Part shown: piece after piece, positions 1 through 30,606 of the stretch
Position numbering within the stretch: the stretch's first letter is position 1
Layout of the letters: the number at the start of each line of letters is the position of its first letter
IMG/VR virus record: IMGVR_UViG_3300045968_000201
Location: 1 to 30,606 of that record
DNA from: a virus
Strand: one strand, 5' to 3'
DNA length: 30,606 nucleotides
The notes under the pieces: generated by a model
Told to the model about the DNA's origin: nothing
Seen by the model: the letters and a program-made list of their open reading frames with translations, nothing else
Databases searched by the model: none
Translations under genes and position numbers: made by a program

Positions 1-205
1 GCGTGTGTGGGTCGGTCTGAAGTACCTCACCGAGGGCACGATGCCCCCGAGCTTCGAGAAGGCCATCCTCGCCTCACCCGCGGAACGGAAGGCCCTGCTC
101 AAGACCGTGCGTCGGAAGTCTGACCCCGAGGCGCGCCACGCGTTGTACACCGTCGGCTCGATGCTGCTGGGCGGCGGAGCCGCCGCGGCCGGCACGGAGA
201 ACTAA
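1..205 (+). CDS. C-terminal end of an unidentified late protein (5' cut by window)
   Basis: An open frame enters from the left window edge and ends with TAA at 203-205. The visible part is about 67 residues. It holds a charged helical stretch (residues roughly 18-45, Lys/Arg/Glu rich) followed by a Gly/Ala-rich tail (GGGAAAAGTEN). A GTG lies at 5, but no ribosome-binding site is visible before it and the frame is open to position 2, so this is most likely the end of a longer gene. The stop overlaps the start of the next gene (TAATG), which places both in one late operon. Judging by the neighbour it may be a virion protein, but the family was not recognised. Confidence 0.55.
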   Translation, partial: RVWVGLKYLTEGTMPPSFEKAILASPAERKALLKTVRRKSDPEARHALYTVGSMLLGGGAAAAGTEN

Positions 206-3084
206 TGGCCCTCGACCCCAACGTCACGCCCGACCTGAACGCGCCCGGCCCTGGTGCGCCCGTCGAAGCCCCCGCCATGGAGACGCCGGACCCGGCCCTC
301 CGCCCCGTCACGCCCGACGAGATGTCGCCCGAGCCGCCCGTCGTCCCTGACGAGGCGAAGGTGGCGGACCCGGCCGCGCCCATCATCGACGAGGCGCCGC
401 AGCAGGTCGCGGGCCTGAGCGACTGGCTCGGCCGGATCGTGAACCGCACGCGCGGGGTCGAGGTCCCGCCCTCGTTCGGCAAGGCCGTGCAGAGCGAGAA
501 GGTCAAGCGCATCGCCGGATTCGCGTCCCGCTACCTCGACGACGCGGTCGTGATCGGGAACAAGAGCATCAACCTCGACCTGTCCAAGCTCGGGAACGAC
601 GAGCGCGAGGTCGACCTGCTCATCAACGGCCTGGCCAATGAGTTCCGCACCGTGATTAACGACGCCAAGCGGGGCGTCATCATGGACGAGAAGCTGAAGT
701 CCCTGGCCGCGCAGACGGGCATGGACGAGCGGAAGGTCCTGGAGATCATTCAGGGCTCGCCGTTGAACGCGGAGAAGATGCTGGCCGCCAACCAGGTCAT
801 GGCGGCCGTCGGCCGCCGCGTGATCGCGACCCGGGACGAGATCAAGCTCGCCGGCGCCATCGACGACCCCGAGGCCAAGGCCCTCATGGCCCAGCAGCTC
901 GCCGTCCTGCTCGACGTGGAGGCCCGCACCCGCGGCGCCGCGTCCGAGCTGGGCCGGGCCCTGCGCGTGATGCAGGTCCCCGTCGAGGGCCTTCCCGAGA
1001 CGAAGCGCATCGCGGCCTTCATGAAGCAGATCGACGATCCGACGGGCAAGGGCTACCACCGCTTCATGAAGATGCTGGACCAGGTCGAGTCCCCCGAGCA
1101 GATGGGCATGGTCAGCCGCTTCCTGAACGTGGCGCCCGACGCGGCGGTCGAGATCTGGATGAACGCCCTGCTCTCCGGGCCCATGACGCACGTCGCGAAC
1201 ATCGTCGGCAACACGATGGTGGCGGCCAATGGCGTCCTGGAGCGCCTGGTGGCGGGCGGTGTCGGCGCCATGCGCCGCGGCCTGGGCGGCAAGGACGACG
1301 GCGTCTACATGGGCGAGGCCAGCGAGATGATGATGGCCGGCATCGGCGGCTTCATGGACGCCCTGCGGGCCGCGCACAAGACCTGGAAGACCCGGGAGAC
1401 CGCCTTCGGCGCGGGCTCGAAGTTCGACCTGGTGACCGGGAAGGCCCTCTCGTCGGAGACGCTGGAGGCCTCGGGCCCGCTCGGCTGGGGCATCAATGCC
1501 ATCGGCACGCCCATGCGCGCCCTGCTGGCCGAGGACGAGTTCTTCAAGGCCTTCAACTTCCAGATGGCCCTCCGCGCACGCGCCTACCGGAACGCGCGGT
1601 CCCAGGATCTGAGTGGCCCCGCACTCAAGGCCGAGATGAACCGGATCATGCAGAGCCCTGACCAGTTCGCCGAGGTCTTCAACGAGGCCCAGGACTACGC
1701 GAAGTACGTCACCTTCAACCGGGAGCTGGGGAAGTTCGGCGCCGGTATGCGGGACATCAGTAACTCGCACTGGGCCATGAAGGGCGTGCTCCCGTTCGTC
1801 ACGGCCCCGGCGAACCTGACGCACTACAGCTTCGAGCGTTTCCCCGTCGTGAACATGCTGGGCAAGTCACTCCGTAACGACCTGCTCGGCCGCAACGGAA
1901 ACGTCGCCCGCGACCTGGCCATGGCCAAGGTGGGCGTGGGCGCCGGCGCGGCCGCGACCGCGAGCTACCTGACCTTCTCTGGCTACATCACCGGGCGCGG
2001 CCCCCTGAACCCCGAGGTCAAGAAGGCCCTCGAAGCCCAGGGCTGGCAGCCCTACTCGTTCTGGGACCCGACGACCAAGCGGTATGTGAAGTACGACCGC
2101 ACGGACCCGCTCGGGATGTTCCTCGGCACGGTCGCGGACCTGACCCAGATCGCGCACCACATGCCCAAGAGCGAGGCCCAGGAGTTGGCGGCCGCCGTGA
2201 CCATTGCCTTCAGCGGCACGCTCCTGAACAAGACCTACCTCAAGGGCTTCGCCGGCCTCGTGGACGCGGCCGAGTCCGCGTACCGCGGCGACCCGGAGGG
2301 CGCGGGCGTCGGGCGGGCCATGGAGAACTACGCCGGGTCCCTCGTCCCCGCGCTCGTGGCCCAGCACGCGCGACAGATCGACCCCGTGGTGCGCGACGTG
2401 CGCGGCGTCATGGACGCGATCTACGCCCGCACGCCGACCTGGGCCAAGTACGCCGGCCTGAAGACCAGCGAGGACGTCCCGCCCATGCGTGACCTGTACG
2501 GCCGGCCCACGCTCCGCGAGGGCCTGACGGACTGGGCCGTCGACATGGCCCTCCCGTTCCAGACCAAGACGCCCGTCGACGAGCCCGGCCTCCGCGCCAT
2601 CGTCGAGAACAACGTGGCCATCACGCCCCTCTCGCGGACCCTGGTGGGCCCGGGCGAGAAGGACCTGGTCGTCGACCCGCGCGCGGCCGGCATGACGCCC
2701 GGCGTCTCGCTGAAGCCGCACGAGTACGACCGCTGGGGCGAGCTGGTCCGGACCACGAAGCTCGGGGGCAAGACCCTCAAGGAGAAGCTGGACGCCCTGG
2801 TGGAGTCCGACCACTTCCAGCGCCAGAGCGTTGGCCCGGAGGGCGGCCAGGCCATGCTCCTGAAGCAGCAGGTCCTGATCTACCGGCAGGTGGCCAAGCA
2901 GAAACTCTTCATGGAGAACGACCGGGAGATCCTGAAGCGGGTCGAGAACTACTACCGTGAGAAGGCGTCCAAGCTCCGCCCGTCCCGGGCGGTCGAGGCC
3001 GAGCCCGGCACGTCCGTCGACTCAGGCTCCGCGGGCTCGGGCGCGCCCGAGGTCTCCGGGGACATCGCCAACATCGTCCGGTAG
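205..3084 (+). CDS. Large virion / DNA-ejection-type protein (polyvalent-like), 959 aa
   Basis: This is a very long late gene starting at ATG 205 inside the preceding stop codon. Residues 1-65 are Pro/Glu-rich and probably disordered. Residues about 90-310 are helical and charged. Near residues 315-335 comes the motif EIWMNALLSGPMTHVANIVG, which resembles the W-x-N-x-LLSGP-x-T-H-x-x-N signature seen in internal virion proteins and large polyvalent proteins of podoviruses. Ala/Gly-rich, mildly hydrophobic segments follow (about residues 345-360 and 575-600). The C-terminus is Ser/Gly/Glu-rich. Position directly before the lysis genes fits an internal core or ejected protein that enters the host with the DNA. 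No lytic transglycosylase or protease motif was recognised. The role is inferred from motif and position. Confidence 0.6.
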   Translation: MALDPNVTPDLNAPGPGAPVEAPAMETPDPALRPVTPDEMSPEPPVVPDEAKVADPAAPIIDEAPQQVAGLSDWLGRIVNRTRGVEVPPSFGKAVQSEKVKRIAGFASRYLDDAVVIGNKSINLDLSKLGNDEREVDLLINGLANEFRTVINDAKRGVIMDEKLKSLAAQTGMDERKVLEIIQGSPLNAEKMLAANQVMAAVGRRVIATRDEIKLAGAIDDPEAKALMAQQLAVLLDVEARTRGAASELGRALRVMQVPVEGLPETKRIAAFMKQIDDPTGKGYHRFMKMLDQVESPEQMGMVSRFLNVAPDAAVEIWMNALLSGPMTHVANIVGNTMVAANGVLERLVAGGVGAMRRGLGGKDDGVYMGEASEMMMAGIGGFMDALRAAHKTWKTRETAFGAGSKFDLVTGKALSSETLEASGPLGWGINAIGTPMRALLAEDEFFKAFNFQMALRARAYRNARSQDLSGPALKAEMNRIMQSPDQFAEVFNEAQDYAKYVTFNRELGKFGAGMRDISNSHWAMKGVLPFVTAPANLTHYSFERFPVVNMLGKSLRNDLLGRNGNVARDLAMAKVGVGAGAAATASYLTFSGYITGRGPLNPEVKKALEAQGWQPYSFWDPTTKRYVKYDRTDPLGMFLGTVADLTQIAHHMPKSEAQELAAAVTIAFSGTLLNKTYLKGFAGLVDAAESAYRGDPEGAGVGRAMENYAGSLVPALVAQHARQIDPVVRDVRGVMDAIYARTPTWAKYAGLKTSEDVPPMRDLYGRPTLREGLTDWAVDMALPFQTKTPVDEPGLRAIVENNVAITPLSRTLVGPGEKDLVVDPRAAGMTPGVSLKPHEYDRWGELVRTTKLGGKTLKEKLDALVESDHFQRQSVGPEGGQAMLLKQQVLIYRQVAKQKLFMENDREILKRVENYYREKASKLRPSRAVEAEPGTSVDSGSAGSGAPEVSGDIANIVR

Positions 3085-3185
3085 GGCGCCAGGTGCCCGC
3101 CGTGGGCGTCGATGAAGGCGCTCAGTTCGTCCGCCTCGCGCTGCTGATCCTCGTTCAATTCCACGTCTAGGAGTCTACCACGCCC

Positions 3186-3395
3186 GTGTCCAAGCATGCG
3201 CTCCTGAAGTGGCTCGTCGCCACGGCGACCACGGTCGCACTCGGCCTGGCCACCTGGGCCGCGGCCACGCTGGTCCAGCACGAGAAGTCCATCGCGGCCG
3301 GCGAGGCCGAGCGGCCCCTCATCATCCAGCGCCTGGACCGCATTGAGGACAAGGTCGACCGGCTCCTGCGCCGCAACCCCCGGAGGGATGAGTGA
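3186..3395 (+). CDS. Small membrane protein with coiled coil, holin-like candidate
   Basis: This 69-residue protein has one N-terminal membrane segment (about residues 8-28, LKWLVATATTVALGLATWAA) after a short Lys-containing head. A charged amphipathic helix follows (LIIQRLDRIEDKVDRLL, about 45-61) and the tail is Arg-rich. The start is GTG 3186, with TAGGAG at 3168-3173 as a rather distant ribosome-binding site. The stop overlaps the GTG of the lysozyme gene. This architecture, one transmembrane helix plus a coiled coil immediately upstream of an endolysin, is typical of small phage holin or holin-associated proteins. A spanin component is a less likely alternative. Function is inferred from topology and position only. 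Confidence 0.6.
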   Translation: MSKHALLKWLVATATTVALGLATWAAATLVQHEKSIAAGEAERPLIIQRLDRIEDKVDRLLRRNPRRDE

Positions 3396-3832
3396 GCAAC
3401 ATCATCGACGACCTGATCCGCGACGAGGGCGAGGTCCTGCACCTCTACTACGACAGCGTCGGGGTGCCGACCATCGGCATCGGCCACAACCTCCGCGACG
3501 TCCCCGTGCCGGCCGAGCTGTGCAAGGAGATCACGATCACGCCGGCGGGCGCCCACGCCCTCCTGGCCATGAAGCTGGCCGAGGTCAACGAGGAGCTGTC
3601 CCGGGCCCTGCCCTGGACCGACAACCTCGACCCCGTCCGCCGGAAGGTCCTCGTGAACATGGCCTTCAATCTCGGCATCGGCGGCCTGCTCCTGTTCAAG
3701 GTCACGCTCGAAGCCGTCCGCACCGAGCGGTGGGCCAGCGCCCGGGCCGGGATGCTCGAATCGAAGTGGGCCAGCCAGGTGGGCGACCGCGCCAAGCGGC
3801 TCGCCGAGCAGATGTACACCGGCCGAGACTGA
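3392..3832 (+). CDS. Endolysin, T4-type lysozyme (glycoside hydrolase 24)
   Basis: This is a 146-residue muramidase that should cleave the MurNAc-GlcNAc bond of peptidoglycan at the end of infection. The catalytic triad of the T4/P22 lysozyme family is intact at the N-terminus: Glu12 in IRDEGEV, Asp21 in YYDSVG and Thr27 in VPTIGIGHNL, with the expected spacing (E-8-D-5-T). The later helix NMAFNLGIGGLLLFK also fits the family. There is no signal peptide or SAR segment, so it needs a holin for release. The start is GTG 3392, which overlaps the upstream TGA and has a strong GGAGG at 3382-3386. Length is normal for the short, P22-like members. Confidence 0.93.
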   Translation: MSNIIDDLIRDEGEVLHLYYDSVGVPTIGIGHNLRDVPVPAELCKEITITPAGAHALLAMKLAEVNEELSRALPWTDNLDPVRRKVLVNMAFNLGIGGLLLFKVTLEAVRTERWASARAGMLESKWASQVGDRAKRLAEQMYTGRD

Positions 3833-3856
3833 AACCCCCAAACCAAGGAGACCACC

Positions 3857-4045
3857 GTGAGCTGGTTCCGTTCAATTCTCGTGTGGCTCGGCCTCGCGGC
3901 CGAGGTGGCTGCCGACGTCGCCCCCGCAATGGGCGCCGGCGCCAAGACCCAGGCCGACCTGGAGAAGGCCAAGGCGGCCGCCGCGGCGGCCGGCAAGCTC
4001 GGCACCGCCATCGCCGACGACGTCGAGGCCAACAAGAAGAAATGA
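3857..4045 (+). CDS. Small lysis-cassette protein, weak membrane anchor plus Ala-rich helix
   Basis: This 62-residue protein starts at GTG 3857, with an AAGGAGA ribosome-binding site at 3845-3851. The first 25 residues (WFRSILVWLGLAAEVAADVA) form a short hydrophobic/amphipathic helix. The rest is an Ala/Lys-rich helix ending in a Lys-rich tail. No family was recognised. It lies between the lysozyme and another tiny membrane protein and overlaps the latter by ATGA, so it belongs to the lysis transcript. A role as holin, antiholin or helper is possible but not shown by any motif. Confidence 0.6.
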   Translation: MSWFRSILVWLGLAAEVAADVAPAMGAGAKTQADLEKAKAAAAAAGKLGTAIADDVEANKKK

Positions 4046-4170
4046 AGATCCCCTGGAAGCTCATCGTCGGCATCGCCGGCACGGCCGCCGCGGCCGCTGC
4101 CACGTACTACGCCGGCCCCGCCGCGGGTGAGGCCGTCAGCAACCTGCTGCGCGCCCTCGGCCTGGCGTAA
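4042..4170 (+). CDS. Tiny single-pass membrane protein (42 aa)
   Basis: This 42-residue protein has the start ATG 4042 embedded in the stop of the preceding gene (ATGA). It is almost entirely a membrane helix: a short Lys-containing head (MKIPWK), a hydrophobic Ala-rich core (LIVGIAGTAAAAAATYY) and a short tail with one Arg. The gene is too short for a domain assignment. Its place between lysozyme and phospholipase-like genes makes a holin or pinholin-like role a reasonable guess. Translation is probably coupled to the upstream gene, since no separate ribosome-binding site is visible. Confidence 0.55.
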   Translation: MKIPWKLIVGIAGTAAAAAATYYAGPAAGEAVSNLLRALGLA

Positions 4171-4180
4171 CCCCCGCCCC

Positions 4181-4468
4181 ATGGCCGCGCCCGACTACTG
4201 GGCGCGCGTCCGCCGTCGTGCCAAGGAACTGAAGTCGGACGGCTGTTCCGGCGTCCCTGACTTCCACCTCGACTGCTGCCTGGAGCACGACATCGCCTAC
4301 CGCACCGGCCACACCGTCGACGGCGAGCCGTTGACACGGGCCGAGGCGGACGCACGCCTCCGCCGCTGCATCCAGAAGGACTCTAGCCTCGGCGTCCTGG
4401 ACCCCATGTCCTGGTGGCGCTGGGCCGGGGTCCGTCTGTTCGGTGCCTCGTCCTGGTGGAAGTCATGA
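4181..4468 (+). CDS. Phospholipase A2-like protein (CCxxHDxxY motif)
   Basis: This is a 95-residue protein with the hallmark of the secreted phospholipase A2 superfamily. SDGCSGVPD (about residues 18-26, a candidate Ca2+-loop region) is followed by the catalytic helix CCLEHDIAYRTG (about 31-42), in which His and Asp occupy the classical HD positions. A second helix carries EADARLRRCIQ, and the C-terminus is Trp-rich (MSWWRWAGVRLF). There is no signal peptide. The start ATG 4181 follows the preceding stop by 10 nt. The stop overlaps the next start (ATGA). Within the lysis cassette it could attack membrane phospholipids or act on entering virions, but both are inference. Small PLA2-like proteins of this type are known in phages, usually without tested function. 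Confidence 0.72.
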   Translation: MAAPDYWARVRRRAKELKSDGCSGVPDFHLDCCLEHDIAYRTGHTVDGEPLTRAEADARLRRCIQKDSSLGVLDPMSWWRWAGVRLFGASSWWKS

Positions 4469-4629
4469 GGCACCTCGACTACCGCCTCCCCGTCGGCTGC
4501 GTGAACGGGGAGGACGTCTCCGACATCGAGTACGTCGAGCTTCGAGTTCCGCCAGTCAGTTACGCCACACTCCCGCCGTCGCGTATCTCAAACACGCGAA
4601 AGTTCAGAGGTCACGCCTTACCCCAGTAA
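4465..4629 (+). CDS. Short ORF, possibly the truncated remnant of a longer gene
   Basis: This is a 54-residue frame starting at ATG 4465 inside the stop of the phospholipase-like gene. The first 28 residues (RLPVGCVNGEDVSDIEYVEL) look like ordinary coding sequence with the GC-rich third positions of its neighbours. From about 4550 the composition changes to lower GC and the residues become Ser/Arg/Thr/Pro-rich without structure. The change lies at the border between the late operon and the integration module. I therefore suspect the gene was cut by recombination and now ends in non-native sequence. No family was recognised. Confidence 0.4.
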   Translation: MRHLDYRLPVGCVNGEDVSDIEYVELRVPPVSYATLPPSRISNTRKFRGHALPQ

Positions 4630-4667
4630 CGGAAGGGTTTCGCGTAACATCGCAACAGTAAAAACAA
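4540..4667. other. Border between late genes and integrase module; candidate attP region
   Basis: This stretch is less GC-rich than its surroundings. It contains short repeats of the kind found around phage attachment sites. TTACGCCA (4560-4567) reappears inverted as TGGCGTAA (about 4711-4718). CCCAGTAACG (4622-4631) is repeated directly at 4887-4896. The integrase gene lies just beyond, as is usual for attP. No host sequence is available for comparison, so the core cannot be defined. Confidence 0.25.
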
Positions 4668-4700
4668 AACGCCCCGCCAGGTTATTCCTGGTGGGGCGTT
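4668..4700 (-). terminator. Intrinsic terminator of the integrase transcript
   Basis: This is a 14-bp stem (4668-4681 with 4687-4700, one G.T pair) around the loop TTATT. Read on the minus strand it is followed by a T-rich run, GTTTTGTTTTTACTG, the classical rho-independent layout. It ends the minus-strand integrase operon and probably keeps it from reading into the lysis genes. On the plus strand only GTTGTTCT follows, so termination there may be weak. Confidence 0.85.
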
Positions 4701-4719
4701 GTTCTGCCAACTGGCGTAA

Positions 4720-4902
4720 TTACGGGCGAGGGCCTGGTGGCTCTGACACTCCCTCTTTCTGTAGCCCACACGCCACCACTTCCCACCCCGGATTCTCCGC
4801 TGCGGCCATGGCTTTCGCGTTGCTCAGGTTGGTGGCGTTAACCAACACGGCACGCGGGCGCGCCCACTGCTCACTGTACATCTGTACCCAGTAACGATTC
4901 AT
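4720..4902 (-). CDS. Small hypothetical protein downstream of the integrase
   Basis: This 60-residue protein starts at ATG 4902, overlapping the integrase stop (ATGA). A GTG at 4908 would add two residues and sits closer to the GGAGG at 4913-4917. The predicted fold is a small mixed alpha/beta domain: YWVQMYSEQWARPRAVLVNA then NLSNAKAMAAAENPGWEVVAC. This resembles small domains in which a strand is followed by an Ala-rich helix. No family was recognised. Its position suggests an accessory role in integration or excision, but it is not obviously an excisionase. It is followed directly by the terminator. Confidence 0.5.
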   Translation of the reverse strand: MNRYWVQMYSEQWARPRAVLVNATNLSNAKAMAAAENPGWEVVACGLQKEGVSEPPGPRP

Positions 4903-5792
4903 CTCCACACCGCCTCCCTCACCGCGTCGAGCGCCTTGTCCGCGCTGACGCCATGGATGTACCGCTGCGCCGTCGCCAGCGAGCGGTGGTTCAGCATCTC
5001 GGCTATCTCGTACACGGTCGCCTTGTTATGCGCCGCCAGGCTCGCGATGGCGTGCCGGATCGCGTGCGCCCGCACCGGCCGCCCGAGGCCCGCGCGGCGG
5101 GCCAGGCGGAGGATGACCTCGCTAAACGTCTGGCGCTTGAACCGGCGGCCGCTCGCGTTGAGGAGCAGGGGCTCGTCCGGCCGCGCCTCCCGCTCGCGCA
5201 GGCTCGCGGTCAGGGCCTCGGCCAGCTTCAGGCCCAGGACCTTCTTCCGCCGGCCGCCGCCCTTCACCGTCACCTCGATGGCGACCTGGTCCCCGACCAG
5301 GGTCAGGTCCCCGACGTTCGCCTTGCACCATTCGCTGGCCCGGAGCGGCTGGTCCACCACGCAGGCCAGGGCCAGCTTGTCTGACGGCGCGCCGTCGACG
5401 GCGAGGATGGCGTGCAGCTCGTCGAGGGTCAGCCACTTCTCCTTGACCGGCGTCGCCTTCGGCCGCTCGATCCGCGCCACCGGGTTCTCGTCCAGGAGGT
5501 AGCCCTTGCCCCGGGGCGCCGGCTGCGTCATGGCCCACTTCGCCAGGGCGCTGAAGACCGAGAGGTGGTGCCGGATGCTGTTCCTGGAAATGCCCTTCTC
5601 AGCGAGCCAGGTCGTGAAGCCGTCCAGGCGCGCGGGCGTGAACGCCCGCACGTCGTTGGCCTCGCCCTGCACCGCGAGGTAGGCCGCGAACTGGTCATAG
5701 ACCCGGTCGTAGCTGTCCTGCGTGGCCAGCGAGCAGCCGCGCCGCTGGACCAGGTGACGCGTGAACTGGCGGGCCAGGTCGGTGAAGCGCAT
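4899..5792 (-). CDS. int: Tyrosine recombinase / phage integrase
   Basis: This 297-residue site-specific recombinase has the length of XerC/XerD. An N-terminal SAM-like core-binding domain (about 5-95, with TQDSYDRVYDQFAAYL) is followed by the catalytic domain (about 115-290). The active-site set is complete: Arg151 in LRASEW, Lys177 in TVKGGG, His243 and Arg246 in HAIRH, His269 in LNHRSL and the nucleophile Tyr278 in QRYIHG. I chose ATG 5792 because GGGAGG lies 8 nt upstream. A GTG farther upstream would put the promoter box inside the gene. The promoter at 5815-5843 belongs to the repeated phage family. The enzyme should integrate the phage into the host chromosome. Confidence 0.93.
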   Translation of the reverse strand: MRFTDLARQFTRHLVQRRGCSLATQDSYDRVYDQFAAYLAVQGEANDVRAFTPARLDGFTTWLAEKGISRNSIRHHLSVFSALAKWAMTQPAPRGKGYLLDENPVARIERPKATPVKEKWLTLDELHAILAVDGAPSDKLALACVVDQPLRASEWCKANVGDLTLVGDQVAIEVTVKGGGRRKKVLGLKLAEALTASLREREARPDEPLLLNASGRRFKRQTFSEVILRLARRAGLGRPVRAHAIRHAIASLAAHNKATVYEIAEMLNHRSLATAQRYIHGVSADKALDAVREAVWR

Positions 5793-5814
5793 CGTTGGGT
5801 CCTCCCAACGAGGG

Positions 5815-5843
5815 ACCTTACCGCGAACTGGCGTTGGCGTCAA
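5815..5843 (-). promoter_or_regulatory. Promoter/operator of the integrase gene (phage repeat family)
   Basis: On the minus strand TTGACG (5838-5843) and TAAGGT (5815-5820) are 17 nt apart. The spacer holds the family core TTCGCGG just before the -10 and CCAACGC after the -35. It lies 23 nt before the integrase ATG, leaving a short leader with the ribosome-binding site. Confidence 0.7.
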
Positions 5844-5850
5844 GAGCATA

Positions 5851-6048
5851 TTAGAAACTGTCACACGAGTATCCACCGCACGCCGGACAGGTGATCTCCA
5901 ACTCCGACGGCCACGACGTCCCGCTGTCGTTGGTGTAGGCGGGGATGAAGCGGACGTCCGGCTTCACCCAGTCGATCTTCTCCTGGTGTCCGCATTCGCA
6001 GTGGAACCAGAACTCGATGGTCGCGTACTTCTTCGGCGTCTTCACCAT
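5851..6048 (-). CDS. Zinc-ribbon mini-protein
   Basis: This 65-residue protein has two Cys pairs typical of a zinc ribbon: CECGH near residue 17 and CPACGG near residue 56. Aromatic and charged residues lie between them (KIDWVKPDVRFIPAY). The start ATG 6048 overlaps the end of the beta-barrel gene (ATGGTGA), so translation is probably coupled. The stop lies a few bases upstream of the integrase promoter. The domain could bind DNA or protein. Nothing in the sequence fixes its partner, and it could also be a late remnant of a larger conversion operon. Confidence 0.6.
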   Translation of the reverse strand: MVKTPKKYATIEFWFHCECGHQEKIDWVKPDVRFIPAYTNDSGTSWPSELEITCPACGGYSCDSF

Positions 6049-6989
6049 TTGATGGTCACCCCCGCGAACGGGCCCCACGACTGGTGCCGCGCCTGGAAGT
6101 CGAAGGGCACCGGCTGGCAGCGGGGCTGCCGGCAGTCGGGGACCGCCGGGTTGTAGCGAAACCGGCCAGTCCCGCTCTGCATCAGGGCGTAGGCCAGGCC
6201 GGCCTTGATCGAGACGTATCCATTGAGCCGGTACTCCAGGCCCACCAGGGCATCGAGGGCCCAGCCGCCCGTCGCCTCGCCGCTGGTCGCCTTGTGGCGC
6301 AGGTCGTAGTGCGTCCCGTTGCTCCGGATGGGCCGCGTCTCCTCGAAGCCCATCCACATCCAGGGCGACCCGCCGACGTGGCCGAAGACGGCCAGGTTGT
6401 CGAGGAGCCGGTAGCGGGCCCGGACCTTCAGGGTCGGGGCCAGCCACTCGGTCTGCTCCGTGGCCGCGCGCTCGCCGGCGCCGTGCGGGTCGTTGTTCGG
6501 GGCGAGCGTGCCGAGAGGCGAGCCCGCCACGCCCTGGCCCTCGATGATCTCGTAGCTGTAGCGCAGGCCCACGAGGCCGTCGAGCTGGAAGCGCGGCGTC
6601 TCGATGAAGCGGTAGCCGCCCTCGACCTGGCCATAGAAGACCTGGCCACCGACCTCGGAGTAGGACCGCAGGCCGAGGCTGTTGGCCGAGCGGTGCTGGA
6701 GCGAGCCGTCGGTCAGAGCCCCGGCCCCCAGGGTCACGCGCCCGATCACGCCCGCCACCTGGTGCTCGACCGCGCCCTCCGTGACCCAGGCCCGAACGTC
6801 CTTGGCGGCGACCTCGGAGTAGCGGTAGGCGCGCTGGGATACCGGCTTGCCCCAGGCCCACTCGGTGCTGGACATGAGGTAGTACTCGCGGACGTCGACC
6901 TCCCACGCGGCGGCCGGCGTCGCGAGGAAGAGCAGCCAGGCGAGTATTGCGGCGAGCAGGAGCAGTAGCGCGGCGATGATTGTTCTCAT
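6042..6989 (-). CDS. Outer-membrane beta-barrel protein, probable lysogenic-conversion gene
   Basis: This 315-residue precursor starts with a clear Sec signal peptide: Arg2, a long Leu/Ala core (residues 4-23) and a TPAAA cleavage region around residue 28. The mature part shows alternating hydrophobic/polar strands (GQVFYGQVEGGYRF, LDGLVGLRYSYEI, APTLKVRARYRL, YVSIKAGLAYALM). It ends in Trp after GPFAGVTIKW, the aromatic C-terminus recognised by outer-membrane assembly. No catalytic motif was identified. Placed beside the integrase and expressed from its own promoter, it fits a cargo gene of the Lom type that alters the lysogen's surface, for example by blocking superinfection (inference). 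ATG 6989 was chosen because it begins the signal peptide. A TTG at 7025 is part of the -35 box. Confidence 0.75.
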   Translation of the reverse strand: MRTIIAALLLLLAAILAWLLFLATPAAAWEVDVREYYLMSSTEWAWGKPVSQRAYRYSEVAAKDVRAWVTEGAVEHQVAGVIGRVTLGAGALTDGSLQHRSANSLGLRSYSEVGGQVFYGQVEGGYRFIETPRFQLDGLVGLRYSYEIIEGQGVAGSPLGTLAPNNDPHGAGERAATEQTEWLAPTLKVRARYRLLDNLAVFGHVGGSPWMWMGFEETRPIRSNGTHYDLRHKATSGEATGGWALDALVGLEYRLNGYVSIKAGLAYALMQSGTGRFRYNPAVPDCRQPRCQPVPFDFQARHQSWGPFAGVTIKW

Positions 6990-6996
6990 GGCCAGG

Positions 6997-7025
6997 ATGC
7001 TACCGCGAAGACGCGTTGGTGTCAA
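6997..7025 (-). promoter_or_regulatory. Promoter/operator of the beta-barrel gene, probably giving a leaderless mRNA
   Basis: On the minus strand TTGACA (7020-7025) and TAGCAT (6997-7002) are separated by 17 nt containing CCAACGCG and CTTCGCGG, the shared family pattern. The ATG at 6989 lies only 7 nt past the -10, about where transcription should begin. No ribosome-binding site fits, so the message may be leaderless. Confidence 0.7.
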
Positions 7026-7028
7026 GGC

Positions 7029-7526
7029 CTACGCCCCGTCGACCACGTCGGCCAGCGTGTAGTGGTGCGGCGCCTTGTCCTCGTACTTCTTCTTCAGCCT
7101 CTCGACGTGCGCGGTCAGCTCGTCGATCTGTTTCCGATACCCGCCCGGGTACATCCGGTCGTCGGTCAGGTTGCCCTTGGCCCCCGCGTCGACGAGGATC
7201 GCCACGCACGCGAGTAGGTGCGCCAGGTGCGGTAGCCCGGAGTCCGGGTCCTGCTCCTCGCCCTCGAACCAGGCATTGAGATGCCGGCGCGCGGCATCGT
7301 AGTAGATCGAGGCCCGGATGCCGACGGCGCGCCAGTTCGAGCGGCCGTACTTCAGGGCGCCCTCCAGCAGGCCGAGGGAGCCGAGGACCGTGGCCGTCTC
7401 GGGCCAGAGGTGGAGCGGCATCTTGTTCGAGCCGATGACGTCCTTGGGGTTGGACGGCTTCGCCGTCCTGTCGGCGGCGATGATGCGCGCGTTCTCGGTG
7501 AAGGCCTGCGCGACCACGTCACTCAA
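7029..7526 (-). CDS. dATP/dGTP diphosphohydrolase-like protein (DUF5664 / dGTP_diPhyd_N type)
   Basis: This 165-residue alpha-helical protein has the conserved core of the family annotated as dATP/dGTP diphosphohydrolase N-terminal domain. NPKDVIGSNKMPLHLWP (about 27-43) is followed by LLEGALKYGRSNWRAVGIRAS (about 54-74), then the helix YYDAARRHLNAWFEGE with DPDSGLPHLAHLLAC, and finally NLTDDR. Such enzymes would remove pyrophosphate from deoxynucleotides and shape the dNTP pool for phage replication. The start is TTG 7526, overlapping the upstream TGA, with GGAG 8-9 nt before it. A GTG at 7517 is possible. It is the last gene of the replication operon and lies next to an HAD nucleotidase. 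Confidence 0.75.
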   Translation of the reverse strand: MSDVVAQAFTENARIIAADRTAKPSNPKDVIGSNKMPLHLWPETATVLGSLGLLEGALKYGRSNWRAVGIRASIYYDAARRHLNAWFEGEEQDPDSGLPHLAHLLACVAILVDAGAKGNLTDDRMYPGGYRKQIDELTAHVERLKKKYEDKAPHHYTLADVVDGA

Positions 7527-8098
7527 TCGTCGTTCTCCACGTCGTCGATGAACTCGTCCACGGTCTTGACTCGGTAGACGTGGTCGTCGACGAAGTCCGC
7601 ACGGTTGTACATCCGGTCGAGAAGGTAGCTCTTGCAGTACGGGGCCAGGAACGCGGTCTTGACCGCGTTATCCAACCGGTCCTCGATGGCGTAGTCCGCC
7701 GCCAGGCCCTCGGCGATCTGGCCCTTGCGCCCGCTCATGATGACGGACGGGCCGCGGACCCCCTTCCACTCCAGCCAGAGCTGGGTCTGCCGCTTGGCCT
7801 CGACGCCCACGCGGGCCGTCACGAAGTAGACGTCGTGCCGGGCCTGGAGGTCGTCGATCTTCATGAACGTGGTCCCGTCCACAAGGGCCGGCGCCCCGGA
7901 CCAGAAGCCGCGGTCCTCGCGCACCAGGCGCCAGACGGCGGCAATGGCGAGGTTGTCCATGCCTGGGTAGGTCTCGTAGGTCTCCTGCGCGAGGCAGCTC
8001 AGGACCCGGTCGGTGTACCCGTGCGCCTTGGCCAGGCGCGTGAAGGCGGTCATGAAGTCGGCCAGGACGCCGTCGACGTCGAACTGGATGACGGCCAT
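7523..8098 (-). CDS. HAD-family 5'(3')-deoxyribonucleotidase-like phosphatase
   Basis: This 191-residue protein is of the haloacid dehalogenase superfamily. Motif I is FDVDGVLADF (about 5-14), with the nucleophilic Asp and the Asp+2 general acid. Motif II is FVTAR (about 97-101). The Lys of motif III lies in SGRKGQIAEG, and motif IV is YAIEDR with an acidic pair. A cap region with aromatic residues separates motifs I and II. This layout fits mononucleotide phosphatases of the NT5C kind, so dephosphorylation of dNMPs is likely. A phosphatase acting on DNA ends is an alternative. The start ATG 8098 shares its A with the preceding TGA (TGATG). Confidence 0.75.
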   Translation of the reverse strand: MAVIQFDVDGVLADFMTAFTRLAKAHGYTDRVLSCLAQETYETYPGMDNLAIAAVWRLVREDRGFWSGAPALVDGTTFMKIDDLQARHDVYFVTARVGVEAKRQTQLWLEWKGVRGPSVIMSGRKGQIAEGLAADYAIEDRLDNAVKTAFLAPYCKSYLLDRMYNRADFVDDHVYRVKTVDEFIDDVENDD

Positions 8099-8298
8099 CA
8101 GCGGCACCCCGCGAAGTCATACGGAGTCCCGAGCGGGTACTCCCGATGCACGGCCGTCCAGAACGCGGTGCTGGCCGCCTCCCACTCGCTGAACCGCTGG
8201 CGGCGCAGGTCGGCAGCCGCTCCTTCCGCTGCCTGAGCCGCCTTGAACGCCGCCTCCGCCGCACGGGCGGCCGATGCCAGTTCCGCTAGGCGGTCCAT
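8098..8298 (-). CDS. Small Ala-rich coiled-coil protein
   Basis: This 66-residue protein starts at ATG 8298, directly after the TAG of the exonuclease gene. Residues 1-45 form a continuous Ala/Glu/Arg helix with heptad-like spacing (ELASAARAAEAAFKAAQAAE). The tail is aromatic (FWTAVHREYPLGTPYDF). No family was recognised. It sits between exonuclease and nucleotidase genes in a fully coupled operon and could be an adaptor in the replication machinery, but this is position-based inference. Confidence 0.6.
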   Translation of the reverse strand: MDRLAELASAARAAEAAFKAAQAAEGAAADLRRQRFSEWEAASTAFWTAVHREYPLGTPYDFAGCR

Positions 8299-8844
8299 CT
8301 AGGCCATCTCCGACAACACGACGCCCAGTGCCTTGGCCGCCGCGACCACCTGCGCCGCCTGGTACGTCGCGTCACTCAGGGCGTGGTGGGCCAGTACCGC
8401 GGGCGGCGGCGCCTCGACCGGGCCCGGCGACTGGACCAGGGACAGGATCGTGCGCACGTCCCGCTTGCGGTTGTACTTCCAGGGCTCCTTCAGGCCGAGC
8501 ACCTGATACGCGGCCGCGAGGAGGACGCAGTCGAAGTCGGGGCCCTTGGCCCACACGAACGAGTCCGGCACGTACGTCAGGTACCCGTGCAGAGCGTCCA
8601 GCGCCTCGCGCAGGGGGCGGCCCGGGACCAGGGCGCCGCGCGCCTCGGCCGACTGCATCCGCCACCAGCCGACCGTGGCCGTGTCCGTGGTGAGGCCGGC
8701 CATCAGGGAGTCGAAGACGTCGATGGTCCGGTAGAACCGCTCGGCCCCGACCCCGCCCTCGTCGAAGCGGCAGGCCCCGATGCTCAGGATCACGGAGCCG
8801 GGCTTCGTGCCCAGCGTCTCGATGTCCACCATCACATGCTTCAA
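8299..8844 (-). CDS. 3'-5' exonuclease, DnaQ-like (Rv2179c / ExoVIII type)
   Basis: This 181-residue protein has the three exonuclease motifs of the DEDD superfamily: Exo I in HVMVDIETLGTKPG (Asp and Glu near residues 6 and 8), Exo II in VWAKGPDFDCVLLAAAY, and Exo III in LAHHALSDATYQA (His and Asp five residues apart). The opening and the SVILSIGACRFD segment match the Rv2179c-like group that includes phage DexA/ExoVIII-type exonucleases. I took TTG 8844, overlapping the previous TGA, because related proteins begin with MKHVM. GTG 8835 and ATG 8832 are alternatives. It probably degrades DNA or RNA ends during replication or host takeover. Confidence 0.82.
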   Translation of the reverse strand: MKHVMVDIETLGTKPGSVILSIGACRFDEGGVGAERFYRTIDVFDSLMAGLTTDTATVGWWRMQSAEARGALVPGRPLREALDALHGYLTYVPDSFVWAKGPDFDCVLLAAAYQVLGLKEPWKYNRKRDVRTILSLVQSPGPVEAPPPAVLAHHALSDATYQAAQVVAAAKALGVVLSEMA

Positions 8845-9113
8845 GTCCGCGCCGCTCTCTTCCTGGCCCGCGCCCACGCGATCCGCGCGTCGAGGTAGGG
8901 CCGGTAAAGGGTTCCGTTCTCGCGCCTGAACTGCTCGAACAGGGCCTCGTCCCAGCCGCCGGCGGGGTGGAGGATCAGGTCCGGCTGCTGACTGTGGTCG
9001 CTGAACTTCTGGACCCGGTGCCCGCGCTCGTACAGCTCGAAGACCGCCGGGTTCGCGATCCACTCGTCAGCGACCACGATGGTCAGGGGCTGGTTAGTTT
9101 TTCCTTTGGCCAC
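8841..9113 (-). CDS. Hypothetical protein, small alpha/beta domain
   Basis: This 90-residue protein starts at GTG 9113, overlapping the upstream TAG by one base. The N-terminal half reads like a Rossmann-type strand-helix unit: LTIVVADEW, then VFELYERGHRVQKF, then QPDLILHPAGGWDE. It looks like a small domain monitoring or binding a nucleotide-like ligand. The C-terminus is an Arg/Ala-rich helix. Phage genomes contain similar short proteins of unknown role. No motif identifies a function here. Confidence 0.6.
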   Translation of the reverse strand: MAKGKTNQPLTIVVADEWIANPAVFELYERGHRVQKFSDHSQQPDLILHPAGGWDEALFEQFRRENGTLYRPYLDARIAWARARKRAART

Positions 9114-9346
9114 TACTGCCCCGCCCGCTTCCCGACGTAGCCGCCCAGGATCGTCTGGCGGCTGCGCCGCGCGTCCTCGATCAGGGCCTCGGCGTGCGCC
9201 CGGTTCCGGCGCTGGCGCTTGGTCATCGAGGGCGGGCCCGGGTTGAAGCGCGCGTGGCGCGCCTGCCAGCTCGACGGCCGCAACTCCGGCGACGCGGACG
9301 CCGCGAGCTTCGGTGAGTCCGGATTACCAGTCCTGTACTTGGTCAA
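9113..9346 (-). CDS. Basic hypothetical protein downstream of DNA polymerase
   Basis: This 77-residue, strongly basic protein has the C-terminal half MTKRQRRNRAHAEALIEDARRSRQ as an Arg-rich helix. The first 40 residues are Pro/Ser-rich and look unstructured. The likely start is TTG 9346, with GGAGGGG four bases before it. An ATG at residue 41 would give only 37 residues. The ribosome-binding site is part of the 24-bp repeat at 9352-9375 that also precedes another early gene. No family was recognised. The charge suggests nucleic-acid contact. Confidence 0.5.
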   Translation of the reverse strand: MTKYRTGNPDSPKLAASASPELRPSSWQARHARFNPGPPSMTKRQRRNRAHAEALIEDARRSRQTILGGYVGKRAGQ

Positions 9347-9351
9347 TGTCC

Positions 9352-9375
9352 CCTCCGCCCCTGATAGACCCCGGC
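9352..9375 (-). repeat. 24-bp repeat, copy 1 (leader element after DNA polymerase)
   Basis: Positions 9352-9375 are identical to 16616-16639. On the coding (minus) strand it reads GCCGGGGTCTATCA, then GGGGCGGAGG. Here it lies between the polymerase stop and the TTG of the next gene and supplies that gene's GGAGG. The first 14 bases also occur at 20920-20933 on the plus strand. Confidence 0.85.
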
Positions 9376-11243
9376 TACGCGGCCCGGCGCTTGAACGTGG
9401 CCGGGAACGTGGCGTCGTGGCCATTGATCCTGAAGACCCGGTTCGTGATCGGCGCCGCGATCCCGACGAACTCGGCCTCGCGCTCGGCGGCCACCTGCCA
9501 GGTCTGCGCGTCGTGGGCCCCGAAGACCAGGCGGGCCCAGGGGGCCGCCGCCTTGATGAGCAGGGCCGTGGTCACGTAGATGTCCGAGACCCCGCCCTGC
9601 ATTGGGTGGTTGCTGCCCTCGCGCTTACGCGCGTTGGGCCACTGCGAGGTCAGGCGCCGGGGCCGGCCCATGAAGGTGCGGACCATGCCCGTGGCGGCGC
9701 CCTCGTGGTCGAGCTTGGCCCAGTAGGCCGGGATGGCTGGGTGCAGGGCCAAGTAAGCGTCACTCGCCTTGACCAGGGTGTTGCCGTCGAGGCCCAGGGC
9801 CGACACGCCCGGGATGTCAGTGGCGTTCTTGGCCAGGCCGCGGTAGTGAAGCCGGAACCCGAAACGCTTCGCGAACCCGCGCTGCGTCTCGATGACGTCG
9901 GCGGCGTAGCCGCCGCCCGCGAAGATCGCCGCGCGGTTGACCTCGTGGACGTCCTCGCCCCGCGCGTACGCGTCGAGGTAGACCTGGTCGTCGGCCAGGT
10001 ACGCAAGCAACCGGATCTCGATCTGGCTCCAGTCCCACCCGATCCAGACCGTGCCCGGGTCCGGGCACACCAGGCCCGCGGTCTCGCCCTTCATCTGCTG
10101 GAGGGCGGGGCCGACGTAGGAGTGCCGGCCCGTGGCCTGGGTGTGCTGGCGCAGCTCGGGGTAGACGCGCGCCCGTGGAACGGGCGTCGCGTTCACCAGT
10201 TCGATGCACGGCATGACGTAGTGCGTGAGCCGCTGGTTCGCCCCGGCGTAAAGATACTTCGCTTCGAGCAGGCCATTGCCGCCCGCCTCGACGGCGTCGA
10301 CGGCCGCCTCCAGCGTCGGCTCCTCGTCCGGGTCCCACTCCGTCCCCACCATGCGGCGCAACGTCGCAAGCGCGTCCTTGCCGAGGGTCGGGCCCGCCTC
10401 CGGGTCCCACTTGGCGTGCTTGGGCATCTGCTCGGGGAGGCCGTAGACCTTGTGCGTCCACTGCTTCATGGCGTCGGGCGAGCTGAGGTTCATGAGCGGG
10501 TTGCCCGTGTAGCCCCAGGCCAGGCGGCGCGCGGACTCGACGCGCGCCCCGTACTTGTGGTACAGGTCGACGGCCACCTTCGGGTCGACGCGGACGCCCG
10601 CCTCCTCGCCCTCGATCCCGATGTCGATGAACGGGATCGACATGGTGCGGTAGACGTGGTGGGCCTGCGGGTCGGCGGCAAACTGGCGGTCCTGGTCCTT
10701 CTTGATCCAGTACGTGGCGACCAGGTCGCCGGCGTTGTACTCGCGCGGGTTCGACTTCTTCAGGTGCTTGAAGTCGGGGAGCCGGCCGTAGCGGCGGTTG
10801 ACGTCGCCCAGGCGGTGCGCCTCCTCGGAGTGCAGGACCGCGTCGGCCAGCATGGTGTCTTCGAGGCGGGCGTGCATCGCCGGCCAGATGACGAAACCAA
10901 ACTCGCGCATCTTCCGGATGTCGGCGTCGGCGTTGTGGTAGATCGTGACGCCGTCGGTCACCAGGCGCTCGATGCGCTTGGCCACCCAGTGCCTTGTGTG
11001 GACCGGCAGGGCCAACCAGTCGAGCTGAACCACGAGTCTGTCGTTCCCGACGCCGATCAATTCCAAGGCGCCGTCTGGCAAGTCCCGACCACAACCGCAC
11101 GGGTCCTCGTCGTCGTCGTTCTTCTTTGCGCGGTGCCACTCCAGGTCTATGACGCGCTCGTCCTCCAGGGCGGCCTGGTCTAGAGCCTGCGGCGACTCCA
11201 GGATCTCGGGCAGGAACGCACGCAGGGCGGCGAGGTCGTTCAT
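9375..11243 (-). CDS. DNA polymerase, family A, with 3'-5' exonuclease
   Basis: This 622-residue replicative polymerase has an N-terminal proofreading domain with VIDLEW (Asp33, Glu35), YHNADADIRKM (Exo II) and EYNAGDLVATYW (Exo III, Y-x3-D). Polymerase motif A is DWSQIEIR at about 404-411. Motif B, on the O-helix, has Arg455, Lys459 and Phe463 (RGFAKRFGFRLHY). Motif C is GAHDAQ at about 575-580. Two oddities: motif C has HDA where family A enzymes usually have HDE, and the O-helix has Arg in place of the usual Gly after the aromatic residue. The start ATG 11243 overlaps the upstream stop (ATGA). Length lies between E. coli Pol I Klenow and T7 polymerase. It is the central enzyme of the replication operon. 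Confidence 0.92.
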   Translation of the reverse strand: MNDLAALRAFLPEILESPQALDQAALEDERVIDLEWHRAKKNDDDEDPCGCGRDLPDGALELIGVGNDRLVVQLDWLALPVHTRHWVAKRIERLVTDGVTIYHNADADIRKMREFGFVIWPAMHARLEDTMLADAVLHSEEAHRLGDVNRRYGRLPDFKHLKKSNPREYNAGDLVATYWIKKDQDRQFAADPQAHHVYRTMSIPFIDIGIEGEEAGVRVDPKVAVDLYHKYGARVESARRLAWGYTGNPLMNLSSPDAMKQWTHKVYGLPEQMPKHAKWDPEAGPTLGKDALATLRRMVGTEWDPDEEPTLEAAVDAVEAGGNGLLEAKYLYAGANQRLTHYVMPCIELVNATPVPRARVYPELRQHTQATGRHSYVGPALQQMKGETAGLVCPDPGTVWIGWDWSQIEIRLLAYLADDQVYLDAYARGEDVHEVNRAAIFAGGGYAADVIETQRGFAKRFGFRLHYRGLAKNATDIPGVSALGLDGNTLVKASDAYLALHPAIPAYWAKLDHEGAATGMVRTFMGRPRRLTSQWPNARKREGSNHPMQGGVSDIYVTTALLIKAAAPWARLVFGAHDAQTWQVAAEREAEFVGIAAPITNRVFRINGHDATFPATFKRRAA

Positions 11244-11395
11244 GCGGGGGTCAGCTCGTACCCGCACTTGCAGCACCGGCGCGCGGAGTTGTACTCGCCG
11301 CGCGGGGCGCGGCAGTCCCTGCGGTGTTCTATGTGCCAGCAGTGGTCGCACGCGTCCTGCGGGCCGAAGAGCCAGGTGCGGAGCCAGTCACCCAT
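11240..11395 (-). CDS. Zinc-finger mini-protein upstream of the polymerase
   Basis: This 51-residue protein is encoded in a different frame from its neighbours. It starts at ATG 11395 inside the end of the resolvase gene (ATGGGTGA) and stops within the polymerase ATG. It contains CDHCWH (about 16-21), a further Cys at 28 and CCKCGYEL (about 41-48), enough for a zinc-binding fold. The two overlaps make coupling from the resolvase to the polymerase likely. No specific family was recognised. Nucleic-acid or protein binding is the usual role for such domains. Confidence 0.65.
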   Translation of the reverse strand: MGDWLRTWLFGPQDACDHCWHIEHRRDCRAPRGEYNSARRCCKCGYELTPA

Positions 11396-11861
11396 TGGTA
11401 CGTCTCCCGTATTCGGCTATGAGCAGGGCCTCGGCCCGGCCGTCGTCCTGTTTTCTAGTGAAGTAGTGGGCGGCCTGGGGGAAGAGGAGGGACGCGCGAT
11501 ACCTGGCTACGTCCTTATCTTTGCCGAGGCCGTCCATCATCGTTGCCTTCCAGCGGGCGGGCTCGACCTCGGTCAACGAGTAGCCGATGCCGACCACCTC
11601 GCCGCGCCATTCGCCGTACCCGCGCCCGAATGTAAACATCGAGCGGGGCGAAGCCCCGGGCTGGCTGTGGACCTTCTCGATGAAAAAGCGCACCTCGGAC
11701 GCGCGGGCATGCCAGCGCATGAGTAGCTTCCGCATCGCGAGCAAGTCCATGACCGTCTTGTCACCGACCACCAAAGTCGGGGCGTCGTAAACCTCGATGG
11801 CGTTGCCGTCAATGGCGCCGAGGGCGCCTTTGTGGCCGGGGTCGCAACCGAGCCAGATCAA
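11388..11861 (-). CDS. RuvC-like Holliday-junction resolvase
   Basis: This 157-residue protein has an RNase H-like fold typical of RuvC. WLGCDPGHKGALGAID at the N-terminus carries the first catalytic Asp (residue 7). FFIEKVHSQPG carries the Glu near residue 69. The KDKDVARYRASLLFP segment and the later DDGRAEALLIAEYG helix supply the C-terminal acidic pair. This enzyme should cut branched DNA from recombination or replication before packaging. The start is TTG 11861, overlapping the upstream TGA and preceded by GGAG at 8 nt. Its place between a putative nuclease and the polymerase fits a replication/recombination module. Confidence 0.82.
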   Translation of the reverse strand: MIWLGCDPGHKGALGAIDGNAIEVYDAPTLVVGDKTVMDLLAMRKLLMRWHARASEVRFFIEKVHSQPGASPRSMFTFGRGYGEWRGEVVGIGYSLTEVEPARWKATMMDGLGKDKDVARYRASLLFPQAAHYFTRKQDDGRAEALLIAEYGRRTNG

Positions 11862-12316
11862 GCGGCCGCTCCACGGAAGAGGTGCATACGTTTGTCCAGC
11901 GCCCAAGCCTCCCGCATAGCGACGCCCGCCTTGGCATGCGCCACTTCTGCAGCCGTCGCGACCCAAAACTCGTAGTCGAACGGCCGGTCCAGGTTCAGGC
12001 GCACGAACACGAATAGATCGGCCTTACTGCGGGGTCCGTAAACCGAGGCCCCCGACTTCGTCGTGTGCCGGTTAGTCAGACACGCGGTGGCATAGGAACC
12101 CATGCCCGCGGGCCGCGAGGTAACTACGGACGCCCACGGAAGGCGCCTGCGGTTGTTGTTCAGACTGACTGTCTTTACCTGGACGTGCTGCCGGCCCAGG
12201 AACACATCTATGCCGTCGATGTCGACAGAGATGACAGCCGCAGGAACGCCGAGATGAGCAGCCAGCAACACGACTGCCATCTCAGCGATCTTGGTCTTGC
12301 GGGTCGAGTCGTTCAC
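11858..12316 (-). CDS. Putative nuclease-like protein (possible PD-(D/E)XK variant)
   Basis: This 152-residue protein starts at GTG 12316, which shares its G with the upstream TAG. After a helix (KIAEMAVVLLAAHLG) it shows VDIDGIDVFLGRQHVQVKTV. An Asp on one strand followed by Q-x-K on the next is a known variant of the PD-(D/E)XK nuclease core. A later strand, SKADLFVFVRLN, and an aromatic FWVATAAEV resemble restriction-endonuclease-like folds. The match is short and the assignment is tentative. It lies next to the RuvC-like gene, consistent with DNA processing. A non-catalytic DNA-binding protein is the alternative. Confidence 0.5.
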   Translation of the reverse strand: MNDSTRKTKIAEMAVVLLAAHLGVPAAVISVDIDGIDVFLGRQHVQVKTVSLNNNRRRLPWASVVTSRPAGMGSYATACLTNRHTTKSGASVYGPRSKADLFVFVRLNLDRPFDYEFWVATAAEVAHAKAGVAMREAWALDKRMHLFRGAAA

Positions 12317-12567
12317 TACGCCAGCAACAGCTTCAGCGCCTCGCGGCGCTCTTCGGTCGTGTTGATCGAAAAGATATGCTGGCTGTACTGGCCCGGCCAC
12401 GCGACGTACACCGGCAAGGTGCAGTCGAGCAGAAGGTCGATTTTTTCATCGACCGTGCAGGCGAACACGGGCTCGCCGTTGTCGTCGTCGGGGGCCAGGT
12501 CGAAAACGGTCACAAGATCTTCCTGCATCGGAATGTTGTGAGTGAACGGACGGAAGGTTCTCGCCAT
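12316..12567 (-). CDS. Hypothetical acidic protein
   Basis: This 83-residue protein starts at ATG 12567 with a good GAGGAGA ribosome-binding site about 9 nt upstream. The composition is acidic in the middle (FDLAPDDDNGEPVF), with predicted strands (LPVYVAWPGQYSQHIFSI) and a C-terminal helix (EERREALKLLL). No family was recognised. It lies between helicase and nuclease genes and is translated together with the latter. A small regulator or DNA mimic is conceivable, but the sequence gives no proof. Confidence 0.6.
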   Translation of the reverse strand: MARTFRPFTHNIPMQEDLVTVFDLAPDDDNGEPVFACTVDEKIDLLLDCTLPVYVAWPGQYSQHIFSINTTEERREALKLLLA

Positions 12568-12581
12568 TGCTGGTTGTCTCC

Positions 12582-14132
12582 TCAGCGAATTGTTAGGGTT
12601 GGTCCGTCAAAGAAGAGCGCACCCGTTGCCACGGCTCCGTCACGCTGCTTGGCCACGTTGACTTCAAGCGCCGGGCCGTCCTCGCGGTACAGGAGGACGA
12701 CGTTGTCGGCGTCGTGCTCTAGCTGGCCCGACTCGCGCAGCGAGCCCAGGCTCGGGCGCCAGTTCGCGTTGGCCTTCTCCGGTCGCGAGAGCGAGGACGC
12801 CACAACGAACGGGATGTCGGACGACACGGCCAGCTTGATGAGCGCATCGCTCACATGCTCGACACGCTGCCGCCCGTCGAGCCGCCCGCCCGGGTCGGCC
12901 AGTTTCTGGAGGTAGTCGAGCATCACCAGGCCGATCTGGCCCGGCGCGTACTCGGCCAGGACGGAGCCGATGCCCTCGACCGTCCGCGCCCTGGTCTCGA
13001 TCCAGAACGGGGCGCCGCGCAGTTCCTCCGCGGCCTGGGCCAGGAGGGTCCGCTGGCCGTCGATCAGGTCGTTGTGCTTCAGGTTCTCCAGCGGGATCTT
13101 CGTCATCTGGGTCAGGACGCGGCGCAGCAGGCGCGTCCCACTCATCTCCAGCGTGACGAAGAGCACGCCGGCGCCCGACTCCCAGGTGTGCCGCGCGATC
13201 TGGAGCATGAGCGCCGTCTTGCCCGTGCCGGGCCGGCCGCCCAGCAGCGTCGTGGTCCCGGGCTCGAACCCGCCGCCCAGCATCTGGTCCAGGTCCTTGA
13301 GGCCCGTGCTCCGCGCGGGCTTGCCCTTGCCCGCGATCAGGTCGAGCGTGGCCTGGACCAGGTCCGCGGCGCGCGGGGCCTGCGACGTGGGCGCGCCGCC
13401 TTCACGCGAGGCAATGGACTCGACGCACTTACGCACGTCAGACTCGGGAAACGGCGGGGTGCACAAGGCCGCCCAGGCCCGTAAGACAGCCTGGACAGCC
13501 TCAGCGGGCAGGCCCTTACCTAGGAAGTAGCCCGCCAGCCTTGTGCACGCATCGTCGCGGCCGCCCTCGCCGACACCGCCGAGTAGCTGGGAGACCCAGT
13601 CCCCCGCCGGCTGCGCCGGCGTTGCCTGGGGACGGTTGTTGCCCAGCAGGGACAACAACGCCGGCGGAGGCAACGGCAGCGGCTTGCCAAAGGGCTCACC
13701 ACTGGCCCAGGTGTAGGTCCCGCCGTTCGGATGCACCGAGGGCGGCGCCACCACGTACCCGCCGTCCCCGCGCACGTCGACCTTCTCGACCACGCCCGTG
13801 CGGTTACCCATGGTTCCTGCGAACCATATGTGGGCGCCCTTCCCCGTCGTCGCCACGGGCGCGTCCGCGGGGATCACGATGCCCGCCGCCTCCAGGCGCT
13901 CCCGTGCCTCGAACGAGTCGAGGTCCAGAACGAACCGCCCGCCCCCCGTGGCCACGCCGATGTTGGCCTCGGGCTCCACGGTCCACCACTCGGTCACCTG
14001 GGCGATGTCCGTCGTGGCGTCCTTCACGCCATGGGGCGCGAGGGCGCCCAGTGGCTGCTTCTGGCCCGGGATGAGCGGAAAGACGGGCCAGCCGTTGAGG
14101 GCGTATGTGAGGGCGGCTTCGAGTAGGCTCAC
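12582..14132 (-). CDS. Primase-polymerase / DnaB-type helicase fusion
   Basis: This 516-residue bifunctional replication protein starts with a primase-polymerase domain (about 1-160). It carries GWPVFPLIPGQKQPL, the metal-binding VLDLD (Asp70, Asp72), TTGKGAHIWF (His about 101) and DVRGDGGYVVAPPS, the signature of the prim-pol family. A primase C-terminal-like linker (about 180-245) follows, and then a RecA-fold helicase with Walker A GGRPGTGKTA (about 298-307) and Walker B GLVMLDY (about 401-407). ASSLSRPEKAN resembles DnaB motif H3, and an arginine-rich end region follows. It should synthesise primers and unwind the fork. The start is GTG 14132, overlapping the upstream TGA, with GGCGG nearby. 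Confidence 0.88.
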   Translation of the reverse strand: MSLLEAALTYALNGWPVFPLIPGQKQPLGALAPHGVKDATTDIAQVTEWWTVEPEANIGVATGGGRFVLDLDSFEARERLEAAGIVIPADAPVATTGKGAHIWFAGTMGNRTGVVEKVDVRGDGGYVVAPPSVHPNGGTYTWASGEPFGKPLPLPPPALLSLLGNNRPQATPAQPAGDWVSQLLGGVGEGGRDDACTRLAGYFLGKGLPAEAVQAVLRAWAALCTPPFPESDVRKCVESIASREGGAPTSQAPRAADLVQATLDLIAGKGKPARSTGLKDLDQMLGGGFEPGTTTLLGGRPGTGKTALMLQIARHTWESGAGVLFVTLEMSGTRLLRRVLTQMTKIPLENLKHNDLIDGQRTLLAQAAEELRGAPFWIETRARTVEGIGSVLAEYAPGQIGLVMLDYLQKLADPGGRLDGRQRVEHVSDALIKLAVSSDIPFVVASSLSRPEKANANWRPSLGSLRESGQLEHDADNVVLLYREDGPALEVNVAKQRDGAVATGALFFDGPTLTIR

Positions 14133-14236
14133 TTCGCCGCCTTGCACTTCGCGTGCAGCGGCTCGTCGGACCCGCCACGCGCCAGGCCGCACGTCGGGCA
14201 CTTCGGGATCGGCTTGGGGGCGAAGCTCTTCGTCAT
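14129..14236 (-). CDS. Zinc-binding mini-protein (35 aa)
   Basis: This is a very short gene starting at ATG 14236 within the stop of the preceding gene (ATGA). It ends in the GTGA start/stop overlap with the helicase. The product contains CPTCG (about 13-17) and, 14 residues on, HAKC, which together could hold one zinc ion. The coding potential is supported by coupling on both sides rather than by length. Function is unknown. Confidence 0.5.
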   Translation of the reverse strand: MTKSFAPKPIPKCPTCGLARGGSDEPLHAKCKAAK

Positions 14237-14412
14237 GCCTCGTCCAAGAGCCGCTGGTAGAAGTCGACCAGGATCTTGAGGATGGCCCGCTTGTCTGCCT
14301 TCGAGACCGCGTCGTCGCGGGCCGTGAACCGCTGCTCGGGCAGGTCGACGGTGAGCGTCTTGCCCGACGGCAGCGTGAAGACCTTGTGGAGACGGTGTGC
14401 GACGCTAACCAC
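14233..14412 (-). CDS. Hypothetical protein, strand-rich head and helical tail
   Basis: This 59-residue protein starts at GTG 14412, immediately before the stop of the zinc-ribbon gene upstream (GTGGTTAG overlap). The first half looks like beta strands (HKVFTLPSGKTLTVDLPEQRFTA). The second is an amphipathic helix (KADKRAILKILVDFYQRLL). It resembles a small adaptor domain, but no family was recognised. It is coupled to the tiny zinc-binding protein that precedes the helicase. Confidence 0.55.
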   Translation of the reverse strand: MVSVAHRLHKVFTLPSGKTLTVDLPEQRFTARDDAVSKADKRAILKILVDFYQRLLDEA

Positions 14413-14563
14413 GGTATGGCCTCTCCTGTACGACCTCACGCACGCGCCCGCAGTGGAAGCACGAGAAGCTGGACACGTACGCGGTCTCGTCGCGGTCGAC
14501 ATTGTTCAGGCGCCAGGCGTTGGCGCCGCAGCGGCACTTGTCGTCGAGCTGGTAGAGGGCCAT
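14405..14563 (-). CDS. Zinc-ribbon mini-protein
   Basis: This 52-residue protein has KCRCGANAWRL (first Cys pair, about residues 10-12) and SCFHCGRV (second pair, about 36-39) around a short beta hairpin, the classical zinc-ribbon form. The start ATG 14563 overlaps the upstream TGA (TGATG). It is one of about ten zinc-ribbon-like mini-proteins in this phage. The domain often binds DNA, RNA or a protein partner, and the sequence alone does not decide which. Confidence 0.65.
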   Translation of the reverse strand: MALYQLDDKCRCGANAWRLNNVDRDETAYVSSFSCFHCGRVREVVQERPYRG

Positions 14564-14697
14564 CAGCGGCGGCGCTGGAGCAGGGCGAGGATGATCGTAC
14601 CGATCATCTCGCCAGCCAACTTCAGGAGCAGGAGCAGGGCCAGCGACGTGAATACTGCGCCGAAGACCTGAGCGAACGAACACGGGCACGTAATCAC
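14563..14697 (-). CDS. Small membrane protein (44 aa)
   Basis: This 44-residue protein has a long hydrophobic stretch, VFGAVFTSLALLLLLKLAGEMIGTIILALL (two helices broken near LAGE), and a triple-Arg C-terminus, so it should insert in the inner membrane. It also has CPC near the N-terminus. The start is GTG 14697 in a GTGA overlap with the Cas4-like gene. An early membrane protein may be a superinfection-exclusion or host-membrane factor (inference), and no family was recognised. Confidence 0.6.
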   Translation of the reverse strand: MITCPCSFAQVFGAVFTSLALLLLLKLAGEMIGTIILALLQRRR

Positions 14698-15521
14698 CGC
14701 GCCCTCCGCTTGTACGGATAGGTGGCCTCGAACCACTGGCGGTAATTCCACTGCTTGATGGCGTCGAGGAACATCGGGAACAGGTAGCTCACCTGAAGTT
14801 TCCAGTTGAACGAGACGTACTCGAAGTCGTCGCCCGCGTCCTTGGGGAACCTGGCCACGGCGGCGCTCACCGGCGGCTCCGCCAGGCCCATTTCAACCGC
14901 GGCGTGGCCGTACGCGGCTAGCTGGAGCGGGTACTCGATGAACACGCCCTTGCTGGTCTTGAAGTCGACCACGGTGAAGACGTCGTCGACGAAGGCCAGC
15001 AGGTCCGTCGTCCCGGCGTAGCCGTGGACCTTGCTGATGAGCCGGGTCTCCGCGCTCGCCGGCCGCACCGTGTGCTTGTCCAGCCACGCATGGAACGAGT
15101 CGACCGCGTTGGCGTGCCGCGAACGGACGGCCACGCCATTCACGATCTCCTGCGAGGGCAGGCTCGGGACGCGCACGTTCTGCCCCATCCGCACGCGCAT
15201 CACGGCCTCGGCATACTTGTGGACCGCCGTCCCGACGTCGGCCGCGTCCTGGCCAATCTTGTGGGGCGGGGCGTTGCCCTGCTCCCGCTCGATCACGTTC
15301 ATGAACGAGTCGACGTCGAGGCCGAGGCAGAAGGCCTTGCCGCCCACCTCCGGGTGCGAGGCCGCGTAGGCCCGCGCCGCGAAGCCCCTGGTGTTGTCCC
15401 GGGCCAGGTACGAGGCCCAGTCCAGGTTCGCGAAGGGGTAGGCGGCCTTCAGGATCGCGGTCACGCGCGGGAGCTTGGTGCCGTCCTGCGCGGTGTAAAA
15501 GTCGTTGTCGCGGGGGCTCAC
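14694..15521 (-). CDS. Cas4/RecB-like PD-(D/E)XK exonuclease
   Basis: This 275-residue protein has the RecB-family nuclease core: the helix GTAVHKYAEAV (with the His of the family), the strand YAGTTDLLAFVDD (metal-binding Asp), TVVDFKTSKG (the D-x-K pair) and the QLAAYGHA helix (motif Q-x3-Y). The N-terminus, DNDFYTAQDGTKLPRVTAIL, matches phage PD-(D/E)XK exonucleases often paired with a single-strand annealing or binding protein. It probably resects DNA ends for recombination. The neighbouring upstream protein (15640-16101) may be its DNA-binding partner. The start is GTG 15521, overlapping the upstream stop (GTGA). Confidence 0.82.
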   Translation of the reverse strand: MSPRDNDFYTAQDGTKLPRVTAILKAAYPFANLDWASYLARDNTRGFAARAYAASHPEVGGKAFCLGLDVDSFMNVIEREQGNAPPHKIGQDAADVGTAVHKYAEAVMRVRMGQNVRVPSLPSQEIVNGVAVRSRHANAVDSFHAWLDKHTVRPASAETRLISKVHGYAGTTDLLAFVDDVFTVVDFKTSKGVFIEYPLQLAAYGHAAVEMGLAEPPVSAAVARFPKDAGDDFEYVSFNWKLQVSYLFPMFLDAIKQWNYRQWFEATYPYKRRAR

Positions 15522-15637
15522 GACGCCGTCCCGTCGAGCACGCGCTGGCACCAAGCCAAGGTCCGCCTGGTACCGACCAGGTAGCCGAGGCCGAAGGCCC
15601 CGGCCACTAGGACGATGCCGATAAGTACGTAGCCCAT
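15518..15637 (-). CDS. Tiny single-pass membrane protein
   Basis: This 39-residue protein is mostly one membrane helix (YVLIGIVLVAGAFGLGYLVG) followed by a basic tail (TRRTLAWCQRVL), giving a positive-inside cytoplasmic end. The start ATG 15637 lies 2 nt after the stop of the upstream gene, and the stop overlaps the Cas4-like start. The function is unknown. It is the second early membrane mini-protein of this operon. Confidence 0.55.
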   Translation of the reverse strand: MGYVLIGIVLVAGAFGLGYLVGTRRTLAWCQRVLDGTAS

Positions 15638-15639
15638 GG

Positions 15640-16101
15640 CTACGCCGCCACCGCCTTCCGGTAGATCTCGGCCTGCTTCGCCGGGTCGGCCTTGGCCACG
15701 TTCTCGGCCGCCGCCTTGATGGACTTCGCGACCACGTCGCCCTTGGCCGCCACCAGGGCGTCGTAGGCCACCGCGGCCTCGTCCTGGGCGCCGGCGGCGG
15801 CCTCGCGGTCGATCTCCAGGCTGAAGTCCTTGGCCGGCTGCGAATTCTTGCCGGGCTTGAGGCCAACGAACGTGACCCGGCACTTGTCCCCGGCCTTCGC
15901 GTTCTCCTCAAGCAGAGACCGGAGAATGACCGGCGTGTTGACCTTGACCGGCTTCCCGGTCAGGTCCGTGAACGAGGCGTGGTAGGTCGGGCGCCCCTGA
16001 TAGCTCCCCTGGCCCAGGGCGAGGAAGGTCCCCTCGAAGACCTGGCCCACGTTCTGCCACTTGTAGAAGGCGCCGCCACTCTGAACCATCTGGTATGCCA
16101 C
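15640..16101 (-). CDS. Putative OB-fold / single-stranded-DNA-binding-like protein
   Basis: This 153-residue protein has about 85 N-terminal residues rich in alternating strands: GQVFEGTFLALGQGSYQGRP, HASFTDLTGKPVKVNTP and KCRVTFVGLKPGKNS. This pattern fits a five-stranded OB-like barrel. An Ala/Lys-rich helical tail follows. Placement beside a Cas4-like exonuclease and upstream of the primase-helicase supports a single-strand-binding or recombination-mediator role. No exact family was recognised, so this is inference. The start is GTG 16101, with GGAG about 10 nt upstream. Confidence 0.6.
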   Translation of the reverse strand: MAYQMVQSGGAFYKWQNVGQVFEGTFLALGQGSYQGRPTYHASFTDLTGKPVKVNTPVILRSLLEENAKAGDKCRVTFVGLKPGKNSQPAKDFSLEIDREAAAGAQDEAAVAYDALVAAKGDVVAKSIKAAAENVAKADPAKQAEIYRKAVAA

Positions 16102-16107
16102 TGGTGG

Positions 16108-16269
16108 TTAGCTCCGTTTCTTCGGCACGGCGCCGAATGCTGTGACCTCGAAGAGGTCGGGGTTGGCTTCCTCGATCCGTTTCGCCAGGTCGTGGGCGCC
16201 GTCGTCCATCGCGTTGCGCCACTCGCGGATCACTGCGTTGTCCTGCCGCTGGGGCCCGTAGCCCGTCAC
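16108..16269 (-). CDS. Small helical hypothetical protein
   Basis: This 53-residue protein starts at GTG 16269 in a GTGA overlap with the gene above. It is mainly one or two charged helices (NAVIREWRNAMDDGAHDLAKRIEEANPDLFEV) with a basic end (PKKRS). No family was recognised. The gene stops only 6 nt before the next start and is part of the same transcript. Confidence 0.55.
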   Translation of the reverse strand: MTGYGPQRQDNAVIREWRNAMDDGAHDLAKRIEEANPDLFEVTAFGAVPKKRS

Positions 16270-16547
16270 CGAGCACCTCCGTCGCAAGGGAAAAGTGAAT
16301 TGGGCCAACGCACCCTGGCGCAGTTCGGGTGGTGCGTGCCCACACACTCCCCCACTCCCAGGGCCTCCATCCGCACCAGGAACCCGGCGCGCTGGGCCAT
16401 GAGGTCGCGCCGGAAGCGCCGCCGATGGTCCCAGCACCAGGCCCGCCAGTAGTTCATGTCGTCGCGGTAGGTGTCGGCATCGAAGCGGATCGACGCGGTG
16501 CCTCCGCCCGCGCCCTCGGCCAGGAGGACCTTGCGTTCGGTTGGCAT
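16266..16547 (-). CDS. Hypothetical Cys/His-containing protein
   Basis: This 93-residue protein starts at ATG 16547, chosen for the GAGAGGAA ribosome-binding site just upstream. A GTG at 16595 overlapping the previous stop would add 16 residues and is also possible. The middle is helical and Trp/Arg-rich (DDMNYWRAWCWDHRRRFRRDL). The end has VGECVGTHHPNCA and FPCDGG, a likely zinc site. No family was recognised. The 24-bp repeat lies upstream of the start. Confidence 0.55.
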   Translation of the reverse strand: MPTERKVLLAEGAGGGTASIRFDADTYRDDMNYWRAWCWDHRRRFRRDLMAQRAGFLVRMEALGVGECVGTHHPNCARVRWPNSLFPCDGGAR

Positions 16548-16591
16548 CGCCTGTTCCTCTCCGTGGTGTGTCGTCAGGTAGCTCGCCATGT

Positions 16592-16909
16592 TCACTCGGC
16601 CCTCGGTGCGGGCCGCCTCCGCCCCTGATAGACCCCGGCATGGGTCCGCGCCTCGGCCTTCAGGCCGCGCAGGGCCGCATCAGTCCGGTCACCGCCCCGC
16701 CGCAGGTGCTCCGTGGTGCTCCGCAGGGCGTTGACCATCCAGGTCCAGGGCCTGCGGACGCCGGCCAACTTCCCGTTGGCCAAAGTCCGGAGGACAGCGT
16801 TCTGCACCGCGTCGGCGGCGTCGGCGTCGTTGTTGGTGCGGCGGCGGGCCACGGCGAAAAGCTCGCCGTAGTGCTCGGTGATCCAGGCGTCGAACTCGGC
16901 TCTCGTCAC
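16592..16909 (-). CDS. Sigma-70 region-2-like protein (ECF type, no region 4)
   Basis: This 105-residue protein has a first part resembling region 2 of extracytoplasmic-function sigma factors: FDAWITEHYGELFAVARRRTNN, then the acidic helix DADAADAVQNAVLRTLAN (compare the D-AED-x-VQ-x-xFLR motif), then RRPWTWMVNALRSTTEHLRR, matching the W-L-x-x-I-x-RN segment. The remaining 35 residues are basic and short, so a DNA-binding region 4 is missing. It could bind host RNA polymerase core and redirect or inhibit it. Alternatively it is a phage nuclease-regulator that borrowed the fold. The start is GTG 16909, with GGAGAA 5 nt upstream. Its C-terminus is encoded by the 24-bp repeat. Confidence 0.62.
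   Translation of the reverse strand: MTRAEFDAWITEHYGELFAVARRRTNNDADAADAVQNAVLRTLANGKLAGVRRPWTWMVNALRSTTEHLRRGGDRTDAALRGLKAEARTHAGVYQGRRRPAPRAE
16616..16639 (-). repeat. 24-bp repeat, copy 2
   Basis: This is the exact second copy of 9352-9375, in the same orientation to transcription. Here it codes for AGVYQGRR at the end of the sigma-like protein and lies 21 nt upstream of the GTG at 16595. It is therefore read as protein in one place and as leader in the other. Confidence 0.85.
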
Positions 16910-16949
16910 GGGCGTTCTCCCCGCCCGGCGGGAGGCGCCCGGAGACACG

Positions 16950-16984
16950 AACAGCCCGGACGGGATCTCTCCCGCCGGGCTGTT
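16950..16984. terminator. Strong hairpin between early genes (terminator or attenuator)
   Basis: A 15-bp stem, AACAGCCCGG with CCGGGCTGTT plus CGGGA with TCCCG (one bulged A), encloses the loop TCTC. It lies upstream of the sigma-like gene and after the gene at 17035-17220. No long T-run follows on either strand, so it may pause or attenuate rather than fully terminate minus-strand transcription. Confidence 0.55.
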
Positions 16985-17034
16985 GTGGTTGTGTGTTCCC
17001 GGGTGCTACGTCAAGACTGCGTACGCGGTGAGGG

Positions 17035-17220
17035 CTAGGCTTCGGCCGTCACCTCGTCGAACCGCTTGGGCACGTCCCGGAAGTCGACCGAGACGGTCAT
17101 GGGCACGCCATTCTTGAAGTGGACGGTCGCGACCACCGGGCCCGTCAGGTCCGGGTTCTGCGACCCCAGCACAGACATCGACTGACGGAGGACGCGGTAG
17201 AATTTCGCGCAACGGTTCAC
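17035..17220 (-). CDS. Hypothetical strand-rich protein
   Basis: This 61-residue protein starts at GTG 17220 in a GTGA overlap. After a basic helix (CAKFYRVLRQSMSVLG) it has GPVVATVHFKNGVPMTVSVDF, a likely beta hairpin, and it ends with an acidic tail. No family was recognised. It is the last gene before the hairpin at 16950-16984, so it may close an operon section. Confidence 0.55.
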   Translation of the reverse strand: MNRCAKFYRVLRQSMSVLGSQNPDLTGPVVATVHFKNGVPMTVSVDFRDVPKRFDEVTAEA

Positions 17221-17465
17221 TGCGTCTCACCTCTCACGGCCGCCACGCGGCCGTTCCGGAATTCCAGAACAATGTGCATCGTTGACTCGCCACGCGCGGC
17301 CGCCAGGGCAACGCCTCGGGCCAGGTCCGCCAGTAGCTCGGGGCTCAGGGCCCGGGCAGCCTGGCGCTGCGCCTGGGCCCCGCGCCGCGCGATCTCGCGG
17401 CGCTCGAAGTCGGCGGTCAGTTCCTCGTTCCACAGGGCGCATTCGACGTCGCGGTCCACGCTCAC
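17217..17465 (-). CDS. Hypothetical helical protein
   Basis: This 82-residue protein starts at GTG 17465 in a GTGA overlap with the HicA-like gene. It has charged Ala-rich helices (LTADFERREIARRGAQAQRQAARAL and LLADLARGVALAAARG) and ends in a short strand pair (MHIVLEFRNGRVAAV). Because it follows a HicA-like gene it could be a partner, but it lacks a recognisable HicB fold or ribbon-helix-helix motif. Confidence 0.55.
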   Translation of the reverse strand: MSVDRDVECALWNEELTADFERREIARRGAQAQRQAARALSPELLADLARGVALAAARGESTMHIVLEFRNGRVAAVRGETQ

Positions 17466-17662
17466 ACCGTCACCTCCGCGCCCACGGCCCGCAGGGCGCG
17501 GCGGACGTCCGACCGTTCGTTGAGGAAGGCCCGCCGGTCGCCCGGCGTGCGGGACATGACCACGGTGCGGCCGGCGGTGTGGCTGAAGACCAGGTGCCGC
17601 CCCTCGCGGAGCCGGAACCCGGCGTCCAGGAGGGCCTGGTGCAGGATGGCGTGGGCGCTCAT
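17462..17662 (-). CDS. HicA-like small protein (dsRBD-type mRNA interferase fold)
   Basis: This 66-residue protein has the layout of HicA toxins: a helix (ILHQALLDAGF), a strand turn with the candidate catalytic His (REGRHLVFSH), the strand GRTVVMSRTPGD and a last helix (SDVRRALRAVG). HicA proteins cut mRNA. The usual G-S-H motif reads G-R-H here. The start ATG 17662 overlaps the upstream stop (ATGA). No HicB antitoxin is evident beside it, so it may be a solitary domain with another role in the phage. Confidence 0.5.
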   Translation of the reverse strand: MSAHAILHQALLDAGFRLREGRHLVFSHTAGRTVVMSRTPGDRRAFLNERSDVRRALRAVGAEVTV

Positions 17663-17826
17663 GCCGCCCCTCCCTTGCACGCCGGGCACGTCCACAACTC
17701 CGGGCGCATCCGCTTCCCGTCGATGGACGCGAAGACCTGGACCCGCTGCCGGGTCTCGACCCACTTCCGGCACTTGTGGCAGTAGGCGGAGGGCTTCTCG
17801 GCGACCACGGGCGCGGCGCGCTTCAC
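17659..17826 (-). CDS. Zinc-ribbon mini-protein
   Basis: This 55-residue protein has YCHKCRKW (about 15-22) and WTCPACKG (about 45-52) joined by a beta hairpin (RVQVFASIDGKRM), a textbook zinc ribbon. The start is GTG 17826 in a GTGA overlap. It belongs to the run of zinc-binding mini-proteins downstream of the early promoter at 18635-18664. Its binding partner is unknown. Confidence 0.65.
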   Translation of the reverse strand: MKRAAPVVAEKPSAYCHKCRKWVETRQRVQVFASIDGKRMRPELWTCPACKGGAA

Positions 17827-18023
17827 TGGGCCACCTCGGTGTAGGCGTAGATCTTCGCCACGCCCGTCACCGCGTCTACGAACAGCACCTGGCCCTCGCC
17901 GTGGGCGCGGGCGATGTGGTACCGCGCGGCCCGGCGGGCCAGCCTCTGGCCAAGGATGTTCTGGTACACTCGCCGGTCGCACTTCTCGCAGTCGATGTGG
18001 TACTGCTTGCGTCCGCCTGGCAT
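17823..18023 (-). CDS. Small C2H2-like zinc-binding protein
   Basis: This 66-residue protein has CEKCDRRVYQ near the N-terminus and YHIARAH further on, giving a possible Cys2His2 site. A short strand region follows (QVLFVDAVTGVAKIYAY). The start ATG 18023 shares bases with the upstream TGA (TGATG) and has GGAGG seven nt before it. A GTG one codon upstream is possible. The role is unknown. Confidence 0.6.
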   Translation of the reverse strand: MPGGRKQYHIDCEKCDRRVYQNILGQRLARRAARYHIARAHGEGQVLFVDAVTGVAKIYAYTEVAQ

Positions 18024-18181
18024 CACCGATCCTCCTCCGCCCAGTAGGGCGCGTCGTCGCGGTCGTCAATGTCGATCACCCGGTCGTCATCGCGGCAGGC
18101 CGCGCAGAGGCGGCCGCCGCGCGTGGGGGTCTCGCAGCCGAGGCAGCGGAAGGCGTCCGCGTCGTCGAACGGGCGGCGCAT
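18023..18181 (-). CDS. Zinc-ribbon mini-protein with acidic tail
   Basis: This 52-residue protein has RCLGCETP and LCAACRDD as two Cys pairs (about 13-16 and 26-29), followed by a very acidic tail (DRVIDIDDRDDAPYWAEED). The start ATG 18181 overlaps the upstream stop (TGATG). The acidic tail could mimic DNA or bind a basic host protein, but that is speculation. It sits in the coupled chain of early mini-genes. Confidence 0.6.
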   Translation of the reverse strand: MRRPFDDADAFRCLGCETPTRGGRLCAACRDDDRVIDIDDRDDAPYWAEEDR

Positions 18182-18384
18182 CACTTCACCTCGCAGATCG
18201 GCTTGCCGCCCACCGTGGCGTCGAGCGGGAAGCCGCAGCAGTAGCAGTTGATGAGCGCGGCCACGCGGGGGCCGACCACCAGGGACTTGATCTCGCGCGG
18301 GTCGATGTCCGCGAGGGCCGAGTCGATCTCGCCACGGGAGCAGAACGGAAGCTTGCCGGCGTAGGTCCAGATCTTGTAACGCAT
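18181..18384 (-). CDS. Small Cys-containing hypothetical protein
   Basis: This 67-residue protein starts at ATG 18384. It has an N-terminal strand region (YKIWTYAGKLPFCSRGEI), a helix with DIDPREIKSLVVGPRVAAL, then NCYCCGFPL and PICEVK. The last four Cys could form a zinc site. This is the type of small early phage protein that usually targets host functions, but no family was recognised. Confidence 0.6.
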   Translation of the reverse strand: MRYKIWTYAGKLPFCSRGEIDSALADIDPREIKSLVVGPRVAALINCYCCGFPLDATVGGKPICEVK

Positions 18385-18387
18385 GGC

Positions 18388-18594
18388 TTACACCGCCTCG
18401 TCGTACGCGTCGATCAGCTTGAACGAGTCGACGGCGCCCTCGACCTCGCCCGTCTCGATCAGGGTCCGCAGCCAGGACGCCGTGTTCTCCGCGATCACAG
18501 CCTTGGTGATCGGGGCGCCGCGACCGTCGAGCGAAATCACCACGGAGAGCTTCACCTCGTAGACCAGCGTGTCCCGCTTCACTTGCTTCGCCAT
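18388..18594 (-). CDS. First small gene behind early promoter at 18.65 kb
   Basis: This 68-residue protein starts at ATG 18594, chosen for the GGAGGGG five nt upstream. The ATG at 18606 lies in the conserved leader. It has strands (DTLVYEVKLSVVISLDG) followed by helices (KAVIAENTASWLRTLIET and a final AVDSFKLIDAYDEAV). It shares its first residues, MAKQ, with the tiny protein behind the next promoter. This likely reflects duplication of the promoter-leader-start segment. No family was recognised. Confidence 0.6.
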   Translation of the reverse strand: MAKQVKRDTLVYEVKLSVVISLDGRGAPITKAVIAENTASWLRTLIETGEVEGAVDSFKLIDAYDEAV

Positions 18595-18634
18595 CGTCCC
18601 CTCCATCGCGTTGTTGGATTCGACTACACGATAG

Positions 18635-18664
18635 AGCCTACGCGAAGACGCGTAGGCCTGTCAA
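18635..18664 (-). promoter_or_regulatory. Early promoter/operator, copy 3 of the family
   Basis: On the minus strand TTGACA (18659-18664) and TAGGCT (18635-18640) are separated by 18 nt. The spacer contains an 8-bp inverted repeat, CCTACGCG-AAGA-CGCGTAGG, across the TTCGCG core. Downstream comes the shared leader with TCTATCG, GTAGTCGAATCCAACAACGCG-type sequence and GGAGG. Confidence 0.75.
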
Positions 18665-18673
18665 GCGCTATTT

Positions 18674-18946
18674 TCAGAAGCACACGTCGCAGGTGCAATG
18701 CGCCCGCTTCCCGCTCTCGCACCGGCGCGATGCCGTGTGGCGCGGGGCGCAGACGGCCAGGGGGTTGGGCGCGGCATAGAGCTCGGCGCAACCGGGACAG
18801 CCGGGCTCCAGGGACCCGAGGCGCTCCAGGCGGGCGATGACCTGGGCGCGGGTTTCGTGGGTGGTGGCCAGGCACTCCACACAACGCTTCCTCGGGTAGT
18901 CGTCGTGGTGGCCGAGCGCATGAACCTCAGCCATACTCCGCGGCAT
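18674..18946 (-). CDS. Cys-rich zinc-binding protein
   Basis: This 90-residue protein has several Cys/His clusters: HALGHHDD, RCVECLATTH, GCPGCAEL, VCAPRH, RRCESG and HCTCDVCF at the very end. That is enough ligands for two or three zinc ions. The helix RAQVIARLERLG separates the first two knuckles. The start ATG 18946 overlaps the stop of the 23-residue gene (TGATG). The stop lies 10 nt before the next promoter. No family was recognised. Nucleic-acid binding is plausible. Confidence 0.62.
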   Translation of the reverse strand: MPRSMAEVHALGHHDDYPRKRCVECLATTHETRAQVIARLERLGSLEPGCPGCAELYAAPNPLAVCAPRHTASRRCESGKRAHCTCDVCF

Positions 18947-19017
18947 CACCGCACCTCCACCAGCAGGACGATGCTGCCGTGGTTGATGACCCGGATGTCG
19001 TACCCTTGCTTTGCCAT
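18946..19017 (-). CDS. Very short ORF (23 aa) behind early promoter at 19.07 kb
   Basis: ATG 19017 follows GGAGG and encodes MAKQGYDIRVINHGSIVLLV plus three residues, then a TGATG overlap with the next gene. Three arguments support translation: a good ribosome-binding site, coupling to the next start, and an N-terminus shared with the gene behind the 18.65-kb promoter. It may serve mainly as a leader peptide for the zinc protein downstream. Confidence 0.4.
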   Translation of the reverse strand: MAKQGYDIRVINHGSIVLLVEVR

Positions 19018-19057
19018 CCCATCCTCCACCGCGTTGTTGGATTCGACTACGCGACAC

Positions 19058-19086
19058 AGACTACGCGAAGTCGCGTCGGCTGTCAA
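19058..19086 (-). promoter_or_regulatory. Early promoter/operator, copy 2 of the family
   Basis: On the minus strand TTGACA (19081-19086) and TAGTCT (19058-19063) are 17 nt apart, with CGACGCGACTTCGCG as most of the spacer. The leader contains a second CGCGTAGTC and the GAATCCAACAACGCG segment, then GGAGG. Confidence 0.78.
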
Positions 19087-19089
19087 CAA

Positions 19090-19584
19090 TTATTTTTCCC
19101 CAGTGTTCATGCGGCGAATCTCAAGGACCGACCAACCGGGGTGTGCGCGGCGGTACTCGCGGAGCGTGTAGGCGCGCAGGTCGCCGGGGTTGATGATCTT
19201 GCCGTCCGCGAAGGGCATGATGTGGGCGCGGCAGCCCTTCTTGACGAGCACGGTGCCCCTGCCCGTCGGCAGGACGCGAACCCGGCGCGATACGCGCTCG
19301 GTCCCCGGCGCCACGTCCGGCCCCTGGTCTACCAGGGAGACGAGAAGGGGGCCGCCCATCGCGTGCGCGAGGTCCTTGACCACCATCCAGAACACACGGC
19401 GGTAGCCGGGCATGCGCAGGTCCGCCATGTCCGCCCAGCACGCCAGGGCCTCGTAGCCCGGGAACGTACGAGCCTGCGCCAGGGCGCGCTCGCGCACCTC
19501 GGCCAGCGGGCGGCCGGCCAGGGCGGCGAGGGTGGCCAGCATGCACTCCTGGGGGCCCTGCGGCTCGACGATCATGGTCGTCAC
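19090..19584 (-). CDS. Papain-like / C39-type cysteine peptidase-like protein
   Basis: This 164-residue protein has a start resembling C39-type peptidase folds, with EPQGPQECMLATLAALAG. The Gln-x-x-Cys pair (Cys about residue 14) begins the first helix. Later come a strand with a conserved His, CRAHIMPFADGKIINP, and a following Asp/Asn that could complete the triad. The sequence between is Trp-containing and helical (ALACWADMADLRMPGYRRVFWMV). A protease, a deamidase-like enzyme or an inactive domain are all possible. The start is GTG 19584 in a GTGA overlap. ATG three codons on is an alternative. Confidence 0.55.
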   Translation of the reverse strand: MTTMIVEPQGPQECMLATLAALAGRPLAEVRERALAQARTFPGYEALACWADMADLRMPGYRRVFWMVVKDLAHAMGGPLLVSLVDQGPDVAPGTERVSRRVRVLPTGRGTVLVKKGCRAHIMPFADGKIINPGDLRAYTLREYRRAHPGWSVLEIRRMNTGEK

Positions 19585-19793
19585 TCCGCCGCGTCCACCC
19601 AGGCGCCGTCGACCAGCACCTCGGTGCGAACGAGCCCGACCTTGCGGCCCGCGTCCTTGTTGACCTGCGCGACCACCACGGCCCATCGGGTCGCGGTGCG
19701 CCCGTCGCGGAACGTCGACGAGACATGGCGCTTGACGCCGCCGAGCAGCAGCCAGCCTTCCTTCGCCTCGACCACTCCTCTGAACTTCGTCAT
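19581..19793 (-). CDS. First early gene, small strand-rich protein
   Basis: This 70-residue protein is the first gene behind the 19.85-kb promoter, with ATG 19793 after GGAGGGTGCG. It looks like a small antiparallel beta domain: KFRGVVEAKEGWLLLGGVKRH, TATRWAVVVAQVNK, GRKVGLVRTEVLVDG. Leftmost early genes of temperate phages often encode regulators or anti-host proteins, but nothing here identifies which. No family was recognised. Confidence 0.6.
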   Translation of the reverse strand: MTKFRGVVEAKEGWLLLGGVKRHVSSTFRDGRTATRWAVVVAQVNKDAGRKVGLVRTEVLVDGAWVDAAE

Positions 19794-19833
19794 CGCACCC
19801 TCCATCGCGTGGGTGAATTTGACTACGCGATAG

Positions 19834-19862
19834 AGACTACGCGAACTCGCCAACGCTGTCAA
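19834..19862 (-). promoter_or_regulatory. Early promoter/operator, copy 1 of the family
   Basis: On the minus strand TTGACA (19857-19862) and TAGTCT (19834-19839) have a 17-nt spacer ending GAGTTCGCG. A second CGCGTAGTC follows 13 nt on. It faces away from the XRE gene, as expected for an early lytic promoter controlled by a divergent repressor. Confidence 0.8.
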
Positions 19863-20070
19863 CAAAATTCGTGAGGCCCCGGATCGCCAGTGTTCATGCG
19901 GCAAATTCGCACATGCGATCTGCGGACCACTCGCGTTCACGCCGCGTACGGGCCAGTGCGTTGTGGACAGCGCGGCGCCCCGGGCGCGTTGCCCTGGCCG
20001 CCTACCCACCAAAGGTGGCGGCCCGCCCGGCTGTGTAGAATGTCCGCGTACGCACGAAAGGTGTGGTAAC
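19863..20070. promoter_or_regulatory. Divergent control region between early genes and repressor
   Basis: About 210 nt without a convincing gene. It contains a CCGCATGAACACTGG segment (minus strand, about 19890-19904) that repeats the end of the gene at 19090, so this part is a duplicated fragment. Toward the XRE gene, TAGAAT (20036-20041) could be a -10, but no fitting -35 is visible. Operators for the repressor are expected here. Confidence 0.4.
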
Positions 20071-20082
20071 GTGGATTTCACT

Positions 20083-20286
20083 ATGACCAACCACACCCTT
20101 GGTGCTAGGATTCGCCGGCTCAGGGAGCGGGCGAAGCTGTCGCAGCAGGCTCTCGCGGTCGCCTGCCAGGTCGCGGTAACACAGGTGTCAAGGTGGGAGA
20201 CGGGCGTGAGCGAGCCGAGCCTGGACTCGGTGCGGGCGCTGGCCAGGGCTCTCGGGGCGAGCTACGAGGAGATCATCGGGAAGTGA
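20083..20286 (+). CDS. XRE-family (Cro/CI-like) DNA-binding repressor
   Basis: This 67-residue protein consists of one helix-turn-helix domain: LGARIRRLRERAKLSQQALA, VACQVAVTQVSRWETG and SEPSLDSVRALARALGASYEEII, the standard five-helix XRE fold with the W-E-x-G turn. There is no dimerisation or peptidase domain, so it is Cro-sized. ATG 20083 is used here. GTG 20071 is in frame and has AAAGGTG upstream, so it may be the true start. It is transcribed divergently from the early block and is the best candidate for the regulator that binds the repeated promoter/operator family. Confidence 0.85.
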   Translation: MTNHTLGARIRRLRERAKLSQQALAVACQVAVTQVSRWETGVSEPSLDSVRALARALGASYEEIIGK

Positions 20287-20655
20287 ATGAAGCCGGCCGG
20301 GCGCGCGGGGCGCGCCAGGCGGCCCACCTGGTGGAGGGTACCAGGGTTGGTCTTGTCATGCCGCCGCTGCCGCCGCACCATTGAGCCCACCGAGAGGATG
20401 ATCGTCGCCAGCCTCGGGTCCGTGGCCACCTGGCAGGACCCGGTCGAGGTGGCCAACCGCCTGGGGCACACGCACGGGCGCTGGCACTACCGCTGCGCCC
20501 CGGCCGGGCTCCGGCGCCTGGTCGCGGCCTTCGCGGCCGCCGCGATCCTGGCCGCCGCCCTGGCCGTGATGGGGTGCGATGAGCCGGATGAGGAGGACTG
20601 GGACTACCGGGTCGCGGCCCGGCTGGACGCCGGGCCTTACCTGTACCTGTACTAG
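20287..20655 (+). CDS. Hypothetical protein with Cys pair and membrane helix
   Basis: This 122-residue frame begins with ATG directly after the repressor stop. An Arg-rich head is followed by CRRCRRTIEP (about 25-34), HYRCAPAG (about 67-74), one hydrophobic segment (LVAAFAAAAILAAALAVMGC, about 78-97) and an acidic tail. The coding sequence runs into the repetitive CTGTAC region, so the last residues (AGPYLYLY) are encoded by the repeats. An internal ATG at residue 38 is an alternative start. No family was recognised. A membrane role near the immunity gene is possible. Confidence 0.5.
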   Translation: MKPAGRAGRARRPTWWRVPGLVLSCRRCRRTIEPTERMIVASLGSVATWQDPVEVANRLGHTHGRWHYRCAPAGLRRLVAAFAAAAILAAALAVMGCDEPDEEDWDYRVAARLDAGPYLYLY

Positions 20656-20810
20656 TTACCTGTACAGGTACAAGTAATAGGTAACAGTAGGCACAGGCGA
20701 AGCCTGTGCCATTACCTGTACAGGTTACCTGTACTATGTACTAGTAGTACTACTACTGGTGCTGGTAGCTCTATTACCACTACTGGTGCTCTATATACTA
20801 TATAGAGGGC
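20639..20810. repeat. Palindrome-rich, AT-rich segment with five ACCTGTAC boxes
   Basis: ACCTGTAC occurs at 20639, 20645, 20658, 20714 and 20727. Two of these are full palindromes, ACCTGTACAGGT (20658-20669 and 20714-20725). Between the two lies a perfect hairpin (20690-20710). Farther on comes CTCTATATACTATATAGAG (20789-20807), another inverted repeat. The segment is far more AT-rich than the rest. It may be an operator cluster, an origin, or a recombination site. Confidence 0.7.
20690..20710. terminator. Hairpin GGCACAGGC-GAA-GCCTGTGCC
   Basis: A perfect 9-bp stem with a GAA loop, flanked by GGTAA and TTACC that can extend it after a short internal mismatch. No T-run follows on either strand. 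It could stop transcription leaving the repressor operon or mark a structural site between the two ACCTGTACAGGT palindromes. Confidence 0.5.
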
Positions 20811-21012
20811 CTTGGTGGTCAGCTTCTTACCACTCGTCAATCTTTATGGGGACTTGGCGGCGTGGTTTTGCCAAGAGGCCCCCCGTCCATGTTGCATCAC
20901 CTGTAAAGGCAGGGCTGGTGCCGGGGTCTATCATAGGTGGACAGGCCCGCCTCCCGACACGCCCCTGGTGGCCGGTACGGGCAATCCGCGCCGCACCGGG
21001 GGCGTCCCACCG
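20811..21012. promoter_or_regulatory. Upstream region of the packaging operon with third repeat element
   Basis: About 200 nt without a supported gene. At 20920-20933 it has GCCGGGGTCTATCA, identical to the first 14 bases of the 24-bp repeat and in the same orientation to the downstream genes. No sigma-70-type promoter is evident, so this element may itself be a regulatory site. Confidence 0.4.
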
Positions 21013-21291
21013 ATGGCCGTGGTGAGTCAGAGAGCGATGGCGCGCGCCAGGCGGCAGGCCCTCGCGAGGCTTGCCGAGTCGACGCACTGGTTGACCATCA
21101 AGCAGGTGGCGGCCCTGGTCCCGTGTGACCCCCGCCCGTTGCGCGCGTGGCTTGCCGAGCACCCTCCCCCCTGCGCGTGGTGTCCGGTGTACAGGCGACG
21201 CGGCAACCGGCCGGCCTACCGCGTGCTCTCGCCCCTCGATGTCGGCCACGTCCGGCGCGGCATGCTGACGCGGCGATACCCGAAGAGGTGA
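21013..21291 (+). CDS. Small helix-turn-helix protein
   Basis: This 92-residue protein has the middle STHWLTIKQVAALVPCDPRPLRAWLAEH (about 26-53), which reads like a MerR/excisionase-type helix-turn-helix (LTIKQVAAL, then a recognition helix). It is followed by a basic Arg-rich wing (RRRGNRPAYRVL) and a second helix. Possible roles are a late regulator, an excisionase, or a DNA-recognition subunit for packaging. ATG 21013 is followed six nt later by a GTG that is also possible. The stop overlaps the next gene. Confidence 0.55.
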   Translation: MAVVSQRAMARARRQALARLAESTHWLTIKQVAALVPCDPRPLRAWLAEHPPPCAWCPVYRRRGNRPAYRVLSPLDVGHVRRGMLTRRYPKR

Positions 21292-21293
21292 CC

Positions 21294-21677
21294 GTGGCGA
21301 AGACCGCGATGGCCAGACGCAACCTGTCGGCGATGCCGTCCACCGAGGACGTGCGCCAGGCCATGCTCAAGGCCCTGGGATTCGAGGGCAAGGAGGCCGA
21401 GGTCCTGGCCGAGGTCGGGTCGACTGCCCGGGAGATCCTGACGGACAAGACCCAGGCCGCCGCCGACCGCCTCCGCGCCGCCGAGCGCCTGGTCGACTGG
21501 ATTGGCCCTCGACCCGTGGCGACCCATTCCAGCGAGGGCGGGCGCGCGCCGCTGGTCGCCCTCACCGTCGTCGCCGCCCCGCAGCCCGCCGGCGAGGTCA
21601 TCGAGGCCGGCAGCGTAACGCCAGTTCTGCCAACGACCAATGGCGACGCGGAGTTGGACGCCACCTCGACGCAGTAG
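21294..21677 (+). CDS. Possible small terminase subunit / helical packaging protein
   Basis: This 127-residue protein starts at GTG 21294 with GAGG five nt upstream. GTG 21288, overlapping the previous stop, is equally possible. The N-terminal half is helical (TEDVRQAMLKALGFEGKEAEVLAEV, TAREILTDKTQAAADRLRAAERLVDWIG) and the end is disordered (Pro/Thr/Ala). Similar helical proteins of 120-150 residues lie upstream of large terminases and recognise packaging sites. The large subunit begins about 1.5 kb on. The match is by position and general form only. Confidence 0.4.
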   Translation: MAKTAMARRNLSAMPSTEDVRQAMLKALGFEGKEAEVLAEVGSTAREILTDKTQAAADRLRAAERLVDWIGPRPVATHSSEGGRAPLVALTVVAAPQPAGEVIEAGSVTPVLPTTNGDAELDATSTQ

Positions 21678-22009
21678 CCGGCGCCGGGCGCCTCGGGTGG
21701 CCTGCCGAGCTGCGGGTCCCCCGCGACCCCCCGGGCCCCCAAAATTGGCCCGTGGCGCCGCGCGTTGGGGGATTCAATTCCGCGCGGCGTAAAGCCGCGA
21801 AAGTTCGTGTCAATTCGACAATCGCGCGGCCGCGAGGCCCCCGAGGGCCGAGCGGAAGCGTTTCAAGTTCAAGTATCCAGGGGTCGCGCCCCTGGTCGAC
21901 CCGGAAGAATCCCGAGGCACTGGCCACCCAAGCCCTCCCGGGCGCGGCGTCAGAGAAGGGGCCTAACCCGTGAACGTGACGGGTGGCCGGGTATCGAATC
22001 TGGTCGCAC
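21678..22009. other. Non-coding stretch before the tRNA, with hairpins
   Basis: About 330 nt without a supported gene. It holds two stem-loops: CGCGGC-GTAAA-GCCGCG (21783-21799) and CCAGGGG-TCGCG-CCCCTGG (21877-21895). Just beyond the first, on the minus strand, TTGACACGAAC and TTTCGCGG resemble the phage promoter family with a shorter spacer. A packaging site or regulatory region could be here. Nothing decisive is visible. Confidence 0.4.
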
Positions 22010-22084
22010 ACCAGGGTAGCTCAGCGGTAGAGCGCCGGGCTGTTAACCCGAGGGTCCGTGGTTCGATCCCACGCCCTGGTGCCA
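22010..22084 (+). tRNA. tRNA-Asn (anticodon GTT)
   Basis: Cloverleaf: acceptor ACCAGGG/CCCTGGT; D-arm GCTC-AGCGGTA-GAGC; anticodon arm CCGGG-CTGTTAA-CCCGA (anticodon GTT, with a C-A mismatch at 27-43); variable GGGTC; T-arm CGTGG-TTCGATC-CCACG; discriminator G; and an encoded CCA at 22082-22084. It reads AAC and AAT codons. It sits alone before the packaging genes. Phage tRNAs may supplement the host pool or serve as attachment-type sequence, and here it appears complete. Confidence 0.93.
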
Positions 22085-22243
22085 ACGCCTACAAGCCAAA
22101 ACGAGCCCGCCATGGCCCAACCCGCTACGCGGATATGCCCACGCGAAAATAGGGCCCTAGAATTGGCAGCCAGGGCCCCTACGCGCGGGATTTGCGGCCA
22201 TGGCCGCTGGGCCGACACCTGCTTCTCCTGCCTGAGAGGACCC

Positions 22244-22390
22244 ATGGTCACCAAAGCTGACGTCGACGAGCGCGAGTTCTGGGCCGAGGTCGAGGCCCTG
22301 CTGACCGAGGAGTTCGAGGACCTGGCCGCCGCGGACGAGGACCCGACCGACGGCGAGGACTGGGGCTTCGACGACGAGGACCTGGAATGA
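22244..22390 (+). CDS. Small acidic protein, first gene of the packaging operon
   Basis: This 48-residue acidic protein (VDEREFWAEVEALLTEEFEDLA, then DEDPTDGEDWGFDDEDLE) starts at ATG 22244 with GAGAGG a few nt upstream. An in-frame ATG at 22112 would add 44 residues, including ICGHGRWADTCFSC, a believable zinc-finger pattern, but lacks a visible ribosome-binding site. If the longer form is real, the protein has a zinc head and an acidic tail. It overlaps the next gene by ATGA. No family was recognised. Confidence 0.5.
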   Translation: MVTKADVDEREFWAEVEALLTEEFEDLAAADEDPTDGEDWGFDDEDLE

Positions 22391-22581
22391 CTACCCTCTA
22401 CCTCCTCTGGGCCCTGATCGGCGGCCAGGCCGCCATCGTCGACGTCCACACCTCCGAGGTCGACTGCGAGGTGGCCCTGTCCGCGGTCCGGGAGCAGGTC
22501 CCCGACCCCGAGATCGAGCTGGTCTGCGCCCCGGCCGAGGTCCAGGTCCCCACGCCGGCGGCCCCCAAGGCGCGCGGGTGA
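22387..22581 (+). CDS. Small hypothetical protein with N-terminal hydrophobic segment
   Basis: This 64-residue protein starts at ATG 22387 in an ATGA overlap. Residues 1-18 (TTLYLLWALIGGQAAIV) are hydrophobic, like a short signal or membrane anchor. Residues 25-48 contain two Cys (VDCEVALSAVREQ and ELVCAPAEV) that might pair in the periplasm. The end is Pro-rich. No family was recognised. Confidence 0.55.
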   Translation: MTTLYLLWALIGGQAAIVDVHTSEVDCEVALSAVREQVPDPEIELVCAPAEVQVPTPAAPKARG

Positions 22582-22733
22582 CCGACCTCAACGACGCCAC
22601 CCCCATGGAGGACCGCGTCGACCACCTGGGCCAGGCCCCGGTGATCGAGAAGGCGGCCTCCGACCAGCTCGCGCGCACGCGCGTGAAGGTGGACCGCTAC
22701 TCGCTGCCCAAGGCGGCGGCGAGCCAGCCGTGA
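22578..22733 (+). CDS. Small charged hypothetical protein
   Basis: This 51-residue protein starts at GTG 22578 in a GTGA overlap and ends in another GTGA overlap. It consists of an acidic head (TDLNDATPMEDRVDHLG), a helix (VIEKAASDQLARTRVKVDRY) and an Ala-rich end. Only the coupling and codon use support it. The function is unknown. Confidence 0.5.
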   Translation: MTDLNDATPMEDRVDHLGQAPVIEKAASDQLARTRVKVDRYSLPKAAASQP

Positions 22734-23032
22734 AGTCGACGACCGACACCCGCCAGGCCCTGGAGTCGCGGCACGAGGCCGATGCCCTGCTGCCCGTCCT
22801 GGCCGACCTGGTGGCCGTCAAGGGCAAGGTCGACGCCCTAAGCATCCAGTCCCGCGACCAGGCGACCGGCCTCGACAGCAAGCTCGTGGCCCTGGTGGCG
22901 GACCTCCAGTCCCAGGTGGCCGCCCTCCAGGCGGCCTTCGACACCGTCCGGCTCCTCGACCGCCTCGACACCATGGACGTCGCGATGGACGAGGTCCTGG
23001 TCCTCGTCCGACAGCTCGCCGCGACCAAGTGA
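22730..23032 (+). CDS. Coiled-coil hypothetical protein
   Basis: This 100-residue protein starts at GTG 22730. It is nearly all helix with heptad-like hydrophobic spacing (LLPVLADLVAVKGKVDALSIQ, LVALVADLQSQVAALQAAFDTVRLL, MDEVLVLVRQLAA), so it probably forms a coiled-coil oligomer. It sits before the terminase gene and could be a packaging accessory or head-assembly helper. No family was recognised. Confidence 0.55.
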   Translation: MKSTTDTRQALESRHEADALLPVLADLVAVKGKVDALSIQSRDQATGLDSKLVALVADLQSQVAALQAAFDTVRLLDRLDTMDVAMDEVLVLVRQLAATK

Positions 23033-23232
23033 CCGACGCCTACCCGATGCTGGTGGCCTGCGCCACGCACCAGCCCCTGTACCACCCCGGGACCTGCGAG
23101 CTGTGCGGCGCCGAGTACCACGGCTCCTGGGCCTTCAACGCCCGCACGGGCGGCGTCTGCGCCACCTGCGCCCTCCAGTACGAGGCGCGCGGCGAGGCGG
23201 TGCCGGTGATGTCGTTCGGGTGGCTGGACTAG
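23029..23232 (+). CDS. Zinc-ribbon protein upstream of terminase
   Basis: This 67-residue protein has CATHQPLYH, then TCELCGAEY and VCATCALQYEARG. The two CxxC pairs (about 23-26 and 44-47) form a zinc ribbon. The start is GTG 23029 in a GTGA overlap. The gene ends one base before the terminase start. Small zinc proteins at this position are frequent in phages and may act in packaging or as HNH-like partners, but no HNH motif is present. Confidence 0.6.
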   Translation: MTDAYPMLVACATHQPLYHPGTCELCGAEYHGSWAFNARTGGVCATCALQYEARGEAVPVMSFGWLD

Positions 23233-23233
23233 C

Positions 23234-24688
23234 GTGCAGGACCTGACCCGCCTCTTCGCCGACCTCAACGCGGCCGGCATCCCGTACCGGCCCCGCGCCT
23301 ACCAGCTCCCCTTCTTCGACGCCATGGTCAACGGGGGCAAGCGCCGGGCGGACATTGTCTGGCACCGCCGCGCGGGCAAGGACACGACGGCCCTCACGTT
23401 CCTGCTCCTGATGGCGGGCGCCGAGGCCGGGACCTACTACTACCTGGCCCCGACCTACAACCAGGGCAAGAAGATCATCTGGGACGGCGGCACGTCGCGG
23501 GGCATGGGTGACGACCGCAGCGACGGCGCCAACGACTCGGTCCCCTTCAAGTCCTTCGTACCGCCCTCGTGGTTGGACACGACCAAGGGCGGCGGGTCCG
23601 GCTTCATCGAGGACGAGATGCAGATCTGGCTCCGGAACGGGAGCCTGATCCAGGTCGTCGGGACGGACAAGCTCGACAGCGTCCGCGGCGCCAACGTCAA
23701 GGGCGCCGTCTTCTCCGAGTTCGCGGTCTCGAAGCCCCAGTCCTGGACCGAGCTGATCGAGCCCATGCTCCTGGAGAACGGCGGCTGGGCGGTATTCGTG
23801 TACACGCCCAAGGGTCAGAACCACGCGTGGCGCCTCCATACGCACGCCGAGACGGACCCTGAGTGGTTCAGCTCCGTCCTCACGGTGCGGGACACGAAGC
23901 GCCCCGACGGGACGCCCGTCATCGACCCGCGCCTCGTCGAGCAGCGCGTCCTCGACGGCCGTCTCGACCGCGAGACCGCGGACCAGGAGTACTACTGCTC
24001 CTTCCTCGGCAGCATCGCCGGCGCGTACTACGGTCCGCAGATGCGGTGGCTGGCGCAGAACGGGCGGATCACGCGCGTGCCCCACGATGCCGCACTGCCC
24101 GTCGTGGGCTGGTGGGACCTCGGGTACGACGACAGCACGACGATCTGGTTCACGCAGCGGACGATGGGTCAGGTCCGGTGCATCGACTACGAGGAGCACA
24201 GCGGCGAGGGCCTGCCCTTCTACGCGAAGCTGATCGCCGACAAGCCCTACGTGTACGCGCACCACAACATGCCGCATGACATCGAGGTCCATGAACTCGG
24301 GAGCGGCATCAAGCGTCGGGACACGGCGACCAAGCTCGGCATCAAGCCCATCATCGTGACGCCGCGCCACAACATCCACGAGGGCATTGGCGCCGTCCGG
24401 ACGCTCCTCCCGTCTTGCTACTTCGACGCGGAGAAGTGCGCCGAGGGCCTGACGGCCCTCCGCGAGTACACCAAGGACTTCGACGCCGAGAAGATGGTGT
24501 ACAAGAAGGTCCCCCGCCACGACAAGGCCTCACACGGCGCGGACGCGTTCCGCACGGGCGCCAAGGGCGACCACGAGCAGGCCGACGTCCGCGAGTACCG
24601 GCAGCAGACCTCCTACACAGACTTCGACCCACGCGCGATGGAGGCAGAGACCCACGCGCTGGCGTTCGACCCACGGGAGCTGAACTGA
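23234..24688 (+). CDS. terL: Terminase large subunit
   Basis: This 484-residue motor protein drives DNA into the procapsid. The ATPase half has an adenine/Q-type region (YRPRAYQLPFFDAM), a Walker A-type P-loop VWHRRAGKDTTA (about 42-53), YLAPTYNQGKKIIW and a Walker B region KGAVFSEFA (about 156-164). The nuclease half shows GWWDLGYDDSTTIWF, a first metal-binding Asp, VYAHHNMPHDIE and the closing DKASHGADAFR motif, as in RNase H-like terminase nucleases. The start GTG 23234 follows the upstream TAG by one base. Size and order (terminase, small protein, connector) match podovirus-like phages. Confidence 0.92.
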   Translation: MQDLTRLFADLNAAGIPYRPRAYQLPFFDAMVNGGKRRADIVWHRRAGKDTTALTFLLLMAGAEAGTYYYLAPTYNQGKKIIWDGGTSRGMGDDRSDGANDSVPFKSFVPPSWLDTTKGGGSGFIEDEMQIWLRNGSLIQVVGTDKLDSVRGANVKGAVFSEFAVSKPQSWTELIEPMLLENGGWAVFVYTPKGQNHAWRLHTHAETDPEWFSSVLTVRDTKRPDGTPVIDPRLVEQRVLDGRLDRETADQEYYCSFLGSIAGAYYGPQMRWLAQNGRITRVPHDAALPVVGWWDLGYDDSTTIWFTQRTMGQVRCIDYEEHSGEGLPFYAKLIADKPYVYAHHNMPHDIEVHELGSGIKRRDTATKLGIKPIIVTPRHNIHEGIGAVRTLLPSCYFDAEKCAEGLTALREYTKDFDAEKMVYKKVPRHDKASHGADAFRTGAKGDHEQADVREYRQQTSYTDFDPRAMEAETHALAFDPRELN

Positions 24689-24906
24689 TGCAGCCCAAGA
24701 TCCCCGCCGTCCCCAAGGCCGAAGACACGCCGCCGCCCACGCGCGAGGACGCCAGCGCCGCCGCCGCGTCCGTCACCGCGGAGCAGCGCCAGAAGCGCGG
24801 CCGCCGTTCCACGATCATCGCCGGCGGCCCGGCCCCTGAGTCCTATGGCGGGGGCGCGCAGCTCGGCGGGGGTCAGACTGTTCTGGGCGGAGGCCCCTCG
24901 GTTTAA
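24688..24906 (+). CDS. Small protein between terminase and connector
   Basis: This 72-residue, low-complexity protein has a Pro/Ala-rich head. The basic RQKRGRRSTIIAGG motif is followed by a Gly-rich tail ending QTVLGGGPSV. Short proteins with RGR-ST and a terminal LGG pattern commonly sit between terminase and portal in podoviruses. Their role is not established. The start ATG 24688 shares its A with the terminase stop (TGATG), and the portal ATG follows the stop directly. It probably has no globular fold. Confidence 0.65.
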   Translation: MQPKIPAVPKAEDTPPPTREDASAAAASVTAEQRQKRGRRSTIIAGGPAPESYGGGAQLGGGQTVLGGGPSV

Positions 24907-26613
24907 ATGGCGACCGACGCCCGCGAGAAGATCGCGGAGTACGACGCGCTCCTCCAGATGCGCCGGCAGTGGGAGCCGACGTGGGACCGGATCGCCCGGC
25001 TCGTCCTCCCGCGCAAGTCCGGTCTCTCCTTCTCGAACCGGCAGCCCGGCCTCAAGGTCGAGAACCAGTACACCTCGACCGCGATCCGCGCCAACGAGCT
25101 GCTGGCCTCCTCGATCCAGGGCGCCCTCACGTCGAGCGTCGTGCGCTGGTTCGCCCTGGTCAACGGCGTCGAGTCCCTGAAGAAGAACAAGGCCGTCGCC
25201 CTCTGGTACGAGGCCTTCTCCGACCGGCTCTACCAGAACCTGGTCCGCTCGAACTTCAACCAGGAGATGCAGGAGGTCTACCTCGACCTCGGGGCCTTCG
25301 GGACGGGCGCGATCTTCATGACCGAGCAGCGGAGCACGGGCCCGGGCCTCGCCGGCTTCCAGTTCCAGGCCCAGGAGATCGGGACCTACGTCATCGCCGA
25401 GGACGACGAGGGCCACGTCGACACGTTCTACCGCATCCTGAAGCTCTCGCCCGTCGCGATCATCAAGCGGTGGGGCGCGGGCAAGGCCGGCAAGCACGTC
25501 AACACGCTGGCCGGGAACGCGGACACGAAGTACAAGCCCATCGACGTCCTGCACGGCATCTACCCCCGCGCGGGCGCGAAGGGCTACACGCCGACGACGC
25601 GGGCGAACAAGATGCCCGTGGCCTCGTGCTACATCGTCTACGAGGACGCCCACATCGTCGAGGAGTCCGGCTTCCCCGAGATGCCGGCCTTCGTCCCGCG
25701 CTGGACCAAGGTGTCCGGCGAGACGTACGGGCGCGGCCAGGGCTTCACGGCCCTCGGCGACATCTCGACCCTGGACGAGGCGACGAAGCTCAACCTCCAG
25801 GCCTGGGCCTTCTCGATCCGCCCGCCCATCGTGCGCCGCTTCGGCGCCACGGTCGGCTCGCCCAAGATCGTGCCGGGCGTCTTCCTCGACGTCTACGACA
25901 TGGAGGCCCTGCGGCCCCTGGAGTCCGGGCACAACGCGCAGCACGACCAGATCCAGCGCGAGCTGATCCAGAACGACATCCGCAACGCGTTCTTCTGGGA
26001 GCAGCTTCAGCTACCCAACCAGCAGCTCTACACGGCCTACGAGGTCCAGAAGCGCCTGGAGCTGATGCAGCGCGTCCTCGGCCCGACGCTCGGCCGCCTT
26101 GAGGTCGAGGCCCACCAGCGCATCGTGCGCCGCGGCGCCGCGATCATGCTACGCGCCGGACAGAAGTCGAACTGGCAGGACCCGAATGGCGCGCCCGAGC
26201 CGCCCCAGGAGATCCTGGAGGCCTTCGCGCAGGACATGGTCGAGACCGACATCCAGTACCTCGGCCCGCTCTCCCGCGCGCAGAAGGCGGGCGAGATTGA
26301 CTCGCTGAACGCCGCGCTCCAGACGGTGGGCCAGGTCGCCACGTTGCAGCCTGACTCCGCCATCACGCTCAATGGCGAGAAGATCATCCGCTTCGTCTTC
26401 GAGAAGCGCGGCCTCACGGCCGACCTCACGCGCTCCGAGGACGAGGTGAAGCAGGCCATGGACGAGATCACGGCCCAGCGCCAGCAGCAGGCCCAGCAGG
26501 AGTCCATGGCCAACATGGCCTCGACCGCGAAGGACGCCGCCGGCGCCGTCGGCAGCATGCCGCCCGAGGTGATGGACATGGCGGCGCAGCAGGCGCAGGG
26601 GGCGGCCGCTTGA
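24907..26613 (+). CDS. Head-tail connector (portal) protein
   Basis: This 568-residue protein belongs to the T7-like head-to-tail connector family. Its N-terminus, YDALLQMRRQWEPTWDRIARLVLPRK, and YTSTAIRANELLASSIQGALTS are typical of that family. A central mixed region (YTPTTRANKMPVASCYIVYED and EMPAFVPRWTKVSGETYGRG) is followed by long crown-like helices and a Gln-rich tail. The protein should form the dodecameric ring at one capsid vertex through which DNA is packaged and ejected. ATG 24907 directly follows the upstream stop. Length agrees with the family (about 500-600). Confidence 0.9.
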   Translation: MATDAREKIAEYDALLQMRRQWEPTWDRIARLVLPRKSGLSFSNRQPGLKVENQYTSTAIRANELLASSIQGALTSSVVRWFALVNGVESLKKNKAVALWYEAFSDRLYQNLVRSNFNQEMQEVYLDLGAFGTGAIFMTEQRSTGPGLAGFQFQAQEIGTYVIAEDDEGHVDTFYRILKLSPVAIIKRWGAGKAGKHVNTLAGNADTKYKPIDVLHGIYPRAGAKGYTPTTRANKMPVASCYIVYEDAHIVEESGFPEMPAFVPRWTKVSGETYGRGQGFTALGDISTLDEATKLNLQAWAFSIRPPIVRRFGATVGSPKIVPGVFLDVYDMEALRPLESGHNAQHDQIQRELIQNDIRNAFFWEQLQLPNQQLYTAYEVQKRLELMQRVLGPTLGRLEVEAHQRIVRRGAAIMLRAGQKSNWQDPNGAPEPPQEILEAFAQDMVETDIQYLGPLSRAQKAGEIDSLNAALQTVGQVATLQPDSAITLNGEKIIRFVFEKRGLTADLTRSEDEVKQAMDEITAQRQQQAQQESMANMASTAKDAAGAVGSMPPEVMDMAAQQAQGAAA

Positions 26614-26870
26614 AGCGCCAGCTCTGGGAGAACGCGAAGCAGCGCGCCGACGCGTACCACACGGTCTTCACTGGTGTGGTCGGCGAGCGCGTCCTCGAAG
26701 ACCTGAAGCACACGCTGTACTTCTACGAGCCCACGCACGTCAAGGGCGACGCGTACGAGTCCGCGTTTCGCGAGGGGATGCGCGCCGTCGCGTTGGCCAT
26801 TCACAACACGGTAGAGACCGCACCGTCCCTGCCCACACCCGAGGAGATCGAAGAGACTGATGGCGACTGA
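26610..26870 (+). CDS. Bbp19-like small head protein
   Basis: This 86-residue helical protein has the pattern of the Bbp19-like family: RADAYHTVFTGVVGERVLEDLKHTL (about 12-36), then YESAFREGMRAVALAIHNTV (the R-EG-R helix). Bbp19-type proteins occur next to connectors in podoviruses and probably assist head assembly, though the exact role is not established. The start is TTG 26610 in a TTGA overlap with the connector. It overlaps the scaffold gene by 11 nt. Confidence 0.7.
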   Translation: MKRQLWENAKQRADAYHTVFTGVVGERVLEDLKHTLYFYEPTHVKGDAYESAFREGMRAVALAIHNTVETAPSLPTPEEIEETDGD

Positions 26871-27720
26871 ACCGACAGTGCTGACCCCAACGGACAATCA
26901 GCCGGCAGCGGAGAATCAGAACCCCGAAACGAAACCACAGGCGCCGTCAGACTGGCGCTCCTCGCTCCCCGAGGATCTCCGCGGGGAGAAGATGTTCGAG
27001 AACATCAAGGGCAAGGACGCGGCGGAAGCGTTGCCGTCCCTGGCCAAGGGCTACCGTGACGCGCAGCGGCTCGTCGGCGGCAGCATGGGCAAGCTCCCCG
27101 AGAAGGGCGCCAAGCCCGAGGCCATCAAGGCCTGGCAGGACGCGAACCTCGGCAAGCTCCGCGAGGCCGGTGTCATCGACGCGCCGCCCGAGTCCGCGGA
27201 CAAGTACACCGCCAAGCTCATCAAGAATGGCGAGCCCGTGAAGGGCGACCTCGCGCCGTTCTACGCGCACGCGCACAAGCTCGGCCTCACGGACAAGCAG
27301 GCCCAGGGCATGCTCGACCTGTACTCCGAGCAGTCGGCCCAGCTCGGCGGGTCCTACGCCGACACCATGAAGGCCCTGGAGTCCGAGTACGGCGCCGCCA
27401 CCCGGGACCAGATCAAGCTGGCGACGGGCGCGGTGCGGCAGTTCGGCGGGGACGAGGTCATCGACGTCCTCGAAACGACGGGCCTCGGCAACCACCCGGC
27501 CCTCATCAAGATGTTCGCGAAAGTGGGCGCCCTCCTCGCTGAGGACGACCCGACCTTCCGCGACACCGTCCGCAGCAACGACGGCGAGGCGAAGGCCAAG
27601 AAGGCCGCGATCATGAACGACGCGAAGCACCCGTACTGGGACCGGGACAACCCTGGTCACAGGGCCGCGGTCGAAGAGGTCCAGCGGTTGAACGAGATCA
27701 TCGCAGCGCAGGAGAGCTAA
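26860..27720 (+). CDS. Capsid scaffold / assembly protein
   Basis: This 286-residue protein has a Pro/Asn/Glu-rich disordered head (first 28 residues). The conserved DWRSSLPEDLRGEKMFENIK block follows, then helical segments rich in Lys/Glu/Ala (KDAAEALPSLAKGYRDAQRLV, and KLGLTDKQAQGMLDLYSEQ with a later charged tail). This pattern and position, between connector and capsid, fit a podovirus scaffolding protein that guides capsid protein into a procapsid. ATG 26860 overlaps the preceding gene. No protease motif is present. Confidence 0.8.
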   Translation: MATEPTVLTPTDNQPAAENQNPETKPQAPSDWRSSLPEDLRGEKMFENIKGKDAAEALPSLAKGYRDAQRLVGGSMGKLPEKGAKPEAIKAWQDANLGKLREAGVIDAPPESADKYTAKLIKNGEPVKGDLAPFYAHAHKLGLTDKQAQGMLDLYSEQSAQLGGSYADTMKALESEYGAATRDQIKLATGAVRQFGGDEVIDVLETTGLGNHPALIKMFAKVGALLAEDDPTFRDTVRSNDGEAKAKKAAIMNDAKHPYWDRDNPGHRAAVEEVQRLNEIIAAQES

Positions 27721-27722
27721 AG

Positions 27723-27896
27723 GTGCCGCTGGGGCCGGGCGTCCGCTATCGGTACCACAACGGCGTCCGCCTGGCCTTCAAGGGCAACCAGGTTATCGAG
27801 GCCAAGAACCCGAAAACCGGCGCCACGCATACGCCGGCCGAGTTCGAGGCTGATCGCAAGAAGAAAAAGAGGAAGACCATCCTCGGTCGCGGGTAG
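27723..27896 (+). CDS. Small basic protein behind the scaffold gene
   Basis: This 57-residue protein starts at GTG 27723 with GGAGAG seven nt before it. It has a strand-like first half (GVRYRYHNGVRLAFKGNQVIEA) and a very basic C-terminus (ADRKKKKRKTILGRG). Its place between scaffold and capsid genes suggests a head-assembly or DNA-binding role. It is possibly separated from the capsid gene only by the later arrival of the homing endonuclease. No family was recognised. Confidence 0.55.
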   Translation: MPLGPGVRYRYHNGVRLAFKGNQVIEAKNPKTGATHTPAEFEADRKKKKRKTILGRG

Positions 27897-28027
27897 CCCG
27901 CAAGGGTCCGCGCGCACGCCCGTAAGCTGGGCCGGGACAGGCGCCACCGCACAGCGCGCTCAGTCGGGTCGACGCTGGTCGACAACCCGCCGCTACAACC
28001 GCTCACCGTTTTCGCTACGGAGTAGAT

Positions 28028-28366
28028 CTGACCACCGAAGACTCGGCATGGCTCGCAGGGCTGCTGGAGGGCGAGGGCTGCTTTCACCTCGCGCGGGATC
28101 GCTATCCGGCGATCTCCCTCGATATGACTGACCGCGACGTCGTAGAACGCGCGGCCGTGCTCATGCGCGCTCCGTCGGTCTGTGAACAACCGCACCCGGG
28201 TCAGAAGACGAGTTGGCGCATCCGCAGTAATGGACTGCCTGCGCTCGACCTGATGATTCGGATCTATCCGCACCTCGGCGTGCGCCGTCGCGAAAAAGTC
28301 CGCGAGATCCTCAGCGTGTGGGAACACAACCCACGCAAGGCTCGCACCCCAGAAAGAATCCCATGA
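28028..28366 (+). CDS. LAGLIDADG homing endonuclease-like protein, probable CTG start
   Basis: This 112-residue protein has one LAGLIDADG motif, AWLAGLLEGEGCF (about 7-19). The acidic Glu16 stands at the metal-binding position and is followed by the strand YPAISLDMTDRDVVERAAVL. Single-motif members work as dimers that cut long DNA sites. The frame has no ATG, GTG or TTG before the motif. CTG 28028, with GGAG five nt upstream (28019-28022), is the best start. An internal ATG at 28124 would lose the motif. The stop overlaps the capsid ATG (ATGA). It appears to be a free-standing mobile gene inserted between scaffold and capsid genes. Composition is slightly less GC-rich than its neighbours. Confidence 0.75.
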   Translation: MTTEDSAWLAGLLEGEGCFHLARDRYPAISLDMTDRDVVERAAVLMRAPSVCEQPHPGQKTSWRIRSNGLPALDLMIRIYPHLGVRRREKVREILSVWEHNPRKARTPERIP

Positions 28367-29298
28367 GCGACCAGCTTTCGACAGCATTCGTAAAGCAGTA
28401 CCACGACAATGTTGAGATGCTCTTGCAGCAGAAGTCGGGCCAGGTGGCCCCGCTGCTCCGCAACGAGAGCCAGCGCAGCGAGAAGATGTTCTACGAGCAG
28501 ATCGGCAGCATCACGGCCGAGCAGGTGACGAGCCGCTTCGCCGAGTCGCCGGTCAACAACACGCCGCACGACCGGCGCATGGTCACCCTGACCCCGTTCG
28601 CGGTCGGTGACTTCATCGACACCTTCGAGCGGGTGCAGACCCTGATCGACCCCAGCTCGGCCTACGTGCAGAACTTCGTCCGCGCCCTCGGCCGCGAGAA
28701 GGACCGCGTGGCCTTCCAGGCGTTCTTCGCGACCGCGTACACGGGCAAGGAAGGCACCACGACCGAGGCCTACAACACGACCGTGAGCACCACGGCCGGC
28801 GGCCAGGTGGTCGAGGCCGACTTCAACACCGCGAACAGCGGCCTCCTGATCGAGAAGCTGATCGAGGCCCGGCGCACCCTGCTGTCCCTGCACTGGGACC
28901 CGGCGGTGATGGCGCACATCATCATCAACTCGGGCGGCCTGAGCGACCTGCTCAACCAGGTCGAGATCCAGTCGTCCGACTACAACAGCATCAAGGCCCT
29001 GGTCCGTGGCGAGGTGAACACCTACATGGGCTTCAACTTCAGCCCGTGGGAGGGCTACGTCCTCAACGGCACGAACGTGATGCGCGGCACCGGCGTGGAC
29101 GGTGGCGAGGTCGTCGATTGCTTCCCCGTGTTCCAGCGCGACTCCGTGCTGGTCGCGACGGGCATCGACGTCCAGACCGAGATCACGCGGCGCGGTGATC
29201 GTTCTTTCCATTGGTACGGTTATGCCCGCGCGATGTTCGGCGCCACGCGCATGGAAGCCACGCGCGTGCTGAAGATCGAGCGCTACATAAGTGGCTGA
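28363..29298 (+). CDS. Major capsid protein
   Basis: This 311-residue protein matches the podovirus capsid family by its opening SDQLSTAFVKQYHDNVEMLLQ. Further matches are EQIGSITAEQVTSRFAESP, the PHDRRMVTLTPF and DFIDTFERVQTLIDPSSAYV segments, GREKDRVAFQAFFA, and a C-terminal domain ending FGATRMEATRVLKIERY. It builds the icosahedral shell. ATG 28363 overlaps the endonuclease stop (ATGA), so normal expression may depend on translation of, or read-through past, the inserted gene. Only a weak AGAAAGA lies upstream. The in-frame GTG at 28318 belongs to endonuclease sequence and is rejected as a start. Confidence 0.9.
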   Translation: MSDQLSTAFVKQYHDNVEMLLQQKSGQVAPLLRNESQRSEKMFYEQIGSITAEQVTSRFAESPVNNTPHDRRMVTLTPFAVGDFIDTFERVQTLIDPSSAYVQNFVRALGREKDRVAFQAFFATAYTGKEGTTTEAYNTTVSTTAGGQVVEADFNTANSGLLIEKLIEARRTLLSLHWDPAVMAHIIINSGGLSDLLNQVEIQSSDYNSIKALVRGEVNTYMGFNFSPWEGYVLNGTNVMRGTGVDGGEVVDCFPVFQRDSVLVATGIDVQTEITRRGDRSFHWYGYARAMFGATRMEATRVLKIERYISG

Positions 29299-29323
29299 TC
29301 GTAGCCCGCTTATCTGAGACGTG

Positions 29324-29349
29324 CCCCGGGGGCCTTGCGGCCTCCGGGG
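29324..29349 (+). terminator. Hairpin after the capsid gene
   Basis: An 11-bp GC-rich stem (29324-29334 with 29339-29349, one G.T pair) has a TTGC loop. No T-run follows. A partial terminator behind the major capsid gene is common in phages and would raise capsid level over downstream genes. Confidence 0.65.
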
Positions 29350-29389
29350 TCCCACCTCCCACACCTCACCACAAAGGACACAACGACCA

Positions 29390-29881
29390 ATGGCAACGAC
29401 TTGGAACGCGGCCGACTCGGCCCAGATCATCGCGGCGGAGACCGTTCCGCCGACGCTCAACAGCGGTTGTGACATCGGCGAGATGCAGCACGCCTACGGC
29501 AAGCTCACCGTCGCCGCGGCCAGCGGCAACGCGACCGCGCGGATGTGCCGGCTTCCCGGCGGCAAGATCAAGATCTTCCCGAAGCTCTCCTGGGTCAGCG
29601 GGCCCGACGGGGCCTCGGGTCACCTTATCTCCGTGGGCCTTGGTGCCTACGTCAACGGCACCGGCGCAACGGTGAACGCGGACGTGGACGCCCTGCTCAC
29701 GGCCACCGACTTCGGGAACGGCGCGGTTCGCTCGGCCCTCCTGGGCACCGTGACGAACTCGGAGTTCAGCATCGACGTGACGTCGCAGGCCGGCGTCAAC
29801 GTGACCATCTCGGCCTCGGGCGCGGACAGCGGGGCCTCGGGTCTCTTCGAGGTCCTGGTCGCGTTCATGCCCCAGGGCTAA
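29390..29881 (+). CDS. Capsid-accessory / decoration-type protein (candidate)
   Basis: This 163-residue protein begins at ATG 29390 with AAAGGA about 12 nt upstream. The sequence is rich in Gly, Ala, Ser, Val and Thr with predicted beta strands (HLISVGLGAYVNGTGATVNADV, EFSIDVTSQAGVNVTISASGADSG). It has no catalytic pattern. Its position directly after the capsid gene and its beta-rich composition suit a head decoration or stabilising protein. No family was recognised, so this remains an inference. A minor virion or tail protein is the alternative. Confidence 0.5.
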   Translation: MATTWNAADSAQIIAAETVPPTLNSGCDIGEMQHAYGKLTVAAASGNATARMCRLPGGKIKIFPKLSWVSGPDGASGHLISVGLGAYVNGTGATVNADVDALLTATDFGNGAVRSALLGTVTNSEFSIDVTSQAGVNVTISASGADSGASGLFEVLVAFMPQG

Positions 29882-29945
29882 AGACCCAACCCGCTGGCAG
29901 ACCGGGACCCCAATGTCTGCCGTTTTCCCACCCCACTGGAGGCCC

Positions 29946-30606
29946 ATGGATCAGCCGAAGATCTACCTCGCGCTTCCCACCTATGACGGGCAGCGGTTTA
30001 ACGCGTTCCAGATTACGCACGCGCTGCCGCACATCAAGTGGGCCAACGAGCTTCAGTCCTCGGCCCTCCCGTTCTGCTTCAACCGGCTCTGGTGCGAGAT
30101 GCTGAACATGCGCGACCAGGGCAAGGTCACGCACTTCATGATGATGCACGCCGACGTGCGGCCCCTCAAGGCCAACTTCGTGAAGGTCCTCTACGACGAG
30201 TTGGTCGCCTACGAGGCCGACGTCATGGCGACGATCCTCCCGATCAAGAACGAGCTGGGCCTCACGTCGACCGGCATCGAGACCGACGACCCGTACGGCC
30301 CGCGGCGCCTGACGATGCAGCAGGCCTACGCGATGGACGAGACCTGGACCAGCGACGCCCTGGTCTTCAACACCGGGCTCTGGATCGCGGACGTGCGCGG
30401 CGACTGGGCCGAGAAGGTTGCCTTCAAGTTCCAGGACGGCATCCGAAAGGGGCCCGCCGGCTGGGAGGCCTGGTTCATCCCCGAGGACTGGGACTTCTCG
30501 CGCCAGGTTCGCGCCCTCGGTCTCACCGCCTACGTGACCCGCAAAGTCCTCGCCGACCACATCGGCACGCACGAGTACACGAACGCCAAGCCCTGGGGCA
30601 CGGCGT
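29946..30606 (+). CDS. Glycosyltransferase (GT-A fold), 3' cut by window
   Basis: At least 220 residues are visible from ATG 29946, with GGAGG three nt upstream. The opening KIYLALPTYDGQ is a nucleotide-sugar-binding strand. VTHFMMMHADVRP (about 60-72) carries an acidic DxR-type equivalent of the DxD metal site. MATILPIKNELG, FNTGLWIADVRG and VLADHIGTHEY (His near the end) fit family-2-like phage glycosyltransferases. It could glycosylate a virion protein or modify host surface sugars. The gene continues past the right edge. Confidence 0.7.
   Translation, partial: MDQPKIYLALPTYDGQRFNAFQITHALPHIKWANELQSSALPFCFNRLWCEMLNMRDQGKVTHFMMMHADVRPLKANFVKVLYDELVAYEADVMATILPIKNELGLTSTGIETDDPYGPRRLTMQQAYAMDETWTSDALVFNTGLWIADVRGDWAEKVAFKFQDGIRKGPAGWEAWFIPEDWDFSRQVRALGLTAYVTRKVLADHIGTHEYTNAKPWGTA

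Follow-up and report, generated by a model that had tools for sequence, protein, structure and literature searches.

A predicted family of five minus-strand promoters with a shared spacer element in an uncultured HTVC010P-like podovirus

Control by an operator embedded in a promoter is of a familiar phage kind. In lambdoid phages (lambda, 434 and P22), the CI/C2-type operators place a dyad inside sigma-70 promoters, and the XRE-type repressor gene lies divergently beside the early promoters. The C1 repressor of phage P1 acts at operators dispersed over scattered genes, using asymmetric sites and extra immunity loci, while MerR-family promoters have a dyad within the -35/-10 spacer and need a spacer of 19–20 bp. 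Cluster A mycobacteriophages use operator/stoperator sites of one repeated type that are oriented with transcription, some of them in promoters; phage L5 has 20–30 such asymmetric sites of 13–14 bp, most of which lie outside promoters (PMC6550527).

Here we describe an example in an uncultured phage, a 30,606-base, 68% GC IMG/VR virus record, the whole of which was analysed and is called the window. Like the lambdoid phages, it had an XRE-type gene divergent beside the early promoters; its predicted sigma-70 promoters contained a dyad that was complete at three of five sites. Unlike them, it had one site per promoter with no clustered OR1–3 array at the five promoters, its dyad was GC-rich, further sites stood at the genes for an integrase and an outer-membrane-barrel-like protein, and the XRE gene carried different palindromes. 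The repeated, transcription-oriented sites resembled those of L5, but stoperators of that type were rejected because there were only five sites, all in promoters and with dyad character, and the next-best place in the window scored 12.7 bits. A single proposed repressor serving scattered genes recalls P1, although no C1 relative was seen in the window. MerR-type activation was ruled out because the spacers (17, 17, 18, 17 and 17 bp) were too short.

The contig is apparently incomplete and without part of the genome, as genes run off both ends. Rightward genes encode a terminase, portal, protease, capsid, internal virion protein and lysozyme-like protein; leftward genes encode small early proteins (many without an assigned function), a primase-helicase, DNA polymerase, exonuclease, nucleotide enzymes, the outer-membrane-protein-like product and a tyrosine integrase. 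The portal was of the HTVC010P-like podovirus kind, a group known best through marine, AT-rich relatives, and its top GenBank match was a Pelagibacter phage (36%). A portal search returned three identical fragments, none of which contained the early region, and otherwise matches at about 32–36% identity. No close relative covering the region was found, a genome-contig search giving distant matches only, and nothing in the phages collection matched the early region at the DNA level. Among the genes of this apparently incomplete contig, none for a phage RNA polymerase was noted, so the five promoters are presumably read by host RNA polymerase, for which such a contig is no proof. A complete tRNA-Asn (GTT) gene (22010–22084, plus strand) separated the small-ORF region from the late genes.

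Five promoter sites and their shared element

A sequence-only reading of this DNA had proposed a five-copy promoter/operator family, and all five sites were present where it had placed them, each on the minus strand at the head of a gene:

5815–5843 (minus): site 1, -35 TTGACG, N17 spacer, core ACGCC-AG-TTCGCG, -10 TAAGGT; predicted promoter of the integrase gene
6997–7025 (minus): site 2, -35 TTGACA, N17, core ACGCG-TC-TTCGCG, -10 TAGCAT; predicted promoter of the outer-membrane-protein-like gene
18635–18664 (minus): site 3, -35 TTGACA, N18, dyad CCTACGCG-TCTT-CGCGTAGG (18637–18656), -10 TAGGCT; predicted early promoter
19058–19086 (minus): site 4, -35 TTGACA, N17, core ACGCG-AC-TTCGCG, -10 TAGTCT; predicted early promoter
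19834–19862 (minus): site 5, -35 TTGACA, N17, core TGGCG-AG-TTCGCG, -10 TAGTCT; first of the predicted early promoters, facing away from the XRE gene

The five fitted a sigma-70 pattern (TTGACA and TANNNT, 16–19 bp apart). A motif search, which the earlier reading had suggested for the whole phage genome and which was run here on the window, returned these five sites and no others: TTGAC[AG]-N16-19-TANNNT had 5 matches in 30,606 bp over both strands, compared to a mean of 0.24 and a maximum of 2 in third-order Markov shuffles. When a CGCG core was added to the hexamers, 4 sites matched versus 0.007 expected, with 18635–18664 absent solely on account of a spacer with one extra base. A three-block matrix built from the five sites scored them at 36–44 bits, and its scan of the 30.6 kb window gave no further convincing copy of the element (next best 12.7 bits). 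Leaving out the integrase site, the barrel site, both, or all three early copies did not change this ranking, in that held-out sites still outranked all background. The shuffles and the matrix gap rule out a chance origin, and we consider the five sites to be a real, non-random family of predicted promoters with an embedded element.

The right half of this element, TTCGCG, was identical at 5/5 sites and always ended 0–1 nt before the -10 hexamer. Its left half was ACGCG at three sites, ACGCC at 5815 (integrase) and TGGCG at 19834. Thus, of the inverted repeat that had been described in the spacer, a full dyad (CGCG-N4-CGCG) was found at 6997, 18635 and 19058, but not at all five sites, those at 5815 and 19834 being half-degenerate; operators with a single strong half-site are common. 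The best copy had been put at 18641–18658 and is in fact CCTACGCG-TCTT-CGCGTAGG at 18637–18656, with its CGCG-N4-CGCG core at 18641–18652. Each promoter contained one core, with no adjacent operator copies. The register of the core slid by 1–2 nt (gaps of 3, 3, 5, 4 and 4 to the -35 and of 1, 1, 0, 0 and 0 to the -10), and by sliding against both hexamers the core behaved as expected of an element separate from the promoter.

The three early sites belonged to one duplicated block of ~81 nt, the copies of which were 75–80% identical and each led to a small gene:

18586–18666 (minus): cassette copy A, comprising the promoter and leader, the ribosome-binding site and the beginning of the gene; 75% identity with copy B
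19009–19089 (minus): cassette copy B, the reference copy
19785–19865 (minus): cassette copy C; 80% identical to copy B
18388–18594 (minus): small early gene after site 3 (MAKQVKRD...)
18946–19017 (minus): small early gene after site 4 (MAKQGYD...)
19581–19793 (minus): small early gene after site 5 (MTKFRGV...)

Because of this duplication the five sites are not independent, and we counted about three independent cases. A second CGCGTAGTC reported from all three leaders was exact in two, but read CGTGTAGTC in the third; a second operator there is unproven, as the leader CGCGTAGTC is at most a half-site. Pairing of UCGYGU with ACGCGR was possible in the leaders of 3/3 cassettes, although the predicted minimum-energy fold differed. 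A 23-nt direct repeat (19097–19119 and 19884–19906) lay upstream of sites 4 and 5, and its distance to the -35 differed between the two sites by 11 nt, close to a full turn of the helix.

Spacer conservation and comparison with other phages

Mean pairwise spacer score was 10.0 for the five window sites versus 4.49 when shuffled. With the early cassettes reduced to a single copy, the spacers of the integrase, barrel and early promoters were still more similar than in all 2,000 shuffles, and their likeness was equalled by ≤0.04% of random genomic spacer triples. As controls we used 34 TTGAC-N17-19-TANNNT promoters (18, 11 and 5) from three unrelated GC-rich phage records, each chosen because one of its promoters matched the motif scan; the hosts of these phages may differ, which limits the control. 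Spacer similarity in the three records was close to that of shuffled spacers (4.24 vs 4.17, 4.15 vs 3.89 and 4.10 vs 4.09), and TTCGCG was absent from the other 31 control promoters. The unconserved control spacers rule out the core as a general promoter feature. The earlier argument that sigma-70 needs do not account for the spacer was therefore borne out: 5/5 sites shared a core that slides, compared to none of the 34 control promoters showing such conservation. Since sigma-70 needs fail to explain it, the conserved spacer is probably a protein-binding site.

Could the core instead be part of the promoter consensus of a host or phage sigma-like protein? A 118-aa ORF (16592–16948, minus strand) matched sigma-70 region 2 only (E = 1e-6), and the best early-region relative, a distant 45.6 kb record with 47% identity in DNA polymerase, 43% in primase-helicase and 33% in integrase, encodes a comparable stretch (46% over 28 aa). 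That relative, however, combines a sigma-like stretch with promoters that contain no TTCGCG, and the control phages lacked a conserved spacer while the core slid against the -10, leaving this explanation very improbable. The 118-aa product is possibly a phage polymerase-modifying protein.

The 45.6 kb relative had only three TTGAC promoters, at the integrase gene, an XRE repressor gene and a divergent early gene, so the layout recurs in which strong sigma-70 promoters are kept for early genes and integrase. A spacer motif shared among them (TCCTNCNAGGCTANAT, inverted at the integrase gene) reached p = 0.03 by one test and not by another, and was rejected as operator support. An IMG/VR scan with TTGACAN11-12TTCGCGTAGNCT gave four matches, approximately the estimated chance level, and none to the leader pattern.

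Common descent of the sites, with a promoter cassette copied around the genome and no binding protein involved, was also weighed. The three early copies are clear duplicates that include the leader and gene start, and the integrase and barrel sites have CCAACGC...TTCGCGGTA in common. However, the likeness among integrase, barrel and early promoters was limited to the -35, core and -10, with unlike flanks (24% between the integrase and barrel promoters upstream of the -35) and a differing core register, which makes selection on the core the simpler reading and shared ancestry alone improbable.

Candidate regulators and the XRE gene

The regulator originally put forward for the five sites, an XRE protein, is encoded divergently from site 5, and its gene start is surrounded by palindromes:

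20083–20286 (plus): XRE/Cro-CI-type regulator, 67 aa (HTH_31, E = 7e-16; P22 C2 repressor, E = 2.5e-6); candidate binder
20007–20104 (plus): three palindromes, CACCAAAGGTG, CACGAAAGGTG and CACCCTTGGTG, at 20007, 20053 and 20094, around the XRE gene start

No other gene recognised in the window was repressor-like, and the best solved relative of XRE was P22 C2 (E = 2.5e-6). A P22 C2-like dimer would read 18 bp, as two 7-bp half-sites around a 4-bp centre, and the dyad CTACGCG-TCTT-CGCGTAG has the same 7+4+7 geometry as P22 C2 sites. Against this, the palindromes at the XRE gene start comprise the window's only exact CACC-N3-GGTG matches plus one near match, and no such palindrome occurred at the five sites; conversely, the XRE 5' region lacked the CGCG core and any copy of the five-site element. 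The XRE start was also the window's only cluster of 4-3-4 palindromes, but 8/60 shuffles had such a cluster somewhere, so its evidential weight lies in its position at the XRE gene. These palindromes are likely XRE's own operators, which would make the protein autoregulatory through a different site, and the sequence thus points XRE to its own cluster and away from the sites first assigned to it.

Because XRE seems to be autoregulated elsewhere, we regard it as a tentative candidate for binding the five sites, and the same doubtful standing is given to a different binder, be it some other early protein of the phage or a regulator of the host such as a LexA-type repressor, through which the phage would respond to a host signal. 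Such a factor would suit an XRE protein that apparently has other sites, and could be found among the many small early proteins that lack an assigned function; however, no second clear DNA-binding protein was present among the proteins scanned. It is conceivable, if rather unlikely, that the five sites form the regulon of a second, unrecognised phage or host regulator apart from an XRE that controls itself at the CACC-N3-GGTG palindromes, as a two-regulator switch in a temperate HTVC010P-like podovirus whose integrase, surface-protein and early genes would share one spacer operator.

A proposed leftward regulon

The reading that we prefer, with a probability of about 0.62, is that the five sites are sigma-70 promoters with an operator in the spacer, through which one repressor would, in lysogens, silence the early operon as well as the integrase and barrel-like genes. 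We infer transcription starts, binding, repression and the identity of the binder from the DNA sequence. The operator would be ACGCG-NN-TTCGCG, in its best copy an 18–20 bp dyad, reaching up to or into the -10, and a single DNA-binding regulator, most likely phage-made, would occupy all five copies in the lysogen. Protein bound over a spacer that abuts or overlaps the -10 would exclude polymerase, so that three tandem early promoters and the two internal ones, of the barrel gene and the integrase gene, would be silenced together as a leftward regulon, and loss of the regulator would turn on all five. Spacers of 17–18 bp require no MerR-type realignment and should work unaided, which makes repression more likely than activation.

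The integrase and barrel-like genes did carry the element, as the sequence-only reading had stated, with sites 1 and 2 at their heads:

4899–5792 (minus): tyrosine integrase gene, downstream of site 1 (PHROG_1, E = 6e-33; Phage_integrase, E = 3e-23)
5792–5811 (minus): predicted RNA hairpin UCGUUGGG-AGGA-CCCAACGA, enclosing the GGGAGG ribosome-binding sequence, with the A of the integrase ATG as its last base
6042–6989 (minus): outer-membrane-barrel-like protein (by eye), 315 aa, with a signal peptide

That reading had further linked lysogenic and lytic genes through one regulator; given a bound repressor, the integrase and barrel genes would simply lie within one silenced early regulon. The integrase hairpin (8 bp, at the predicted mRNA 5' end) was found in both the MFE and centroid folds with a z of only -1.2, and is a possible second layer of control. 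At site 2 the ATG of the barrel-like gene follows the -10 by 7 nt, which predicts a leaderless mRNA. Searches with the 315-aa protein gave no family match and no relative, and its single-sequence fold prediction was uninformative (pLDDT 34).

If the proposal is true, silencing of the integrase and a surface protein together with the early genes would predict how the prophage state is left and the genes that are on in lysogens. The proposal supplies this uncultured podovirus group with a concrete immunity regulon, in a temperate and GC-rich member, that can be put to the test. Comparing spacers over promoters found by hexamers only, with other phages as control, is also a simple homolog-free way of finding operators.

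Two other features were observed. The gene at 7029–7526 (minus strand) encodes a protein with a dATP/dGTP diphosphohydrolase domain (PF18909) that is labelled endolysin in PHROGs; the family includes MazZ of Z-genome phages, and no PurZ occurred among the proteins scanned. Within an AT-rich island at 20637–20810, TTACCTGTAC is repeated four times alongside GTAC palindromes and a hairpin of GGCACAGGC and GCCTGTGCC; the island is a candidate origin or regulatory array.
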